Origin: Pseudomonadota bacterium
Lineage (GTDB): Bacteria; Pseudomonadota; Gammaproteobacteria; Steroidobacterales; Steroidobacteraceae
Direction: 5' to 3'
Length of the DNA: 64,000 nucleotides
NCBI GenBank assembly: GCA_018241505.1
Contig: JAFEDS010000013.1
Span: 249,417 to 313,416 of the forward strand
Under the pieces are notes generated by a model that worked only from the letters and a program-made list of their open reading frames with translations, had not been told where the DNA came from and did no database searches. This document shows positions 1 to 64,000 of the stretch, piece after piece. Made by a program: the position numbers and the translations under genes. How positions within the stretch are numbered: the stretch's first letter is position 1; every line of letters begins with the position of its first letter.

Positions 1-2
1 CC

Positions 3-821
3 TGGCTGATGTGCCTCGCTGCCGCATCAGCGCAGGTTCCCTTGCCGGATGCGCTGCCTGATGGCGCGCTGCCGGCGAACAACCGGCCGTTGCTGCAGCT
101 CGGGCCGGGAGATCAGCTCAGGATGGACGTTTTCGGCCGACCGGAAATGGACAGCACCATGTACGTCGGTGACGATGGCACGATCCGGGTACCCCTGGCG
201 GGCCCGGTCGCGGTGAATGGGCTGTCGCCCGCCCAGGCAGGGCAGAAAGTCGAAGAAGCCCTGAAGAAGGGACAGATCCTGGTCGACCCGCATGTCACCT
301 TTACGGTGCTGGTATCGCGAAGTCAGCGCGTTTCGGTCATGGGAGCGGTCCACGCGCCGGGCCGCTATCCCGTGGAGTCCAACACCACCATTCTCGACCT
401 CCTGGCCCAAGCAGGGGGCGCCACGGACAAGAGCTCGAGCACCGTCTACATCCTGCGTCCCGACGCCGCGGGTGCGTTGCAGCGCATTCCCGTTGACCTG
501 GGAGGAGGGCTGGATAGTCAGGACGGCAGTACGCCGGCCGCATTGCAGACCGTGCGTGCCGGTGATGCGTTGTATGTGCCGACGGCCGCCATGTTCTACA
601 TGGCCGGCGAGGTGCATACGACCGGCGCTATGAAGCTCGATGCCGGTATGACTGTGCTTCAGGCGATTGCCAGAGCGGGTGGGGTGACGGAACGTGGCAG
701 CACGCGCCGGGTCTCCATCAAGCGTAAGACCCCGCAGGGCGGATATACCGTGATTTCCGCCAAGCCCGAGGACAAGATCCAGCCGGATGATGTGCTCACG
801 GTCAAGGAGCGCTTGTTTTGA
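3..821 (+). CDS. epsE: Polysaccharide export outer-membrane protein (Wza/EpsE family), 5' end outside window
   Basis: Outer-membrane export channel for the exopolysaccharide. The first visible residues (WLMCLAAASAQ) are the end of a signal peptide and the frame is open to the window edge, so the true start lies upstream; position 9 is only the first internal ATG. After the signal come a Poly_export N-terminal domain (about residues 30-105, starting at LGPGDQLRMDVFG) and two SLBB repeats (about 105-190 and 195-265; VMGAVHAPGRY and MAGEVHTTG). This is the normal layout of the EpsE type found in exosortase-associated EPS loci. Its stop overlaps the start of epsF, so the two are translationally coupled. 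Family assignment is firm; the exact start is not visible. Confidence 0.9.
   Translation, partial: WLMCLAAASAQVPLPDALPDGALPANNRPLLQLGPGDQLRMDVFGRPEMDSTMYVGDDGTIRVPLAGPVAVNGLSPAQAGQKVEEALKKGQILVDPHVTFTVLVSRSQRVSVMGAVHAPGRYPVESNTTILDLLAQAGGATDKSSSTVYILRPDAAGALQRIPVDLGGGLDSQDGSTPAALQTVRAGDALYVPTAAMFYMAGEVHTTGAMKLDAGMTVLQAIARAGGVTERGSTRRVSIKRKTPQGGYTVISAKPEDKIQPDDVLTVKERLF
805..809 (+). promoter_or_regulatory. Shine-Dalgarno AGGAG deciding a TTG start for epsF
   Basis: AGGAG ends 8 nt before TTG at 818 and 17 nt before the first in-frame ATG at 827. The spacing favours TTG, which also gives a 4-base stop/start overlap (TTGA) with epsE. Confidence 0.6.
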
Positions 822-2290
822 TCAACATGAAACCCGCTCTGCCGATGCAGAGCTCCGCGGAGCATCTGCTGGCCGGTCCGCCCGGTTCAACCGGTGCGCC
901 GCTCATGGCCGAGGATGAAAGCGCCGGCGGCATCTCCATCCGCCAGATCACCAGCATTCTGCGCCATTACTGGGTCGCGAGCCTGCTCACGTTCCTCGGG
1001 CTCGTGGTGTTGAGTTTCGTGGCCATCAAGGCCCTGCCCAAGCAGTACACGGCCACCGCCACTCTCATTTTCAACTATGAAAACAAGGACGTGCTCGCCA
1101 ACCGCGAGTTCCCGGCCGGGCAGGCCGGAACCTACATCCCGACCCAGATCGAGCTGATTCTGAGCCGCGTGGTGCTCAATCCGGTGGCACAGCGCCTGAA
1201 GCTCACCACCGACCCCGAGTTCGCGCGTGGCTTCCAGGGCACGCCGAGCGCCCTCAATGAGCTCGTCACCAACAATCTGCACGATCAGCTCAGCGTCCTG
1301 CCGGGTACCGGCGGCCAGTTGTTGTATATCACGGCGCCTTCCAAGGACCCGGTGCGGGCCGCGGAGATTGCCAACGCCGTGGCGGATGAATACCTGAAGC
1401 AGGAGCGTGAACGCACCAACGCGCCGGCCGCGGAGCGTGCCGAGCGCTACTCGAAGCAGTTGGAGGAGCTGCGTGCGAAGTCCATGCAGGCCCAGGATCG
1501 GGTCACCGAATTCCGCCAGCGGACCGGTCTCACCGAGATTGCCGGCGCGGACGGCGGCGGCGACTCCGAGAGCGCCACCATGCGCGACCTGCAGGAGAAG
1601 CTGCAGGCGGCCCAGAATTCGCGCCGCGAAATCGAGTCGAAGCAGATCAGCGGCACCGCCAGCACCGATGCGGTGTTGGATACCGGCAGTGTGGCGGCCC
1701 TGCGGGCCAAGCTGGTCACTGAAGAGGGCAAGATGGCCGACCTGCGCGCGACGCTCGGGCCCAAACACCCCCAGGTGATTGAGCTCGAGTCGGAGATGGC
1801 GGCCACCCGCAAGGCGCTCGCCAACGAAGTGCAGTCGCTCTCGACCAACGGCTCGTTGCAGTTGCAGCGGGCACGCGAGCTGGAAGCCAAATACCGGATC
1901 GCGCTGGACCTCGAGCGCACGCGCGTGCTCGAACGGCGCGGCTTGCAGGATCAGGGCACGAAGCTGCTGTTGGAGTTGCAGTCCGCCCAGGCGAACTATC
2001 GGCGCGCGCTCGATGGCTACGACCAGGTCATGTTTGCTTCCGCCGGCAACTACGCGGACGTGAGCCTGATCAGCCGCGCGGATCCGCCCCCGAAGCCGAC
2101 CAAGCCCAACAAGGCGAAGCTGTTCCTGATGGCCATTGCCATGAGCCTGGGGGTTGGGTTGGCCTGGCCCTTTGCGTACGAGCTGTTTGTAAACCGCCGC
2201 GTGCGTTGCCGGGATGACATGGAGCGCGGCTTCGGCATCCCCGTGATTGCGGAGCTGGGTACGGTCAAGGCGCTACAGGCAGCGGGCTGA
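818..2290 (+). CDS. epsF: Chain-length determinant / polysaccharide co-polymerase (Wzz/EpsF family)
   Basis: Inner-membrane co-polymerase that sets EPS chain length and bridges the polymerase to EpsE. One transmembrane helix lies at about residues 52-72 and a second near 445-465, flanking a large periplasmic region with long predicted coiled-coil stretches (about 210-420, rich in Glu/Arg/Ala heptads). The Pro-rich segment before TM2 (PPPKPTKPNKAK) is the usual PCP signature. There is no fused kinase domain; the ATPase partner is the separate EpsG-like gene at 25.7 kb, a split arrangement typical of the EpsF/EpsG type. It starts at TTG 818, overlapping epsE by 4 bases. Its 3' end faces the GT2 gene, with only 7 nt between the stops. 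Confidence 0.88.
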   Translation: MINMKPALPMQSSAEHLLAGPPGSTGAPLMAEDESAGGISIRQITSILRHYWVASLLTFLGLVVLSFVAIKALPKQYTATATLIFNYENKDVLANREFPAGQAGTYIPTQIELILSRVVLNPVAQRLKLTTDPEFARGFQGTPSALNELVTNNLHDQLSVLPGTGGQLLYITAPSKDPVRAAEIANAVADEYLKQERERTNAPAAERAERYSKQLEELRAKSMQAQDRVTEFRQRTGLTEIAGADGGGDSESATMRDLQEKLQAAQNSRREIESKQISGTASTDAVLDTGSVAALRAKLVTEEGKMADLRATLGPKHPQVIELESEMAATRKALANEVQSLSTNGSLQLQRARELEAKYRIALDLERTRVLERRGLQDQGTKLLLELQSAQANYRRALDGYDQVMFASAGNYADVSLISRADPPPKPTKPNKAKLFLMAIAMSLGVGLAWPFAYELFVNRRVRCRDDMERGFGIPVIAELGTVKALQAAG

Positions 2291-2297
2291 GGCCGCG

Positions 2298-3533
2298 TTA
2301 CGAGCCTTCCCGGTTGGTACGGACCCATTCCTTGGAGTGGCGCCCGCGCGCCATCACGGCAATTTTCCAGATGAGAAAGAACGGCACGCGCGCGAGGTCC
2401 AGCAAGCCTCGCATGCCCGCGCCGCTCAGTTGCCAGCCACGCAGGGTGTACAGGAACAGCGAGGCGCCGCAGCCGAGCCCAAGCCACAGCCAGGTCGCGG
2501 ATACGCCCTGAGTCGTTGCAACCGCCGCCAGAGCCACCAGCGCCGCCACGTTCAAAGCCACGTAGGATAACGGCAATACCATCAGGTCCAGTGCAAGGTC
2601 GAAACACACCGCACTGTGTTGCAACAAGGCCCGCTTCAACAGCGGCAGTGTCTTCTGGCGTACCAACTGAAAGCGCCCCTGCTCCCAGCGCTGGCGCTGT
2701 TTGCGGGCGTCCTTCTCGCCAGTCACCATTTCCGCATCCGCGTGGGCTTCATCCGCATAGGCCACGCGATGACCTGACATTCCGAGCTCGATGCCGAACT
2801 CCAGGTCTTCGGTTAGCGAAAACGCCCGGTAAGGGACTTTCTCGAGTAACGCGTGGGTCACGCACCAGCCGTTTCCGCGGATGCCACAGGACAGCCGCAG
2901 CCGCTCGCGGGCGCGTGATCTGACGATGTGGAATGAAGCTTTTGCAATGCTCAGCAGGCGGGTGCGCCACGAGGCGTCCGTATTCGACACCCCGTAATGG
3001 GCCTGTACCGCCTGCTCGCCGGCCTCGATCCGCTGTGCGAAGGCTTCCAGCAAGTTGGGAGACGCTTTGGCATCCGCGTCGATGACGACTACCGCATCGG
3101 CCCATTGACGGGCCCGGCTGGCGGCAAACGCGAACTTCAGGGCATAGCCCTTGCCCCTTTCGTTCTGGTCAACACGTTGCATCACGTGCGCACCCGCGGC
3201 GGTGGCAATCGCCGCGGTGTCGTCGGTGCAATTGTCGGCGACGACCACGATCCGATACCGGTCTTTGGGCCAGTCGAGCTGCTGCAGGCTGGCGATGATA
3301 TTGGCGATTACGGCGTGCTCGTTGTGGGCGGGCACGATGACATCAAACCGCAATTTCCGCTCGGACGAGGGACGCGGTGGCAAGCGGGCCGACAACAGCG
3401 TCAGCAGCAGCAGATAGGCACTGGCTGCCGTGGCGGGGACGGCGGTAATCCACAGAGCCGCAGGTAAAATCAAACGTCGCGGGCCTTTAAGGAATAAGTT
3501 GAGTATTGTACGCGGCGTGCGCTGCAGCGGCAT
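2298..3533 (-). CDS. Processive-type family 2 glycosyltransferase, membrane protein
   Basis: Membrane glycosyltransferase of the cellulose-synthase/HpnB-like GT2 group. An N-terminal TM helix is followed by the GT-A fold (DVIVPAHNE, then the DxD-like VVIDADAKAS), an SLTEDLEFG motif and the QxxRW-like QRQRWEQGRF; two or three TM helices follow at the C-terminus. The four D, DxD, TED and QxxRW elements argue for a working inverting transferase using a nucleotide sugar on the cytoplasmic face. I place the start at ATG 3533 (MPLQRTPRTIL): the upstream extension has no conserved character and would run into the divergent GMC gene. About 411 aa. No strong Shine-Dalgarno is visible. Whether it builds a homopolymer or adds one sugar cannot be told. 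Confidence 0.82.
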   Translation of the reverse strand: MPLQRTPRTILNLFLKGPRRLILPAALWITAVPATAASAYLLLLTLLSARLPPRPSSERKLRFDVIVPAHNEHAVIANIIASLQQLDWPKDRYRIVVVADNCTDDTAAIATAAGAHVMQRVDQNERGKGYALKFAFAASRARQWADAVVVIDADAKASPNLLEAFAQRIEAGEQAVQAHYGVSNTDASWRTRLLSIAKASFHIVRSRARERLRLSCGIRGNGWCVTHALLEKVPYRAFSLTEDLEFGIELGMSGHRVAYADEAHADAEMVTGEKDARKQRQRWEQGRFQLVRQKTLPLLKRALLQHSAVCFDLALDLMVLPLSYVALNVAALVALAAVATTQGVSATWLWLGLGCGASLFLYTLRGWQLSGAGMRGLLDLARVPFFLIWKIAVMARGRHSKEWVRTNREGS

Positions 3534-3651
3534 GATCTGCTGCACAGTTCGGCCAAAGCGGCGGAAATGGTGTAACTGGGAAGGCCCGCACCGCGCCGGC
3601 GCGCATGAATACTCATACTTTCCCCTGGTTTGAAAATGAGCCGCAAAGTTT
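3534..3651. promoter_or_regulatory. Divergent intergenic region, GT2 (-) / GMC oxidoreductase (+)
   Basis: 118 bp between two divergent starts must carry both promoters unless they lie inside the genes. The last about 45 bases before 3652 are AT-richer (tttgaaaatga and aaagttt), but I cannot pick convincing -35/-10 pairs. Confidence 0.3.
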
Positions 3652-5349
3652 ATGATTGATGACACCGTCCAGGTGCCCGATGGCACAGCGCTCGCGACCG
3701 ATGTGTGTATCGTCGGAGCGGGCGCGGCAGGTATCACACTGGCACTGGAGTTGGCGGACAGCGGGCTGCAGGTGCTGTTGGTCGAATCCGGCGGCCTGGA
3801 GGCCGAGGACGCGGTCCAGAAACTGTATGAAGGGCAGGTGGCCGACGAGCGTTTGCACAGCGCTCCGCACCGCTATCGGCAGCGGCGTTTCGGCGGCAGC
3901 ACCACCATCTGGGGCGGCCGCTGTGCCCCGCTCGATCCGATCGATTTTGAGGCGCGTGACTACGTGTCAGCTTCGGGCTGGCCCATTGACCTGTCAGATC
4001 TCCTGCCGTTTTATCCGCGCGCCAACCGGATCTGTGAGGCGGGAGAGTTCGAATATCGCGCCAGCGCGGCCTTCCAGCGGCCGCTGCAGCCGATGATCGA
4101 GGGCTTGAACAGCGAACATTTCACCACCGACTCCCTGGAGCGCTTCAGTTGCCCGACCGACTTCGGCGGGCGCTACGCTCACCGGCTGCGCGCTTCCGCC
4201 AATGTTCGTGTGCTGCTGCATGCAAATCTGACACAAATCAACTTTCACCCGAATCGTACCGCCGTGCACAGCGTGCTGTTGCAGACGCTCGACCGCAAAC
4301 GGATCAGTGTTGAATGCCGGCAACTCGTGTTGGCCGCGGGCGGGCTGGAAGTTGTGCGCATCCTGCTCGCGAATCGTGATGCGTGGCCTGACGGGGTCGG
4401 TAATTCGCACGACCTGGTGGGCCGGTACTACATGTGCCACATTGCCGGCACCATCGGCACTTTGAAGCAGCCGGGCCGCGACCGTGTCTGGCACAACTAT
4501 GACGTCACCGACGATGGAATTTACTGTCGTAGACGCCTCGCATTGACGCCTGAAACCCAGCGCAAGCTGCGAATTGGCAACTTCATCGGACGTCTACATC
4601 ATCCGCGCATCACGGACCCGCAACACCGGACGGCTGTGCTGTCGGCACTCCAGCTCGCAAAAGGCCTGATTTCCTACGAGTACGGTAAGAGGCTGCATGG
4701 CGGTGAAGCCATGACGTGGGGGACCTGGGCCCGGCACGTCGGCAATGTCCTGGGCGGCGTCGGTGAGTTGTTTGCATTCGGCCACCACATGGCCCGCGAC
4801 CGTTTTCTGGCGGCGCGCAAATTCCCCTCGGTGATTGTCAAGTCGACCGCGGGACACTACAGCCTGGACTTTCACGCCGAGCAGGAACCGAATGCCGCGA
4901 GCCGCGTGCAGTTGAGCCAGGAGCGCGATGAGCTCGGCGTACCGCGTTTGCTGATCGACTGGCGCTATACCGCGCTCGATGTAGAAACCGTGCGGGCAGC
5001 GGTGCAATTGTTTGCCCAGGATATCGCGGGCAGCGGCATCGGCGTGTTTGAATACGACCCGCAATCCATTGAAACGGAAATCACCCGCTATGGCGCTTAC
5101 GGCGGCCACCATCTGGGAACCGCCCGGATGGGCCGGGATCCGCGCACGAGCGTTGTCGATCCGCAATGCCGCGTGCACGGCATCGACAATCTGTTTGTGG
5201 CCGGTGGCGCGGTATTTCCGACCTCGAGTCAGGCTAACCCAACATTGAGCATAGTGGCGCTGGCCGTGCGCCTCGCTGCTCACCTGCGCGCGACGGCCGG
5301 CAGCATCCGGCCGAGCGTCATAGCTTCGGCGGATGCAGTCGCGCCGTGA
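3652..5349 (+). CDS. GMC-family FAD-dependent oxidoreductase
   Basis: Flavoenzyme oxidising a primary or secondary alcohol, plausibly a sugar or lipid-linked sugar. The dinucleotide-binding GAGAAG is at residues 22-27, with ESGG as the acidic end of beta-2. RRFGGSTTIWGGRC (about 80-93) is the FAD-contacting GMC signature. The C-terminal GMC_oxred_C domain carries GGHHLGTARMG and HGIDNLFVAGGAVFPT, with the catalytic His in the HHLGT segment and a late Asn (SQANPT). 565 aa is the usual size. No signal peptide, so probably cytoplasmic. Such enzymes recur in EPS loci, but the substrate is unknown. It is transcribed alone; its end overlaps the convergent EpsL gene by about 32 bp. Confidence 0.85.
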   Translation: MIDDTVQVPDGTALATDVCIVGAGAAGITLALELADSGLQVLLVESGGLEAEDAVQKLYEGQVADERLHSAPHRYRQRRFGGSTTIWGGRCAPLDPIDFEARDYVSASGWPIDLSDLLPFYPRANRICEAGEFEYRASAAFQRPLQPMIEGLNSEHFTTDSLERFSCPTDFGGRYAHRLRASANVRVLLHANLTQINFHPNRTAVHSVLLQTLDRKRISVECRQLVLAAGGLEVVRILLANRDAWPDGVGNSHDLVGRYYMCHIAGTIGTLKQPGRDRVWHNYDVTDDGIYCRRRLALTPETQRKLRIGNFIGRLHHPRITDPQHRTAVLSALQLAKGLISYEYGKRLHGGEAMTWGTWARHVGNVLGGVGELFAFGHHMARDRFLAARKFPSVIVKSTAGHYSLDFHAEQEPNAASRVQLSQERDELGVPRLLIDWRYTALDVETVRAAVQLFAQDIAGSGIGVFEYDPQSIETEITRYGAYGGHHLGTARMGRDPRTSVVDPQCRVHGIDNLFVAGGAVFPTSSQANPTLSIVALAVRLAAHLRATAGSIRPSVIASADAVAP

Positions 5350-6571
5350 AGTCGATACCTACGATCGTAGAGTTGTAACTCGCCCGCTCCAGGTTCGAGC
5401 TGCGCGTGTAACGGGATGCGTAGGGCCGCACGGTGAGCCATCTTGCCGCGTGATAACCAACGCTCAACTCGTAGGCGTTGACCTTGTCCGAGCGGCCGGC
5501 AAATCCGGTGATGACCTGCACGCCTTCGATTGATTCCCGCGTGTAGCGGTAGTTGGCGGAGATGGTAAAGCGGAAGTCCGGGTCCCACTTCACGCCGCTT
5601 TCCACACCCGTGCTGATGTCCGAATTGGCTCCCGCACCGAAGCTGCTCACTTCGCGGAAGACCCTGAAGTTGATGCCCGTCTTGACGGTCATTTTGCGGG
5701 TGAGGCCGATGGACCCGGTAAAGCCGTTGGTACTACCGAGCGTGCCGCCTGCCGCCGCCAGGTCGCTCGCATCCGCGGGGTTGACGAGGCTCGTGTTACG
5801 CCAGGTATATCCGGCCCGGAAATCGAATGAGGTGATATTGGTGACGGCGTACGTGGAGGTCGCTTCCACGATCTTCTGGTTGTACTGCGTCGCGTCCTTG
5901 ATGTGGTGGAACGCGCCATCGAGGTAAGAGAAGCGAACGCCGGACCACAGCTTCGTCAGGCTGTTGTACGACAGCGAGCCGGCGGCCGAGGTCTCGCGGT
6001 AACCGAAATCGGGGAACGCGGGCAGCGGGGAGTCGAGCTGATGCCAGGTGGGCTGGATCTCGAGCCGCCACCGGGGCGAGACCGTGAATCGGAACGTGCC
6101 ATGGGCCGCGTGATCCGTCTGCATCTCGAGTTGCTGGGACAACGTGTTGCCGGGCGCGGAAATCGTGCGGGACTGCGTGTAGTCCACGGTGCTGCTGAAG
6201 ATTGGACCCGTCAGCCAGTCGAATTTGCCGCCGAATTCGCTTTCGTAGTGGTTCAAGGAGTCGTTTTCAGCGTATTGCAGCCTGGAGTAACGCCCGTTCA
6301 GGGCGAGCTGCTCCGGGCCCCAGTCAAAGTCCGCCGTGGCGCCCCCAATGAACTGTGTCACGGTGTCGGTGTACGAAGACCCCGGCGACAGCGCCTGCTT
6401 GTCAGGTAGCTGAAAAATGTTCGAGCTGTGCTGGACGGCCACGGTCCCAAAGGGATTGAAGTCCGTGACGGCGCCGGCCACCCGCGGTCCCACCAGGCAG
6501 ATGAGCCCCGCGCCCAGTGCCGCCGCTGAGGTGCCCGATCGTGCGATCCAGCGATTGTTGTTGTCGATCAA
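5318..6571 (-). CDS. epsL: Outer-membrane beta-barrel, EpsL-like EPS biosynthesis protein
   Basis: Predicted outer-membrane barrel of the EpsL type seen in exosortase-associated EPS operons. A signal peptide (about residues 1-35, ending near RVAGA) leads into DFNPFGTVAVQHSSNIF, a typical EpsL N-terminus. The rest is alternating amphipathic strands with regular aromatic residues and short polar turns, about 417 aa. There is no C-terminal Phe, but the last strand (TIVGIDFTARL) is barrel-like. The start used is TTG 6571, preceded by AGGAA at normal spacing; no upstream ATG fits better. It sits downstream of the UbiA gene (104 nt gap) and may be the last gene of the GH9-UPF0104-UbiA-EpsL series. 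A role in EPS passage across the outer membrane is inferred from family context. Confidence 0.75.
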   Translation of the reverse strand: MIDNNNRWIARSGTSAAALGAGLICLVGPRVAGAVTDFNPFGTVAVQHSSNIFQLPDKQALSPGSSYTDTVTQFIGGATADFDWGPEQLALNGRYSRLQYAENDSLNHYESEFGGKFDWLTGPIFSSTVDYTQSRTISAPGNTLSQQLEMQTDHAAHGTFRFTVSPRWRLEIQPTWHQLDSPLPAFPDFGYRETSAAGSLSYNSLTKLWSGVRFSYLDGAFHHIKDATQYNQKIVEATSTYAVTNITSFDFRAGYTWRNTSLVNPADASDLAAAGGTLGSTNGFTGSIGLTRKMTVKTGINFRVFREVSSFGAGANSDISTGVESGVKWDPDFRFTISANYRYTRESIEGVQVITGFAGRSDKVNAYELSVGYHAARWLTVRPYASRYTRSSNLERASYNSTIVGIDFTARLHPPKL

Positions 6572-6675
6572 TTCGCAGTTTCCTGAGTGCTTCGCGCTGA
6601 CAGTGCCCCCAGCGAATCCTACCCTGCAGCGCGGACTGAGCGGGCGTCCGCCGTCACAATTCGGCGACAGGCCCC

Positions 6676-8112
6676 TCAGACGGCCGCAATGACGGTGGCC
6701 ACTGACAGGATGCCCACTATCAGGCTGATGCGATCCTTCAGCGCAAAAACCACCGGGTCGTCGTGCATTTCACCCCGCTGCGCCTTCATCCAGACCCGGC
6801 TGACCCAGTAGAGCATCAGCACACACAGCAGCCAGATCAGCTTGGGCTGCCGATACAGCCCCTCAATGGCCGGCGAGTTGATGTACAGGGCGAGCACCAG
6901 GACGCTCAGGTAACCGGCCGCGCTGCCCAGGCTCTGCAGAACGGGCAGATCTTCCACGTGATAGCCGCGGCCCGCGGCTCGCAGGCGCTGCTGGCGCCGC
7001 AGCGCATCGAGCTCGGCAAAGCGCTTGACGAAGGCGAGGCTGAGAAACAGGAATACCGAGAACAACAGCAGCCAGAAGGACAGGGGCACCTGGGCGGCCG
7101 CGGCTCCCGCGATGATGCGCAGGGTGTACAGGCCGGCCAGGGTCATGGCATCGACAATGACGCGCCCCTTCAGTGAAAACGAATAGGCGACGGTCAACAC
7201 GTAGTAGGTCGCGAACACCAGCTCAAATTTGACCGGCAGAAAGGCCGCGATGACAACCGACGTGCCCAACAGCGCTGGGACCATGGCGAGCCCCGCCGCG
7301 ATCGACAGCGTGCCGGCCGCGAACGGACGCTTGGATTTGCGCGCATGCGCCCGATCAGCCTCCAGGTCGAGCAGATCGTTCAGGACATACACAGACGACG
7401 CGCATAGGCAGAAGGCAACGGTTGCGAGAGCAACATTGAGCAGCGAATGGACGTTGCCCGCCGTGTGGGCCGCCAGCAGGGGCACGACGATGAGGGCGTT
7501 TTTGGCCCACTGATGCGGGCGTATCGCTTTGAACGCCGCTCGAAGCGCCTTGCCCCGAGCCGGGAAAGTGCGCACCACGTTCGTCTGGGTGGCTGCCTGC
7601 CGTTCGAGCGACGGCCCGGCATTGGTGACGATTGCACCGTTCGCGTGCCGCCAGACTCTCAGGTCACGGCGTTCGTTGCCACAGTAGTCGAAGCCGCGCT
7701 CACCGAACTGTTCCACGAGCCGCGCGGCTTTTGAGTCGCCCGCGAGATTGGTATTGGGGTCACTAGCGATGACACCCTCGAACAGTCCGACGTGAGCTGC
7801 GACCGCATCGGCCAGCGAGCTGTTCGCTGCCGTGACCAACCACAAGCTGCGGCCGCTCGTACGTTCCGCTTGGAGCCAGCCGAGCAACTCGCGGTTGTAG
7901 GGCAGAGCGGCAGGATTGAGCTTCACGCGACGCGCGATTTCGGCTTTCAGCGCGGCGCGGCCGCGCAGGAGCCACAACGCGAAGGCGAACACCATGAAGG
8001 GATTTTTCTTCAGCACCAGGAGCGCCGATTCGAGCAGGGTGTCGCTATGAATGAGCGTACCGTCCAGGTCCACGCACAGCGGTACCCGGTAAGACTCCGG
8101 AGCCGCGTTCAT
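6676..8112 (-). CDS. HAD domain-UbiA prenyltransferase fusion (polyprenyl-phosphate phosphoribosyltransferase-like)
   Basis: Two-domain protein of about 478 aa. Residues 1-190 form a HAD-like phosphatase domain starting with CVDLDGTLIHSD (the DxDGT catalytic motif) and containing LVTAANSS. Residues 215-478 are a UbiA-type membrane prenyltransferase with IRPHQWAKN, the Asp-rich VYVLNDLLDLEADR and a second motif near VIVDAMTLAGLYTLR. Related UbiA proteins make polyprenyl-phospho-5-phosphoribose; the fused HAD would fit removal of the 5-phosphate. The ATG at 8112 overlaps the upstream stop as ATGA. DprE1- and DprE2-like enzymes at 50.8-52.9 kb could complete the route to polyprenyl-phospho-arabinose. 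The reaction is known for the family; its use here is inferred. Confidence 0.82.
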   Translation of the reverse strand: MNAAPESYRVPLCVDLDGTLIHSDTLLESALLVLKKNPFMVFAFALWLLRGRAALKAEIARRVKLNPAALPYNRELLGWLQAERTSGRSLWLVTAANSSLADAVAAHVGLFEGVIASDPNTNLAGDSKAARLVEQFGERGFDYCGNERRDLRVWRHANGAIVTNAGPSLERQAATQTNVVRTFPARGKALRAAFKAIRPHQWAKNALIVVPLLAAHTAGNVHSLLNVALATVAFCLCASSVYVLNDLLDLEADRAHARKSKRPFAAGTLSIAAGLAMVPALLGTSVVIAAFLPVKFELVFATYYVLTVAYSFSLKGRVIVDAMTLAGLYTLRIIAGAAAAQVPLSFWLLLFSVFLFLSLAFVKRFAELDALRRQQRLRAAGRGYHVEDLPVLQSLGSAAGYLSVLVLALYINSPAIEGLYRQPKLIWLLCVLMLYWVSRVWMKAQRGEMHDDPVVFALKDRISLIVGILSVATVIAAV

Positions 8113-9062
8113 GACGAGGCCGCCGCAAACGAGGGTTTCGGCAGAATCAACACGGCGACCCACCCGAGGCACACGGCCAGCCACAATGTGACAATTCGAC
8201 AAGCGAGTGTCAGCAGAATCGCATCACCCAGAGGAACCCCCAGCGCTACCAGCATTGTTGTCATGATCGCTTCCGTGCTGCCCAGACCGCCAGGCAGAAA
8301 TGAAAGGCCCCCAATCAGCACGGCGACCGCATACACCCCGACGGCTGACGGCAAGCTCACGTGAACCGCCGGGACCATGCCGGTCAGAACGGACAGACCC
8401 ACGCCCTCCAGGCCCCAGGCGCCCAGCGCCAGCGCGAATCCGAACAGCAGGGGAGCGGGTCGCAGCAACGGGCGGGTCGCGGCAAAAGCCGAGGTGACAC
8501 CCACGGCCCCCTTCCGAAGCAATGCCGGCAGGTTCTCAATGGCCTTCAGGCGGCCGCAGAGGCGCTCCCAGGGCACGAGTGCAAAGACGGCCAGGGCCAC
8601 TACAACCAGGCCTGCGGCGCCGATAATCGCGCCACGGTAGTCCCGCGAGCCCGCGAACAGCATGGCTGCGAGCACCACCATTGCCACGAGATCGAGAAGC
8701 CGCTCCGCAAAGAAGGCTGCCGCCGTCTTCGGCAGCGGCACGCCCAGCGGGAGGTAGTAGCGAGCCCGGACCATCTCGCCAACCTTGCCGGGCGACAGCG
8801 TGTAGGCAAATCCGGCGATAAACGTAAGCGCGGCAAAACGAAATCCCAATGGATGTCCCAGCCTGGCCAGGTACGAGCGCCAACGGATGATCCGCAGTGC
8901 GTAGTTCAGAAGCGTCAGCAGCGCCGCAAGTGCAATGAGGTCCCAAGCACGCAACACGGCGATCAGCGACACCTGTGCCAGGTCGCCGCGCAAGGCATAC
9001 GCGCACCAGAGGGCGAATGAAACTACGAGGACGTGCGGAATGTAGCGGGCCAACGGACGCAT
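8109..9062 (-). CDS. Lysylphosphatidylglycerol-synthase-like / UPF0104 integral membrane protein
   Basis: Polytopic inner-membrane protein of 317 aa with about 8 TM helices. Family marks are NYALRIIRWRSYL, the TLSPGKVGEMVRARY motif and GGLSFLPGGLGSTEA near the C-terminus, as in the flippase-like part of MprF and the UPF0104 family. There is no aminoacyl-transferase domain. These proteins are often beside prenyl-phosphate sugar enzymes and are thought to move lipids or lipid-linked sugars; the exact substrate is unknown. It overlaps the UbiA gene by 4 bases (ATGA), so the two are co-translated, which hints that it handles the UbiA pathway product. Confidence 0.8.
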   Translation of the reverse strand: MRPLARYIPHVLVVSFALWCAYALRGDLAQVSLIAVLRAWDLIALAALLTLLNYALRIIRWRSYLARLGHPLGFRFAALTFIAGFAYTLSPGKVGEMVRARYYLPLGVPLPKTAAAFFAERLLDLVAMVVLAAMLFAGSRDYRGAIIGAAGLVVVALAVFALVPWERLCGRLKAIENLPALLRKGAVGVTSAFAATRPLLRPAPLLFGFALALGAWGLEGVGLSVLTGMVPAVHVSLPSAVGVYAVAVLIGGLSFLPGGLGSTEAIMTTMLVALGVPLGDAILLTLACRIVTLWLAVCLGWVAVLILPKPSFAAASS

Positions 9063-9133
9063 AGTCCCCGAATGCTACTGGAAGAATGCTACGCGCGTGG
9101 GACTCGAGCGGCCCGGTGGCGCGCCCGGTCACG

Positions 9134-11047
9134 TCATCGAACAAATTTTGAGAGCAGTTTCACATACCCGGATTGATAGTAGATCCCGGGTTCTGTCACG
9201 GTCCAGGCGCTTTCCGGATAGCCGACATTCCAGTCCCGATAGGACTTCTGCGGCGGCTGCCCGGTGGGTGGCACCAACGTGTGGGGCACCTGCTCGCCGG
9301 CCTTGGCATTGGGTCCGCCGGGAACATACCCCGGAGCCGGGCCACACTGCGATTTGAGGGCATCGCTCCAGCGGGTACCGTGCCAGAACCAGCTATGATA
9401 GATCTCGTTGGCGGAGCGTGTTGCCCCGTAGCTGTACATGTTGCTCAGGTACACCATGGCGAACGGATTCACGCCGTGGAAGTAGTGCAGTATTTCCAGG
9501 CCCCGCGTCTGGTAGGCCGGCGTGTTGGCCGTATCGATCTGATAGGTCACCACGTCCATGTTGGTGTTGCCGTAGTTGGCGCGCGGCATGTTGCTGCCCC
9601 AATGATATTGCTCATCGGGGAGAAAGGCGCGGTACAGGTCGTCCTCGGGATTGAATCCATACACCTGGTTGCCGGCTTTCACATCGCGCAACTTGTCGGC
9701 CAGGATGGTTTTCTTCAGGGACGCGTCCGCATGCGGCAGGGTCGTATAAAACAACAGCGCTTCCCCCTGGTCCGGGTTGTAACGCGACCAGCCGAACTCG
9801 TTCTGGTTGTAGGGCCTCGTCTCCTTGTAGTGCGCCTTCACGTAGTTGTCATAGACGGGTGCGTCCGTGACGGCGAACAGGTAGATGGCCGCAATAACCG
9901 CGGACGCATTCTGGTCAGCCTCGCTCCAGTCGGCGTTGCCCGCTTTGACCTCGCCATTGTCGCAGTGCAGTTGCTTTGGTGTTTTCTGGTAGTTGTTCCA
10001 GGCATTGACCGCCCGTGTCTTCAGCTCGCCGGCATCACGCGCCAGCGGCTCGATCTTGCCGAAAACCAGCGACGCATGGGCAAACATGCCGGCACTGGCA
10101 ATGGTGGCCGACGTGCAGCTCGGGATGTAAAAACGCGGGGACGCATCGGAGCTGGGCGGCGCGGCCTGCGGGTAGCCGGTTACGCCGACCTTGAGAGCCG
10201 AGCTGCCGTTCGCCGACTGCATCTTCTTCAGCCAGTCGGTTTCCCACTTCACCTCATCGAGCACGTCCGGCACGCCGTTGCCGGATTCCGGGATGTTGAA
10301 GCTGTCGGTGAAAGCCGCGGAGTTCTCCTGGTAGGCACTCAACAACTGGTGCACGGCCGGAGCCGCGAATGTCACGTACTTGTTGGTATCGCCGGCGTCA
10401 AACCAGCCGCCGGACAGATCCCGTACCTTGCCGCGGTTGTTGCGATCGGTGATGTCGTGCGCCTGTGAGTCCTGGTCGGGACCCAGGTACGCCGGCCCAT
10501 CGGTCCAGCAATCCGGTACAAAGGGCTTCTGCTTGGCGAAGCCGCTGCGCTGGTAGAAAAACATGCGCGTGGCCGCCGCCAGGATGTTGGCATAGACGTG
10601 CTCATCGATGCGGAAGGTGGCCGAGCGCAGGTTGCGCTCCGTATCGTCAATGAAATACGTGCCGGGTGCGTCGACCGAGGAGAAATCAAACCACCAGCCA
10701 TGGTCCCCGGATGAGGCCTGTGTGCTGCCGTGCATCCACGGGACCAGTGAGCCTGAGAAGACGATCCGTCCATCCTCCACGTTGCGGACCCTGTAGGTCG
10801 AGCCGGGAGTAAACTTGTCGATGACGTCGTAACCGGCGCGGGCTTCGCGCACGACCGCCACCTTGGGGTCATTGGGACGGTAGCCGAACTGATCGACCAG
10901 CAGATGATGGTTGAACGGCACCTGGGCGCTCATGCCCGGAGCAGGGGGTGCGCGCACGGCGGTCTGCGATTCGGCGACGCCGCTGCCGCTGCAGGCGCAG
11001 AGGGCGAACAACGCTGGAATGAGCAGCGGTCGGGATAACTTTGGCAT
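9134..11047 (-). CDS. Glycoside hydrolase family 9 (endoglucanase-like) lipoprotein
   Basis: Predicted secreted glycanase of about 637 aa. An N-terminal lipoprotein signal (LFALCACSGSG, Cys about residue 21) suggests membrane anchoring. An Ig-like CelD_N domain follows (about 45-150, LLVDQFGYRPNDPKVAVV), then the GH9 (alpha/alpha)6 barrel with GGWFDAGDTNKYV (nucleophile/base Asp region), YHSWFWHGTRWSD and the C-terminal GYPESAWTVTEP segment that holds the acid Glu. Catalytic residues look intact. GH9 enzymes cut beta-1,4-glucans, so in an EPS locus it may trim or release a beta-glucan-like polymer. The start is ATG 11047; GTG 11050 is adjacent. Only 24 nt separate it from the divergent GT2. 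Confidence 0.88.
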   Translation of the reverse strand: MPKLSRPLLIPALFALCACSGSGVAESQTAVRAPPAPGMSAQVPFNHHLLVDQFGYRPNDPKVAVVREARAGYDVIDKFTPGSTYRVRNVEDGRIVFSGSLVPWMHGSTQASSGDHGWWFDFSSVDAPGTYFIDDTERNLRSATFRIDEHVYANILAAATRMFFYQRSGFAKQKPFVPDCWTDGPAYLGPDQDSQAHDITDRNNRGKVRDLSGGWFDAGDTNKYVTFAAPAVHQLLSAYQENSAAFTDSFNIPESGNGVPDVLDEVKWETDWLKKMQSANGSSALKVGVTGYPQAAPPSSDASPRFYIPSCTSATIASAGMFAHASLVFGKIEPLARDAGELKTRAVNAWNNYQKTPKQLHCDNGEVKAGNADWSEADQNASAVIAAIYLFAVTDAPVYDNYVKAHYKETRPYNQNEFGWSRYNPDQGEALLFYTTLPHADASLKKTILADKLRDVKAGNQVYGFNPEDDLYRAFLPDEQYHWGSNMPRANYGNTNMDVVTYQIDTANTPAYQTRGLEILHYFHGVNPFAMVYLSNMYSYGATRSANEIYHSWFWHGTRWSDALKSQCGPAPGYVPGGPNAKAGEQVPHTLVPPTGQPPQKSYRDWNVGYPESAWTVTEPGIYYQSGYVKLLSKFVR

Positions 11048-11071
11048 CACTATCTTGTACTGTACCGCGAC

Positions 11072-11980
11072 ATGAAGCTCAGCGTCTGCATAGCCACCTA
11101 CCGCCGGAACGAGCGCCTCGCTGAAGTCCTGGAAGACCTGCGGCGGCAGACATTTCTACCTGATCAAATTGTCGTCGTCGACAATGACGCCGTGGGTGGG
11201 GCGCGCACGGTGATTGAGGCGATGCGGGCCGGCGGCGCGCCTTTTCAACTCGACTACGCAGTGCAACCGGAGCGCAACATTGCGCGTACACGCAATCGAA
11301 CCGTCGAGCTTGCGCAAGGAGAGTGGCTGGCGTTCGTGGACGATGACGAACGTGCGCCGGCGGATTGGTTGAAGCGATTGATGCAGGCGGCCGAGAAGTA
11401 TCAGGCCCAAGGAGTACTGGCGCCGGTGGAGCCGCGGCTGCCGGAGGAGGCCCCGCAGTGGATCCGGCGCGGTCGATTCTACGATTTCCCTCATCAGCCG
11501 GAAGGGGCTGTCGTGCCCTTGAACTGCATGCGTTTCGGCAACCTGGTGTTGCGGGGAGATTGGTTACGCGCGGAACCGGGTCCATTCGACGAACGATACG
11601 CGCTGGGTACCGGCGAAGACGGTGACCTGCTCGTCAGGCTGGCCAACAAGGGCGCCCGGATTGTCTGGACGGAGACGGCGCCGGTCTTCGAGCCCATAGA
11701 GCCGTCGCGCATGTCACTGAAATGGCTGCTACGCCGCGCTTATTCCGGTGGCCAGGAGTTCGGCCGGCAGACCCTGCGCGGCCGCTACGCACCGGCGGGA
11801 TGGCTGCGATCGGCTGTGTTTCTGGTGCGGGTGGCGGTTCAGATTGCCGCTGCCGTGGGATTGGCGGTCATCTGCCTGCCCGCGGGCCGACACCGGGCGG
11901 CCCGGTGGCTCATTACCGTATGGGCGAATATGGGCAAGCTGGCGGCCTTCTGGAGCCCGCCGTTGCAAACCTACACCTGA
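11072..11980 (+). CDS. Family 2 glycosyltransferase
   Basis: GT-A glycosyltransferase of 302 aa. It starts MKLSVCIATYRRNERL, the usual GT2 nucleotide-sugar entry strand, with the metal-binding acidic cluster AFVDDDERAPADW at about 90-102 and an acceptor-side GTGEDGDLLVRL. A hydrophobic stretch at about 255-280 may be one membrane helix. The ATG at 11072 has no recognisable Shine-Dalgarno and lies 24 nt from the divergent GH9 start, so its promoter probably overlaps GH9 coding sequence, or the transcript is nearly leaderless. Sugar specificity cannot be read. Confidence 0.82.
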   Translation: MKLSVCIATYRRNERLAEVLEDLRRQTFLPDQIVVVDNDAVGGARTVIEAMRAGGAPFQLDYAVQPERNIARTRNRTVELAQGEWLAFVDDDERAPADWLKRLMQAAEKYQAQGVLAPVEPRLPEEAPQWIRRGRFYDFPHQPEGAVVPLNCMRFGNLVLRGDWLRAEPGPFDERYALGTGEDGDLLVRLANKGARIVWTETAPVFEPIEPSRMSLKWLLRRAYSGGQEFGRQTLRGRYAPAGWLRSAVFLVRVAVQIAAAVGLAVICLPAGRHRAARWLITVWANMGKLAAFWSPPLQTYT

Positions 11981-11986
11981 CTTTGC

Positions 11987-13873
11987 TTACGGCAATTCGC
12001 CGTGGTTGCGCATGAAGCTCGCAACGAGCGTGGAGCCCTCGACTGTCAGGTGGCCGTAGTCGTACATCAGCGGAGCACCATCCGCAGCGCTCGTCTCGCA
12101 GCGGTCGGGACCGCACAGCATCTTGTTGAATGAAACGTAGCGTACGCCCGCTCGCTGCGCCAATGCGGCCATCTGTGAATCGAGCTCGTCCAGGAAGGGC
12201 AGGCGATGCTGGAATGGATACTGCGGATCGTTTTTCATCAGCGAGACGGCCAAGACTCTCGGCAGGGAGGCGTCGTACTGGACCATGGGTCCAAACAGGA
12301 CCACGTTTTTTGCGTATCGTTTTGCGTATTCCAACGTGTGCGGCAACAACGCGAGGTCCTCCTCCCGCCACACAGCTTCGATCAACAGGGCGTCGACCTG
12401 GTGAGTTGGAAGGTACTCATGCGCAACGTAGTCCATCAGGCGCCGACAATGCCTTTTGTCTTCATGATACGCGGGGTCGATCGTGGGCTTGCAGCCCGCC
12501 GCCGTGGCCTGCATGACATTCAACTCGGGAAATTCCTTCGCCAGTCCGTACCAAAGGTGAGCGGCGTGTGAGTCGCCGATCAGCAGGTAGTTCTTCCGGG
12601 TTGGATCGAAGTGCAGGCAGACCTCGGGATCGATGTCCGCGTGGGAATACTCCGCTTCGAAAAAGCAGGTGCCGGCACGGGAGACAGGGCGTGGGTCGTA
12701 TTCGAGGTAGGACGCTGCCCGGGCTACCTGGGGCTGGAAGCGCCAGGGCAAGCCGTTTGTGGCCCAAAGGGCACTGGCGGAAATCACGAGAGCCGCCGCG
12801 CCCGCGAGAGCAAACCGGTACAGCGTGGGTGCGGAGACCTGCTTGTTGCGGAACGGGGTCTCAACGAACCGCCACGAAAGCGTTGCGACGAGGATTGAAA
12901 GCCCGATGAGAAAGGCGTTGTCGAGGTAGGCCGGGTAACCGTCCGTGGGCAGGAAGCCGACCCGATGAAAAACAATGATCGGCCAGTGCCACAGATACAG
13001 GGAGTAGGAAATCAGCCCGATGAACACCATCGGCCGAGTCGCCAGCAACGATCCGACGAATGAGTCGCCCGAGCGTCCGGCCTCGATGATGAGTGCCGCG
13101 CCCAGACAGGGCACGATGCTCGCAATCCCCGGATACAACGTATCGGCGGAAAAATACACGAGCGAGAAGCCGATCATTGCCAGGCCGAGCAAGCTCGCCA
13201 GGTTGCGATTGAAGCGGCTGCGCAGCTCTGGAAACACCTGGAGCGACAGCAGCGCTCCCAGCAGCAGCTCCCTCGCCCGCGCCGGCGCGAGGTAGAAGGC
13301 CGCTGCTCCCCGGTAGTAGGCGCCGAGCAGGCCCACTGCCAGCGAGAATACAAACAAGGTGATGACCAGATAGTCGATTTTCTTGCGCACCAGGTGGTAC
13401 GCGAGCATCAGGAACAGCGGAAAGGCAAAATAGAACTGCTCTTCGACCGCCAGCGACCAGGTGTGCAGCAGTGGCTTGGGCATGGACAAGGCCTGGAAAT
13501 AACCATCCTTGCCCCAGAAGAACAGGTTGGAAACACAGAAGACCGCCGCCAGCAGCGACTTGCAGAAGCTCTTCATCTCGAACGGCAGGTAATAGATCCA
13601 CGCGAGCACGAGCGAGCCGAGCAAAGTGGCCGCGAGTGCCGGGAAAATGCGGCGCACCCGCCGCTCATAGAAACGCGCCAGGGAGAAGTCTCCGGCTTTG
13701 ACCTCGGTCAAAATGATGCCGCTGATCAGAAAGCCGGAAATCACAAAGAAGACATCGACGCCGAAGTAGCCGCCCCCGAACCACGGTAGCCCCAGATGAT
13801 CGAAGAGAACCGACAGCACGGCGATGGCGCGCAAGCCGTTGATGTCGGCGCGATATTTCAAATGGGCACTCAC
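11987..13873 (-). CDS. OafA/YrhL-type acyltransferase with C-terminal SGNH domain
   Basis: O-acyltransferase that would add acetyl or other acyl groups to EPS sugars at the inner membrane/periplasm. The N-terminal Acyl_transf_3 region (about 10-375) has YRADINGLRAIAVLSV, then HTWSLAVEEQFY, and about 10-11 TM helices. The C-terminal SGNH esterase-like domain (about 420-628) shows LLIGDSHAAHLW and a late DYGHLT (the D-x-x-H pair). I choose GTG 13873: it gives a GTGA overlap with the preceding stop and starts right before the conserved KYRADINGLRA; a longer reading to 13942 would overlap the upstream gene by 73 bp. It is the last gene of the 17.1-12.0 kb operon. Confidence 0.85.
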   Translation of the reverse strand: MSAHLKYRADINGLRAIAVLSVLFDHLGLPWFGGGYFGVDVFFVISGFLISGIILTEVKAGDFSLARFYERRVRRIFPALAATLLGSLVLAWIYYLPFEMKSFCKSLLAAVFCVSNLFFWGKDGYFQALSMPKPLLHTWSLAVEEQFYFAFPLFLMLAYHLVRKKIDYLVITLFVFSLAVGLLGAYYRGAAAFYLAPARARELLLGALLSLQVFPELRSRFNRNLASLLGLAMIGFSLVYFSADTLYPGIASIVPCLGAALIIEAGRSGDSFVGSLLATRPMVFIGLISYSLYLWHWPIIVFHRVGFLPTDGYPAYLDNAFLIGLSILVATLSWRFVETPFRNKQVSAPTLYRFALAGAAALVISASALWATNGLPWRFQPQVARAASYLEYDPRPVSRAGTCFFEAEYSHADIDPEVCLHFDPTRKNYLLIGDSHAAHLWYGLAKEFPELNVMQATAAGCKPTIDPAYHEDKRHCRRLMDYVAHEYLPTHQVDALLIEAVWREEDLALLPHTLEYAKRYAKNVVLFGPMVQYDASLPRVLAVSLMKNDPQYPFQHRLPFLDELDSQMAALAQRAGVRYVSFNKMLCGPDRCETSAADGAPLMYDYGHLTVEGSTLVASFMRNHGELP

Positions 13874-15201
13874 GGGCGCGGCTCGGATCCAGAATCGCCG
13901 GTCGATGGCTGCCTCGTGCTCCAACGCCGCCACGCTGCCCATGCCAGCAGGAAGGGCACGAGGATCGGCAGGGAGATGGCCGGCATCCCGTTGATTCCGT
14001 AGTCCGGATAGAGCGCGTTGGCGGCGAGGAGCAACGCGGCCGTGACTCCCAGTAGCAGGCTCTCGGCCGGCATGCGCTCCGGCACGATGTTATGAAACGT
14101 AGCCGGCAGCGGCGCCGGGTCGGCGGCTGTGCCCATCGATTGCCGCAGCCAGACAATCAGCAGCGAGAGCCAGAATGTGAGGGTCGTGAAGCGGCCCCAG
14201 TCCACGGCAATCACGTACAGCGGCGCCGAACAAAGGGACAGGTAGATCCAGTGGCGCCACAACAGGCGTGCCTGTGAGCCGCGGACCCACAGTCCCGCGG
14301 CCAGCACCAGGCCGAGAAGCTGGATATACCAGACCCGTGGAAATTTCAGGAAGAACTGCAACACCTTCACCGGGCTCGCGAAGTAGATGTCAGCTTCCTC
14401 GTGCGCCAGTTGAATGTACGAGGGAAAGGGGACTTCGATCCGGGGAATGACTTCGCCGCTCAGTGAGTTCACGGCCTGATAGTCGGGATTCGATACTCGC
14501 GGTGCGTGGTCCAGGAGGATCAGCAGGAGCAACGGCGCCGCCACCAGCGCGCATCTGACAAAGGAGCCCACGGTCAGGCGTTGGGGTGGAAAGTAGAGCA
14601 GCACCGCCGCCGGTACAAACAGAAAGATGGCTGCTTCATGAATGGCGACTGCCAACAGGCAGAACACGGTGCAGACCGCGGCTCGCAGCGTTCTGCTGGA
14701 GGTGCGCCGGATCAGCGCCGCTGCGAGCAGAAATAGCGCGAAGTCCACCATCAACGGATCGCCCACTTCTTCGAAAAACAACGCACACAACGGGCTGGCT
14801 GCCACAACGGCAACAGCCAGGCGCGACCAGACACTTTGGGTCTTTACATAGAGCGTGATCAGCAACGTTGCGACGATACCCGTGCTGACTGCCAGGGCGA
14901 TGGCGTTCAGCACGACGACGTTGGGGCTTTGCGGGGCGATCAGGTGAGTGACGGCGCCAAGCAAGCCGCGAGCATGCAATCCGTGAGAGCTTTCTACTAG
15001 CCAGGCCTCCAGCCAATAAACGTCCATGCACAGCGAGGGACGTTGCCAGCAGTGATTGGCTCGCAGGAACGCAATGAGTGCGCCGCAAGCATAGGCAATC
15101 ATCCAGGGGAGCCACGCGGCGCGGCGTGTCTGTTGCTGAGCGTCGTCGGTCAAGGCGCGGCTGAGTCCGGGCACGGACTCGTCGTTGTTAGATTGCAACA
15201 A
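13870..15201 (-). CDS. Polytopic membrane protein of unknown function
   Basis: A 443-aa protein with about 10 predicted TM helices and a periplasmic-looking loop near residues 225-275 (HAPRVSNPDYQAVNS, then EVPFPSYIQLAHEE). An early acidic pair (CMDVYWLEAW) precedes a run of membrane segments, vaguely like GT-C or polymerase-type membrane proteins, but I recognise no family. It begins at TTG 15201 (AGG about 6 nt upstream), 52 nt after the Calx-beta lipoprotein stop, and overlaps the acyltransferase by 4 bases. Position between a surface lipoprotein and an O-acyltransferase suggests EPS assembly or modification. A lipid-linked sugar transferase or a Wzy-like polymerase are possibilities; neither is shown. 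Confidence 0.7.
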   Translation of the reverse strand: MLQSNNDESVPGLSRALTDDAQQQTRRAAWLPWMIAYACGALIAFLRANHCWQRPSLCMDVYWLEAWLVESSHGLHARGLLGAVTHLIAPQSPNVVVLNAIALAVSTGIVATLLITLYVKTQSVWSRLAVAVVAASPLCALFFEEVGDPLMVDFALFLLAAALIRRTSSRTLRAAVCTVFCLLAVAIHEAAIFLFVPAAVLLYFPPQRLTVGSFVRCALVAAPLLLLILLDHAPRVSNPDYQAVNSLSGEVIPRIEVPFPSYIQLAHEEADIYFASPVKVLQFFLKFPRVWYIQLLGLVLAAGLWVRGSQARLLWRHWIYLSLCSAPLYVIAVDWGRFTTLTFWLSLLIVWLRQSMGTAADPAPLPATFHNIVPERMPAESLLLGVTAALLLAANALYPDYGINGMPAISLPILVPFLLAWAAWRRWSTRQPSTGDSGSEPRP

Positions 15202-15219
15202 CCGTACCTGAACCCCGCA

Positions 15220-15239
15220 GGGGTGTCCAGCGACACCCC
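15220..15239 (-). terminator. 8-bp stem hairpin after the Calx-beta lipoprotein gene
   Basis: GGGGTGTC-cagc-GACACCCC forms a perfect GC-rich stem between the lipoprotein stop and the membrane-protein start. There is no T-tract, so attenuation or transcript stabilisation is as likely as full termination. Confidence 0.4.
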
Positions 15240-15253
15240 GCGCGAATGAGACT

Positions 15254-17113
15254 TCAGTTCGTCGTGAATCCCATATTGTTGAAATACATCGTCGTATTCT
15301 GAATGGTGGGTTGCATGCCGAACTTGTAAAGCGAGGTGCGTTGATAGGTCAATTTGGCACTGGCCACGTGCGTGCTGGCCGAAATGCCCGGGCCCGCCAC
15401 GGTGAAGGTGCCAATGGCGCTATGTTGGCCATAGGCGGTGATATAGGTCCCTGCGGGTACGCCGGGTCCGGTCACAAACCCACCTGCGTCCACCAAGGGC
15501 TCACCATTCACGATTGCTGTGACGGTCAGGGTGTTCCCCGAGATGGAGCCGGTGAAGTCGCAGGCGCCCATGGCAACTGCCTGCAGCGGTATCTTGTAGG
15601 TCGCCCACTTGTTGGCCACTGGGGCCGGGCCGTAGTCGAAAACGTTCACGGACGGGTGCCAGCCGTACACGTCGCCCGGTGGCAATCGCGACACGGTGCC
15701 GAACGGCAGCGTGTTCCCCGCGATCATCGCGCCGGGATTGACGTCGATGACGAAGTAGCCGAACGCGCCGATTTCCAAGTCCCATTCCGGCGCCTGGGGG
15801 GGTGCCACGGCCGGCTGGAAACCGCCGTTCTGGAAGTACACCGAAATATCGTAGGTTCCGCCCTGCGGGTTGCCGGCAGTGCTCGAGTAGTTCTCCTGAA
15901 GCGAGCCGTAGGACAGATCGTTGTTGCCCCAGTTCGACTTGCCGTTCCGGTAGGCATACAGGCTCATATTGCTCGACTTCGGTCCCTCTACGCCCGCGGC
16001 GTCCACTGCCGCGACTTCGTACGAGTAAACCGTCGCAGCGGTTGCATACGTGGGGTCATTGCTCTTCGGCGCGTTGCTGTCGGTGTAGGACAGGCTGGAT
16101 GTCGTGGCGTAGGACACACCGTTGCGGTAGATCTTGTAGTAACTGACCGGGTTTGCCCCGGCCGTTGCTGCTGACCAGCTCATCTGCTGGATGTTGGTGG
16201 CATTGTGGTTCGGGCCACCCTGGCTCACGAGGGTGAGGTTTGAAACGGCCGAAGGGCCGCCGCTCGTCGGCGTGCCCGCGCCCGACCCCGCGATGGCTAC
16301 GGTAGCGGAGCTGACAGTGCCGAGCGTCGCGCCGCCGGTCGGTGCCGACAGGGCAACTGAGAAAGTCTTGGTACCTGAGAAAACGTTCGCGCTGCTGATC
16401 GGGATCGAAACCGACTTGTCGCCGCTGTCGCCGTCCGACCAGCTCAAAGTGCCGCTGGTCGCCGTGAAGTTGGTTCCGGCTACCGCGCTGCCCGCGGCCG
16501 TCGCATAGCTCACCTGGATCGCGCCGGCCGAGCCGTCAATCCGGTTGACGGTCACCGACACCGTCCCCAGGGTCTGCGCAATCGAGTAAGAGGAGGCCGA
16601 GAAAGCAACCGTTCCGGGCGCCGACGTACCGGAGCCCGCTCCCGTGCCATTCCCGGCGATCGTGATGGTCGTCGAGGCCGGTGTGCCGATCGAGGTGCCG
16701 TCGGCGGGATTCGAAAGCGCGAGAGCGAAGGACTTGCTGCCCGAGAAGTTGGTCGCATTGCTGACGGGGATGCTGACGGTCTTGGTGGTGGTGTCGCCGT
16801 TGGTCCAACTCAGCGTTCCGCTCACCGCGGTGTAGTCGGAACCCGCCTTCGCCGAGCCGTCCGCGGTCGAGTAGGCCACGCTGGTCGCCGCGGTGCTGTT
16901 GCCGCTACGCTGGACAGTCACCGTTGCCGAACCGGAGGACTGCTTCACGCTGTAGGTGGCGGCGGCGATCTGGACCGCGCTGCTGGTGCCGGTTTCCGGG
17001 CCGAGCGCCGCGGAGGTGTTGGTTGCTGAACCATCACTACCGCCGCCGCAGGCGCTCAAAGCCAACATGCATGCGACCGGTACGCAGATGCGCAGCGTAA
17101 GACCAACTCTCAT
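15254..17113 (-). CDS. Calx-beta/Fn3 repeat surface lipoprotein
   Basis: Predicted exported lipoprotein of 619 aa. Signal MRVGLTLRICVPVACML ends at the lipobox LSAC followed by GGG. Two Calx-beta-like repeats follow (about 45-155 and 165-275), each with a Y-S/AT-A-D-GSA-K-AG-DYT-like strand and GTLSW-DGD turn, then a fibronectin-III-like segment (about 285-380, SWSAATAGANPVSYYKIYRNG). The C-terminal about 240 residues (from NGKSNWGNNDLSYG) form a beta-rich domain I cannot name, with a carbohydrate-binding or glycanase look. ATG 17113 is preferred over upstream in-frame ATGs because GAGGTGG sits 4-6 nt before it. It heads an operon with a membrane protein and acyltransferase. A role in holding EPS at the cell surface is inferred. 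Confidence 0.75.
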   Translation of the reverse strand: MRVGLTLRICVPVACMLALSACGGGSDGSATNTSAALGPETGTSSAVQIAAATYSVKQSSGSATVTVQRSGNSTAATSVAYSTADGSAKAGSDYTAVSGTLSWTNGDTTTKTVSIPVSNATNFSGSKSFALALSNPADGTSIGTPASTTITIAGNGTGAGSGTSAPGTVAFSASSYSIAQTLGTVSVTVNRIDGSAGAIQVSYATAAGSAVAGTNFTATSGTLSWSDGDSGDKSVSIPISSANVFSGTKTFSVALSAPTGGATLGTVSSATVAIAGSGAGTPTSGGPSAVSNLTLVSQGGPNHNATNIQQMSWSAATAGANPVSYYKIYRNGVSYATTSSLSYTDSNAPKSNDPTYATAATVYSYEVAAVDAAGVEGPKSSNMSLYAYRNGKSNWGNNDLSYGSLQENYSSTAGNPQGGTYDISVYFQNGGFQPAVAPPQAPEWDLEIGAFGYFVIDVNPGAMIAGNTLPFGTVSRLPPGDVYGWHPSVNVFDYGPAPVANKWATYKIPLQAVAMGACDFTGSISGNTLTVTAIVNGEPLVDAGGFVTGPGVPAGTYITAYGQHSAIGTFTVAGPGISASTHVASAKLTYQRTSLYKFGMQPTIQNTTMYFNNMGFTTN

Positions 17114-17243
17114 CGTCCACCTCATGCTTCGACTCCGCAAGCTAAAAGCCGCCGGTGCGGCTGACCGTTTCCACAGTGCTGATTAGGCAGTCATGGCCGC
17201 TCGAATGCAAAGTGTCGGTAATCAACTACAAGCCCTGTGCGGC

Positions 17244-17264
17244 AGTTCACAATCCGTGTGAACT
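17244..17264. promoter_or_regulatory. Perfect inverted repeat AGTTCACA-N5-TGTGAACT
   Basis: Two 8-bp arms with a 5-bp spacer (atccg), about 130 bp upstream of the lipoprotein start. Operator-like by symmetry; the binding protein is unknown. Confidence 0.5.
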
Positions 17265-17319
17265 CAACATCCAACTCGCGCGCCGCCGCACCTGGAAACC
17301 AACATCGAAGTCACATTCA

Positions 17320-17338
17320 CCCGCTGCTTCGAAGCGGG
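17320..17338. repeat. Hairpin CCCGCT-N7-AGCGGG
   Basis: Six-bp GC stem with a 7-nt loop in the divergent control region. It could form in a leader transcript; no T-tract. Confidence 0.3.
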
Positions 17339-17453
17339 AATGAAACCGCGCACCGTTGAAGTGTGTGCGGCCCGTCACCTTTTCGTCCGTCGCCGCTGGC
17401 GCAACGTCGCGCGTGATGCTCGTTACGTTTCTTGGTTGTGGCGCTGCGGAGCG

Positions 17454-17471
17454 CGAGTTTGCCATAACTCG
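17454..17471. promoter_or_regulatory. Inverted repeat CGAGTT-N6-AACTCG
   Basis: Six-bp perfect arms around TGCCAT, about 170 bp upstream of the ligase-like gene. On the minus strand the spacer and arm read GGCAAAC, which at first recalls a c-di-GMP riboswitch core, but the rest of that motif is missing. Confidence 0.35.
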
Positions 17472-17526
17472 TGCGTGAGCGTGGGGGGGATTGCGCGGCT
17501 GCGCGCGCAAACTGCGATGGCGCTGC

Positions 17527-17556
17527 TGGCAAAGCGGCTCAGGAGTCGGATATAAG
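17527..17556 (+). promoter_or_regulatory. Possible -35/-10 pair for the ligase-like gene
   Basis: TGGCAA and TATAAG with an 18-bp spacer, about 85 bp before ATG 17640. The -10 is 5/6 to consensus, the -35 only 3/6. Confidence 0.3.
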
Positions 17557-17639
17557 TTAAAGAAATCGCGGCGGATCGGTGTGGCACTTGCGGATATCGG
17601 ACATTGCTTTGAGGCCCTTGCGGGCAGTAGGCCGGCGCC

Positions 17640-19043
17640 ATGGCAGTTAGAGGCCGCATGGCGGTTACCCAGCGGCCCATGGCGGCGGCGGCTCAGCCCC
17701 GCGTGGCCGCGCGGCGGCCCCGAACCTCCACACTCCTGGTCGTCTTCATGTGGATTCTGGTGGTGTTCACGATCGTCCCGGAGGGGTTCAACTATCCGCG
17801 CTCGATCCCGTTGACCCCGGGCCAGCAGCTCTTGAACCAGCCGACGATGCTGGTGATGCCCTCCGAGGGCAGCCCTTTGAGCCGGGCGATCTGGCTGGCG
17901 CTGCTCGCCTTCGGTGTGGCGGTGGTGGCCTCGAAGGTGGGCGCCACCCGCAAGCTGTTGAAGCGGGCGAATCCCTGGATCCTGGTGTTTTTCGGGCTCG
18001 CCATTGCCAGTGTGGTCTGGTCCATTGAGCCCCTCATTACCTTTCGGCGTTGTATCCGCTCCGGCACCATCATTCTCGACAGCCTGGCGTTTGCGCTGCT
18101 CGCCCGCGACGACCCGCGGATGATGCAGCGGACCCTGCGGCCCATCTTCCTGGTGATCCTGGTCGGCTCGATTATTTTCTGCCTGGTGAACCCCGAGCTG
18201 GCCATCGAGCAGTCCGCCGCAACGGAGCTGGCGGGGGCCTGGCATGGCCTGTCGTTGCAGAAAAACGGACTGGGGTCCCTGGCGGCCGTCGGCCTGATCC
18301 TGTGGCTGCACGCCTGGCTGTCCGGAGAAGCCAATCGCCTGCTGGCGCTGGTCGGCATGCTCGCTGCAGTCATCTGTGTCGTCGAGTCGCGCAGCTCCAC
18401 TTCCATCATGGCGGCGGCATTTGCCGCAATCCTCCTGGTCATGTTGCTACGCTCGCCCGCGGGGCTGCGCCGCTACCTGCCTTACCTCATCGGTGCGTTC
18501 GTGGTGGTGCTGCTGACCTACTCCCTGGCGGTTCTGAACCTGCTGCCGGGGTCCGGCACCTTGCTGTCACCCATTACCGCCATCACGGGCAAAGACCTGA
18601 CATTCAGCGGCCGCACCGCGATCTGGGAGATCATCAATAGGAACATTGCCCTGCATCCGTTGCTGGGTACGGGTTACGGCGCTTATTGGGTGCAGAAACC
18701 GGACTCTCCGTCCATGGAACACCTGGTGCGGCTGTATTTCTACCCGACGGAGTCGCACAACGGTTACCTGGACGTGATCAACGACCTCGGCTACGTCGGC
18801 GGTTTCCTGCTCATCGGCTATCTGATTACGTATGTGCGGCAGGGGTTACGGATCTTCCGCCAGTACCGGCCCCAGGGAGCGTTGTTTCTCGCTTTGATCT
18901 TCGAACAGTTCATTGCCAACCTGTCCGAGGCGCGCTGGTGGAACTCGCTGACCAACGAGTTCGTGATCATGACCATCGCCACATTCGCCATGGCGAATGT
19001 ACTGCTGTACCTGCAGCGGCAGGGCCAGCCGCAGCGGCGCTGA
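17640..19043 (+). CDS. O-antigen ligase / Wzy-like polymerase membrane protein
   Basis: Polytopic inner-membrane protein of 467 aa with about 10-12 TM helices and the O-antigen ligase (Wzy_C) loop between residues 300 and 385. In that loop FSGRTAIWE (Arg) and YPTESHNGYLDV (His) carry the residues conserved in WaaL/Wzy-type enzymes. It would polymerise or transfer lipid-linked glycans on the periplasmic face. A second protein of this general kind is at 55.6-57.0 kb, so one may polymerise and the other ligate or act on a different glycan. It is transcribed alone. ATG 17640 is the first start; the N-terminus before the first TM helix (RTSTLLVVFMWIL) is basic and about 28 residues long. Confidence 0.8.
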   Translation: MAVRGRMAVTQRPMAAAAQPRVAARRPRTSTLLVVFMWILVVFTIVPEGFNYPRSIPLTPGQQLLNQPTMLVMPSEGSPLSRAIWLALLAFGVAVVASKVGATRKLLKRANPWILVFFGLAIASVVWSIEPLITFRRCIRSGTIILDSLAFALLARDDPRMMQRTLRPIFLVILVGSIIFCLVNPELAIEQSAATELAGAWHGLSLQKNGLGSLAAVGLILWLHAWLSGEANRLLALVGMLAAVICVVESRSSTSIMAAAFAAILLVMLLRSPAGLRRYLPYLIGAFVVVLLTYSLAVLNLLPGSGTLLSPITAITGKDLTFSGRTAIWEIINRNIALHPLLGTGYGAYWVQKPDSPSMEHLVRLYFYPTESHNGYLDVINDLGYVGGFLLIGYLITYVRQGLRIFRQYRPQGALFLALIFEQFIANLSEARWWNSLTNEFVIMTIATFAMANVLLYLQRQGQPQRR

Positions 19044-19045
19044 TT

Positions 19046-20086
19046 TCAGCGGCGGTTGCCGACCTCCAGCAGAATCTGCCGCATGGTGCGGCCGATCACG
19101 GCCTCCGCGAAAGTCCCGAGCGCCGTCTGGCGCGCCGCCGCTCCCAGCGATGTGCGCAGGCCTTCGTCTTCCCACAGGCGCTGGATATTCGCTTTCATGT
19201 CATCGTGATCCGCATATCTCACCAACAGCGCATCCTTGCCCGAGGTCACATAGTCGACACTCGCCGGGCAGGAGGTGATGATGGCGGGCCGGCCGAACAT
19301 CATTGCATCGAGCAGTGTGACCTGCCCTGAGGCGGTGGTCCTGTTGGCGACCGGGATCACGTTGAGTCGCGCGCGTTGCGTCAACTCGAAACATTGTTGT
19401 GGCGTGAGCCCGGAACGGACCGTTACGTTGGGCGGGACCTTCAGGCCTGCGACCGCGTGCGGCCCGGCGACGATCACTGTTGGATATCCCAACTCCCCCA
19501 TCACTGCGAACAGCAGCTTGTAGTCGCGCTGCGCCGTGCCCATTGACAGTACGAAGGGCTGCTGCCGGTCCTCCTCGAGCTCGATATCGCGGACCGGCGT
19601 TTCAAACGGCACGAACTGAAAACGCTCGGGCGCAATGTCGAGCCATTCGCTGTAGGCGGCGATCTCGCCACGCGAGTGCACAATGAAGCGATCGATTCGC
19701 GGCAGCGCCGCCTGTGACAGGCGGCGTTTCAGGCCGGGATAGGTCTGGCCCAGGTTGAATGTCCAGGCGACCACCGGCAGCTTGGAAAAGGCGAGGCGTT
19801 TGCGCATGCCGACCACGATGGGTAGCTGCGGGAATGAGGTGATGATGGCACTCGGGCGCGCTGCGCGGCGCGCCGCCGACCAGGCTTCGTTGCCGTGCCG
19901 CACATAGTCCTGCCATTCCCGCAGTCCTGTGTACTTGCGCGAACGGTCGTGTTTGTAGCTCGCGGGAACGACCTGAAATTCAAATGCGGCGTCGTCGTTC
20001 GGCACAAATTGGGTCAGGCGCCACTTCTCGCCGGCACTCAGCAACCAGGGCACGGCAACGTGCCATCGGACTGGCGTTACACTCAT
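19046..20086 (-). CDS. Glycosyltransferase, GT4/GT1-like (GT-B fold)
   Basis: 346-aa GT-B type glycosyltransferase. The N-terminal domain lacks an obvious glycine loop; the C-terminal Rossmann domain contains FVLSMGTAQRDYKLL (donor-side start) and the region QVTLLDAMMFGRPAIITSC followed by DYVTSGKDALLV, the usual nucleotide-sugar pocket. The ATG at 20086 lies 18 nt after the dTDP-glucose dehydratase stop, so the two are co-transcribed; the enzyme may use a dTDP-6-deoxysugar donor, though this is only context. Its stop is 2 nt from the convergent ligase-like gene stop. Confidence 0.75.
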   Translation of the reverse strand: MSVTPVRWHVAVPWLLSAGEKWRLTQFVPNDDAAFEFQVVPASYKHDRSRKYTGLREWQDYVRHGNEAWSAARRAARPSAIITSFPQLPIVVGMRKRLAFSKLPVVAWTFNLGQTYPGLKRRLSQAALPRIDRFIVHSRGEIAAYSEWLDIAPERFQFVPFETPVRDIELEEDRQQPFVLSMGTAQRDYKLLFAVMGELGYPTVIVAGPHAVAGLKVPPNVTVRSGLTPQQCFELTQRARLNVIPVANRTTASGQVTLLDAMMFGRPAIITSCPASVDYVTSGKDALLVRYADHDDMKANIQRLWEDEGLRTSLGAAARQTALGTFAEAVIGRTMRQILLEVGNRR

Positions 20087-20104
20087 GGCAGCGGCTTCCG
20101 GTCT

Positions 20105-21205
20105 TTACGCCAGGGCAGCGAGCGCGGCCGGCTCATGATGGCGGCCATCCAGGATCTCGCCCCACCAGCCGGGATTGTCGGCATACCACTCGACTGTATC
20201 GCGCAGTCCCTCCTGCAGGGAGCGGCTCGGTTTGAATCCCAGCGTGCGCTCGAGTTTCGTGTCGTCGATGGCATAGCGGCGGTCGTGTCCCGGGCGATCG
20301 GTCACAAAGGTGATCAGGGAGCGGGCGGTGTTGCCCTGCGATACCGGGCAGTGCGGATACCGCCGCTGCAGGTCCGGCCGCCGCCGCAGCAGCTCATCGG
20401 CAATCGCACACAACTGTTGGACGAGGTCGATGTTGGTGCACTCGCTCCGGCCGCCGACGTTGTACACCTCACCGGGGACCCCCGAGCGCAGGATCGCATC
20501 CACGGCGCGACAGTGGTCGGTCACATGCAGCCAGTCGCGAATGTTGAGTCCGTCCCCATACACCGGCAGCGGCTTGCCGCGCAGGATGTTGACGATCACC
20601 AGCGGGATCAACTTCTCGGGAAAGTGGTAACGGCCGTAGTTGTTGGAGCAGTTGCTCGTGGTAACGCTCAGGCCGTAAGTGTGGTGATATGAGCGCACCA
20701 GGTGATCGGAGGCCGCCTTGCTGGCGGAGTACGGGGAGTTGGGTGCGTAGGGAGTCTGTTCGGTGAAGGCCGGGGCTTCCGGCGTCAGCGAGCCGTAGAC
20801 CTCGTCGGTGGAGATATGGTGGAAGCGGTGCGCGAGCTTGCTCTTGTCGAGCAGCCACACCTGGCGCGCCGCCTTCAGCAGGCTGTGCGTTCCGACCGCA
20901 TTGGTCTGTACGAAGGCGTCCGGACCGGTGATGGAGCGATCGACGTGGGACTCGGCGGCAAAGTGTACGAGCGTGTCGATCTTCTCGGACCGCAGCAAGG
21001 ATTCAACACGGGCGCTGTCGAGAATGTCGCCCCGCACGAAACGGAACTGGGGATGCGCCTTGACCGGCTGCAGGTTGGCGGGATTGCCGGAGTAGGTGAG
21101 GGCGTCGTAGACCACGACCCGGTCGCCGGGATGCGTGGCGAGCCAATAGTGCACGAAGTTGGTTCCAATGAAGCCCGCTCCGCCCGTGACCAGCAACCGC
21201 GCCAT
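20105..21205 (-). CDS. rfbB: dTDP-glucose 4,6-dehydratase
   Basis: Converts dTDP-glucose to dTDP-4-keto-6-deoxyglucose. It is an extended SDR of 366 aa with LLVTGGAGFIGTNF at the N-terminus (GxxGxxG), HFAAESHVDRSI and STDEVYGSL, the catalytic YSASKAASDH (YxxxK), SNNYGRYHFPEKLIP and the family-typical NIRDWLHVTDHCRA. These are specific RmlB marks. ATG 21205 is used: GGAA precedes it, and MARLLVTGG is the expected N-terminus; upstream residues are not conserved. rmlA, rmlC and rmlD are not in the window, so other steps must be encoded elsewhere or the sugar is not rhamnose. Operon partner: the glycosyltransferase 18 nt downstream. Confidence 0.92.
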   Translation of the reverse strand: MARLLVTGGAGFIGTNFVHYWLATHPGDRVVVYDALTYSGNPANLQPVKAHPQFRFVRGDILDSARVESLLRSEKIDTLVHFAAESHVDRSITGPDAFVQTNAVGTHSLLKAARQVWLLDKSKLAHRFHHISTDEVYGSLTPEAPAFTEQTPYAPNSPYSASKAASDHLVRSYHHTYGLSVTTSNCSNNYGRYHFPEKLIPLVIVNILRGKPLPVYGDGLNIRDWLHVTDHCRAVDAILRSGVPGEVYNVGGRSECTNIDLVQQLCAIADELLRRRPDLQRRYPHCPVSQGNTARSLITFVTDRPGHDRRYAIDDTKLERTLGFKPSRSLQEGLRDTVEWYADNPGWWGEILDGRHHEPAALAALA

Positions 21206-21318
21206 AAACGTTCCGTTGCCGCTGTTCGGCAAAAGTATACATAATGCGAAGTGTATGCGGGTCGCGCGGCCTTTAATGTGCTTTATTTCCTGAAATCGAA
21301 CTCGAGGATCCGCTCCGC

Positions 21319-22599
21319 TTGAATGCCCCCACCGCCGGCCGCAGCGCCTTCCTGCGCATGCTCAGCGGCGCCGTCGCCGTCCAGATCATCCTCTCGGCTT
21401 CCAACTTCGTGGTTGGACTGATGCTGGTTCGCCAGACTTCGGATGAGCAGTATGGATATTACGTTCTGATTACGACGGCGATCCTGTTCGGCACCACCCT
21501 GCAGGGGTCGTTCATTCAGCCGCCCATGATCATCCGCCTGACCCGCGCGGCAGGCGCCCAGGGACGCTCTGACCTGATTGGCGGCTTGTTGCGCGATCAG
21601 CGCCGCCTGCTGCCGCTCGTCGGGGTGCTGCTGGCGCTGGTGGCCACCGGGTTTCTCCTGGCCGGCCGGCTGACGTGGTCGATCGCGGCCATCCTGGCCT
21701 GTGGCGCGCTGGCGTTCGTCGCTGCCCTGCGGCGCGAGTTCTTCCGCATGGTGTTGTTTGCGTATCGGCGGCCGAATGATGTGCTGCAGTCGGATTTCGT
21801 GTACTGCATCCTGTTGGTGAGCGGCGCCTACGTGGCCACGCTGACTCGCCTGCCGGCTGCCGTAGCGGCGAGTGGGCTGGCGCTGGCCGGGATCATCGGC
21901 GGAACGCTGCTCGGCCGGGCGCTGTGGCGCCACGAGCCCTGGAACGTGCAGGCCGCTCCCGGCACATTGCGCGAGATCGCACCACAAGGGGCGTGGTCAG
22001 GTTTCGGCGGGACGGCGCATTGGCTCTTCAGCCAGGGTTACGGTTACATGGTGGCGGGAGCTATCGATGTCACTGCCGTGGCCGCCCTCGCCGCGACGCG
22101 CCTGTTCACCATGCCGGTCGCCCTGTTGTCGATAGGAATCGGCACCCTGATGTTGCCGACCGCCTCCAAGTGGACGAAAGATCACCCTCCGACCGTGGTC
22201 CTGAAACGCCTCGCGTTGTTTGCAACGGCGCTGGCGGGTGGGGCTTCGTGTTATCTCGGCGTCATGTGGCTGGCGCGCGGCTGGATCTTCGATCACGTGC
22301 TGAAAAAGCATTTCACCGGCAGCGACGGGCTGCTGATTGTCTGGTCGCTCAACGCGATCGTCACGGTGTTCCGCGATCAGTTGTTGTATTTCCTGTCGGC
22401 GCGCGGCCTGTTTCGCGCAACCTCGGTGCTGACCGCGACTTGTGCGGTCATCTCGCTGTCCACCGGCTTCGTGCTGATGCGTTACCTGGGCACGGTCGGC
22501 GCATCGCTCGGGCTGTTGACTGCCGAGATCATCAACACGCTGGGAATCGTCGCCTTGTCGATCAGGGAGGCGCGCCGCGCGCCGGCGCTCGCCCCGTAA
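21319..22599 (+). CDS. Polysaccharide flippase, Wzx/MATE-like (MOP superfamily)
   Basis: 426-aa membrane protein with about 12 TM helices, beginning with SGAVAVQIILSASNFVVGLML and QTSDEQYGYYVLITTA, the normal MOP-superfamily entry. It would flip undecaprenyl-linked repeat units across the inner membrane. The start is TTG 21319 with GAGG 11 nt upstream; no better ATG is in frame. Its end overlaps the convergent epimerase gene by 38 bp. A second, unrelated-looking flippase is encoded at 28.8-30.3 kb, so two different lipid-linked products may be exported. Confidence 0.78.
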   Translation: MNAPTAGRSAFLRMLSGAVAVQIILSASNFVVGLMLVRQTSDEQYGYYVLITTAILFGTTLQGSFIQPPMIIRLTRAAGAQGRSDLIGGLLRDQRRLLPLVGVLLALVATGFLLAGRLTWSIAAILACGALAFVAALRREFFRMVLFAYRRPNDVLQSDFVYCILLVSGAYVATLTRLPAAVAASGLALAGIIGGTLLGRALWRHEPWNVQAAPGTLREIAPQGAWSGFGGTAHWLFSQGYGYMVAGAIDVTAVAALAATRLFTMPVALLSIGIGTLMLPTASKWTKDHPPTVVLKRLALFATALAGGASCYLGVMWLARGWIFDHVLKKHFTGSDGLLIVWSLNAIVTVFRDQLLYFLSARGLFRATSVLTATCAVISLSTGFVLMRYLGTVGASLGLLTAEIINTLGIVALSIREARRAPALAP

Positions 22600-23548
22600 T
22601 CGCGTCGGCTGTTTCCTGGAGCGCGTGATCGAGCGGGCGCCATTGCATGCCGAGCGCCGTTTCGGCGTGGTGCGTGTCCAGGCGGATATCCTGGGCAAAC
22701 AGTCGCAGCAGTGAAGGCGGGATCGGCTGCGGCAAGCGGCGGGCAGGCACCTTCAGCTTGCCGGCGGCGATTTCCAGGATCTTCAGAAACGGCGCCAGCA
22801 ACTTGGTTTCCACCTTCAGGTTGCGAGCGTGAATCCGCTTCACCGGCACGGCGCGCAGCGCCATCGCATAGTGAATCAGGTATTCATTCCAGGTCGGCGG
22901 ATGGGGCAAGGACAGGTTGAATATCCCGCCCTGCGTGGCTGGCCGCTCCAGCGCGCGGATGATGGCCCCTGCCACATCGGCAACGTGTACCAGGTTGCAT
23001 GCGCCATCGCCCGCGGGTCCCAGATCGCCCAGGCGCCGTGCCAACAACAGTTGCGCAATCCGGATGCTCCACTGCGCACTGGTAGGTCCGTAAACACAGC
23101 CCGGGCGAAAGATAGTGGTGTGCGCGTAGCCGCGAGCGACCTGCTCGGCGGCGATCTTCGCCACGGAGTACGGGCCGAGGTCGCCCCGGAGCGGGGCCGT
23201 TTCGTCCACCTCGCCAACAGCGCTGCCGTATACCGCCATGCTGCTGAGGTGCATGACGCGGATCCCGCGGTTTGCCCGAGTGACAGCCCCAAACAACGCC
23301 GCTGCCGAAGCGCCGATCGTGTCCGCACCTCCCGCGACGCAATCGACAACGGCCGATACGCCCTCGATAGCGCTTGCCACCGATGTCAGGTTGGTTGCAT
23401 CGACGATGCGGTGCCCGAAGCGGCCGCCGGCGCGTGGTGCGCGGCGCAGGCCGAGGATGGGTGTGGCCCAATCGGTGGCCGCCAGGGCTGCCACCACCTC
23501 TGTACCAATAAAGCCGTTGGCGCCAAGAACCAGGACTGTCTGCTGCAT
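22562..23548 (-). CDS. NAD-dependent epimerase/dehydratase (extended SDR)
   Basis: 328-aa extended SDR acting on a nucleotide sugar. Features: TVLVLGANGFIGTEVV (GxxGxxG), HLSSMAVYGSA (catalytic Ser/Thr region), YSVAKIAAEQVA (YxxxK) and FRPGCVYGP. The C-terminal about 80 residues are lengthened and basic (KLKVPARRLPQPIPPSLLRL), which is not typical of plain UDP-glucose epimerase, so the product cannot be named. ATG 23548 is chosen because the Rossmann strand begins two residues later; the open frame upstream to 24352 is antisense to the next gene and has no conserved character. Confidence 0.8.
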   Translation of the reverse strand: MQQTVLVLGANGFIGTEVVAALAATDWATPILGLRRAPRAGGRFGHRIVDATNLTSVASAIEGVSAVVDCVAGGADTIGASAAALFGAVTRANRGIRVMHLSSMAVYGSAVGEVDETAPLRGDLGPYSVAKIAAEQVARGYAHTTIFRPGCVYGPTSAQWSIRIAQLLLARRLGDLGPAGDGACNLVHVADVAGAIIRALERPATQGGIFNLSLPHPPTWNEYLIHYAMALRAVPVKRIHARNLKVETKLLAPFLKILEIAAGKLKVPARRLPQPIPPSLLRLFAQDIRLDTHHAETALGMQWRPLDHALQETADAITGRAPARGAPP

Positions 23549-23635
23549 CGTTCGCTCTTGTTTGAAGGGCATCATACCCCGGGGTGTCTGGGGCGGTGTA
23601 TAAGGTTCGCGGAAAATCCGCATGACGGGAGTGAG

Positions 23636-24646
23636 ATGACAGAACGCCAGGGCGTCGCGGCCCAGATGAGCACCTATCCCATGGATGTGCGCCATCTCGA
23701 GCATTTGTTGCCGCACCAGATCCGGGCGCTGGGCCCCATGGTGGATCGCTTTGTGGTCACCATCGACACCCACCAGAGCCGTTCCGGGCGCTATCGGGTT
23801 GCCAACTTTCAACAGAACCTGGAGCGCATCCGCCGCCTGATCCAGGAAGCGGGCCAATCCTACCCGAAGCTCGAATTCGCGGATGTCGACTACTCGCCGG
23901 CCATGCAACGCGAGGTGTCGCGGTATTTCTTCGGAGTCGACTCGATCCCGGTCAAGGCCTGGGACGGGGGCCCGTTTTACGCGTATTTCTTCGGCCTCTA
24001 CATGGCGAAGGCGCGCTACGTATTCCACATGGACGGCGACATCCTGCTCGGCGGCTCCAGCAACACCTGGATCCGCGACGCCATCGGTTGCATGGAGCAG
24101 CTCCCCGACGTGTTGGTCACCGCACCCTTTCCGGGGCCGCCCCGGGCGGATGGCCGCATTTTCGGGCACCTGGAGCAGGGTGAGACGGCCCGCGCATCGC
24201 TGCCGTGGCCCGCTTACAGCCATCGCGATGTCAGCACCCGGGTGTTCATGATCGACCTGCAGCGCTTCAAGGAGCGGCTCGGGGTGTTTCCGCTGTTGGC
24301 CCCGGGACCGGCGCAACGCATGAAATCGAGGCTGCTGGGCAATCCCCCGCACGTGCGGGAGGCCGAGGTGTTGATGACCCGAACCATGCAGCAGTCCGGC
24401 CTCCGGCGCATCGACCTGCTCGGCAATGCGCCGGGATTCTGGTCACTGCACCCGCCATACCGGTCCGAATTGTTCTATCGGAAGCTGCCGGAGCTGGTAC
24501 GGGCGGTGGAGTCCGGCAATGTGCCGGACGGGCAACTCGGTCACTACGACCTGAACGACAGCATGATCGACTGGAGCTCAGCCCGGGAAGCGAATCGCTG
24601 GCACCGGCGCTACTGGCGCATGGTGCGCCAGCGGCTTGCGGGCTGA
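23636..24646 (+). CDS. Glycosyltransferase-like protein with DxD motif
   Basis: A 336-aa protein that looks like a GT-A transferase. DRFVVTIDTHQSRSGRY sits where GT2 enzymes bind nucleotide, and ARYVFHMDGDILLGG contains the DGD metal-binding motif at about 140. The C-terminal half (SLHPPYRSELFYRKLPELV) has no recognised domain. I set the start at ATG 23636 (GGGAG 4 nt upstream, slightly tight); an alternative is the next in-frame ATG at about 23669. It is single and divergent from the epimerase. Function as an EPS glycosyltransferase is inferred from the motif and the neighbourhood. Confidence 0.65.
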   Translation: MTERQGVAAQMSTYPMDVRHLEHLLPHQIRALGPMVDRFVVTIDTHQSRSGRYRVANFQQNLERIRRLIQEAGQSYPKLEFADVDYSPAMQREVSRYFFGVDSIPVKAWDGGPFYAYFFGLYMAKARYVFHMDGDILLGGSSNTWIRDAIGCMEQLPDVLVTAPFPGPPRADGRIFGHLEQGETARASLPWPAYSHRDVSTRVFMIDLQRFKERLGVFPLLAPGPAQRMKSRLLGNPPHVREAEVLMTRTMQQSGLRRIDLLGNAPGFWSLHPPYRSELFYRKLPELVRAVESGNVPDGQLGHYDLNDSMIDWSSAREANRWHRRYWRMVRQRLAG

Positions 24647-24667
24647 GTAGGGCGCCAGGGCCGCGCC

Positions 24668-24702
24668 GCGGAATCCAAAGCCCCGAGCTGCGGAATCTAA
24701 AG
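24668..24702. repeat. Imperfect 13-bp direct repeat (GCGGAATCYAAAG x2)
   Basis: Copies at 24668-24680 and 24690-24702 differ at one base and are offset by 22 bp, in the gap between convergent stops and running into the PhyH stop. Probably a small slippage duplication. Confidence 0.5.
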
Positions 24703-25674
24703 GCCGTAGCCGCGGATCATCTTCTGGAGCCGCCGCCAGCTCCGGCGCAACGGCGTCATGGCCGCCAGCTCGCGCTCATCGCGGGCGGTCTGCTTCTCCA
24801 GGTTCCACGGATAGTCCTTGTGGATGCGCTGATGGGGCTTCGACTGCACCGAGTAGCCGAGGATATAGGCCCGGCGCGGGTGGTTGGCGGTATTCGGCCC
24901 GGCCGAATGGATGGTCCGTGAGTGATGAATCACGCACGATCCCGCCGGTAGCGGCACGGGTACGCAGTGGGTCAGATCGGGCGGCGCCACGAGCTCGAGG
25001 CCGTGAATACGCGGGTCATTGTTAGGACTTCGATGATCGAACAACCGGCCATGATTGCTGCCGCGGATGTATTGCATGCACCCGCTGCCGACGTCGACAT
25101 CCTGCAAAGGCATCCAGATCGAGATCGCTTCCACGAAACCCGACCCCGGCCGGCTGAACGCATCGTCCTGGTGCCAGGGGGTCGCGGCACCTCTGCCGGC
25201 AGGCTTCGAAATGGCGTGTTCCAGCACATTGACCAGTTTCGGACCGAGGAGCTGTTGCGCAATTGAGTAGGCGCTCGCGTACAAACGTGTCTGGCGCAGC
25301 AGCGGCTCATACCGCGACGGCCACAACATCTGGGGCAGGGACAGGTCTTTCTTGGGATCGTCCCGGGCGACCATGTCGAACAGGGCGCCGCTCTCCCAGC
25401 CACGCTTCTCGGTGAACAGGCGGTCGTAGGCGGCAATGAGCGAGTCGATCTCTTCGCGACTGCTCAGACCGTCGACGCGCAGATAGCCGTCGCGGCGGAA
25501 ATCAGCGAATTGCTGTGCCGTAAGCTGCGGGCCCACGGCGCTCCCGCTGGAGTCGGTGAAAGGTGGGTGAAAGGTTGCGGCGGATGCAGCCCCGTTCCCC
25601 TGAATCTGTTCGGTAGCGGCCATGATGTCCTGCTGCAGCCGGCGTGCCGGCGGCGCATCGTGAGTCTCCATCAT
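24697..25674 (-). CDS. Phytanoyl-CoA dioxygenase (PhyH) family oxygenase
   Basis: Fe(II)/2-oxoglutarate dioxygenase of 325 aa. The metal facial triad is visible as PWHQDDAF (HxD, about residues 166-170) and a distal His in HHSRTIHSAG; the following RRAYILGY supplies the Arg expected to bind 2-oxoglutarate. FRRDGYLRVDGLSSREEID at about 60-78 is the standard PhyH start. In an EPS locus it may hydroxylate a lipid, sugar or amino-acyl group; three oxygenases of the 2-OG type lie within 4 kb. It follows the EpsG-like gene by 57 nt on the same strand, so they probably share a transcript. Confidence 0.82.
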   Translation of the reverse strand: MMETHDAPPARRLQQDIMAATEQIQGNGAASAATFHPPFTDSSGSAVGPQLTAQQFADFRRDGYLRVDGLSSREEIDSLIAAYDRLFTEKRGWESGALFDMVARDDPKKDLSLPQMLWPSRYEPLLRQTRLYASAYSIAQQLLGPKLVNVLEHAISKPAGRGAATPWHQDDAFSRPGSGFVEAISIWMPLQDVDVGSGCMQYIRGSNHGRLFDHRSPNNDPRIHGLELVAPPDLTHCVPVPLPAGSCVIHHSRTIHSAGPNTANHPRRAYILGYSVQSKPHQRIHKDYPWNLEKQTARDERELAAMTPLRRSWRRLQKMIRGYGL

Positions 25675-25731
25675 TTAAGCACAAAGTCGCCGGTCGTGTC
25701 GCAAGCGCTGACCGTTGCCGGTATACGCTCT

Positions 25732-26664
25732 TTAGAAGTTGCTCAGCACCGCGCCAACAACAAACGCGTTGGTGGTATCCAGTTTACGACGCATTTCCGT
25801 CATCGCGTGGTAGGAGGTTGAGTTGGTACGACCCAACACGACGACGTTGCCCGCGACGGTGGCGATGGCAAAACAGTCGGAAAACTTCGCCGCCGGCGGG
25901 GTGTCGATCACCACGAACTCATAGCTGCGGCGCCAGTCGGCGACCAGGCGCTCGAAACGCATGCCCGACAGCAGCTCCAGCGGGTTCGGCGGCAGGGTGC
26001 CGGCCGTCATCAACGACATGTGCGGCACGCCGTTCACGCCGTAGAGCCGGTGCTGTTTGACATCCACCAGGGCCTGGGCGAGCCCCACGGTGTTCTCGGT
26101 TCCAAACAGCACGTGTTGGCGCGGATTGCGCATGTCCGCATCCACCAGCAGGGTGCGGCTGCCGAGCTGGGCAAATGCGATGGCCAGCTCAGCGGAAAGC
26201 TGCGAGCGGCCTTCACCCGAGGTCGGGCTCGCGAGCGCAAACATCGCCGCGCCGCGCCGCCCGTTGGTGCGCATGAGCAGCTCGGTGCGCAGGCTGCGAA
26301 TCGCCTCGCTGCGATCGTTGTAGGGGTCGTGTGCCAGGATGAGCTGTTTGCCGGGGTTGAGCTTTTCGCCCTCCCAGACCACTAGGGCGTTGGCGCTCGG
26401 CCGGCGGCGCAGCGCTTCCTCGATGATGCTGCGGCCCTCGTTCATTTCGCGCCGGCGCACCCAGTCCTGGGCTGCGTCGAGCTCGGTTTGGGTCACGAGG
26501 CCGGTGTGGAGGGCGGCTTCGGCGAAATCGACGCCCAGGCTCGATTGCGCCTGCCAGATGCTTTCTATGGCCTCGCCGGGCAGCTTGTACAGCAGCACGA
26601 GGGCGTCTGAAATGTCCTGATCAGACTCCACGACAGGCTCGGGCACGGATCGTTCGACGCTCAT
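25732..26664 (-). CDS. epsG: EpsG-type chain-length tyrosine-kinase-like ATPase
   Basis: Cytoplasmic ATPase partner of EpsF, about 310 aa. An N-terminal about 75-residue region (DISDALVLLYKLPG to TQTELDAAQDWV) resembles the small MshEN/GspE-N-like domain common in this subfamily. The ATPase core has SPTSGEGRSQL as Walker A, TLLVDADMRNPRQH as A' and FVVIDTPPAAKF as Walker B. The Walker A lysine is Arg (GEGRS); EpsG-type proteins commonly carry GEGRS, so this need not mean inactivity. There is no C-terminal Tyr cluster, so autophosphorylation as in Wzc is unlikely. Start ATG 26664 (MSVERSVPEP); the extension to 26760 is not conserved. Confidence 0.82.
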   Translation of the reverse strand: MSVERSVPEPVVESDQDISDALVLLYKLPGEAIESIWQAQSSLGVDFAEAALHTGLVTQTELDAAQDWVRRREMNEGRSIIEEALRRRPSANALVVWEGEKLNPGKQLILAHDPYNDRSEAIRSLRTELLMRTNGRRGAAMFALASPTSGEGRSQLSAELAIAFAQLGSRTLLVDADMRNPRQHVLFGTENTVGLAQALVDVKQHRLYGVNGVPHMSLMTAGTLPPNPLELLSGMRFERLVADWRRSYEFVVIDTPPAAKFSDCFAIATVAGNVVVLGRTNSTSYHAMTEMRRKLDTTNAFVVGAVLSNF

Positions 26665-26983
26665 TAGATTATTGTGGGGCACGATGGCGGCAATTGAAGC
26701 AGCCCCGGGCAAAACGCGCCGAGTGCGAGGTCTCAGTACCGCCAGAGTACTTTGCCACAAATGGGGTTGTTTGGCGCGCCCGGGCGGCGCGGGAGGCCAT
26801 TGTTACGTCCGCGTTCGCGGCGGAGAATTGTATTTATTTCAGTATGTTAAGCAACAAATCTCATGCAAGATCTGGTTGCGGGACGGCGACTGAGACCCAG
26901 GTCGTTGGCGTTTGGCCGCGGTTGCCGGATACTCCCCGGCATAGCCCGGTGGGGCTTTTGCGCCGACCATAAAAAGAGCCAGC
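26665..26983. promoter_or_regulatory. 319-bp divergent region, EpsG (-) / cupin genes (+)
   Basis: No gene seen. The middle (about 26828-26870) is markedly AT-rich for this genome and holds a possible minus-strand promoter. The right part contains only weak GC hairpins. Confidence 0.4.
26841..26868 (-). promoter_or_regulatory. Possible sigma-70-type promoter for epsG-phyH
   Basis: Minus strand reads TTGCAT-N16-CATACT in the AT-rich patch, about 175 bp before the EpsG start. Both hexamers are 4/6 to consensus. Confidence 0.3.
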
Positions 26984-27877
26984 ATGCACCCAGACGGCCC
27001 CCGGTTGTTCATTGAGCCAGCCGGCTTCAGCGAGCGTTTTGACCGCGAGCCTTTTGGCTTCTCGCACAACCTGCATACCCTGGACCTGTTCAGCTTCGAT
27101 TCGCTGATCGGGCTTGCCGGGCGCTACGCCAACGCGCCGCGCGACTATTTCGTGGCCGCCGCGGCGTCTTCGGCCGCGACCGAATTCAAAGCGGTTGCGC
27201 ACAGTCAGTGGTCGGTCGGCGAGGCGATGCAGCGGGTCGGTTCGGACTCGGTGCGGGTGCTGCTGAAGCGCCCGGAGAACCACGATCCGCGCTTTCGGCA
27301 GTTGCTGGATACACTCTTTGAGCAGGTCATCGGCATGCGGGGTGGGTTGAAGGGCGAACGGGTCGTGCGCCTCGAGTCCGCTGTCTTCGTGACCTCGGCC
27401 ACGTCCATCACGCCTTGTCACTTCGATCCTGAAATCGCCTTCTTTGCGCAGATCGAGGGACGCAAGAACTACCACGTGTACGCCCCGTCGAGCATGAGCG
27501 AGACGGAGCTGGAGAGCTTCTACCGCGAAGGCATCGTCAGCATTGCCGAAGTCGATTTGCCGACCCGCGATCCCCGGCTCGAGCACGTTTATGCGTTGGA
27601 GCCCGGTGACGGCCATCATCAGCCGCAGAACTGCCCGCACTGGGTCGCGACCGGCGCCGGGCGTTCGATCTCGTATTCTTTTGTATTTGAAACCGATGCC
27701 ACACGGGCACGCAATCGGACGCGGGCCGCCAATCACTTCCTGCGCCGGGCCGGTTTGCAGCCCGCGATGCCCGGCGTTTGCCCCAGCCGCGATGCCGCCA
27801 AGGCGGCGGCCATGCGCGTCGTTTTCCCTATTCGCCGTCGCGTCAACAACCTCACTGCCAAGTTGCGCAAGGTTTGA
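26984..27877 (+). CDS. Cupin/JmjC-like 2OG-Fe(II) oxygenase, copy 1
   Basis: 297-aa cupin-like protein. The metal site is visible as TPCHFDPEIAFFAQI (HxD, about 146-148) and a downstream His in HHQPQNCPHWV (about 207-216), the JmjC/cupin_8 arrangement, with KNYHVYAP placing a Lys/Tyr where 2-oxoglutarate binds. AGAG lies about 7 nt before ATG 26984. It is 4 nt upstream of a paralogue with the same motifs, so the pair is one operon and arose by tandem duplication. The substrate is unknown; such cupins in EPS loci may hydroxylate sugars, lipids or peptides. The NRPS-PKS operon product nearby is one candidate. Confidence 0.75.
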   Translation: MHPDGPRLFIEPAGFSERFDREPFGFSHNLHTLDLFSFDSLIGLAGRYANAPRDYFVAAAASSAATEFKAVAHSQWSVGEAMQRVGSDSVRVLLKRPENHDPRFRQLLDTLFEQVIGMRGGLKGERVVRLESAVFVTSATSITPCHFDPEIAFFAQIEGRKNYHVYAPSSMSETELESFYREGIVSIAEVDLPTRDPRLEHVYALEPGDGHHQPQNCPHWVATGAGRSISYSFVFETDATRARNRTRAANHFLRRAGLQPAMPGVCPSRDAAKAAAMRVVFPIRRRVNNLTAKLRKV

Positions 27878-27881
27878 AGCC

Positions 27882-28820
27882 ATGTCCGCGCTGCCCACCG
27901 CGCCTTCGGTCCCCGATCCTTCGCAGCCGAGCCTGCTCGATCCCACCGGGGCGTTCCGCGACCATTACAACCGGCGCAGCTTCATGTTCGCGCACGGTCT
28001 GTCGGCGAATCCTTTGTTCGATCTGGATAACCTGCTGGAGTTGGCGAAGCGGACGCCGCCGCAGCACGAACCGTACTGGTCCAATGGCAAGGTGGCCATC
28101 GGCAACAAGTGGGAAGCCGGGACCGGTGGGCGCGCGTCCCTGCCGGACACGATTGCCAACATTGAACACAACGACTCGATTGTAATTCTCAAGCACACCG
28201 AGCAGGACCCGGTCTATGGACCGGTGCTGCAGGATTTTCTGGCCCGGGTGGTGGCCTTTGCCGGCGAGCAGATGCGCTCGGATGTGATAGTGGGTGAGAC
28301 GCTGATTCTCATCAGCTCGCCCAACCGCGTGACCCCTTACCACTTCGATGCTGAAACCAACTTCCTGGTACAGGTGCGCGGCGACAAGTGGTTCTACGTG
28401 TTCGATCACGAAGACCGCAGTCTCGTGACAAACGAAGAGCGGGAGCAGTATTTCGCGGGCGATATCAGCAGCGCCGTGTACCGGGCGGAGCGGCAGAAAG
28501 ATGCGATCGCGTACGATCTGAAGGCGGGCCACGGCATCCACGTTCCGGTCGCCGCCCCCCATTGGGTGCAGAACAGTGACAACGTGTCCGTGGCCATCAG
28601 CGTCAACTATGAGCTGCGTTCCGTCGAGCGGACCGCGAAGATTCATCGTATCAACAGCCGCCTGCGGCGCCTCGGTTTGACGCCTACGCCGCCCGGCGTC
28701 TCGCCAGTAGGCGATCTGTTCAAACTGGCTGCTGCCGGCACGATCGCCGGTGTACGTTCACTTTCCAGGGGCGGACGCTCTGCCCGCACTTACGGGGTTT
28801 GGACTCCACCGCCCGCTTGA
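27882..28820 (+). CDS. Cupin/JmjC-like 2OG-Fe(II) oxygenase, copy 2
   Basis: 312-aa paralogue of the preceding gene. Matching marks: VTPYHFDAETNFLVQV (HxD), GDKWFYVFDHEDRS, and the distal His in HGIHVPVAAPHWVQN. SIVILKHTEQDPVYGPVL aligns with VRVLLKRPENHDPRF of copy 1. The catalytic His-Asp-His set is present in both copies, so neither looks decayed. ATG 27882 starts 4 nt after the copy-1 stop, with AAGG about 9 nt upstream. Its stop is 3 nt from that of the convergent flippase gene. The divergence between copies suggests different substrates rather than recent duplication. Confidence 0.75.
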   Translation: MSALPTAPSVPDPSQPSLLDPTGAFRDHYNRRSFMFAHGLSANPLFDLDNLLELAKRTPPQHEPYWSNGKVAIGNKWEAGTGGRASLPDTIANIEHNDSIVILKHTEQDPVYGPVLQDFLARVVAFAGEQMRSDVIVGETLILISSPNRVTPYHFDAETNFLVQVRGDKWFYVFDHEDRSLVTNEEREQYFAGDISSAVYRAERQKDAIAYDLKAGHGIHVPVAAPHWVQNSDNVSVAISVNYELRSVERTAKIHRINSRLRRLGLTPTPPGVSPVGDLFKLAAAGTIAGVRSLSRGGRSARTYGVWTPPPA

Positions 28821-28823
28821 CGG

Positions 28824-30284
28824 TCAACTTGCGCGCGGTGCGCGGCGAAATCTCGCCGGCAGTTTCGCGGTGAACTGTGTCGTAAATTCCGGCAGCAACT
28901 GTGTGGCCAACATTGCGTAGGTCGCGCCTCCAATCACTACCAACGCCGCCAGCAGCCCGACCGAATTCATGTACGGCGCGAGTATCCACAGCGCAGCGAA
29001 TGTGACTACACCCGTTATGCATGCGGCCAACAGTGCCGGTAGCTGCGCTGTGAATACCCTTTTGGGTTCGATGCTGCAGTAACGGCGCGCGAAGACCACG
29101 GGAAACACGGAAGTGACCAACGGGCGAGTAGCGATTGCCGCCGTCGCCGCATACAGGCCCAGCGGCGCGAAAATCAAACTGACCAGCGTCAATGTCACCG
29201 TTTGCGCCGTTGCGTTGATTGCAATCGATGATTGCCGGTTGGCACCCAACAGCGCGGCGCTGAGCGCGTAGTGGGTGACCTGCGGCATGATTCCAAGAAT
29301 CATGAGCTGCGCGGGCAATACTCCGCCGGCCCACCGTGCGTTGAGCCACGCACTGAAAAGTACGGGCATCACGACGGCCCCACCGATGCAGAGTGGGAAG
29401 GTCAAGGCGCTCATCTGCATCAGAATGCGCCGCATCGCTTCGTTGATGCCGTCATGTTTGTCCCTGAACTCGCGCATTTCGATGCGGGCTACACCGAAAC
29501 GGGGCGAAACGGCGAGTTGCAGGACGATATCGGCCAGGCGCCCGGCAAGGCTGAACAGGCCGAGCTCGCTCGCGCCGAGGAAAAAGCCCAGGATGTAACG
29601 CGGTATTTGATCGGCCGCCCACGCCATCACCTGCGAAAGTGCCATGGGGCCGCCGTAACGGCGCAGTTCCTGGAAATGGGGCGCTGAGAAGCCCAGGCGG
29701 AACGGCATTTTCACCAGCCGCCACAGGATTGCGACATTCAACACGCGCTGCAGAGTGGCCTGCCATACGAGCGCCCACACGCCAAAGTGAAGGAAAGTGA
29801 GTACCAGCCCAACAATGCCGGCCAGCGTCGTGCTGATCAGCATGCGGGTCACCAGCGGCTCCATGTTCAATTCCCGCCGGCACGCCGCATTGGGGGCCGA
29901 TGTGAGCACGGTCAGCATCGGCAGCGGGGACATGAACCGCAGGATCGACGTCAGGTCCGGCTCATGGAAGTTGGCTGCTATCAGCGGTGCGAACGCGAAA
30001 ATGAGCGCACCGATGATCAACCCCGACACGACGTTGACCGTCGTCATCGTGGCGTAGTAACTCTCATTGATGTTGGATACGGAGACGAGGGCGTCGGTGG
30101 CCGGAATCTCCAGCACGTACTCGCAGAACGCAATAAACACCATCACCAGCGCAATGAGCCCGAAGGCATGCGGGCCCAGCAGCGGCGCCTGGATGGCAAA
30201 CAGCAGGATCGCAAACCCCTGTTTGAACAGATTCTGCGCCGTGAGCCAGGAGGTAGGTGACAGTTTCCTCAGGCGGCCGAACAT
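28824..30284 (-). CDS. Lipopolysaccharide/O-unit flippase (Wzx-like, MOP superfamily)
   Basis: 486-aa membrane protein with about 12-14 TM helices, starting TAQNLFKQGFAILLFAIQAPLLGPHAFG and YVLEIPATDALV, which matches the Polysacc_synt/WzxC-type entry. It differs clearly from the flippase at 21.3 kb. It begins 2 nt after the methyltransferase stop and is the last gene of the NRPS-PKS operon, which makes it the operon's only transport candidate. This points to export of a polyprenyl- or lipid-linked product rather than a free diffusible peptide; that is inference from operon structure. Confidence 0.8.
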   Translation of the reverse strand: MFGRLRKLSPTSWLTAQNLFKQGFAILLFAIQAPLLGPHAFGLIALVMVFIAFCEYVLEIPATDALVSVSNINESYYATMTTVNVVSGLIIGALIFAFAPLIAANFHEPDLTSILRFMSPLPMLTVLTSAPNAACRRELNMEPLVTRMLISTTLAGIVGLVLTFLHFGVWALVWQATLQRVLNVAILWRLVKMPFRLGFSAPHFQELRRYGGPMALSQVMAWAADQIPRYILGFFLGASELGLFSLAGRLADIVLQLAVSPRFGVARIEMREFRDKHDGINEAMRRILMQMSALTFPLCIGGAVVMPVLFSAWLNARWAGGVLPAQLMILGIMPQVTHYALSAALLGANRQSSIAINATAQTVTLTLVSLIFAPLGLYAATAAIATRPLVTSVFPVVFARRYCSIEPKRVFTAQLPALLAACITGVVTFAALWILAPYMNSVGLLAALVVIGGATYAMLATQLLPEFTTQFTAKLPARFRRAPRAS

Positions 30285-30286
30285 GG

Positions 30287-31141
30287 TCAGGTTTGCTCGA
30301 ACACAAAGCCCGCGAAATGCCTGATGAAGCGCTCGGGATAGAACGGTATCAGCAGGTCGAGGTCTTCAACCGCCCAGCGGTCGCGCAGCCGGTAGCCGTG
30401 CGCGGCGAAATACTGCAGAAACGTCTGCTCATTGAACAGTCTGTTGGGCGTGACCGCCGGACCGTAGTTCTGCAACGTCCAGCAATCCGGGCCCGGGGTG
30501 ATCGGCAGCTTGTTCAACAGGACATAGCGTGGCTTGCGTGCCAGGGATTCGAGCAAGCCGGGAATGGCGGCCGGCATGAATTGCAGGGCGCCCGCCGACA
30601 ACAACACATCGCAGGGCGGCGCGGCCGCCAGGGAGTCCACAAACCGCAGGGACGCGGCCTGTTCGCGGGCGGCTATTTCACTGCCCTGGCGGGCGATGGC
30701 ACTGACCTCGACCACCGTCCAGGTGGCACCGGCGGGCAGGCGGCCGAGTCGCCGATAGCCGTAGTAGGTGAGGCCGATGGAACCGCCCACATCCACCAGT
30801 GACGCATTTTCGCCGTAGAGCTGGTCCAGCCAGAAGAAGATGGGGTAGGTGGACAACCGGACCGGGTCGATCTGGTCGACCCATAGCTTGGCGGAGCTGT
30901 CGTGGTCCCAGCCGGACTTGCGGGACGCGGGAATGGCCGCCATCGCGGCCTCGTACGTGGGGTATATCCCACTGTGCAGGCCGGTGTGATCGCGCCGCGC
31001 CATGACACGGCCGGTGTAGAGAGCCGGCAGTCCCGGAATCGCCCGGGCCCAACGGCCTGTCGGCAGCCTGCCGAGGAGAATTTCCAGGGCCTTGTAGCCC
31101 AGGCGCCGTGGGTTGGAAGGGTTGACGTGCTGCTCGGTCAT
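30287..31141 (-). CDS. Methyltransferase of the TIGR04325 type
   Basis: 284-aa SAM-dependent methyltransferase. The subfamily mark is SGIYPTYEAAMAAIPASRKSG followed by WDHDSSAKLWV; the SAM site is SLVDVGGSIGLTYYGY (about 112-127) and TWTVVEVSAIARQG, and LLSAGALQFMP follows. These proteins recur in polysaccharide loci as putative O- or N-methyltransferases. Start ATG 31141 (MTEQHVNPSNP); a longer frame to 31225 has no conserved residues. It is preceded by a 119-nt gap from GT39 and abuts the flippase by 2 nt, so it belongs to the NRPS-PKS operon and could methylate the peptide part or the sugar. Confidence 0.78.
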   Translation of the reverse strand: MTEQHVNPSNPRRLGYKALEILLGRLPTGRWARAIPGLPALYTGRVMARRDHTGLHSGIYPTYEAAMAAIPASRKSGWDHDSSAKLWVDQIDPVRLSTYPIFFWLDQLYGENASLVDVGGSIGLTYYGYRRLGRLPAGATWTVVEVSAIARQGSEIAAREQAASLRFVDSLAAAPPCDVLLSAGALQFMPAAIPGLLESLARKPRYVLLNKLPITPGPDCWTLQNYGPAVTPNRLFNEQTFLQYFAAHGYRLRDRWAVEDLDLLIPFYPERFIRHFAGFVFEQT

Positions 31142-31260
31142 ATGGGCGGGCAGAATACCTGCACGCGCCCGCGCCGGTCGATGCGCGGTTCCACGATCTG
31201 AGCAGCCAGTCAATTGGCGCGGCATTGGCCGCGCGGAGCCGTGGCTCGGTTCCGCCGGAC

Positions 31261-32931
31261 CTAGCGTGGATACGGGGCAAACATCTCGAGCGGCCCCCGG
31301 CCGGCCGGGTCGATATCAACCCCGACCTGCCGCACTTCGTAGTCGCCTCGAGGAATCGGGCGTTTCAACACACCCAGTACAAAAACGGTGCGGAACTGGC
31401 CGGCGTCGGCCAGCACATCCCGCCGCGGCGGCGCCTCGATCAGACAGGCCTCGCAATGCAGATTGACCCGCATGGCGATGTTGGGGTCGAGAGAATAGGC
31501 AATCTCCAGCACCCGGGACGTGCCGCGATCGTTGCTCACGGTCTCATCTCCCACCACCAGCGGCCGCGGTGCCTGGTTGATGATGGCTGCGACATGCGGG
31601 CTGCGTTGCCAGGCTTTCGGGTACCAGGTGTCGGCACCGGCGCTGATGACACACGACAGGACGCCGAATGCAACAATCAACACATAGGTGGCTGCAAACA
31701 CGATGGCGCTGCCTCGGGCACGGCGCTCGGTCGGGAAGCTCGCGCAGAACAGGGCGGTCAGCGCGAGCTGCGTGGCCAGGAAGGCGGGCGCCAGGTAGCG
31801 CAGTTGACTGATCAGCGCACCCCCATTGATGAGGGCAATCGGCAGCGTCGGAATCACAAACAGGGCGAGTATGAAGCGTTCCGCGACCCGATCTCGCGAA
31901 GCTACGGCGAGCCGGCCGATACTGGCCAGGACGACCGCCAGTACGGCAGTACCCAACGCCATCGAGGTGAGTCGGCTGAGGCTGCCCGGCTCAACCGCTC
32001 CGAGGTCAATCATGGAGGCCTTGATGTCCCGCAGGAACGTCACGACGAGGCCGAGAGGCGTCTGCTCGTTCGCGAGCAGGACTCCCAATGCTTTGGCACC
32101 GGCGTGCGTGTTCGACAGCAGCGGCCACGGCAGGAACAACAGTGTGGCGACGGCGCTCGCGATCACGTAGGGCAGCAAGACCCGCCGCTGACGCAGACTC
32201 GGTATTGAGATGACGAGCGCGAAGTGAGCTGCCATGACAGTGGCGGACAACGGGTAGGTGTACAGACTAAGCGTACAGACCACTGCGTAGGCAACCCAAC
32301 TTCCCGTTCCCGCTGTGCGCGCCGCGCGCAGCAGCAGCACGCTTGCAGTGACGATTTCCAACGTCCACAGTGTTGTTTCGCGAGCTTCCTGGGCATAGAG
32401 CACTGCGAACGGTGAAATAGCGTAGAGCGAGGCGGCAATGAGCGCCGCTCGGCGGCTTTGAAACAACTCCAGGGCGAGCCACGCCATGGCGCCGATGGTC
32501 AGCAGCCCGAAGATGATCGGCAGAGTACGCAGTGCGGTTGGCGAGACTCCGGCCACACCGGCCCACAGACGCTGCATCAGATAGAAGACCGGCGGGTGTT
32601 GCGGATCTTCACTGGCCAGGGAGGCAACCGTTGCCCGTAACGGTCGCGGTCCGCTGTTCTGCGGTCCCGCCAGGTTGAAATACACTTGTATGTCGGCGGC
32701 AGTGCGAACCTGGGGGCCGGCCCGGACTATCTCGGCCTCCGTGTAGCCGAGGGTGTGCGTCAGGCCTACTAACTCGTCGCCCCAGAAGGTCTTCGCGCCC
32801 GGATTGTGGGTGCGAAAGAAAACGCCCGCCAGCGTGGCGAGGACTGCGACCGCAAGCACGACCGCCTGCAGCATCGACCGGGCTCTGCGCGCATCCGATG
32901 AATATTGCACGCTCGCTGACACCGTCGTCAT
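31261..32931 (-). CDS. GT39-like membrane glycosyltransferase (polyprenyl-phosphate sugar donor type)
   Basis: GT-C fold membrane protein, about 556 aa, 10-12 TM helices with a C-terminal periplasmic part (about 425-556). The first periplasmic loop has the acidic pair in TFWGDELVGLTHTLG, the catalytic region of GT39/ArnT/EmbC-like enzymes, and DPQHPPVFYLMQRLW is also typical. Such enzymes take the sugar from a polyprenyl phosphate outside the membrane. ATG 32931 is used; GTG 32976, 22 nt after the preceding stop, is an equally possible start and would add 15 residues. It lies in the NRPS-PKS operon. The DprE1/DprE2/UbiA set in this window could supply its donor (inference). Confidence 0.78.
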   Translation of the reverse strand: MTTVSASVQYSSDARRARSMLQAVVLAVAVLATLAGVFFRTHNPGAKTFWGDELVGLTHTLGYTEAEIVRAGPQVRTAADIQVYFNLAGPQNSGPRPLRATVASLASEDPQHPPVFYLMQRLWAGVAGVSPTALRTLPIIFGLLTIGAMAWLALELFQSRRAALIAASLYAISPFAVLYAQEARETTLWTLEIVTASVLLLRAARTAGTGSWVAYAVVCTLSLYTYPLSATVMAAHFALVISIPSLRQRRVLLPYVIASAVATLLFLPWPLLSNTHAGAKALGVLLANEQTPLGLVVTFLRDIKASMIDLGAVEPGSLSRLTSMALGTAVLAVVLASIGRLAVASRDRVAERFILALFVIPTLPIALINGGALISQLRYLAPAFLATQLALTALFCASFPTERRARGSAIVFAATYVLIVAFGVLSCVISAGADTWYPKAWQRSPHVAAIINQAPRPLVVGDETVSNDRGTSRVLEIAYSLDPNIAMRVNLHCEACLIEAPPRRDVLADAGQFRTVFVLGVLKRPIPRGDYEVRQVGVDIDPAGRGPLEMFAPYPR

Positions 32932-32998
32932 GGAAGGGCCATTGTTATTATTATTCGGGAATGGTGACGTCTGCACCCCCGGAAGTCAACGGCGTGTG

Positions 32999-34348
32999 TC
33001 AGTGCGGAATCGGCCAGATGCGAATGTGCGCCTCGGGAAACACAGGCCAGCCTGTGTCCAGAGGCGGTGGAGCGCCGGGCCGCCCATAGCGCGTGAAGAA
33101 TTCAATTACATATGTCCGGATTATGTCCTGGGCCCGCCGCGCATCCAGCTCACCGCCGAACGAAAAGCGTTTCAGCGGCGAGCGCAATGGCACATCGGTG
33201 AAATTCATGTGCGCCACCCCGGGCAGGGTGACCCGCATGCCGCCATTCGCCGCCTGGTTCTTGTCGAGTTGGGAATAGTCGATGCGGTCGAGCTGCGCCT
33301 CGTAGCGAGTGGGCGGGTCCGGGGAGGTCACATCGGCATCGCTGGGGAAAATCAACTGCTCGCAAATAAACAGGTAGGGTTTGCTGACACCGCTCTGCAA
33401 CGCTTGCGCGAAGTGCCGGCCGTCGAGATTGATCGCAGACCTGACGCGGGGTTCGTCGAGGGCCATTTGCGCGGCCACAGCGCCGCCGAACGAAAATCCC
33501 AGGGCACTGGCATGTTGAGTATCCAATCTACGGGCATAACGCCCCTGCGGCTGGGAGTCCAGGTTCGCGAGCGCATCGAGGGTTGCGCTACCGTCCCGGG
33601 CATGCGAGCGCGCTCGTTGGTCATCGAGCGCCACTGACTGCCGCACTGCAGTATCGGAGGAGTGGTCCACCAGGGGGCGGTCGATACCGTTCCAGGTAAT
33701 CGAGGCGACGGCAAAACCGCGGCTCACCAGCTCCAGGATCAGATTGATGTTCTGGGTCTTGTCTTCCGGCCAGCCGTCAAAGTACACGATGACAGGGAAC
33801 TTCGGACCCTGTTGCGCGGGCGGCTCATCGGTGCCGGCAGGCGCTGTTGCCGTGGCCCGCAAGCCACTGGCAACCCGCGTCTGCAGGGAGGCCCGGAAGC
33901 GGTGCCAGTAGTTGGAATGTTGTGTTGGATACCACAGTTGCACGCGCGGCTGTGCTTGCAGCTCCGCGGGCTCGCTCGCGGAGTGCGTGACGGTCACCGG
34001 GATGGCGCTCGTTCCAACGCCGAATGGCCCGTCGGGAGTGCGAGGCGCGACGAAAGGGAATACCAGGCATGCGGCAATGGAGGCGCCGAGCAGACTGAAG
34101 CTGACGGCCGCCGAGCACAGCAGTGCAAACGCGCTCTGACTCAGAAAAGCCGGCGTCAGTGTCACGATGAAGGCAGCCGCATAGGTTGGCAGGATCTGCC
34201 AGCGCCATCCCTCGAGCAACAGTTGTGCAAACAGCGCCAGCGCCAGCACGACCTGCATGCCGTGTGCCCAACCGCCCGCGCGGCCGCCGGCCAGGCGGAT
34301 ACTGAATGCTGCGCATGCCAGCAACAACAGCAGTTCGAATGTACGCAT
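32999..34348 (-). CDS. Membrane-anchored PAF-acetylhydrolase-like alpha/beta hydrolase
   Basis: 449-aa protein with about four N-terminal TM helices (1-100) followed by an alpha/beta-hydrolase domain. The nucleophile elbow is ALGFSFGGAVA (GxSxG), NLDGRHF supplies the acid and LPGVAHMNFTD the His; this order with an LDG after the Ser is typical of platelet-activating-factor acetylhydrolases. It would cleave or transfer short acyl or amide bonds at the outer face of the inner membrane. It begins 15 nt after the terminal NRPS stop, so it is an operon member and might release or re-esterify the NRPS-PKS product. No proof of substrate. Confidence 0.75.
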   Translation of the reverse strand: MRTFELLLLLACAAFSIRLAGGRAGGWAHGMQVVLALALFAQLLLEGWRWQILPTYAAAFIVTLTPAFLSQSAFALLCSAAVSFSLLGASIAACLVFPFVAPRTPDGPFGVGTSAIPVTVTHSASEPAELQAQPRVQLWYPTQHSNYWHRFRASLQTRVASGLRATATAPAGTDEPPAQQGPKFPVIVYFDGWPEDKTQNINLILELVSRGFAVASITWNGIDRPLVDHSSDTAVRQSVALDDQRARSHARDGSATLDALANLDSQPQGRYARRLDTQHASALGFSFGGAVAAQMALDEPRVRSAINLDGRHFAQALQSGVSKPYLFICEQLIFPSDADVTSPDPPTRYEAQLDRIDYSQLDKNQAANGGMRVTLPGVAHMNFTDVPLRSPLKRFSFGGELDARRAQDIIRTYVIEFFTRYGRPGAPPPLDTGWPVFPEAHIRIWPIPH

Positions 34349-34363
34349 CCGCGGCGGTGCGTG

Positions 34364-37300
34364 TCAGCTCGGCCGCTTGGCAGCCGCGAGCATCGGCCCC
34401 ATCCGCTCCGCCATCTGGGTGGCGCCCGGATCCTGGAACATCGTGAAGTGATTACCGTCGACCATGGCCAGCTCGATGCCACCTTTTACAAACGATCCCC
34501 AGCCGGCCAGGGGGTCGAAGAACCAACCGGTGGGTTCTCCCTTGCTGCGCAGGAGAGTGACTCGACCGGGGTAGGTTCCAGGTTCGTAGCGCTCGGTGGT
34601 GGACTTGAGAAATTCCAGCAACCACCGGTCGTACTGTTCGGGTGCGCCGGCCACCTCACTGACCGGGGCGTCGGACACAGCGCCCCACAAAGGCGCCAAC
34701 CACCGGCGCAACTTGCCGAGGCTCGGCCGCTGATCCATGAATTGCTGCAAGGTCTGATGACCGGCCCGAAACTGGCGCCAGTCCGCCCGGGCCAGTTGCC
34801 AGCGCAGCGAATAATTGCCGAATACCCGGCGCAGCCAGGGCAGGCGTGTGAAATAACGCGGCACCCAGGAGTCGATCAGGAATACGTTGCCGACAGCGTG
34901 TCCACCCGCGGCGAGTTGCCGCGCGATCTCGAAGGCGAGGGCGCCTGCGACACACCAACCTGCCAGGAGGTAAGGCCCCTCAGGATGAACGCGCCGGATC
35001 AACTTCACGTACTCGGCGGCAATCTGCTCGAGGGTCTCGGGCAGGGAATCGTGTTTGGCAGCCGGATCGAAAAGCTGCAGCGACGTCACGGGCTGCTGCG
35101 GCCCGAGCCGCTTGGCCAGCAAGTAGTAGACGCCGGTGTTGTTGATCGCAATCAGGGGAAGGTTGCTGCCCTCCGCCTGCAGCCGCACCATCTGGCGGAA
35201 ATCGAACTCCCGCGACTCCGTGAGCACCAGGCGCGCAAGTCCGCGCACGGTGGGGGAGCGGAACAGCGATGTCAGGGTGATGCGGCGGCCAAATTCGGCC
35301 TGCACGCGTGTCAACATTCTCGCCGCCAACAAGGAGTGGCCGCCCATCTCGAAGAAATTCGAAGCAGGCTCGATAGTGGCCGGATCCGCACCGAGCAGGT
35401 CCGCCCAGATGGCGCGGATGCGATTCTCGGTCTCGGGGTCGGTCGGCGCGCTGTCGGCCGCGGTTGTGGCGACATCCGTTGATTCCACTTCGGGCGCCGG
35501 GTGCACATCAATGAGCTCGACGGTGCCGTCGGCCCGCAGACGGGCGTGATCGCCGGTTCGGAAAGTTCGCTCGTCACCAGTCGCGTAGGTGAAGAGACCT
35601 TCAGACGCCGGGGCCGATTCATCAACCGCACCCAGGTTGCCGGCGACATAGAGCTCGCCTCGGCCGCCCAGTGGCGGAGGCCTCAGAGTTTCATCCAACA
35701 CGTGGAAGCGGGTATTCGCAAAGGGTTCGCCTGCCAGGCGCAGGTCATACGCGCCCTCGACACGCCTTGCCGACACGGCGCCGCCTGTTTCCACGTACGA
35801 GTGGAGTGCCCAAAGCTCCTTGCAATGTGACCGCAGCCGCGCGTTCAGCGTTTTTTGATCGCCGATGATTTTCGGGATCGTCACGTCCGCGGCCAGCGCG
35901 GCCAACAGCTCCGTGGCTCGCGGAAACGAGGCGAATAAGGTGGTGACGCGCGAGTGCTTGAGCAGGTGGCGTAAGTCGTTCGCCGTTGCCGCCTGGTGCG
36001 CTGTCGCGAACAGGGCGCGAGCCCCGAACGCCAATGGCATCAACAATTCCGTGGCAATTGCGGGTGCGCTCACGGGACCCGCGGACAAGTAGACGTCGGC
36101 GCGCGTGCCGCCGATTTTTTCATGCACACAGGTCAGTGAGCCGACAATCGCGTGATGTGAGAGCTCCACTGCGGCCTTCGTGGTTCCCGAGCTGAACCAG
36201 ACGGCGGCGGCAGATTGCACCGACACCCGTGGCAGCGGGGCGCCCGAATCTCGTGGTGAACCGGCTACGGACGTGATGACTGTTGCGGCCGCCAGAGCTG
36301 CCGCGCCGGCCTCGGGTGTAGTGATGACAAACTTCGCGTCGGCCAGGTCTGACTCAACACCATCGAGCGCAACCCAGGTCGCGCCCGCCTTCCAGATACC
36401 GAGGATGGCAATCGCGAGATCCAGCGAGCGCGGCAGCCGCACACCAACGCGACTGCCGGGCGCAACTCCTTTCTCCATCAACAGCCGCGCGAAGCGAGCC
36501 GCTTCAGCGTCGAGTTGTGCATATGTGAGCCGCTGGTCTGCGAAGGAGACTGCTGTGGCGTCGCCGGTGTTGCGAGCGTGCTCGATGAAGAGATCGGTAA
36601 GGGTGTCGGGAAAAGTGCGTGCCGGCCCCTGCAGCCGTGGCAGCAGGGGAGTCAATTCGGCGGGATCGGCGAGCCGCAGCTCCGACAGGCGGCGCGACGG
36701 GCTTGCCACGACGCTCGCCATCGTCGCCTGGATATAACTCAACAGGCGGTTGACGGTGGCGCCCTCGAACTGGTCTGTGTTGTACTGACACGAGAAACGC
36801 CAGCCTGCCGGCCGCTCGATCATAAAGAAATTCAGGTCATAAATGGCGCCGGCCGGCAGCGACGGCATGTCGACCAGCCGGAACTCGCCGTAGTCCTGGT
36901 CTTCAATGAAGGTGCGCTGGAAAATGAAGTTGATGGAGACCGCCGGGCTGTTGCTGCCGCCGCGGCCGGCCTTGACCATTCCCAACAGCTTCTCAATGGG
37001 AATGTTCTTGTGCTCCAGCGCCTCGGCAATGGTCGTGCTGGTGCGCTCCAGCAGTTGCGTGAAGCGCGGGTCGCCCTCCAGGCGGTTGCGCAATATCAAG
37101 GAATTCACAAACTGCCCGATCATCGGCTCCAGCTCGACCTGGTCGCGGTCGGAGACCTGTGTGCCGATGACGATTTCGGACTTACCGGTATAGCGGGCCA
37201 ACACCGCGCTCAAGGTCGATACCGCGGCGGCAAACATGGTGACGCCGGTTTCGGCGGTCAGCTCCTGCAGGCGGTTGGTCAGATCGCGTGGCAGAACGAC

Positions 37301-38074
37301 GGAGGCAATCGCGCCGTTGGTAGTGGGGACCGCCGGGCGCGCTCGATCGGCGATGACTTCAAACGGGGCGACGCCGGCAAGTTGCCGCGTCCAGTAGGTA
37401 TTCTCGGCCGCAATGCCACGCTGTTTCAGCCATTCGAGCTGCCACTGCGCATAGTCGCCGTATTGAATGGCCAACGGCTCGTGATCGGAGGCCACATCGA
37501 GGGCCAACGCCCGGTAAATATGGCCCATCTCGCGTGCCATGACACCGATCGACCAGCCGTCTGAGACGATCTGGTGCGAGGTTACGAGGATGATGGCCTT
37601 CTGCGCCGAGTAGCGCAGAAGGACTACGCGCAGCAGGGGGCCACTGCCCAGATCGAATGGTGCGCGAGCCTCAATGAGACCGATGCGGTCGCCTTCCTCG
37701 GCTGCCTCGGTTTCCGGAAGCGAGGTCAGGTCGATCACTCCGAGGCTGAACGAGCTGCCGGGGGAGACGCGCTGTATCGGCTTGCCGTCTACCTCGAGAA
37801 ACCGGGTGCGCAGTACTTCGTGGCGGGCGATCACTTCACGCCAGGCGCGTTCCAGGATCTGCGCGTCAATGTGGCCCAGGAGTTGCCAGCGGACCGCGAC
37901 ATTGTAGGAAGGATTGCCAGGCTCCAGGCGATCCAGCAGCCAGAAGCGCTCCTGCGCGACCGAGCATGGAAAATCCGAGTACTGCGCAGCCTCGCCCGTC
38001 CCCGCTCCGGAATCCGGCACGGGCGCGCTCACCGTCTCCGGCGGCTCAAAAAGCAGGTTGCTCGCCGTGGCCAT
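34364..38074 (-). CDS. Terminal NRPS: C (degenerate) - A (degenerate, truncated) - T - thioesterase (Cys type)
   Basis: 1236 aa. Condensation domain about 33-470: the HHxxxDG motif reads HQIVSDG (167-173), so the second, catalytic His is Gln. Adenylation-like region about 490-855: SSGTTKAAVELSHH replaces core A3, SYVETGG replaces NxYGPTE, FRTGDHARLRADG resembles A7, but the A8-A10 subdomain with the catalytic Lys is absent. Carrier domain about 880-950 is intact (FFEMGGHSLL, Ser914). Thioesterase about 970-1230 has GWCVAG with Cys1041 in place of Ser, Asp1068 (FLIDSW) and His1209 (VDGNHF). So it probably cannot load its own amino acid and acts as a late transfer/release module. It starts 7 nt after the big NRPS-PKS stop. 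Product and acceptor unknown. Confidence 0.88.
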   Translation of the reverse strand: MATASNLLFEPPETVSAPVPDSGAGTGEAAQYSDFPCSVAQERFWLLDRLEPGNPSYNVAVRWQLLGHIDAQILERAWREVIARHEVLRTRFLEVDGKPIQRVSPGSSFSLGVIDLTSLPETEAAEEGDRIGLIEARAPFDLGSGPLLRVVLLRYSAQKAIILVTSHQIVSDGWSIGVMAREMGHIYRALALDVASDHEPLAIQYGDYAQWQLEWLKQRGIAAENTYWTRQLAGVAPFEVIADRARPAVPTTNGAIASVVLPRDLTNRLQELTAETGVTMFAAAVSTLSAVLARYTGKSEIVIGTQVSDRDQVELEPMIGQFVNSLILRNRLEGDPRFTQLLERTSTTIAEALEHKNIPIEKLLGMVKAGRGGSNSPAVSINFIFQRTFIEDQDYGEFRLVDMPSLPAGAIYDLNFFMIERPAGWRFSCQYNTDQFEGATVNRLLSYIQATMASVVASPSRRLSELRLADPAELTPLLPRLQGPARTFPDTLTDLFIEHARNTGDATAVSFADQRLTYAQLDAEAARFARLLMEKGVAPGSRVGVRLPRSLDLAIAILGIWKAGATWVALDGVESDLADAKFVITTPEAGAAALAAATVITSVAGSPRDSGAPLPRVSVQSAAAVWFSSGTTKAAVELSHHAIVGSLTCVHEKIGGTRADVYLSAGPVSAPAIATELLMPLAFGARALFATAHQAATANDLRHLLKHSRVTTLFASFPRATELLAALAADVTIPKIIGDQKTLNARLRSHCKELWALHSYVETGGAVSARRVEGAYDLRLAGEPFANTRFHVLDETLRPPPLGGRGELYVAGNLGAVDESAPASEGLFTYATGDERTFRTGDHARLRADGTVELIDVHPAPEVESTDVATTAADSAPTDPETENRIRAIWADLLGADPATIEPASNFFEMGGHSLLAARMLTRVQAEFGRRITLTSLFRSPTVRGLARLVLTESREFDFRQMVRLQAEGSNLPLIAINNTGVYYLLAKRLGPQQPVTSLQLFDPAAKHDSLPETLEQIAAEYVKLIRRVHPEGPYLLAGWCVAGALAFEIARQLAAGGHAVGNVFLIDSWVPRYFTRLPWLRRVFGNYSLRWQLARADWRQFRAGHQTLQQFMDQRPSLGKLRRWLAPLWGAVSDAPVSEVAGAPEQYDRWLLEFLKSTTERYEPGTYPGRVTLLRSKGEPTGWFFDPLAGWGSFVKGGIELAMVDGNHFTMFQDPGATQMAERMGPMLAAAKRPS

Positions 38075-38081
38075 CCGTCCG

Positions 38082-41000
38082 TCATCGCTTCATGGGGGTT
38101 GCCGCGGCCCGATTGCGCTTGAACTGCCCCAGGGAGGGTAGGTTCGCACGGCTGTCCGCTGCCGTTCCCGCGCCAATGGTCGAGCCATCCAGGGAAGCAG
38201 CGACTGCCCGTACATTCCGGTACTGCAAAAGCTGCTTGGCACTCAATCGGAACCCCTCCCTGCTGGAGCGCGCAATAATTTGGAATAGTTGGATTGAATC
38301 CGCGCCCAGCTTCAGTATATCCATGGTTACGCTCACACGGGACAGATGCAAGACGTCGGCCCAGATTTTCGCCAGCCGGATCTCGGTTTGGGACTGGGGG
38401 GCGACGAATTCCGCCTCGGTCACCGCCAGGGGCTCCGGTTTTGGCAGCGCCCCACGGTCCAATTTGCCGTTCGGCGAGACCGGCAGGCGCTCCAGGCGCA
38501 GCCACGCCGTCGGAATCATGTACTCCGGCAGATCATCGGCCAGCAGCGCCTGGAGCTGCTCGGTCGTATGGCTCGAGCCGCTGGGTTCGACATAGTAGGC
38601 CACCAGCCGCTGCACGCCGGGGTTGTCTTCCCGGAGAATGACCGCGACCGCCTGGAGTGCGGCTTTACGCAGCAACAGTGTTTCGATTTCCCCGGTCTCG
38701 ATCCGGAATCCACGCAGCTTCACCTGGTGGTCCATGCGACCCAGAACCTGCAGCTCGCCATTCGGCAGCCACCTGGCCAGGTCACCGGTGCGGTACATGC
38801 GTCCTGACGCGAACGGATTGCGGACAAACTTCTCCGCGGTGAGCTCAGCACGATTGTGATAGCCGCGAGCAACGCCATCGCCACCGATGTGCAACTGCCC
38901 CGATACTCCGTGAGGAACCGGCTGGTCGCCGCGGTCCAGAACGAGGAACTGCGTGTTGGCAATCGGCTTTCCGACGGTTATGGGTGCATCTCCCGGGGTG
39001 ACCGGGGTGCAGGACGACCAGATTGTTGTCTCAGTCGGACCGTACATGTTCCAAAGCTCACCCGAGCCTGCCAGCAGGCGATTGGCGACTTCACGGGGCA
39101 GCGCTTCGCCGCCGCACAGCATCTTGAAACCGGCTTTGGCGCGGAAACCCGCCTCGAGAAGCATGCGCCACGTGGCCGGCGTCGCCTGCATCACGGTTGC
39201 GCCACAACGCTCCAGGTGTTGCAGGAGTACAAACCCATCAATCACTTCGTCGCTTTCCGCGATAATCACCTGCCCGCCGACGCTCAGCGGCAGGAAGAGC
39301 TCCAGGCCCGCAATGTCGAAGGAAATGGTTGTTACGGCCAGCAGCACGTCATCTTTGGTAAGGCCGGGCACCTGAGTCATGGAGGTCAGGAAGTTGACAA
39401 CAGCAGAGTGTGGAACCTCCACACCCTTGGGCACTCCCGTCGACCCTGACGTATAGATTGCATACGCGAGATCGTTCGGCTGAACTTTGACCGCCGGCAA
39501 TGCGGGTGTGGTCGCGGCGATACTCGCGATTTCCTTGCGAATATTGATTGTTGGTACCGCCGAGTTCGGCAGCTCTATATCGATCGTGCCGTCGGTAATC
39601 ACCGCGGCTACTCCGGCATCCTTCAGGATGTGCCGCAAGCGTTGCGCAGGATGTGTCGGGTCGAGCGGCACGTAGGCGCAGCCGGCTTTCAACGTGGCCA
39701 GCAGTGCAACCAACATGTCGAGAGATCGGTCGACGATCACCGCGACGAGCGACTGCGGCGCGCCGTCCTTGCGAACCCCGCCCATGCGGCGCAGCAGGAC
39801 GTTGGCGAGCTGATTGGCCCGCCGGTTGAGCGACTCGTACGTCATGCTGTCGTCGCGGAATTTCGCGGCAATGGCCTGCGGCCGCTCGGCTGCCTGCTTT
39901 TCAAACAACTGGTGGACGCAAACCGGCGGGAACGCCGCCGCGGTACGGTTGTAGTCGGCAAGTACGCGCTGCTTTTCGGCAGCCGGCAGATAGTTCACCT
40001 GCGACACCGGGGTGCTCGCATCAGATGCAATCGACTCGAGCAGTGCCTCGTAGCAGTCGAGCCACAGGTCGACGGTGCCGGCATCGAACAGGTCGGTGTT
40101 GTAGTCGCAGTCCAGCCGCAGCCCGCTCTCGGATTCAATCACATTCAGGAACAGGTCGAAGTTGACGGCGGCCTTGCTGTTGGGCGTGACGTCGATAGCG
40201 AGCCCCGGCAGCCGGATCTGGTCCGCCAGGCGCTCCAGGTTGAATTGAATTTCCGCGAGCGGTACGCGGTTCGCTTCGCGAGTGAGCTTCAGCTTGCGTA
40301 CGAGGGTGCCCAACGTGTAGCTCTGGTGCTCGTAGGCGTCGAGGACACTCTTTGAAACAGCACGCAAATGCTCGCCGATGGCGGTGGTTCCGCTCCAGGC
40401 GCCACGGATGGGAAGGAAGTTGACACAGTGGCCCACGAGGATCCGGTCTTCCAGCAGCGACTGACCGGCGGTCGGAACACCCACCACGACTTCAGTCTGA
40501 TCGCACAGCCGCCCGACCAGCGCCTGGAACGCGCCGAGCAGTGTCACAAACAAGGTGTTGCCCGCTTTCGCGCCCCCTTTCTTGAGCGACTGATAGAGGC
40601 TCACATCAATGCGGCGGCAGCGGCTCGAGCCTGCGTAGGACTTCAATGCCGGCCGCGGGCGGTCCGTGGGCAGATCCAGCGTCCGGGTGGGCTCGCGATA
40701 TTGGTTGAGCCAGTAGCTTTCGGTTTTCGCTGCTTCCTCGGGGTCGCGATTGTGCTGGTCGCGAGCGTAGGTACTGAAGCGCAGGGCAGGGGCCAGCTCG
40801 GGCGTGCCGCCGTTGCTCAATACCGGATAGATTTCAGCGAGCTCACTCACCACGACGTTGATTGACCAGCCGTCAATGATGATGTGGTGGCCGGTGAACA
40901 TCAGTATGTGGTGATCGGGCGCGAGGCGCAGCAACTGGAAGCGCGCGGCCGGGCCGTTCACCAGGTCGAACGGCGTACGAGCGTCGTCGGCAATGAGTTG

Positions 41001-44000
41001 CTCAGCGGCGCCTTTCGCGTCCTGTTTGTTGGTGAGATCGATGACCGGCAGGTCCACCGGCTTTGCCGCGCTGATGCGCATCTCTTCACCGGTATCGGTA
41101 AAGGTGGCACGCAGAGCGTCGTGTCGCTCCAACAGCAGTGTCAGCGACGCACGCAGCGCCTCCTCGTTGAGCGTGCCGCGCAGTGTCAGGCTGACTGATT
41201 CATTGAAGGCGCAGGAGGCTTCGTCGCCCATCTGTGCCGCGAGCCAGATTTCGGTTTGGCTTTCGGTGAGGGGGATACCGGAGTCGGCGCCGCCATTGTT
41301 TGCCGCCGCGTCGTTGGCGCTGGCCGTGACCGCACCGTATGCGCTTGCGGCGATGCCGGTTACGTTGGATGAGCCTCCCGTCGGCAGGCTACCAGCGGCT
41401 GCAGCGCCCGCGCCACCGCCGGCCGTGCCGCCACTCGCACCGCGGCCCGGCGGCGTGCCCAGAATGCCTACGGCATTCAACTCGGCCACGCTCTCGGCGA
41501 ACGCGCTATAGATCTGCTGGAAGTCGGCTTCGGAATGGCTCGTCGTCAGGAAGCAGGGGAAGCCGTCCTGAATGTGAATCCCGCGCAGTCGCAGATGATA
41601 GAACAACAACGAGGCGTTCGGGTGCTCGCCATGGATGTTGAAGAAGAACCAGCTTGCGTAGGTTTCCACCTTCGTCTTCAGGCCGTACTTCTGGAACAAC
41701 TTGTTGAGGTCGGCGGCCAGCTCCGAGGTGCGCTTCTGCAGCTTCTGCTGCATTTGCGGCCCCTGCGTCTTGATGTGATTCAACACGGCCCAGGCGGAGG
41801 CGAGTACCAGGGGGTGCCGGACGAACGTGCCGGCGAAGAAGGTTACTCCCACTTCCGGGAAGGAGTCGTCACCGAATCGCCACGTGCCGCCGTCCAACGC
41901 ATCCATGAACTTGCGATTGCCGGCAAGAACGCCGATTGGCAATCCACCGCCAACCACCTTGCCGTAGGTGGCCATGTCGGCGCGTACGCCGGCCAGAGCC
42001 TGGATTCCGCCCGGATGAGTACGGAAGCCCGTCACCACCTCGTCCATGACGAACGCGGTGCCGGCGGCCTCGGTGATCTTGCGAATTTCACGCAGGAATT
42101 CGAACGGTTGCAGGCTCGGGTGACGGCTCTGCACCGGCTCTACGATGACTGCTGCCAGGTCTTCAATGTTATCCCGGACCCACTTCAATGTTTCCGGAGT
42201 TGCGTAGTCCAGAACGATCATGTTCTGCACCGCGGAAGCAGGGATGCCCGGTGCTACCGGCATCGAGCGCGGCTCTGCGCCAACACGCTGCACGCCCTTT
42301 ACCAACACCTCATCAAACTGACCGTGGTAGTCGCCGTTGAATATGACGATCTTTTCGCGGCCCGTAACCGTACGGGCGAGGCGCATCGCGGCCATCACGG
42401 CTTCAGAGCCGGTATTGCAGAAGGTCATCCGATCGTTGCCGGTGATCTCGCAGAACAGCGCTGCAACCTTACCCGCGAGCTCTGCTTGGGGACCAATGGC
42501 GAAGCCCTTATCCAACTGCTCTTTCACAGCCTCAATGACGAAGTCAGGCGAGTGACCGAAGGCGGTCTGACCGAAGCCGTTGACCAGGTCAACGTACTCA
42601 TTGCCGTCCAAGTCCCACAGCTTGGAGCCTTTGCAGCGATCGGTAACGATCGGGTATACCAGCTCCTTCCATTCAGTCCGGAAGCCGGATGCTGCGCGCG
42701 GGTCGGCCAACACCGAACGATGTTGCTCAGTGTATTGCTTCGACGCTGCTGTCTTGCGCGTGTAGCGAGAGGTCAGGTCATGGACGTGCGCCTGTTGTTC
42801 GGGCGACAGCGCCTTGCTGGAGGAGGGTTCTTTCGGGTTGAACACTGCGAAGCGTGAGGGACGCGCTTCCTCGGCTGGTGCGGCGGCGGCGGTCGGCGCG
42901 GTCGGCGCCGCGCCAGCGTCAGCGCCAGGCGTCACGCCGGCACTAACGGCAGCACCAGCGGGTACTGCGGCGGCGGGCGCGTAGGCCGCGCCGGCAACCG
43001 CGGGGTTGATAACGGCTGCAGGGTTGACCGTACCAGCGGGCGCGGCCCCCGGCGTGAGTCCAAGTCCCTGCAGCACGTCAAACTGACGACTGATGAGTTG
43101 CGACATCGTGTGGAGCTGGTCGCGGAACAGCCCTTCGAGGCCGCCGACGGTGCCAGTCAGCGGCGCGACGCCCGTTGTCACGGCGCCCTGCGGCGCGGAG
43201 GCCCACTGGGCGCCTGCGGCCGGCGCGACGCCAGCAAATCCAACAGGCGCGGGCTGACCAGCAAACCCAGCGGCGGGCATCAGCGCGCCAGCGGGCGCGG
43301 ACAGCGTCGCTGGCCCAGCGGCCATCGCTACAGCCGCCATCGGTGCGGCGGGTGCAGCAGGGGCAGCGGCCGCGGCGGGCGTTCGGGCAGGCAACACACT
43401 GGCCGGTACCTTCTCAGCCAGGAATGCGGCGAGTGCCGGAATAGTCGAGTATTGCGCCAGCAATTGCCGGAAGGTGATTTTCACCTTCATCTGGCTTTGA
43501 ATCTTCTGCGCCACTTGTGTCAGGAACAGCGAGTCGTACCCCATTTCCAGGAAGCTGATGGGCGCCGTCGTGGAGGGCGGCGCACTGCCCGACAGGTTTT
43601 CAAGAATGGCCGCAATGGCGGCACTCAGTTCGGCAATCCGGTCGCCGGCGGTGGGTGTGTTTGATTGAGTCATCGCAGTAGTGTCCTGAGAAACAACGGG
43701 GGCCGGTGCAACAATGGCAACCGGCACGGCAGAAACGGGTAAGGGTGAACCGGTCGCGGCAACAACTGGCGTCCCGGCGGCACCGCCGGCTGCGGTACCG
43801 GCGCTGGGGTCGCCACCGCGCACCTTCGGCGGCGCCTCGATCCAAAATCGCTTGCGTTCAAACGGATAAGTCGGCAACGGCACGCGCCGCGGCGGCTGCG
43901 CATGCAACGCACTCCAGTTCGGCTCGACCCCGTGGGTCCACAGCCGCCCGAGCGCTTCCAACATGCAGGCCCGATCGGACGATTCCCTGGCTGAGTCCTG

Positions 44001-47000
44001 GAGCGAAGTGACAACCGGGTTGGTGGCACCCTGCAACGCCTGGAAGGCGAGCGTGGACAACACATTGCCCGGGCCGACTTCCAACAGGATCGGCGCGGAC
44101 TCCATGGACAGCATCGTCTTGATGCCATCAGCGAAACGAACTGTTTCGCGTGCATGTCGCGCCCAGTATTGACTCGACGTGGCTTCCGCCTCCTTGATCC
44201 ACGTCCCCGTAACGCACGAGACGTAGGGCAGTGTCGGCGACGACAGCCGCATCTGCTTGAGGCGCTCCCGCAGCGGCTCGACGATGGGTTCGACCATCGC
44301 CGAATGAAATGCGTGGGACGTATGCAGGTGCCGGCAGATGACACCGCGTTCTTGCAGGGTCTTCTCGAGCGCTTGGATGGCCGCGTCAGGTCCCGAAGCA
44401 ACGGTCAGCGACGGTCCGTTGACAGCCGCAATCGAAACATCGTCAGCCAACAATTGCCGCAAGTCCCGCTCCGGCAACCGCACGGACAACATCGAGCCGC
44501 GATGCAACTCCTGCATCAGCCGGCCACGCAGCGCTACGAGCGGCAGTGCATCCTCGAGCGACATCACCCCGGCCATGACCGCGGCAACAAACTCACCCAC
44601 ACTGTGGCCAATCATGGCGGCAGGCTGAATACCCCAACTCATCCAGAGCTTGGCGAGCGAGTATTCAATGGCGAAGATCGCCGGCTGGGCGAACTTCGTA
44701 TTCATCAACTGCTTCGCGGCTTCCGGCGAATTGACCGCCGGGTAGACGATCGCCGCGAGATCCTCACCGAGGGTCGAGCGGCAAATCTCGGCGCAGCGAT
44801 CAAAGTGCGCGCGGAACTCGGGCTCGCCGACGTACAGGTCGCGAGCCATGTCGGGATATTGCGATCCCTGGCCGGGGAACATGAACGCGATGGGCCGGCC
44901 CCGGTTCGGGCGTGCCGATGAGGTCGAACCACCAACGGACTCGGACAACGCGGTGGCAGGCGGCCGTGCGGTAGGCGCTGATGCAGACTCCAATTTGGAA
45001 GCCGCATCGTCAGGCGTATGTGCGACCACAAACGAGCGAAAATCAAATGTCCGCCGCCCGACCTGAAGCGAGTGCGCTACGTCGGCCAACGACACTTGCG
45101 GATTGGCGCGCAGGTAGCCGGCGAGGTTGCTACGCGCCGCGGCGACGGCCGATTCGCTGCGAGCCGACACTACCAACAGCTCGGACGCCTGGGGCGCAAC
45201 CTCGGATCCCCCCATAGCGGGGCGGTTCGCGGCAGCCGGCGCCTCCTCGAGTACCACGTGCACATTGGTGCCGCCCAAACCAAATGCGCTGACACCCGCT
45301 CGTCTCGGTCCAGTTGTCCGCGGCCACTCGGTCAACGAGGAATTCACAAAGAAGGGCGTCGACGCAAAATCGATCTGCGGGTTGGGCGTCGTGTAGTGCA
45401 ACGAAGGCGGAAGCACGCCGTGGTCCAGCGACAGGGCGGTCTTGATCAGACCGACGACACCGGCACCCACATCCAGGTGCCCGATGTTGGGCTTCACCGA
45501 GCCCAGGGCGCAGAACTGCTTGTCGCTCGTCGTCGCCTGGAATGCCTTGGTGAGGGCGGCGACCTCAATTGGATCGCCCAAGGGTGTCGCGGTCCCGTGG
45601 CATTCAACATAGCTGATGGAGCGGGCATCGACTCCGGCGTTGGCATGAGCCATCTCAATGGCTGCCGCCTGGCCGTCGATGCTGGGGGCGGTGAATCCAA
45701 CTTTGGTCGCGCCATCGTTGTTGACGCCGCAACCGCGAATGACCGCATAGATATGGTCACCGTCGCGCTGCGCGTCAGACAATCGCTTGAGGGCGACGAC
45801 GCCGGCGCCACTACCAAAGATGGTGCCCGTTGCGTTGGCATCGAACGTTCGACAGGTGCCGTCCGCCGAAACCATGCCGCCTTCGAGATGGAGGTAGCCG
45901 CGCTTCTGCGGAAACGTGATCGACACGCCGCCGGCCAGGGCCAGGTCGGATTGACCGGAGGTCAGACTCTGGCACGCCTGCGCCACGGCCAGCAGGGAGG
46001 TGGAGCAGGCACTGGAAACGGTGACCGCCGGGCCCTTCAGATCCAACTTGTAGGCAACGCGAGTCGCCAGGAAGTCCGAGCCGTTACCCAGCAGCATGGG
46101 ATAACAACCCACCTGGTAGCTGCTGGTGAATTCCTCGATGGTGCGGCGGTCGCGCAGCACATGCTCGAGGAAGTAGGTGCCGATACTGGCTCCCGCGAAA
46201 ACACCGATCGGGCCCGCAAACTGGCGAGGGTCGCAACCCGCGCTCTCCAGGGCCTCCCAGGCGCACTCGAGGAATACGCGGTGCTGCGGATCGGTCAGCT
46301 CGGCCTCGCGCGCATACATGCCGAAGAAGTCGGCATCAAACTGGTCCACTGCATCGAGAATCGGCCGGGCCTTCACGAAGTTGGGTTGCCGCCTGACCTC
46401 ATCGGAGAAGCTGTCTTCCAGCTCAGCCTCGCTGAAGCGGGTGATGGATTCAACACCGTTTCGCAGGTTGTGCCAGAACTGGCAGAGCGTGCCCGCGCCC
46501 GGGAATCGGCCGGACATGCCAACAATGGCGATCAAACCGTCGCCACCGCGCGAAACCGCTGCGCGAGCCGGCGTGCGCGCGGGCGCGGTTCGAGTCATGC
46601 GTTCCGCAAGTGCGCTGATGCGCGGATACTGGAACATTTCGACAACTGTGATGTCGCTGGTCATTGAACGTTTGATCTGGGCGTGAACCTCGATCAGGTT
46701 CAGCGACGTGCCACCGAGATCAAAGAAGTTGTCGTCGACGCCGACCGACTGGCTGCCCAGGACCTTGCGCCAGATTTCGCGCAAGGCCGCTTCGATTCCA
46801 TTGACGGGCGCACGCCCGCGAATGTCAGCAGCGGGTGCCGCGGTCACAACGGGCAACTGGGCGCGATCCACCTTGCCGGTCGGCGACAGCGGGAAGCTCT
46901 CCAACTGGGTGAGGGACGACGGAATCATGTGCTCGGGAAGATCCTCGCGCAGCACGCGGCGCAGCTTCTCGATGTCGACCGTGCCGGCGCCCGAAGCCGC

Positions 47001-48347
47001 AATCACAAACCCGATGATCTGGCGATGGCCCACGGCCCCCGGCGGGCACACCACTGCCGCATCCTTGACCAGTCCGGTCGCGCGAATGCGGGCTTCGATT
47101 TCATCGAGCTCGACGCGCTTACCATTGATTTTGACCTGGCGATCCTGACGGCCGAGAAACTCGATATTGCCGTCGGCGCGCATCCGCACCCGATCCCCGG
47201 TCTTGTAAACCAACGCCCCCGAGGGCAGGCGAATGAACCGTTCGGTCGTCAACTCGGGGCGCTTGAGATAACCCAGGGCAACTCCCGCGCCGCCCACGTA
47301 CAACTCACCCTCGGAGCCTATGGCGACCGCCTGCAGCGACTCATCGAGAATCAGCGCATCCGTCTGCCGGATCGGCTTGCCGATAGGAAGCGCGGACGAG
47401 CCGTCGTAATCGCGTGGCACCGTGTAACAACAACTGAATGTTGTGTTTTCAGTTGGTCCATAACCGTTGATCAGGCGGCAGTGGGGCAGGGCGCGCAGCG
47501 CCTTCACAATGTGAGGCGGCGAGAGCACATCGCCCCCGGCCAGCAATTGACGCAGTGGTTTCAGACCGTCGAGGTTGTTGTCCACCATCAAGTGGAACAA
47601 ACCTGCGGTGAGCCACATTGTCGTCACGCCGTGACGTGCAATCTCTGCCGCAACGTCATCGAGCGAAGGATATGGATTGGAGACGACGGCCAGCTTGCCG
47701 CCGTTCAACAGCGCCGCCCAGATTTCAAACGTCGACGCATCGAATGACAGTGGCGCCATCTGCAGGACAACTTCGTCCGGGCCGACCGTTGCAAAGTCAT
47801 TGTCAACGACCAGTCGAAGGATGGCCCGGTGGGGGACAACCACGCCTTTGGGACGTCCTGTGGAGCCCGACGTGTACATGATGTACGCAACGTCTTCCGG
47901 CTCAATCTCAGGCCAATCCCAAAGACCGCCTGCATCCGGCAACTCCATGTCGGCATCGAGGCTCAGAGCCTCACCCTTCCAGAACACGTCCGTCGGACGG
48001 GTGGCGACCAAGCTGTCCTGCACCAACATTGCCGACGGCAGGCTGTCTTCGTAAATGTATTGCAGGAGCTTACGGGGATAGGCCGGGTCGAGCGGCACGT
48101 ATGCCGCGCCAGCCTTGAGGATTCCAAGGATGGCCGCGATGGTGTCTACGGAGCGCTGTGCGAACAGTCCAACGGTGTGACCGCGGCCGATACCCCGCGC
48201 GCGCAGCCAGGCGCCGATGCGATCGGCTTTGGCGGCGAGCTGGCCATAAGTGAGCTGCACGGCATCGCCCGCGATGGCAGCGCGATCGCGGTAACGCATC
48301 GCCGTCCGGTCGAATGCCTCGGGTATCGATGCCAGAGATATTTTCAT
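38082..48347 (-). CDS. Hybrid NRPS-PKS megasynthase A-T-KS-AT-T-AMT-C-A-T
   Basis: 3421 aa. Domains by residue: A1 about 10-500 (YTSGSTGRPKG, NGYGPTE); T1 512-585 (LGGTSL, Ser548); KS 603-1030 (Cys781, His917, His957 all present); AT 1150-1450 (GHSVG Ser1249; HAFH 1345-1348, the malonyl-type motif); T2 1560-1645 (MGYDSL, Ser1606); Ala/Pro linker 1650-1830; PLP aminotransferase 1880-2295 (TYGKVVGGG, Lys2130); C 2357-2790 (HHIIIDG, intact); A2 2810-3300 (YTSGSTGVPKG, NMYGPTE); T3 3315-3385 (LGADS, Ser3351). No KR, DH or MT. My hand-read specificity codes are near DAFWLGGTFK (Val-like) for A1 and DILQLGMIWK (Gly-like) for A2. Predicted logic: Val, malonate extension, beta-ketone to beta-amine, then Gly. 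It heads an operon and is divergent from the PPTase. Confidence 0.92.
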   Translation of the reverse strand: MKISLASIPEAFDRTAMRYRDRAAIAGDAVQLTYGQLAAKADRIGAWLRARGIGRGHTVGLFAQRSVDTIAAILGILKAGAAYVPLDPAYPRKLLQYIYEDSLPSAMLVQDSLVATRPTDVFWKGEALSLDADMELPDAGGLWDWPEIEPEDVAYIMYTSGSTGRPKGVVVPHRAILRLVVDNDFATVGPDEVVLQMAPLSFDASTFEIWAALLNGGKLAVVSNPYPSLDDVAAEIARHGVTTMWLTAGLFHLMVDNNLDGLKPLRQLLAGGDVLSPPHIVKALRALPHCRLINGYGPTENTTFSCCYTVPRDYDGSSALPIGKPIRQTDALILDESLQAVAIGSEGELYVGGAGVALGYLKRPELTTERFIRLPSGALVYKTGDRVRMRADGNIEFLGRQDRQVKINGKRVELDEIEARIRATGLVKDAAVVCPPGAVGHRQIIGFVIAASGAGTVDIEKLRRVLREDLPEHMIPSSLTQLESFPLSPTGKVDRAQLPVVTAAPAADIRGRAPVNGIEAALREIWRKVLGSQSVGVDDNFFDLGGTSLNLIEVHAQIKRSMTSDITVVEMFQYPRISALAERMTRTAPARTPARAAVSRGGDGLIAIVGMSGRFPGAGTLCQFWHNLRNGVESITRFSEAELEDSFSDEVRRQPNFVKARPILDAVDQFDADFFGMYAREAELTDPQHRVFLECAWEALESAGCDPRQFAGPIGVFAGASIGTYFLEHVLRDRRTIEEFTSSYQVGCYPMLLGNGSDFLATRVAYKLDLKGPAVTVSSACSTSLLAVAQACQSLTSGQSDLALAGGVSITFPQKRGYLHLEGGMVSADGTCRTFDANATGTIFGSGAGVVALKRLSDAQRDGDHIYAVIRGCGVNNDGATKVGFTAPSIDGQAAAIEMAHANAGVDARSISYVECHGTATPLGDPIEVAALTKAFQATTSDKQFCALGSVKPNIGHLDVGAGVVGLIKTALSLDHGVLPPSLHYTTPNPQIDFASTPFFVNSSLTEWPRTTGPRRAGVSAFGLGGTNVHVVLEEAPAAANRPAMGGSEVAPQASELLVVSARSESAVAAARSNLAGYLRANPQVSLADVAHSLQVGRRTFDFRSFVVAHTPDDAASKLESASAPTARPPATALSESVGGSTSSARPNRGRPIAFMFPGQGSQYPDMARDLYVGEPEFRAHFDRCAEICRSTLGEDLAAIVYPAVNSPEAAKQLMNTKFAQPAIFAIEYSLAKLWMSWGIQPAAMIGHSVGEFVAAVMAGVMSLEDALPLVALRGRLMQELHRGSMLSVRLPERDLRQLLADDVSIAAVNGPSLTVASGPDAAIQALEKTLQERGVICRHLHTSHAFHSAMVEPIVEPLRERLKQMRLSSPTLPYVSCVTGTWIKEAEATSSQYWARHARETVRFADGIKTMLSMESAPILLEVGPGNVLSTLAFQALQGATNPVVTSLQDSARESSDRACMLEALGRLWTHGVEPNWSALHAQPPRRVPLPTYPFERKRFWIEAPPKVRGGDPSAGTAAGGAAGTPVVAATGSPLPVSAVPVAIVAPAPVVSQDTTAMTQSNTPTAGDRIAELSAAIAAILENLSGSAPPSTTAPISFLEMGYDSLFLTQVAQKIQSQMKVKITFRQLLAQYSTIPALAAFLAEKVPASVLPARTPAAAAAPAAPAAPMAAVAMAAGPATLSAPAGALMPAAGFAGQPAPVGFAGVAPAAGAQWASAPQGAVTTGVAPLTGTVGGLEGLFRDQLHTMSQLISRQFDVLQGLGLTPGAAPAGTVNPAAVINPAVAGAAYAPAAAVPAGAAVSAGVTPGADAGAAPTAPTAAAAPAEEARPSRFAVFNPKEPSSSKALSPEQQAHVHDLTSRYTRKTAASKQYTEQHRSVLADPRAASGFRTEWKELVYPIVTDRCKGSKLWDLDGNEYVDLVNGFGQTAFGHSPDFVIEAVKEQLDKGFAIGPQAELAGKVAALFCEITGNDRMTFCNTGSEAVMAAMRLARTVTGREKIVIFNGDYHGQFDEVLVKGVQRVGAEPRSMPVAPGIPASAVQNMIVLDYATPETLKWVRDNIEDLAAVIVEPVQSRHPSLQPFEFLREIRKITEAAGTAFVMDEVVTGFRTHPGGIQALAGVRADMATYGKVVGGGLPIGVLAGNRKFMDALDGGTWRFGDDSFPEVGVTFFAGTFVRHPLVLASAWAVLNHIKTQGPQMQQKLQKRTSELAADLNKLFQKYGLKTKVETYASWFFFNIHGEHPNASLLFYHLRLRGIHIQDGFPCFLTTSHSEADFQQIYSAFAESVAELNAVGILGTPPGRGASGGTAGGGAGAAAAGSLPTGGSSNVTGIAASAYGAVTASANDAAANNGGADSGIPLTESQTEIWLAAQMGDEASCAFNESVSLTLRGTLNEEALRASLTLLLERHDALRATFTDTGEEMRISAAKPVDLPVIDLTNKQDAKGAAEQLIADDARTPFDLVNGPAARFQLLRLAPDHHILMFTGHHIIIDGWSINVVVSELAEIYPVLSNGGTPELAPALRFSTYARDQHNRDPEEAAKTESYWLNQYREPTRTLDLPTDRPRPALKSYAGSSRCRRIDVSLYQSLKKGGAKAGNTLFVTLLGAFQALVGRLCDQTEVVVGVPTAGQSLLEDRILVGHCVNFLPIRGAWSGTTAIGEHLRAVSKSVLDAYEHQSYTLGTLVRKLKLTREANRVPLAEIQFNLERLADQIRLPGLAIDVTPNSKAAVNFDLFLNVIESESGLRLDCDYNTDLFDAGTVDLWLDCYEALLESIASDASTPVSQVNYLPAAEKQRVLADYNRTAAAFPPVCVHQLFEKQAAERPQAIAAKFRDDSMTYESLNRRANQLANVLLRRMGGVRKDGAPQSLVAVIVDRSLDMLVALLATLKAGCAYVPLDPTHPAQRLRHILKDAGVAAVITDGTIDIELPNSAVPTINIRKEIASIAATTPALPAVKVQPNDLAYAIYTSGSTGVPKGVEVPHSAVVNFLTSMTQVPGLTKDDVLLAVTTISFDIAGLELFLPLSVGGQVIIAESDEVIDGFVLLQHLERCGATVMQATPATWRMLLEAGFRAKAGFKMLCGGEALPREVANRLLAGSGELWNMYGPTETTIWSSCTPVTPGDAPITVGKPIANTQFLVLDRGDQPVPHGVSGQLHIGGDGVARGYHNRAELTAEKFVRNPFASGRMYRTGDLARWLPNGELQVLGRMDHQVKLRGFRIETGEIETLLLRKAALQAVAVILREDNPGVQRLVAYYVEPSGSSHTTEQLQALLADDLPEYMIPTAWLRLERLPVSPNGKLDRGALPKPEPLAVTEAEFVAPQSQTEIRLAKIWADVLHLSRVSVTMDILKLGADSIQLFQIIARSSREGFRLSAKQLLQYRNVRAVAASLDGSTIGAGTAADSRANLPSLGQFKRNRAAATPMKR

Positions 48348-48483
48348 TTTTAGCGCAGCAGAACCCTGCCAGTAAACAGTACCGGAAGCATTGCGCGAAT
48401 GGTTTCAGAAAGCTTCGAGACGGTCGCGGTAAGTGTGCCCTCGTTGCGGGGCTACCTGTGGATTTTCCCAGAAGTGCCGAGTG

Positions 48484-48504
48484 GATCACACTCTCACTGT
48501 GATC
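48484..48504. promoter_or_regulatory. Inverted repeat GATCACA-N7-TGTGATC between NRPS-PKS and PPTase
   Basis: Perfect 7-bp arms in the 259-bp divergent region, about 140 bp from the megasynthase start and 100 bp from the PPTase start. The arms point the opposite way to a CRP site (TGTGA-N6-TCACA), so it is not CRP. Operator-like, owner unknown. Confidence 0.45.
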
Positions 48505-48606
48505 AGCCTTACCGTCATTCCAGCTCCCCGCCGGCCTCGACCAACTCGAAGCTTTTTTGTGCAGGACAAACATCCGCACAGCGTGCCTTATGATGTGCCG
48601 TACACC

Positions 48607-49302
48607 ATGGCAGATGGCAATCTCGAAAACCCTGCGCACCTCTCACCTCGCATCGCCGAGTTGTTTCCGTCACGAGTCGTGGCGGTGGAGCTGACGGTCG
48701 AGGCGCCGCGGTCAGTTCTTACTGAGGTTGAGCTAAAGTCTATAAGCCATTGTGCAAACAAGCGCATTGATGATTTCACCCGCGGCCGCGCCTGCGCTCG
48801 CCGGGGCCTCCGGGAACTCGGCGTCGAGGGGTTCTCACTGCTGTCGGGAGACAAGCGGGAACCGCTGTGGCCGCAGGACATCGTGGGTAGCATCACTCAC
48901 ACCACAGGCTTTGCCGCGGCAGTGGTCGCCCACCGCGCCCAGGTGCAGTCGCTCGGTATCGACTGCGAGGTGATCGAGTCGGTAGGTGAGGACCTGTGGG
49001 AACGGATTTGCACACCCCAAGAGCGGGAACGCCTCGCGCAGCTATCGGAAGCACAGGCGCGGCGGCAGGCAGCCCTGATCTTTGCCGCCAAGGAGGCGTT
49101 CTACAAATGCCAGTTTCCGCTATCCCGGGAATGGGTGGGTTTTGAGGATGTAAGCATCGAGATCCACGACGATGGGACTCTCCGGATCGTCCCTGAAGTC
49201 CGCCTGCCGGTTGCCGCCGAGTGGGTGGCGGCCCTGCGAGCGGCCTATCACTACCGGGGGCAGTGGGCTGTCACCGGTGTCGCGGCGCCACATTGCTCCT
49301 GA
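48607..49302 (+). CDS. 4'-phosphopantetheinyl transferase (EntD type)
   Basis: 231-aa enzyme that would load phosphopantetheine on the four carrier domains of the neighbouring NRPS-PKS proteins. Features: FTRGRACARRGLRELG, GSITHTTGFAAA, the metal-binding SLGIDCEVIE (GIDxE) and FAAKEAFYKCQF (KEAxYK), all in the order of EntD/Sfp enzymes. ATG 48607 is used; the upstream frame lacks conserved residues. Divergent from the megasynthase, from which it is separated by 259 bp holding an inverted repeat, so the two may be co-regulated. Presence of a dedicated PPTase supports the NRPS-PKS being active. Confidence 0.88.
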   Translation: MADGNLENPAHLSPRIAELFPSRVVAVELTVEAPRSVLTEVELKSISHCANKRIDDFTRGRACARRGLRELGVEGFSLLSGDKREPLWPQDIVGSITHTTGFAAAVVAHRAQVQSLGIDCEVIESVGEDLWERICTPQERERLAQLSEAQARRQAALIFAAKEAFYKCQFPLSREWVGFEDVSIEIHDDGTLRIVPEVRLPVAAEWVAALRAAYHYRGQWAVTGVAAPHCS

Positions 49303-49336
49303 CTGTGACGCGCTGCTCACACCTCTTGGCAGATTC

Positions 49337-49356
49337 CTTTACAACTTAGTGTAAAG
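49337..49356. promoter_or_regulatory. 20-bp palindrome CTTTACA-N6-TGTAAAG upstream of prsR
   Basis: Perfect 7-bp arms about 45 bp before the PrsR-like start, just after a TTGGCA that could be a -35. Autoregulatory operator is the simplest reading. Confidence 0.5.
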
Positions 49357-49398
49357 TTCTGCTTCATAGGACTGGCCTAGAGGGAATCGGGAGCACGA

Positions 49399-50823
49399 AT
49401 GGCACAGGAGCTGTTGCCGTCTGCGCAAATGCAGCGCCGCAAGCTTCTCATCCTGGAGAACGATCGCGGCCTGCGCCAGGAACTGGAGCAGATCTTCTCC
49501 GATCTGGACGTGACTTCGACCGAGACCTCCGAGGAGGCCCTGGTTCTCGTCCGCCGGCTCGAGCCCGATGTCGTTCTCTTCGACCTGGGCGCCGCCCGCG
49601 AGCCGGAGCTCGCACAACAGAGCCTCGGCCTGTTGCGCCAGATCCTGAATCTCTCGCCCGATACCAAGATTATTGCCATGACCGAGCACGACGCGCGCGA
49701 GCTGGCCGTCGCCGCCGTGGGACTCGGTGCAACCGATTTCTATCACAAGCCCCTCGACGGTGGAGTTCTCTCCATAGTCGTGCGGCGCGCGTTCCGGATC
49801 CGCGAGCTCGAGGAAGAGAACTGGCGTCTGCGCGAGCGCACCGGTTCGATGGCCCTGGACGGCATCATCGGTGTTAGCGACTCGATGCGCGCGGTTTGCC
49901 GTGCGATCGAGAAGGTGGCTCCGACGAATGCCACTGTGCTGCTTCTGGGCGATAGCGGCACCGGTAAAGAGCTTTTGGCGCGAGCGGTCCATCGGCTTTC
50001 CGGCCGCTCGCACCTGCAATTTGTAGCCATCAACTGCGCGGCGATTCCCGACAACCTGCTGGAGAGCGAGTTGTTCGGTTATGAGAAGGGCGCGTTTACC
50101 GGGGCGGCCAAAACCACGCCCGGCAAGCTGGAAGCCGCCAATGGCGGTACGGTCTTCCTCGATGAAATCGGTGAGATGCCCGCTTCACTGCAGGCGAAGA
50201 TGCTGCGCGTTCTGCAGGATCGTACCGTCGAACGTATCGGTGGCCGCACGCCGATCCCGTTGGACCTGCGCATCGTCTGCGCCACCAACCGCAAGCTCGA
50301 TAAGCTCATTGGCACCGGCGAGTTCCGCGACGACCTGTTTTATCGCATCAGCGAAGTCGCCATCCGCATTCCGCCGCTGCGCGAGCGGCAGGGCGACAGC
50401 CTGCTGCTCGCCCAGGTGTTGGTCCAGGAAATGGCCGAGCGCTTTGGCCGCCCGACCCGCGGGCTGGCGCCCGATGCCATTCGCGCCATCCAGGCACATG
50501 GTTGGCCCGGTAATGTGCGTGAGCTGGAAAACCGCATCAAGGGCGCGGTCATTATGGCGGAAGGGTCCGTCGTGATGGCGAGCGACCTCGGCCTGGAGGA
50601 TCCGGGCGATGATCCGGAGTATTTGAACCTGCGCGTGGCACGTCAGCGTGCCGAGGCGCAGGCGGTCAGGCAATCGCTGGCCGTGGCCGGCGGCAATCTG
50701 TCGCGCGCGGCGAAGTTGCTCGGTGTGACCCGCCCGACTCTGTACGACCTGCTGGCCAAAAACCAGATCGACGCAACACAGTTCGGCCGCGCGACTAACA
50801 CTCCCGAGGAGCCGGAAGCCTAG
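49399..50823 (+). CDS. prsR: PrsR-type sigma-54-dependent response regulator (PEP-CTERM/EPS system)
   Basis: 474-aa NtrC-family activator. The receiver domain (15-130) has the phosphoacceptor in VVLFDLG (Asp62) and the conserved Lys in DFYHKP (Lys117). The AAA+ domain (about 153-385) has GDSGTGKE (184-191), GAFTGA (231-236, sigma-54 contact) and TVFLDE (251-256). The C-terminal Fis-type HTH includes NLSRAAKLLGVTRPTLYDLL. The overall sequence fits the response regulators that control exosortase-associated EPS genes, partnered by PrsK; no kinase is in the window. A consensus sigma-54 promoter at 53.9 kb is a likely target. Its stop overlaps the convergent DprE2-like gene by 4 bases. Confidence 0.88.
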   Translation: MAQELLPSAQMQRRKLLILENDRGLRQELEQIFSDLDVTSTETSEEALVLVRRLEPDVVLFDLGAAREPELAQQSLGLLRQILNLSPDTKIIAMTEHDARELAVAAVGLGATDFYHKPLDGGVLSIVVRRAFRIRELEEENWRLRERTGSMALDGIIGVSDSMRAVCRAIEKVAPTNATVLLLGDSGTGKELLARAVHRLSGRSHLQFVAINCAAIPDNLLESELFGYEKGAFTGAAKTTPGKLEAANGGTVFLDEIGEMPASLQAKMLRVLQDRTVERIGGRTPIPLDLRIVCATNRKLDKLIGTGEFRDDLFYRISEVAIRIPPLRERQGDSLLLAQVLVQEMAERFGRPTRGLAPDAIRAIQAHGWPGNVRELENRIKGAVIMAEGSVVMASDLGLEDPGDDPEYLNLRVARQRAEAQAVRQSLAVAGGNLSRAAKLLGVTRPTLYDLLAKNQIDATQFGRATNTPEEPEA

Positions 50824-51560
50824 AGTTTCAGCTTGCGGAAGATCGATTCCGGGATCGAACGGATGATGAGCATGATCAGCCGCCAGAACGACGGCAGATA
50901 CAACACGGTGGCGGCACCGCGGTCGACGGCGCTCACAATGCCATTGGCAATCTGTTGCGGCTTGGCCCACAGCGCGCCTTTCGGAAACGCCGCTGTCATG
51001 GGTGTATCCACAAATCCCGGTTTGATGGTGATGACAGACACCCCCAGCGGATACAGCCGCTGGCGCAATCCCGACGTAAAAGCTGTGACGAGTGCTTTTG
51101 CGCTGCCGTACACGTAGTTGCTTTGCCGGCCGCGGTCGCCCGCCACCGATGAAATGACCACAATGGTTCCGGCCCTGCGCTGTTCGAAGCGCGCAGCGAC
51201 CCGCGTCAACAGGGCAACTACCGACACGCCATTCGTATTCAACTCCTGCAACGTGTGCTCGACGGATGCCTCGCACGCTTTCTGATCGCTCAGGGTGCCA
51301 TGGGCTATTAACACCGTGTCGAGGCCACCCAGGGCGCTCTCCGCAGCATTGAGCATTGCTTCGTGGCCGGCGAAATCGTTGGCGTCCAGAACCTGCATCC
51401 CTACCGCCTTCGCGCCACGCACGCGCAGGTCCGCGCACATCGCTTCCAGTACGTCGGCCTTTCGGCCCACCAGAAACAGCGCGTCACCGCGCTGGGCAAA
51501 GAGGCGCGCGGTACTTTCCGCGATGGCCGAACCGGCTCCCATGACCAGAATCTTTTTCAT
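50820..51560 (-). CDS. DprE2-like short-chain dehydrogenase (decaprenylphospho-2-keto-pentose reductase type)
   Basis: 246-aa SDR: KKILVMGAGSAIAEST as the NAD(P) loop, IAHGTLSD, the catalytic ISSVAG and YVYGSAKALV (YxxxK), then KPGFVDTPMT. The C-terminal hydrophobic RLIMLIIRSIP tail suggests membrane association, as in DprE2. With the DprE1-like gene it would complete 2'-epimerisation of polyprenyl-phospho-ribose to arabinose. ATG 51560 overlaps the DprE1 stop (ATGA), a strong sign of coupled function. Confidence 0.8.
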   Translation of the reverse strand: MKKILVMGAGSAIAESTARLFAQRGDALFLVGRKADVLEAMCADLRVRGAKAVGMQVLDANDFAGHEAMLNAAESALGGLDTVLIAHGTLSDQKACEASVEHTLQELNTNGVSVVALLTRVAARFEQRRAGTIVVISSVAGDRGRQSNYVYGSAKALVTAFTSGLRQRLYPLGVSVITIKPGFVDTPMTAAFPKGALWAKPQQIANGIVSAVDRGAATVLYLPSFWRLIMLIIRSIPESIFRKLKL

Positions 51561-52867
51561 GCACCATCCATTACGCGCCGCCAGAACGAGGATGAGCAGC
51601 GCGGATCAATGTACTGAGTGAATTCCCGCCAGCGCGGAAAGCCCTCGCGAAACAGCTCGGGCGGCATTCTGCCATCCTTGGCCGGATATAGGCGGCCGCC
51701 ACTGTCGCGGACAATGGCGTCCAGCGCGGCGAACAGCCGCTCGAGGGACTGACCGCGATTGGGAAAATCCAGGGCGAGCGTCAAGCCCTCGCGCGGGAAC
51801 GACAACATGCCGGGCGATTCCAGCGCGCCGAAACCCTTCAACACCGCGAGGAACGAGCCCTGGCCGCTGCGGGCAATGGTATTGAGCAGTGCCGCGGTCC
51901 CTTCGCGGGCGGCCGCAGCGGGAATTACGCACTGGTACTGATACAGGCCACGGGGCCCGTACAAGCGGTTCCAATTGCCGATACTGTCGAGCGGATAGAA
52001 ATAGGACTCAAACGGCCGGTCGCCGCGTTGAGTGCGCGGCCGGTGATAGTAGAGCGTGTTGAATAACCGCAGGGACGCGGCATTCACAAGAGAAAAGGGC
52101 GGGGCAAACGGCACATTGAGGCCCTTCGGCCGTTCCGGTGGCCGTGCGGCGGGCACGGGCGAATGGTTGGCTCGTTCGAACCAGCCCCGGCCGAGTTGCC
52201 TGCCGGTGCCGAGACAGTCGACCCACGCCACCGTGTATTCAAACTCCTGGTCCGATTCGGCCTGCAGCCGCAGGAACTCATCCAGGTTCGCAAACCGGAG
52301 AGTCTCGACTCGCATCAACGGGCCCGCTATCGGCCGAAGTTGTAGCTGTGCCCACGTGATGATGCCCGTGAGTCCGAGGCCGCCGATCGTGGCACTGAAC
52401 AGGTCGGCATTCTCCGTGGGCGAGCAGATGAGACGCCGGCCATCGGAGCGCAACAATTCAAAGCGCACAATGTGGCGGCCGATCGTGCCCACCGCGTGAT
52501 GATTCTTGCCGTGCACATCGTTGGCGATCGCGCCGCCGAGCGTGATGAAGCGCGTTCCGGGAGTGACCGGTACGAACCAGCCCGCCGGCACGATGACCTG
52601 GAACATGTCATCGAACAGGATGCCGGCCTCGCACGTGACCTGGCCCGAAGTGACATCCAGCGAAATGAAGTGATCGAGGCCGCGCGTGGGAATCAACCCC
52701 GCGCCGACATTTAAACAGCTATCGCCGTAACTGCGGCCGTTACCGTAGGGCAACAGGCTCGACAGCGCGGGCGCCGCAGGAAAGCCGGCGTGCCGGTTGA
52801 GCAGGGGCGCGCTTTCTTGAGGCTTCCTGATGACATTGCCCCAGGAAGTGAAGGTTTTTACGGTCAC
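51557..52867 (-). CDS. DprE1-like FAD-dependent oxidase
   Basis: About 436 aa, FAD-linked oxidase of the DprE1/VAO type. The FAD region is LPYGNGRSYGDSCLN, then PGTRFITLGGAIANDVHGKNHH, and VGTIGRHIVRFELL; GGLGLTGIITWAQLQL follows, all close to the DprE1 pattern. DprE1 oxidises polyprenyl-phospho-ribose at C2. I start at GTG 52867 (MTVKTFTSWGN), with GAAG upstream. It lies 57 nt after the Ig/Fn3 lipoprotein and overlaps DprE2, so all three are one operon downstream of the sigma-54 promoter and riboswitch. Confidence 0.82.
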   Translation of the reverse strand: MTVKTFTSWGNVIRKPQESAPLLNRHAGFPAAPALSSLLPYGNGRSYGDSCLNVGAGLIPTRGLDHFISLDVTSGQVTCEAGILFDDMFQVIVPAGWFVPVTPGTRFITLGGAIANDVHGKNHHAVGTIGRHIVRFELLRSDGRRLICSPTENADLFSATIGGLGLTGIITWAQLQLRPIAGPLMRVETLRFANLDEFLRLQAESDQEFEYTVAWVDCLGTGRQLGRGWFERANHSPVPAARPPERPKGLNVPFAPPFSLVNAASLRLFNTLYYHRPRTQRGDRPFESYFYPLDSIGNWNRLYGPRGLYQYQCVIPAAAAREGTAALLNTIARSGQGSFLAVLKGFGALESPGMLSFPREGLTLALDFPNRGQSLERLFAALDAIVRDSGGRLYPAKDGRMPPELFREGFPRWREFTQYIDPRCSSSFWRRVMDGA

Positions 52868-52924
52868 GGATCTTCGACATGCTGCCGCTGGCCCGCGCAC
52901 GATACCTCAAAGAACGCGCTCCTT

Positions 52925-53617
52925 TCAGTCGACCTGCGTCCAAACCTCCGGGGACAGGGAGCTTTCCTGGCCCGCCGCGTTGTAGGCGGTCACCGCGAAG
53001 TAGTATTTCCCGGCCTCGAGGTTGTCCACCACGAAGGTGGTAATGCCCGCGTTCGTGACCTGGATCGTGTCCGAATAGGACTTCGACTCGGGTCCGTAGT
53101 GAACCTTGTATCCCTTCAGGTCCATGAGTGCGGAGCCGTCCGCATTGCTGGTCGGCGCCTGCCACGACAACGTCACGTTGCCTTGCGAGTTGCCTTCCAT
53201 CACGACGATGCTGAATGCCGGCAGCATTACCGTACTCGTTCCGGACACCGCGGCAATGCTAATGTCCGGGTAGGTACCGACCTGGCTCGCGGTCGGTGTG
53301 CCGCTCAGTTTGCCGGTGGCACTGTCGAACTTGGCCCAGGAGGGCGCGTTCGCGATAGTGAATTTGACCGTCGTGCCGTTCGTGCCGGGCACGAACGGTT
53401 CGAAGCTGTACGCTTGACCGACCTTGGCGGTCTTGGCGGGGGAGCCTTGAATCTGCATCCCCCCAAGCACACCCGAACGGTCGATGGGCATGGAGACGTT
53501 CGCATTCGCAGCCTGAGTTGCTGCCGAGCCGTCATCTCCACATGCCGCAACCAATACACACAGGCCTGCCGTGGCCAACATCCGAGCGGTCGTGCCGCCC
53601 AATCGAACTCTGATCAT
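52925..53617 (-). CDS. Ig-like/Fn3 surface lipoprotein under c-di-GMP riboswitch
   Basis: About 230-aa predicted lipoprotein. The signal ends at the lipobox in LCVLVAACGDDG. A putative-Ig (He_PIG) domain at about 50-125 shows KVGQAYSFEPFVPG, then SWAKFDSATGKLSGTPT; a fibronectin-III domain at about 135-228 shows VTLSWQAPTSNADGS and GKYYFAVTAYNAAGQESSLS. It would sit in the outer membrane and bind or organise EPS (inference). ATG 53617 is chosen because GGTGGCGGGGA precedes it and the signal sequence starts there; frames back to TTG 53704 would add a non-conserved leader. First gene of an operon with DprE1 and DprE2. Confidence 0.78.
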   Translation of the reverse strand: MIRVRLGGTTARMLATAGLCVLVAACGDDGSAATQAANANVSMPIDRSGVLGGMQIQGSPAKTAKVGQAYSFEPFVPGTNGTTVKFTIANAPSWAKFDSATGKLSGTPTASQVGTYPDISIAAVSGTSTVMLPAFSIVVMEGNSQGNVTLSWQAPTSNADGSALMDLKGYKVHYGPESKSYSDTIQVTNAGITTFVVDNLEAGKYYFAVTAYNAAGQESSLSPEVWTQVD

Positions 53618-53704
53618 TCCCCGCCACCCCATATAACGCCTGAACTGCTGCTGCAAAGACCTTCCAGCGGTTCGGCGCAACACAGGGTGATGTCGAAGCT
53701 GCAA

Positions 53705-53724
53705 AGCGATCGTTCGCGATCGCT
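53705..53724 (-). promoter_or_regulatory. Hairpin AGCGATCG-CGAA-CGATCGCT between riboswitch and gene
   Basis: Perfect 8-bp stem with a CGAA tetraloop, about 25 nt after the riboswitch, right behind an AAGGAG sequence and followed by TTTGC. It is the natural candidate for the expression platform; without a longer T-run it is not a textbook terminator. Confidence 0.45.
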
Positions 53725-53747
53725 CCTTAACGAAACCGCGTGCCAGC

Positions 53748-53851
53748 GCGATTACGGCAACTCCGCTGTCGTGGGCCTGTGCGAGCCTTTAGACCGGAAG
53801 TTTTGCGTCCCCGCCTTTCGGCGGGTTTGCCTTTGCAAGGCGGGTGTGACA
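53748..53851 (-). promoter_or_regulatory. Cyclic-di-GMP-I (GEMM) riboswitch
   Basis: The minus strand carries the hallmark core: GGCAAACC (53831-53824), a stem capped by GAAA (53819-53816), GGACGCAAA (53810-53802), CTTCCGGTCTAAA just after, then a second stem ending in GCGGAGTTGCCG (about 53765-53754), which parallels GCGGGGTTACCG of the well-known Vc2 aptamer. The order and spacing of P1b, the tetraloop/receptor pair and P2 are right. It lies in the leader of the Ig/Fn3-DprE1-DprE2 operon, so this operon should respond to c-di-GMP. Whether binding turns it on or off cannot be read. Confidence 0.88.
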
Positions 53852-53894
53852 TCTGCTTGGCGAGCAGGTGTTCCACGTGCCTCGGGTGACTATG

Positions 53895-53910
53895 TGCAAC
53901 CACTGTGCCA
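53895..53910 (-). promoter_or_regulatory. Consensus sigma-54 promoter TGGCAC-N5-TTGCA
   Basis: The minus strand reads TGGCACAGTGGTTGCA, a full match to the -24/-12 consensus with correct spacing. The predicted start is near 53884, about 33 nt before the riboswitch aptamer. The PrsR-like activator encoded 3 kb away is the obvious regulator. Confidence 0.85.
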
Positions 53911-54044
53911 TCTTTTGAATTACCATATTTTCCAGTGGCTTGCGGTGGCAGCGGAAGGTTAACCCAGGCTGAACGGCAGGATCTTGTGTTGCCGGGTGCC
54001 GACAGCGGCAGCGGCGGCGAATTGTCCAGGTGGAGCTAAGTGTC

Positions 54045-54058
54045 TGAATTTAAATTCA
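54045..54058. promoter_or_regulatory. AT-rich palindrome TGAATTTAAATTCA
   Basis: Perfect 14-bp palindrome in GC-rich surroundings, about 165 bp upstream of the predicted sigma-54 start, a usual distance for an activator site. It may also serve the rightward WcaJ-like gene. Confidence 0.4.
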
Positions 54059-54238
54059 AAACAGTCAGGTCGCCGATGCCCGACAGGTTGGCCTGCAGCG
54101 GCCGGGTGGGCGAAACTTGCGGCTGCACCGCCGGTCTACAGCGCGGTCCAACTGACTTTATTTCCAGGCTTTTGCAGCACAGCGGCCGCAAGAAGAGGCG
54201 AGCATGACGGTGGAACGCGACATGTCCCGTAACCCCGA

Positions 54239-55657
54239 ATGACCAATCCCGTCGTCGTCAAACAAACCCTGCGAATGGGGTTGTTGAGTATTGCGCAGAC
54301 TGTCGGCTTGCCGCTGTTGGCCAGCGCGTTGTTGGCTCTGGAAATGCTGGGATTCGGCATTCCGATCGACCGCCCGTTCGTGTTGCTGCTGACCTTCGTG
54401 GTCATTCTCGGCGTGCCCTTCCTGCAACCCGAGCGCGGCATGATGACGCAGCTCATTGGCGGAAGGCGGCGTCTCGTGGCGCGGCTGGCGTTGCGTTGGA
54501 TGCTGCTCCTGTGCGTCCTGCTCGCCATCGGCTACGCCACCAAGAGCTCCGACCACTTCTCGCGCGGCCTGCTGTTGACCTGGGCGGTAACCACGCCGCC
54601 GGTGCTGGCGGGACTGGCGCTGCTGATGCACGAAGCGCTCAACCGGATGTTGTCGGATCCCGCCAGCGCGCGGCGCGCTATTTTTGTGGGCTACAACGAA
54701 ATCAGCGTGTCGCTGGCCCAGCGCGTCGAGAGGACGTCCTCGGCCGCCCTGCGCGTAGCGGGCTTCTTCGACGATCGCGCCCCTCACAGGCTCGGAGGCG
54801 CGGCCGAAGGCGATATCCCACTCGAGATCCAGGGTGGCCTGAAAGACATCATCGAGTACGTACAGAGTAACGCGATCGATGTGATCTTCGTGGCACTGCC
54901 CGTCAGCCACATAGCCCGTGTCCAGAAGCTGCTCGATGACCTGCGCGATACCACGGTCTCCATCTACTACGTGCCGATGGTGTTTCCATTCGACACCATT
55001 CAGGGCGGGACCAGCGAATTTCTCGGCGTACCGCTCATTGCGTTGTGTGAGACGCCATTTCACGGCACGCGCGGTGTCAGCAAGCGCCTGACCGACCTGG
55101 TGCTGGGCATCCTGATCCTGTTGCCCATCGCACCTTTCATGCTGTTGATCGGCCTGTTGGTGCGGCTCACCTCCCCGGGTCCTGCGATTTTCAAGCAGCG
55201 CCGCTACGGACTGGATGGCCAGGAGATCATGGTCTACAAGTTCCGCACCATGACGGTGACGGAAGACGGCGGCGCCATCAAACAGGCCACCAAAGACGAC
55301 TCACGCATCACGCCGCTGGGACGGATGTTACGTCGCACATCGCTCGATGAGCTGCCGCAGTTGTTGAACGTGCTGCAGGGGCGGATGAGCCTCGTCGGCC
55401 CGCGTCCGCACGCGGTGGCGCACAACGAGCAGTATCGCAAGCTGATCAAGGGTTACATGATTCGGCACAAGGTGGCGCCGGGCATGACGGGATGGGCGCA
55501 GGTGCACGGCATGCGCGGCGAAACCCAGACTCTCGAGCAGATGGAGCAGCGGGTCAAGTACGACCTGGACTACCTGCGCAACTGGTCGCCGTTGTTGGAT
55601 CTAAAGATCCTGGTCAAGACGGTTCTGATTGTTGCGCGAGGGGACAAAGCCTATTGA
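54239..55657 (+). CDS. wcaJ: Undecaprenyl-phosphate glucose/hexose phosphotransferase (WcaJ-like)
   Basis: Initiates EPS repeat-unit synthesis by moving a hexose-1-phosphate to undecaprenyl phosphate. 472 aa: about four N-terminal TM helices (10-130), a CoA-binding-like Rossmann segment (about 145-260, FVGYNEISVSLA), a re-entrant helix (KRLTDLVLGILILLPIAPFMLL) and the catalytic Bac_transf domain with SPGPAIFKQRRYG, VYKFRTM, RRTSLDELPQLLNVLQG, MSLVGPRPHA and PGMTGWAQVHG. The last about 190 residues match the family fully. Sugar (Glc, Gal) cannot be told apart here. The 3' end overlaps the convergent Wzy-like gene by 57 bp. Confidence 0.92.
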   Translation: MTNPVVVKQTLRMGLLSIAQTVGLPLLASALLALEMLGFGIPIDRPFVLLLTFVVILGVPFLQPERGMMTQLIGGRRRLVARLALRWMLLLCVLLAIGYATKSSDHFSRGLLLTWAVTTPPVLAGLALLMHEALNRMLSDPASARRAIFVGYNEISVSLAQRVERTSSAALRVAGFFDDRAPHRLGGAAEGDIPLEIQGGLKDIIEYVQSNAIDVIFVALPVSHIARVQKLLDDLRDTTVSIYYVPMVFPFDTIQGGTSEFLGVPLIALCETPFHGTRGVSKRLTDLVLGILILLPIAPFMLLIGLLVRLTSPGPAIFKQRRYGLDGQEIMVYKFRTMTVTEDGGAIKQATKDDSRITPLGRMLRRTSLDELPQLLNVLQGRMSLVGPRPHAVAHNEQYRKLIKGYMIRHKVAPGMTGWAQVHGMRGETQTLEQMEQRVKYDLDYLRNWSPLLDLKILVKTVLIVARGDKAY

Positions 55658-57007
55658 GGCGGCGGTGGCCTGCTGCCGCCGCAGGTCGCGGAAAGTCGGC
55701 CGTGCCGGGGCGCGTGCCTCCTGTTGGAGCTGAACCCGCCGCGCCGCCACGACTCCGGCCGTATACCAATACAGATATGACAGGATCGCGTATGCGTGCA
55801 GGGCGGCGTAGAACGTAGCTGCCCCAAAGACCGCCACGACGCCGATGTAGCCCACGGCGAACGGTCCGGTCAGTTTGTTGGTATCGTGCCGGGCAACGTA
55901 GATGGCATCGAAAAACACCATCGCGTACAGCAGGAACACGATCAAGGTGCCCAGCAGGCCGATCTCGAGCAGAAAGATGGAGAACGAGATGTAGGCAAAA
56001 GCCTGGAACAGATCGTAGTAGCGGCCCGTGAACTGCTCACCCAGGTTGGAATGCGAGGCGTTGCCCAGTCCCAAACCGAAAGCCAGCTTTACCGGGTCCT
56101 TGGCCAGGTACTCAACGGGCACCCGGACGGCATCGCCGCGCCGGGCCAGCTTGTGACTGCCGATGCCCGTGCCCCCCTTGGTGTTCATGTAGGTATCCAT
56201 CTGCTTCTGGTCGGTGAAGAAGTCGAGCAGATGACGTTCGTTCTTGTACGGGTTGTTTTGCGCGAAATAGTCGTAAACCGGCACCATGATGGCGCCCACA
56301 ACCACCAGCAGCGCGAGGGCCATGAAGAACACCTTCATGCGTTGGCCGGATGCAGAGCCGGCGACCACGGTGGCAAGAAGCCCCAGTGGCAGCAGGACCA
56401 CCGTCGCCTTGGTCTCGTTGATCATCGTGGGCAACAACAGCAGCAGGAAGATGCCGATGAATCGCCCGCGGGTCACTTCCTTGCGCATGAAGTAGGCGAG
56501 CCACACGACCACAGCGGCCACGAGAAAAATCGACAGAATGCCCGAATCGGTCGCTGTGCCCCGGACATCGTCGCCCGAGAAACGTCCGGCGGCCCAGATC
56601 ACATAGCGCTGGTAACAGGCGATGGGAACCTGGGCCAGGGCGATGTACAACAGGACCTTGAAGGTCAACCGGGTCTGTTTCTCGGTGAAGGGAAACACCG
56701 CCGGAATCAGGAACATCGGCATGGCGCGCAGATATTGGCGCATGCCGGCGACCACCGGGCCGGGCTCTTCGGAGTTGGCGAAGAAGGCACAGACAATAAT
56801 GAAAACAGCGATTCCGAACGCCGCCCAGTATTTGCCCGAGATCAGGCCAAAGCCTTTGCGCATGCCCTCGAGCAGCACTGCCACGGTGATGGTGGCGGAC
56901 AGCAGCTCGGGAACGAATTTGACGTACGCAATGGGCGCGGAGAGCACGATGCCCAGGAATTCGCACACCGAAGCGGCGCAAAGGGCAATGAGGGTTAGCG
57001 CGAACAT
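55601..57007 (-). CDS. Wzy-like EPS polymerase / O-antigen-ligase-type membrane protein
   Basis: 468-aa membrane protein with about 10-11 TM helices and a large periplasmic loop (about 235-325) after YFAQNNPYKNERHLLDFF, containing Arg- and His-rich GIGSHKLARRGDAVRVP and GLGNASHSNLG. The general plan is that of Wzy/EpsG-type polymerases. It lies opposite the WcaJ gene and the two overlap at their 3' ends, so it is a natural partner in the same Wzx/Wzy system. The basic C-terminal tail (about 435-468, RPTFRDLRRQQ) is cytoplasmic. Differs clearly from the ligase-like protein at 17.6 kb. Confidence 0.72.
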   Translation of the reverse strand: MFALTLIALCAASVCEFLGIVLSAPIAYVKFVPELLSATITVAVLLEGMRKGFGLISGKYWAAFGIAVFIIVCAFFANSEEPGPVVAGMRQYLRAMPMFLIPAVFPFTEKQTRLTFKVLLYIALAQVPIACYQRYVIWAAGRFSGDDVRGTATDSGILSIFLVAAVVVWLAYFMRKEVTRGRFIGIFLLLLLPTMINETKATVVLLPLGLLATVVAGSASGQRMKVFFMALALLVVVGAIMVPVYDYFAQNNPYKNERHLLDFFTDQKQMDTYMNTKGGTGIGSHKLARRGDAVRVPVEYLAKDPVKLAFGLGLGNASHSNLGEQFTGRYYDLFQAFAYISFSIFLLEIGLLGTLIVFLLYAMVFFDAIYVARHDTNKLTGPFAVGYIGVVAVFGAATFYAALHAYAILSYLYWYTAGVVAARRVQLQQEARAPARPTFRDLRRQQATAASIGFVPSRNNQNRLDQDL

Positions 57008-57026
57008 GCCGGCGAGAGTGTACCAA

Positions 57027-57045
57027 GCCCCGCGCGAGGCGGGGC
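57027..57045. repeat. Hairpin GCCCCGC-gcgag-GCGGGGC
   Basis: Seven-bp GC stem just upstream of the Wzy-like gene; part of a double-hairpin region between two minus-strand genes. Confidence 0.4.
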
Positions 57046-57069
57046 GCCGTCATGCTCGATTCGAATCAC

Positions 57070-57097
57070 CCCGGTCCGTGCGCGGGCACGGACCGGG
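57070..57097 (-). terminator. Strong 12-bp stem-loop after the TIM-barrel gene
   Basis: CCCGGTCCGTGC-gcgg-GCACGGACCGGG is a perfect 12-bp stem starting 15 nt after the TIM-barrel protein stop. No T-tract follows on the minus strand, so it may stop transcription only partly or act as an RNA-stability element. Confidence 0.55.
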
Positions 57098-57111
57098 CTG
57101 CGGGAAAGTCC

Positions 57112-58413
57112 TCAGTTATAGGGATTTACCGTATTCACGCTGGCCCCGGCGGCCTTGATGAACGGGTACTGGGCCGTGGTCCACTGTTGGGCGGGCGTCC
57201 CGTAGTTCCCCGACTGCAGGAAGTTGATGTCGAAGAAGAAGTACTGCGCCTTGTCCAACCCGCCACGGACTTTCCAGATGTCCTCCAGAGTCGGAATGGG
57301 CTTCATGTTCTTGGTGACATAACCGCCGATGTCGGTGATTTCCACATCCGGCCCGAACAGGATCTTGCCGCGCCAGTCGGTGCTTCCCTTCCACCAGCCG
57401 CGATAGACCTCATCGGAGAAGATGGCGCGATTGTAGTCCGGGTTGGTTTTAGGGGGCGCGCCCGGGCCGGCGTGCTGCGGGCCGTCGTAGGGCAGATTCG
57501 GATAGGTCCAGGATTCGATCCAGCTATCGGCGCCGCCGAGCATCATCTTGAGGCTCTGCAGGCGCGTGAACACCTTTTGCCAGTTGGCCGCGCTGTCGGA
57601 GCGCTTGAACAGGTAGTTGGCTGACAACTGCACATTGGAAGTCTTGAAACCCTTCTGTGGATCGCGCAGCCCGTCCATCAGAGCGTAGAGCTGCGTGAAC
57701 ATCCCGCCTTCGGAATAGTCGTAACCGGGTGTCGCCGGGGTTACCGCGCTGCCGGAGGTATCGATCCCAAAGGCGGTTTCCTCGAACATGGTGACGCCTT
57801 CGAAGTTTGGATCGCTGTCATAACGCGCCGCCATCGCCTGGAACATTGCGATGTAGGCATCTGTCACGACCTTGTTATAGCGCTTTGCCGAGACGCCGCG
57901 CGGCGCCGGTTCGTAATTGACCATCACGTTTTCCGCGCCGTATTTATTGACGAGCCAGTCGGGCACCACCTTGCGCCCGTTCGCAACACTGGCATTTGCG
58001 GTGATGACCGCATCCTGCACGCGGACCCACAGGCGCTTCTTTTCCGCCTTCACGGCCGCCAGGTACTGATCGATGAGCGTCCAGTCATAGCTCGGACCGG
58101 TGGTGCCCCGGTCGATGGTGCGCCACATGATGGCGATCGCGATGCCGGCGACGTTGTCATTGTCCTGCAGGCTCTGGATGAGCTTCAGGTCCGCCGGCAG
58201 CTTGCCCGCGGACACGCCACCTGCGTAGTTGAAAAATGGGTAGAATCCCGGATGAAACTTCAGCGACCCGGTGCTGGGCGGCTGGGTGGTGACGCAGTTC
58301 GAGCCGATACAGATCTGCGGCGGCGGATTGGGTCGCTTGTTGGCAGCCAGCGCCAGGTTACAAGTCAGCAGCGCGCCCAGCGACACGCATAACAATCGAT
58401 CACGTAATGCCAT
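57112..58413 (-). CDS. Secreted protein with putative TIM-barrel glycoside-hydrolase fold
   Basis: 433 aa with a signal peptide (cleavage near LALAAN, residue 24). No firm family. The body looks like a beta/alpha barrel: FHPGFYPFFNYAGG at the start, IAIMWRTIDRG, WVRVQDAVITANA, VTMFEETAFGID with a Glu pair where many GH barrels keep the acid/base, and late YRGWWKGSTDWRGKILFG plus AQYFFFDINFLQSGNYG. Related hypothetical proteins recur next to EPS polymerase genes. GGGAG lies 7 nt before ATG 58413. A periplasmic or outer glycanase/EPS-processing role is a guess. Confidence 0.65.
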   Translation of the reverse strand: MALRDRLLCVSLGALLTCNLALAANKRPNPPPQICIGSNCVTTQPPSTGSLKFHPGFYPFFNYAGGVSAGKLPADLKLIQSLQDNDNVAGIAIAIMWRTIDRGTTGPSYDWTLIDQYLAAVKAEKKRLWVRVQDAVITANASVANGRKVVPDWLVNKYGAENVMVNYEPAPRGVSAKRYNKVVTDAYIAMFQAMAARYDSDPNFEGVTMFEETAFGIDTSGSAVTPATPGYDYSEGGMFTQLYALMDGLRDPQKGFKTSNVQLSANYLFKRSDSAANWQKVFTRLQSLKMMLGGADSWIESWTYPNLPYDGPQHAGPGAPPKTNPDYNRAIFSDEVYRGWWKGSTDWRGKILFGPDVEITDIGGYVTKNMKPIPTLEDIWKVRGGLDKAQYFFFDINFLQSGNYGTPAQQWTTAQYPFIKAAGASVNTVNPYN

Positions 58414-58453
58414 CAGTCACTCCCGCCTGTTTCGAGTCCGGCGTATCAGGACT

Positions 58454-58470
58454 CCCGCCAGCATGGCGGG
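58454..58470. repeat. Inverted repeat CCCGCC-agcat-GGCGGG
   Basis: Six-bp perfect arms in the 208-bp divergent gap between the TIM-barrel and acyltransferase genes. A tandem GTCAAACT pair lies about 30 bp to the right. Possible operator; weak. Confidence 0.35.
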
Positions 58471-58621
58471 CTGTAAACTTATCCACGGGGGCTGTATGGG
58501 TCAAACTGTCAAACTCTGGCGACAGTCGGGCAACATACCGGCGAACGAGTGTCCAACCCCGGGTCCTGCTGCGGCGCGCAGGTGATACAGCGCGGCGCCG
58601 ATTCGATGATCCGGGCGCAAT

Positions 58622-59743
58622 ATGACACGCTCGACAGTTTCAGACCGGGACCCAATGCACGAAACCATTTCCGCCAGTTCACATTCGCGCCATGTTGCGA
58701 CGCCGGTCGTCGCCACGCGGCTACAGTGGGTGGATCAGGCCAAGGGGATCGGCATCGTCCTCGTGGTGTTTGGTCATGTCCTCAGTGGCGTCAAACTCGC
58801 GGGCTTGAAGCTCGATCCCCAGTTCTTCCGATGGACCTGGGATGCCATCTATTCGTTCCACATACCGCTGTTCTTTTATCTGTCGGGCCTGTTTTTCCCG
58901 CATTCCTGGCAGCGGCGGGGCCTGCGCGGCGTCATGCTGAGCAAGGTTGACACGCTCGTCTATCCCTACGTGCTGTGGTCCCTGCTGCAGGGTTTTTTGC
59001 AAGTTGCGATGTCGCAGCACATTAACAACCCTGTCACGTTGGGTGAGGTATTCTCGCTGCTGTGGCATCCGCGCCAGGAGTTCTGGTTCCTGTACGCGTT
59101 GTTTTTCGTCTACTTGATCGCCTGCCTGCTGTACGCTGTATTACCCCCGCAACGCCGTTGGATGTTGTTGGTTGCGGCCGTGGTTTTCTACTTCTTCCGC
59201 GCCGGTGTGCCGCGCTGGCCGTCCATCATGTATCCGGCCTGGTACCTGGTCTATTTCCTGGCCGGCGCGCTGTTACATTCTGCAACACAAAGCATCACGG
59301 CCCAGCCGCGCCGCTGGCTGGCGCTCGCCGTGGCGGTATTTGCCGGGGCCACGGTGCTGGCGCACTGGCTCGCGCAAACGGTTCCCTATGGTCAGTCGAA
59401 CCCGCTGATTTCCGCCGGCAACCTGCTGTCGGCGGTCGCGGGAACGATGATGACGGTGTGTTTGAGCGTCCTGCTGGCAACCCGGGGCGTGCGCCTGATG
59501 GCACAGCTCGGACGGATGTCCCTGCAGATCTATCTGTTGCATACGACCGCGGCCGGCGCGGTTCGCATCGCGCTCATCAAGCTGTTGGGAGTCAACAGCG
59601 TGCCGCTGCACCTGCTGGTGGGCACGGCGGTGGGAATCGCCGCGCCAATGGTCTTCGTCTATCTGCTGGAGCGCTGGAAAATCCCGGGTCTGTTCGCGCC
59701 GCCGCCCCGGTTCCAGTTACAACCGGAACCGGCGCGCGCCTAG
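58622..59743 (+). CDS. Acyltransferase family 3 membrane protein (no SGNH domain)
   Basis: 373-aa membrane O-acyltransferase with about 10 TM helices. Family marks: LQWVDQAKGIGIVLVVFGHV (the catalytic His in FGH), YSFHIPLFFYLSGLFF and LGRMSLQIYLLHT. It would acetylate EPS sugars. It is shorter than the enzyme at 12-13.9 kb and lacks the extra esterase-like domain, so the two probably act on different positions. ATG 58622 is used; ATG 58655 (with GGGA upstream) is an equally good start. The stop overlaps the convergent radical SAM gene by 4 bases. Confidence 0.82.
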   Translation: MTRSTVSDRDPMHETISASSHSRHVATPVVATRLQWVDQAKGIGIVLVVFGHVLSGVKLAGLKLDPQFFRWTWDAIYSFHIPLFFYLSGLFFPHSWQRRGLRGVMLSKVDTLVYPYVLWSLLQGFLQVAMSQHINNPVTLGEVFSLLWHPRQEFWFLYALFFVYLIACLLYAVLPPQRRWMLLVAAVVFYFFRAGVPRWPSIMYPAWYLVYFLAGALLHSATQSITAQPRRWLALAVAVFAGATVLAHWLAQTVPYGQSNPLISAGNLLSAVAGTMMTVCLSVLLATRGVRLMAQLGRMSLQIYLLHTTAAGAVRIALIKLLGVNSVPLHLLVGTAVGIAAPMVFVYLLERWKIPGLFAPPPRFQLQPEPARA

Positions 59744-60873
59744 TTGTTTTCGAAGCTCTTGAGCGGATAACGCGTCTCGGGCGTGTTGCGTCCGCGGACC
59801 AGCGGGGCCTTGGCCTTCTGACCGAGGAACGACGTGCGCTGCACGTGCGGTGTTGGTTCGACGTGCGAATAGTCGATATAGCGGTCGAATGCAATGTGGC
59901 CGCCCATCGATACCTTCAGCTTGTTCTGCAACACCCACATCAGCGGCCCCATCTTCGGCAACTGCGGGATGATGTTGGAGCGCATGGCGGTGCGCGCTGT
60001 GGTCACCATCCAGCAGTTCTGCTTGCAGGCGTGAACCTTCTGCCGCGCGATCTGTGCCTCGGGGCTCGCCATGATGTCGGCCCACGACTGCCGGGCCAGG
60101 TTGCCCATCAGCAGGTCGGAGCGCACGTTGCACGACCAGACATCCGACCAGGGGTCGATGAAGGCGAAATCGCTGCCGGCCGTGCAGGTGATCAGGCGCT
60201 CGTGGCCCAGGATCTTCTCTATCAGGCCCAGGTTGAGGTACGCGCGGAACCAGTTCTTCGGCTGTTTGCTGCTGAGCTGCGAGGTGATCAAGCCCTCGAC
60301 TTTGCGGGCTACGGTCTTGCGGTCATAGAAGTAGTTGTCGTTCTTGTAGAACTGCCAGGCGTTGTGCAGGGTGGACGTCGACAATTCAACACCCATCTGG
60401 CGCGCCATCTCGTATACCCGTACGAGCTGGTCGACATTTTCGTCCTGGATGACAAACGCGAAGCCCAGGTCCTCGCCGCCGGCTTCCTGCAGGGCGCGCA
60501 TGCCGGCCATTTTCGTGGCGTAGCCGTCCTTCTCGCCGCGGATCGCGTTGTTGGTGGCCTCATCGCCCTCGACACTGAAGCGCACCTTGATCTTCGGGTA
60601 TTTCTTGATGATGGGCACCAGCTTCTCCGGATGCAGCCCGTTCGAGCTGATTTCCAGGATGCGTGCCTTCGGATACAGCACATCGATGATGTCGGCGAGA
60701 TCGCGCCGCAGGGTGGGCTCGCCGCCGGACACATTCAGGTTGTCGAAGCCGCCGGGCAGCTTGGCCAGCGTCTCCACGGACACTTCTTCCTTCTGGTCCG
60801 TGGGATTTTTCCAGATGTAGCACATCTGGCACCGGGAATTGCAGCGGTAGGTCGAGATGACTGTCAGGTCCAT
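59740..60873 (-). CDS. Radical SAM protein with SPASM-like C-terminal cysteines
   Basis: 377 aa. The [4Fe-4S]-SAM motif is STYRCNSRCQMCYIW (Cys11, 15, 18), then NVSGGEPTLRRDL (SAM contact) and VRFSVEGDEATNN. The C-terminal half has extra cysteines in ITCTAGSDFAFIDPWSDVWSC and HACKQNCW, as in SPASM/twitch auxiliary-cluster proteins. Such enzymes in EPS loci are often annotated as MoaA/SkfB-like without a known reaction. ATG 60873 is used because AGAG precedes it and the cluster motif follows at once; TTG 60906 is less likely. It is downstream of two GT4 genes (76-nt gap) on the same strand. Possible peptide or sugar modification; substrate unknown. Confidence 0.8.
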   Translation of the reverse strand: MDLTVISTYRCNSRCQMCYIWKNPTDQKEEVSVETLAKLPGGFDNLNVSGGEPTLRRDLADIIDVLYPKARILEISSNGLHPEKLVPIIKKYPKIKVRFSVEGDEATNNAIRGEKDGYATKMAGMRALQEAGGEDLGFAFVIQDENVDQLVRVYEMARQMGVELSTSTLHNAWQFYKNDNYFYDRKTVARKVEGLITSQLSSKQPKNWFRAYLNLGLIEKILGHERLITCTAGSDFAFIDPWSDVWSCNVRSDLLMGNLARQSWADIMASPEAQIARQKVHACKQNCWMVTTARTAMRSNIIPQLPKMGPLMWVLQNKLKVSMGGHIAFDRYIDYSHVEPTPHVQRTSFLGQKAKAPLVRGRNTPETRYPLKSFENN

Positions 60874-60949
60874 GGATAGCTCTTGTTGACGCACCGCTTT
60901 GAACAACGCGCGGTGCGTGAGTTGGGGCCCGCGGGGGCGGGCAGCAATA

Positions 60950-62086
60950 TTAGATTACACTTCGGCCCAGCAGTTTGGGTTCCCGGACGACGCGGCTGTA
61001 CACCTCGCGCGTCTGCTGGGCGATTCGACCCCAGTCATAACGCTCGTGTACCCAGCGCTTGCGGCCTTCGCTGGCCGCTTCGTCAGGATTCAATTGCGCC
61101 AGCGCGGACAGCCGTTCTGCAAGCGCTGCCGTGTCCCCCATGGGGAAATAACTCGTGGCCGGCAGCCCGATCTCCAGGTTGGCCGGAATATCGCTCGCGA
61201 CCACCGGCAAGCCGAAGCTCAGGGCCTCCAGCAACGCGATAGGCAGTCCCTCATGGGATGAGGGCAATACGAACGCGCCTGCGTGTGTGTAGAACTGGCC
61301 AAGAGCCGCACCGCGCTGGAAGCCTGCCAGTACCACGCCGGGCGTCCTGGCGGCGGCGGCCTTTACGGCCTGCCCATAGTCTCCGCTGCCCGCGCCCACG
61401 ATGGCCAGCTTCCAATTGGATTGCCGGGCGGCACCAAAGGCGTTGATCAGGTCGAGCTGGCGTTTTTCCGGGACGATTCGGCTCACTTGCAGGAAGTACT
61501 TGCCACGCTGCAGGCCAAACTGATCGAGTGCGCTGGTATCGGATTGAGGCTTGACCGGGACAGCGCCGTTCGGAATCAGATCCGATTCCCGGTGGTACTG
61601 CTCCTCAATCAGCCGTCCAATGACCTTCGAAATGGCGATCCGCGCGTTGGCACACCGCATTCCCAGGCTCTCGCCGGTGCGTAGCACCCATTTCGCAAAC
61701 GGTCCCCATTTGTCGCGGTCGTAGTCCGGCCCGTGATTGGTCACGACCACACGCAGCCCGAGGAAGCGGGCGAGGGGAGTCACAATCGCAGGTCCAATGG
61801 CATGGATGTGCAGAACGTCCGGCCGCACGACCGCCGCATACAAGACACCCAGCAGCGAGTGCACGAGAGCCTCGTAGCCGGTTGATTTGGGGGCCCAGAT
61901 CCGACGCAGGCGGATGGATCCGAACGACCTTTGGGTCGACGGAACAAACGGCGTCCGCACGAGGACTTCCACCTCGCAATCCATATGGGCCAGCCGCTCG
62001 TAAAGCTGCTCGGCATGGGTCTCGACCCCACCCTGAACGGAGGGGATGCCCCGAATACCCAGAACCATGACTTTCAGTGGTCGCAT
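60950..62086 (-). CDS. GT4 family glycosyltransferase
   Basis: GT-B glycosyltransferase, about 378 aa. KVMVLGIRGIPSVQGGVETHA is a WsaF/GT4-like glycine loop, VVVTNHGPDYDRDKWG and IPNGAVPV follow, and the donor pocket is FVLPSSHEGLPIALLEALS (the E-x7-E pair) with GLPVVASDIPANLEI. Retaining mechanism expected. ATG 62086 lies 2 nt before the previous stop; the longer frame to 62212 overlaps the upstream gene and is not conserved. Part of a minus-strand series of glycosyltransferases followed by the radical SAM gene. Confidence 0.85.
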   Translation of the reverse strand: MRPLKVMVLGIRGIPSVQGGVETHAEQLYERLAHMDCEVEVLVRTPFVPSTQRSFGSIRLRRIWAPKSTGYEALVHSLLGVLYAAVVRPDVLHIHAIGPAIVTPLARFLGLRVVVTNHGPDYDRDKWGPFAKWVLRTGESLGMRCANARIAISKVIGRLIEEQYHRESDLIPNGAVPVKPQSDTSALDQFGLQRGKYFLQVSRIVPEKRQLDLINAFGAARQSNWKLAIVGAGSGDYGQAVKAAAARTPGVVLAGFQRGAALGQFYTHAGAFVLPSSHEGLPIALLEALSFGLPVVASDIPANLEIGLPATSYFPMGDTAALAERLSALAQLNPDEAASEGRKRWVHERYDWGRIAQQTREVYSRVVREPKLLGRSVI

Positions 62087-62088
62087 AC

Positions 62089-63357
62089 TCAAGACGAAGC
62101 ACTCACTGGCTCGCGACCGGCGGCGCCTGCCGCGGCCGGTACACCCAGATCCCTGTAAACCGACATGATTCTCTGGCGATACATGGCAACAGTGAAGTCC
62201 TCCGCCACCCAACGCCGGCCTGCAGCGCCCATGTCCCGCAGCTTCTCGCCGGGTCGGCCCATGAAATCCTCCAGCACGCCACGCAGCGATTCGGCCTGGC
62301 CACTGGCAAAGGTCGCGCCCGTCTCGTTTTCGCGGATCATCTCCGGAATCCCGCCAATGCGCGCGCCGATGACAGGTTTACCTAACGCATAGGCTTCGAG
62401 CAAGCTGACCGGGGCGTTCTCGTACCATTCCGAGGGCAACACGACAGCGCGGCAGCGTCCAATGACATCATGCAGCGTTTGACCGCCCAAATGGCCGAGG
62501 AAGGTGACGTCGGCCTTCAGTGTAGCCGCCAGCGTCTGCATCTGCGCCATTTCGGGCCCGGTCCCCGCAATCAGCAGCTTGGCCCGGGCCGCGGCCGCGG
62601 CCTGGATGAGCGTGGCAACTCCCTTTTGACGGATCACACGTCCAAAGTACAGAAAGGCGTCCCCTGTTTCGTATTTGGGTGAGTAGCGTCCCACGTCCAC
62701 AAAGTTCGGTACATACCGAAACATCGAGGCGGGCATGCCCCACTCACTGAACTTTTCGATGTAGAACCGGCTGGGGACCACGAAAGCGTCCACGTAACGC
62801 TTGTACGAACCAAGCATCTTGTGCACCGCGGCTTCCAGCATGATGACGAAGCTCATTGCCGCCGAGCCGTTGATGCATCGGTTGCGCACCACGTTGTGGA
62901 TCCTGCCGCCCTTGCAGCGCTCGCAGACGCCATCGGGCGCGAGCATGTTGTAGGCAGGGCAGGCGATCTTCAGGTCGTGGAGAGTCAGTACGGTCGGAAT
63001 TCCGCGTCCCTTCAACAAGCTGAGCACGGATGGCGAAATGTGGTGATAGATGTTGTGCCCGTGCGCAATGTCCGGCTGTATAACTTGGATTAACTTTTCG
63101 AGCTTGCGGCGGGCCTCAAATGAATAGATGACCTTGGGAATACGTGACGCTTTCTGCCACAGCGAGTATTTGCCGTGCGCATCCAGGTCCTCAATGAAGT
63201 ACTTTGCATATGGCGTTGCATGATTCTGCGGATGCTGCATCGAGAACGGCACGATGTCCCAGCCGAGATCCTCCAACATGCGGTTGTGCGCAAAGAAGAT
63301 CGCCTCGGAGCCCCCGCGATCGTAGTAGTAATTGTTGATTGCAAGCAGGCGGGGCAT
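62089..63357 (-). CDS. GT4 family glycosyltransferase
   Basis: 422-aa GT-B glycosyltransferase. LLAINNYYYDRGGSEAIFFAH is the N-terminal loop; THDL-like VLTLHDLKIACPAYNML and the four-cysteine segment GVCERCKGGRIHNVVRNRC (about 144-162) are shared with a subgroup of EPS/capsule GT4 enzymes; the donor site is VVLPSEWYENAPVSLLEAYA with GKPVIGARIGGIPE. ATG 63357. It is 2 nt upstream of the next GT4. Sugar specificity unknown. Confidence 0.86.
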   Translation of the reverse strand: MPRLLAINNYYYDRGGSEAIFFAHNRMLEDLGWDIVPFSMQHPQNHATPYAKYFIEDLDAHGKYSLWQKASRIPKVIYSFEARRKLEKLIQVIQPDIAHGHNIYHHISPSVLSLLKGRGIPTVLTLHDLKIACPAYNMLAPDGVCERCKGGRIHNVVRNRCINGSAAMSFVIMLEAAVHKMLGSYKRYVDAFVVPSRFYIEKFSEWGMPASMFRYVPNFVDVGRYSPKYETGDAFLYFGRVIRQKGVATLIQAAAAARAKLLIAGTGPEMAQMQTLAATLKADVTFLGHLGGQTLHDVIGRCRAVVLPSEWYENAPVSLLEAYALGKPVIGARIGGIPEMIRENETGATFASGQAESLRGVLEDFMGRPGEKLRDMGAAGRRWVAEDFTVAMYRQRIMSVYRDLGVPAAAGAAGREPVSASS

Positions 63358-63550
63358 GTTTCAGCTCAATCTCAACGGTTGACCGCCGCGGGCCGGTGTT
63401 TTTACCTTATTGTGTTCCGGCGCGGCGCTATAGGTTGTTGGAAGGATAGCATAGGATCGGGTGGCAGGACGTCCGTCGCCCCGCGTGTTCCGGCGCGGCT
63501 GCGCAAACTGCGCCATCCGCCGGATCCAGGGTAGTAGCACCGATTTGCGT

Positions 63551-64000
63551 TCAGGCAGCCGCGGCACAGGCATCAATCATCTCCGTCAGCTTGCCAATGT
63601 TCCGTACCGAGTGCGTCGATTTCGCATAGTCGCGCGCACGCTGTGCGTAGCCCGCGCGCGCTGCCGGATCGGTCAGCAAGCGCCGTACCGCCGTCTGGAG
63701 GGCTGTTTCCGTGCCGGCATGCACGCCGATATTCTTGCCATCCAGGACCCCATCGGGATTCACTGTAAGACTAACAACAACCGCATCCCGCAGCCACGCC
63801 TGTACGAAGGTGTTGGGAAAGCCCTCGTGAACGCTCGTGTTCACACAAAGGCTGGCCTGGGCAAGGATTTGATTGACCTCGGCCCCGCTCCGCTGTCCCA
63901 GGTATTGGAGGTTGGGAGTGGCTTCGATGCTCCGCCGTAGCTGCGTCCACCACGTCTGGTCGGCGGCCGGCGCTTCTCCCAACATGAGAAACTGCACGCC
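63551..64000 (-). CDS. GT4 family glycosyltransferase, C-terminal part (cut by window end)
   Basis: Only the C-terminal about 150 residues are in the window; the frame is open through position 64000 and the residues before QFLMLGEAP show that the Rossmann strand continues, so the start is outside. The visible donor-site segment is ASLCVNTSVHEGFPNTFVQAWL with VVSLTVNPDGVL, typical GT4. 193 nt without a gene separate its stop from the next GT4 start. Confidence 0.8.
   Translation of the reverse strand, partial: GVQFLMLGEAPAADQTWWTQLRRSIEATPNLQYLGQRSGAEVNQILAQASLCVNTSVHEGFPNTFVQAWLRDAVVVSLTVNPDGVLDGKNIGVHAGTETALQTAVRRLLTDPAARAGYAQRARDYAKSTHSVRNIGKLTEMIDACAAAA

Follow-up and report, generated by a model that had tools for sequence, protein, structure and literature searches.

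What does an NRPS-PKS assembly line do within an exopolysaccharide (EPS) locus, and where does its product go? The products of such lines are usually taken to be free secondary metabolites; the family described here points to envelope polymers. The question is raised by a 64-kb stretch of DNA (the window) from a 7.88-Mb genome (G000:C4:249417-313416), in which the initial annotation had placed six tightly spaced minus-strand genes at 28824-48347, with a divergent phosphopantetheinyl transferase (PPTase) beside them. This layout was borne out in coordinates, strand and spacing: the intergenic gaps are 7, 15, 22, 35 and 2 nt (the fourth widens to 119 nt with a methyltransferase start at the second ATG, 31141), and the Sfp-type gene is indeed on the plus strand, opposite to the mega-synthase gene. 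From the mega-synthase onwards, the genes are as follows:

38082..48347, minus strand: mega-synthase A-PCP-KS-AT-ACP-AmT-C-A-PCP, 3421 aa
34364..38074, minus strand: terminal NRPS C*-A*-PCP-TE, 1236 aa
32999..34348, minus strand: PAF-AH/PETase-like serine hydrolase (esterase)
31261..32976, minus strand: PMT_2 (GT39/ArnT-type) polytopic transferase
30287..31225 (start 31225 or 31141), minus strand: TIGR04325-family methyltransferase
28824..30284, minus strand: Wzx-type flippase (PF13440)
48433..49302 (start uncertain), plus strand: Sfp-type 4'-phosphopantetheinyl transferase, divergent from the mega-synthase

Judged by its gene content, the window locus is a Wzx/Wzy-type EPS gene cluster that carries an NRPS-PKS cassette. 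The Wzx/Wzy-dependent set is complete in the window (priming transferase, Wzx, Wzy-like protein, Wza and Wzz), and several glycosyltransferases also lie within the locus. The surrounding features are:

9..821, plus strand: Wza/EpsE-type polysaccharide export protein
818..2290, plus strand: Wzz-type chain-length determinant
6676..8202, minus strand: HAD-UbiA fusion, decaprenyl-phosphate phosphoribosyltransferase-like
17640..19043, plus strand: Wzy-like protein (Wzy_C, O-antigen ligase family)
25732..26760, minus strand: EpsG-like chain-length tyrosine kinase
26984..27877, plus strand: JmjC/cupin-like protein
27906..28820, plus strand: Cupin_8-like protein
49399..50823, plus strand: PrsR-type (TIGR02915) sigma-54 response regulator
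50820..52900, minus strand: DprE2-like and DprE1-like pair
54239..55657, plus strand: WcaJ-type undecaprenyl-phosphate glucose phosphotransferase (EPS priming enzyme)

No ABC, MFS or MATE exporter and no resistance gene was found among the window genes scanned with Pfam (part of the ORFs), in agreement with the earlier statement that a drug-type exporter and a resistance gene are missing here. The PrsR-type regulator scores 592 bits against a cut-off of 502.6. In this respect, and in the EpsE/EpsL-like proteins of the window's genome, which score below their cut-offs, the locus resembles the PEP-CTERM/EpsH EPS loci as described in the accessible part of their report (PMC1569441), yet it differs from them in carrying the NRPS-PKS cassette and in that the exosortase EpsH (PF09721) gave no match in the window's genome (assembly 93.9% complete). 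Control of the NRPS operon by sigma-54 was considered and set aside, as none of the matches listed lies in the gap upstream of the mega-synthase gene; sigma-54-like matches with at most two mismatches numbered 45 against 39.5 expected, which is not above chance. A perfect match to the pattern TGGCACN5TTGCW lies at 53895-53910 (minus strand), near the PrsR-type regulator gene and ~190 nt upstream of the gene for a lipoprotein-like He_PIG/fn3 protein (52925-53704). In addition, the UbiA-, DprE1- and DprE2-like proteins, together with the PMT_2 protein (31261-32976), resemble the mycobacterial DPA-like polyprenyl-phospho-pentose donor pathway, here in a gammaproteobacterial EPS locus; all three DPA-type homologues fall below their cut-offs (DprE1 at 349.4 against 500 bits, DprE2 at 182.2 against 250 and UbiA at 163.4 against 207).

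The first A domain (A1) of the mega-synthase was best matched, in sequence comparison, by amino-acid A domains of NRPSs. An A1 of this type implies that there is no fatty-acyl start, and a FAAL-started lipopeptide synthetase was thereby ruled out. Thus the new element, as read from this domain and its Val-like code, is an amino-acid-type starter, hence no lipopeptide line, and the 'glycolipopeptide' put forward in the initial annotation is not supported, since loading falls to an amino-acid A domain in place of a fatty-acyl ligase. The specificity codes in the window are DAFWLGGTF for A1 and DILQLGMIW for A2, which we take to be Val-like and Gly-like, respectively, on code positions assumed from GrsA. 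The AT carries the motif HAFH, a mark of malonyl-type ATs, and so do 74 of the 77 AT hits. Among PDB entries, the aminotransferase (AmT) has its nearest match in the one from mycosubtilin MycA (6kfm; 434 bits, versus 188 for the next family), a beta-amino-acid-forming enzyme, and the earlier expectation of a beta-amino acid is upheld to that extent. The simplest product of the window line is predicted to be a 3,4-diaminoacyl-glycine.

The closest known lines are those of mycosubtilin and iturin (MycA/BamA), which share with the window line the KS-AT-ACP-AmT-C-A-PCP order and a GSA-type aminotransferase. However, the window line starts with an amino-acid A domain and not with a fatty-acyl-AMP ligase, has only two A domains with usable codes, lies in an EPS locus and is followed by a terminal protein with a Cys-TE. 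The annotation shown for the bacillomycin region includes GalU and GtrA and names no flippase, Wza or Wzc.

With the aminotransferase as query, 84,980 genomes yielded 280 relatives among 448 stretches. The 81 loci examined consist of the best 80 of these 280 plus the window, with L028 replacing L033 from the same contig. The best 80 relatives belong to Gammaproteobacteria, Alphaproteobacteria and Acidobacteria, plus one Gemmatimonadetes MAG and one genome labelled Proteobacteria only. AmT is followed by a C domain in 81 of 81 loci, and KS-AT-ACP-AmT is found on a single ORF in 71 of them. All of A1, KS-AT-ACP-AmT, AmT-C and the terminal C...TE are present in 44 of the 81 loci overall and in 38 of the 50 that are at least 20 kb long; among the latter, 7 are without a starter A domain (1 of them cut by a contig end) and 5 are without a terminal TE protein in the stretch. 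In Solimonas variicoloris (L038), the terminal protein is located ~17 kb from the cassette, adjoining Wza. The AmT motif YGK is retained in 81 of 81 hits and the HH of the upstream (mega-synthase) C domain in 76 of 76. The exact A1 code of the window is found in 22 of 55 members, and among 76 A2 codes, 47 begin with DIL, 14 with DVTQ or DVAQ and 9 with DAFW or DALW. Because the A-domain codes vary across the family, the products should differ between species, with no single fixed product.

Conservation of gene order, which the initial annotation had proposed to look for, was found in the same-genus genome G005 (locus L028), where the series runs mega-synthase, NRPS, PAF-AH, a 529-aa ORF, methyltransferase, Wzx, cupin genes, UbiA and EpsG, so that the six-gene order recurs with the fourth gene excepted and is therefore not a matter of chance. 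The mega-synthase and the NRPS of G005 are, respectively, 75% and 64% identical to those of the window, and the 529-aa counterpart of the PMT_2 gene shows 24% identity and no Pfam hit. As PMT_2 occurs in 1 of the 81 loci, the window itself, GT39 was rejected as a core gene, although it had been counted in the set before. Of the 98 genomes related to that of the window, only G005 has a close homologue over the full length (66%), and G047 has a partial one; the trait is thus patchy. More NRPS genes are found elsewhere in the window's genome, at G000:C4:1828-7398 and C42:429091-432855 and on C14 and C7.

The terminal NRPS gene lies where it had been placed, but its product lacks a normal A domain: the A3 and A5 motifs and the C-terminal lid were not found in the window protein, nor in that of G005. 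Its C motif reads HQIVSDG in place of HHxxxDG, with the same loss in G005, and the protein does not match a canonical termination module with active C and A domains. The TE, in turn, has its nucleophile Cys in GWCVAG and its His present. These motifs were followed through the family in 61 proteins for the C motif, 62 for the TE and, with L038 added, 63 for the A and PCP motifs. The second His of the terminal C domain is gone in 40 of 61. The A3 and A5 motifs persist in 6 of 63 proteins, all six with HH, whereas both the A motifs and the PCP motif are missing from 21 of 63, 1 of these with HH (the motif listed there for L045 is a wrong match). The TE nucleophile is Cys in 56 and Ser in 6 of the 62, with the TE His kept in 53 of 62. 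Intact-looking terminal A domains with Gly-like codes occur in L043, L048, L053, L068 and L075. As read from these motifs, the terminal module has decayed stepwise while its Cys-TE persisted, and this combination of decayed A and C domains with a kept Cys-TE argues, by conservation, for an enzyme of off-loading or transfer. What was once an extending module seems to have been reduced to an enzyme that takes the finished chain and passes it on. The graded decay provides a natural experiment on the possible conversion of an NRPS module into an off-loading enzyme.

The tie of the NRPS-PKS genes to EPS loci, first proposed for this stretch, proved real and recurs across phyla. In 37 genomes drawn from the best 80 loci, picked for long contigs and spread and with places matched by eye, AmT lies within 30 kb of Wza (Poly_export) in 23, against 1.7 expected when every Wza is allotted 60 kb and the size of each genome is allowed for (P~1.5e-22 on the assumption of independent genomes, which holds only in part). 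Among other NRPS clusters of the same genomes, likewise matched by eye, 0 of 13 lie within 30 kb of Wza. Set aside from this control were G102:C16 and G130:C252, taken as family terminal proteins on split contigs, and G105:C34, a second NRPS in a Bradyrhizobium EPS locus; with these three ambiguous clusters counted the control gives 3 of 16, and short contigs could hide a Wza. The 14 of 37 genomes with no Wza within 30 kb of AmT include some short contigs and some with a flippase or priming transferase near instead (G103 and G134). In Solimonas soli, a C-domain protein that is probably the terminal NRPS abuts Wza on a separate contig. In Bradyrhizobium centrolobii, additional NRPS genes lie close to PF13440 flippases (G105:C34:54834-59336 and G105:C22:190273-194820), perhaps other NRPS-EPS couplings.

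Annotated plasmids were compared for 13 of 50 matching records, with incomplete gene tables. All six plasmid members nested in the family (Rhodobacter CZR27, Rhizobium SL42 and CCGE532, Loktanella, Jannaschia and Aliiroseovarius) lie in EPS loci, where the cassettes are surrounded by genes for flippases, for chain-length or export proteins and for glycosyltransferases. The Aliiroseovarius member is a variant in which A-PCP-TE ends one protein and whose AmT is on a long, openly placed branch. The near-outgroup Variovorax WDL1 has only methyltransferases and one glycosyltransferase by its cassette. No flippase was found in the opened stretches of Spirosoma, Agrobacterium, Planktothrix, Nostoc, Bacillus velezensis and Paenibacillus; with Variovorax WDL1 these make 5 outgroups and 2 near-outgroups lacking a flippase. 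With members in Alpha- and Gammaproteobacteria and in Acidobacteria, some of them on rhizobial plasmids or in Rhodobacterales, the family may account for some of the orphan clusters.

On an AmT tree of 93 rows (with L121 and AmT pieces of <300 aa left out), the EPS label changes 17 times, as compared with 31.3 in shuffles. In a Reyranella-type clade (20 rows; SH-aLRT 100), no EPS gene was seen near the cassette: in the 5 of its genomes searched genome-wide, 0 of 5 have Wza within 30 kb, and the other 15 were seen in the fetched stretch only. In R. massiliensis the nearest Wza is >300 kb from the cassette, which is accompanied by an esterase, a PPTase and a neighbouring FecR gene. A cassette standing apart from sugar genes, the arrangement that the initial annotation had held to be contrary to its reading, thus exists in part, in these 20 rows and as far as the stretches viewed show; the cassette's own exporter, the other half of that arrangement, was not identified among the few R. 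massiliensis cassette neighbours scanned. Outside this clade, an EPS gene is present in 43 of 61 loci, many of the remaining 18 being viewed in the fetched stretch only and often on short contigs. By its gene neighbourhood, the NRPS-PKS cassette is an EPS-associated module. Its repeated EPS linkage in distant bacteria suggests a peptide attached to or co-exported with polysaccharide; some bacteria may handle a small positively charged peptide in this manner, for which covalent attachment is plausible.

The accessory genes were counted by HMM over the 81 loci, window included (PPTase 41, PAF-AH 31, Wzx 21, TIGR04325 19 and cupins 13); the matches are mostly within 10 kb, many loci being cut by contig ends and the stretches short. 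These counts were used in place of a single-linkage 'Wzx cluster' of 45 loci, which was discarded as a mixture of Wzx and PPTase. The PAF-AH-like protein has four hydrophobic N-terminal stretches (predicted membrane helices) followed by an alpha/beta hydrolase. Its model (mean pLDDT 79.6, lower in the N-terminal part) is nearest to ferulic acid esterase and Lp-PLA2/PAF-AH, at a TM-score of about one half on its own length, and its Ser285 and His379 are invariant across 21 aligned sequences. Beside the Rhodobacter cassette the accessory hydrolase is of the S15/CocE type, and a GINT1_N-type protein takes that place beside the cassette of Rhizobium SL42. The linked Wzx proteins are not one clade (11 label changes on their tree, at least 6 of them forced), by which a single co-evolved flippase clade was ruled out; the EPS link therefore appears to have arisen or been rebuilt repeatedly. 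As a whole, the topology of the flippase tree speaks for repeated coupling and against a specialised flippase family. In the complete genome of L060, flippase and PPTase form one stop-free ORF (18413-20557); as evidence this fusion is weak, since L059, the nearest tree row to L060, has two overlapping ORFs.

A pathway can be proposed that would accommodate these parts. The mega-synthase would load Val and extend it with malonyl; the resulting beta-ketone would be transaminated by AmT to a 3,4-diamino acid, to which Gly would then be added. The (diaminoacyl)-Gly thioester would pass from the last PCP to the TE cysteine, and the Cys-TE would hand the diaminoacyl-Gly to an acceptor, in all likelihood one of the sugars in the lipid-linked EPS repeat, before Wzx flipping and polymerisation. 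The PAF-AH-like esterase, probably on the periplasmic side, could trim or move acyl groups. The end product would be a polycationic, peptide-substituted polysaccharide, the peptide unit of which would differ between species. That the genes form a dedicated cassette in which a Cys-TE transfers diaminoacyl-glycine to an envelope polysaccharide precursor is our leading interpretation, with a probability of roughly 0.45. The wider proposition, that a widespread line installs cationic 3,4-diaminoacyl-glycine on Wzx/Wzy polysaccharides through a terminal module remodelled into a Cys-TE transferase loading lipid-linked sugars, is advanced tentatively. If diaminoacyl-glycine installation is true, it would be the first NRPS-decorated exopolysaccharide class.

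Co-location can also arise where a diffusible metabolite is co-regulated with biofilm. The main rival to transfer onto polysaccharide is accordingly a free secreted metabolite (a signal, an antibiotic or a matrix-active compound), co-inherited and co-regulated with EPS for life on surfaces, which we regard as possible, if on balance doubtful. Release of a free product is common for TE domains, and some NRPS products are known to have roles in biofilms; both favour such a metabolite, as does the Reyranella-type clade, which keeps the cassette apart from EPS genes, with an esterase and a PPTase in R. massiliensis. Yet the scanned window genes include no drug-type exporter, the EPS linkage recurs with flippases of differing lineages, the 13 other NRPS clusters of the same genomes are without it, and terminal proteins devoid of a PCP would be odd for ordinary release. 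A metal-binding product, free or EPS-bound, with copper or iron as examples, is less probable and on the whole unlikely. On chemical grounds, metals could be chelated by the vicinal diamine and glycine amide of a 3,4-diaminoacyl-glycine, the R. massiliensis cassette has a FecR gene next to it, and the near-outgroup plasmid members of Variovorax WDL1 (L116) and Spirosoma linguale (L120) adjoin copper genes. However, copper genes are common on plasmids anyway and both of these members fall outside the main clade; moreover, no copper or iron-uptake gene is named at the six EPS-type plasmid loci (in an incomplete gene table) or was found among the window genes scanned.

The losses in the terminal protein of the window and G005, where A motifs and lid are missing and another residue stands in place of the C-domain His, could also be read as a dying or cryptic pathway without a present product. 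Such a reading is very improbable, as the ORFs are intact over at least 10 kb, the G005 parts are still 75% and 64% identical, and the upstream C-domain HH, the AmT YGK and, in 56 of 62, the TE Cys are kept; the decay is thus confined to parts of one protein. It would be similarly surprising if the product terminated or anchored the glycan as a peptide-lipid (a glycolipopeptide) and did not decorate each repeat: the flippase and a PMT_2-type transferase do share the operon, but the starter is an amino-acid A domain and a fatty-acyl ligase is missing.

No known family fully fits, beyond the plain Wzx/Wzy-type EPS locus. Mycobacterial glycopeptidolipids join an NRPS product to sugars at the cell surface, with a fatty-acyl start, MmpL export and a glycosylated peptide; the window cassette, by contrast, stands with a polysaccharide locus and a flippase. 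No description of an NRPS-PKS cassette in EPS loci was found in open-licence PMC full text. Hybrid lines with Aminotran_3 have been catalogued, such as A-CP-KS-AT-CP-PLP1 in Pedobacter and C-A-CP-KS-AT-CP-PLP1-C-HxxPF-A-CP in Salinisphaera (PMC3870968); that report, in its accessible part, classifies domains and related lines without a link to polysaccharide, the word 'exopolysaccharide' occurring 0 times in the main text. A hybrid NRPS-PKS cluster has been named in Lichenicoccus roseus KEBCLARHB70R (PMC8776678), the strain of family member L041. The accessible text of the same report presents its hybrids as undiscovered metabolites with no polysaccharide link ('polysaccharide' 0 times); it also describes type-1 PKS clusters of Acetobacteraceae that contain genes for an aminotransferase, a glycosyltransferase and capsule formation, and these capsule-linked clusters are, by their description, PKS and not an NRPS-PKS line. 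In Phaeobacter inhibens, the NRPS Inhi_3983 on a 69-kb plasmid and the polysaccharide genes Inhi_3954 to 3961 are near in number and are not linked in the accessible text (PMC4062626).

Several further genes of the EPS loci were noted. A Calx-beta protein is encoded at 15254-17140 of the window and another in the EPS locus of Solimonas variicoloris (L128:10006-12792), the latter with a cellulase domain; the window also encodes a GH9 cellulase at 9134-11050. A radical SAM/SPASM protein (59740-60906, minus strand) adjoins glycosyltransferases and an acyltransferase.
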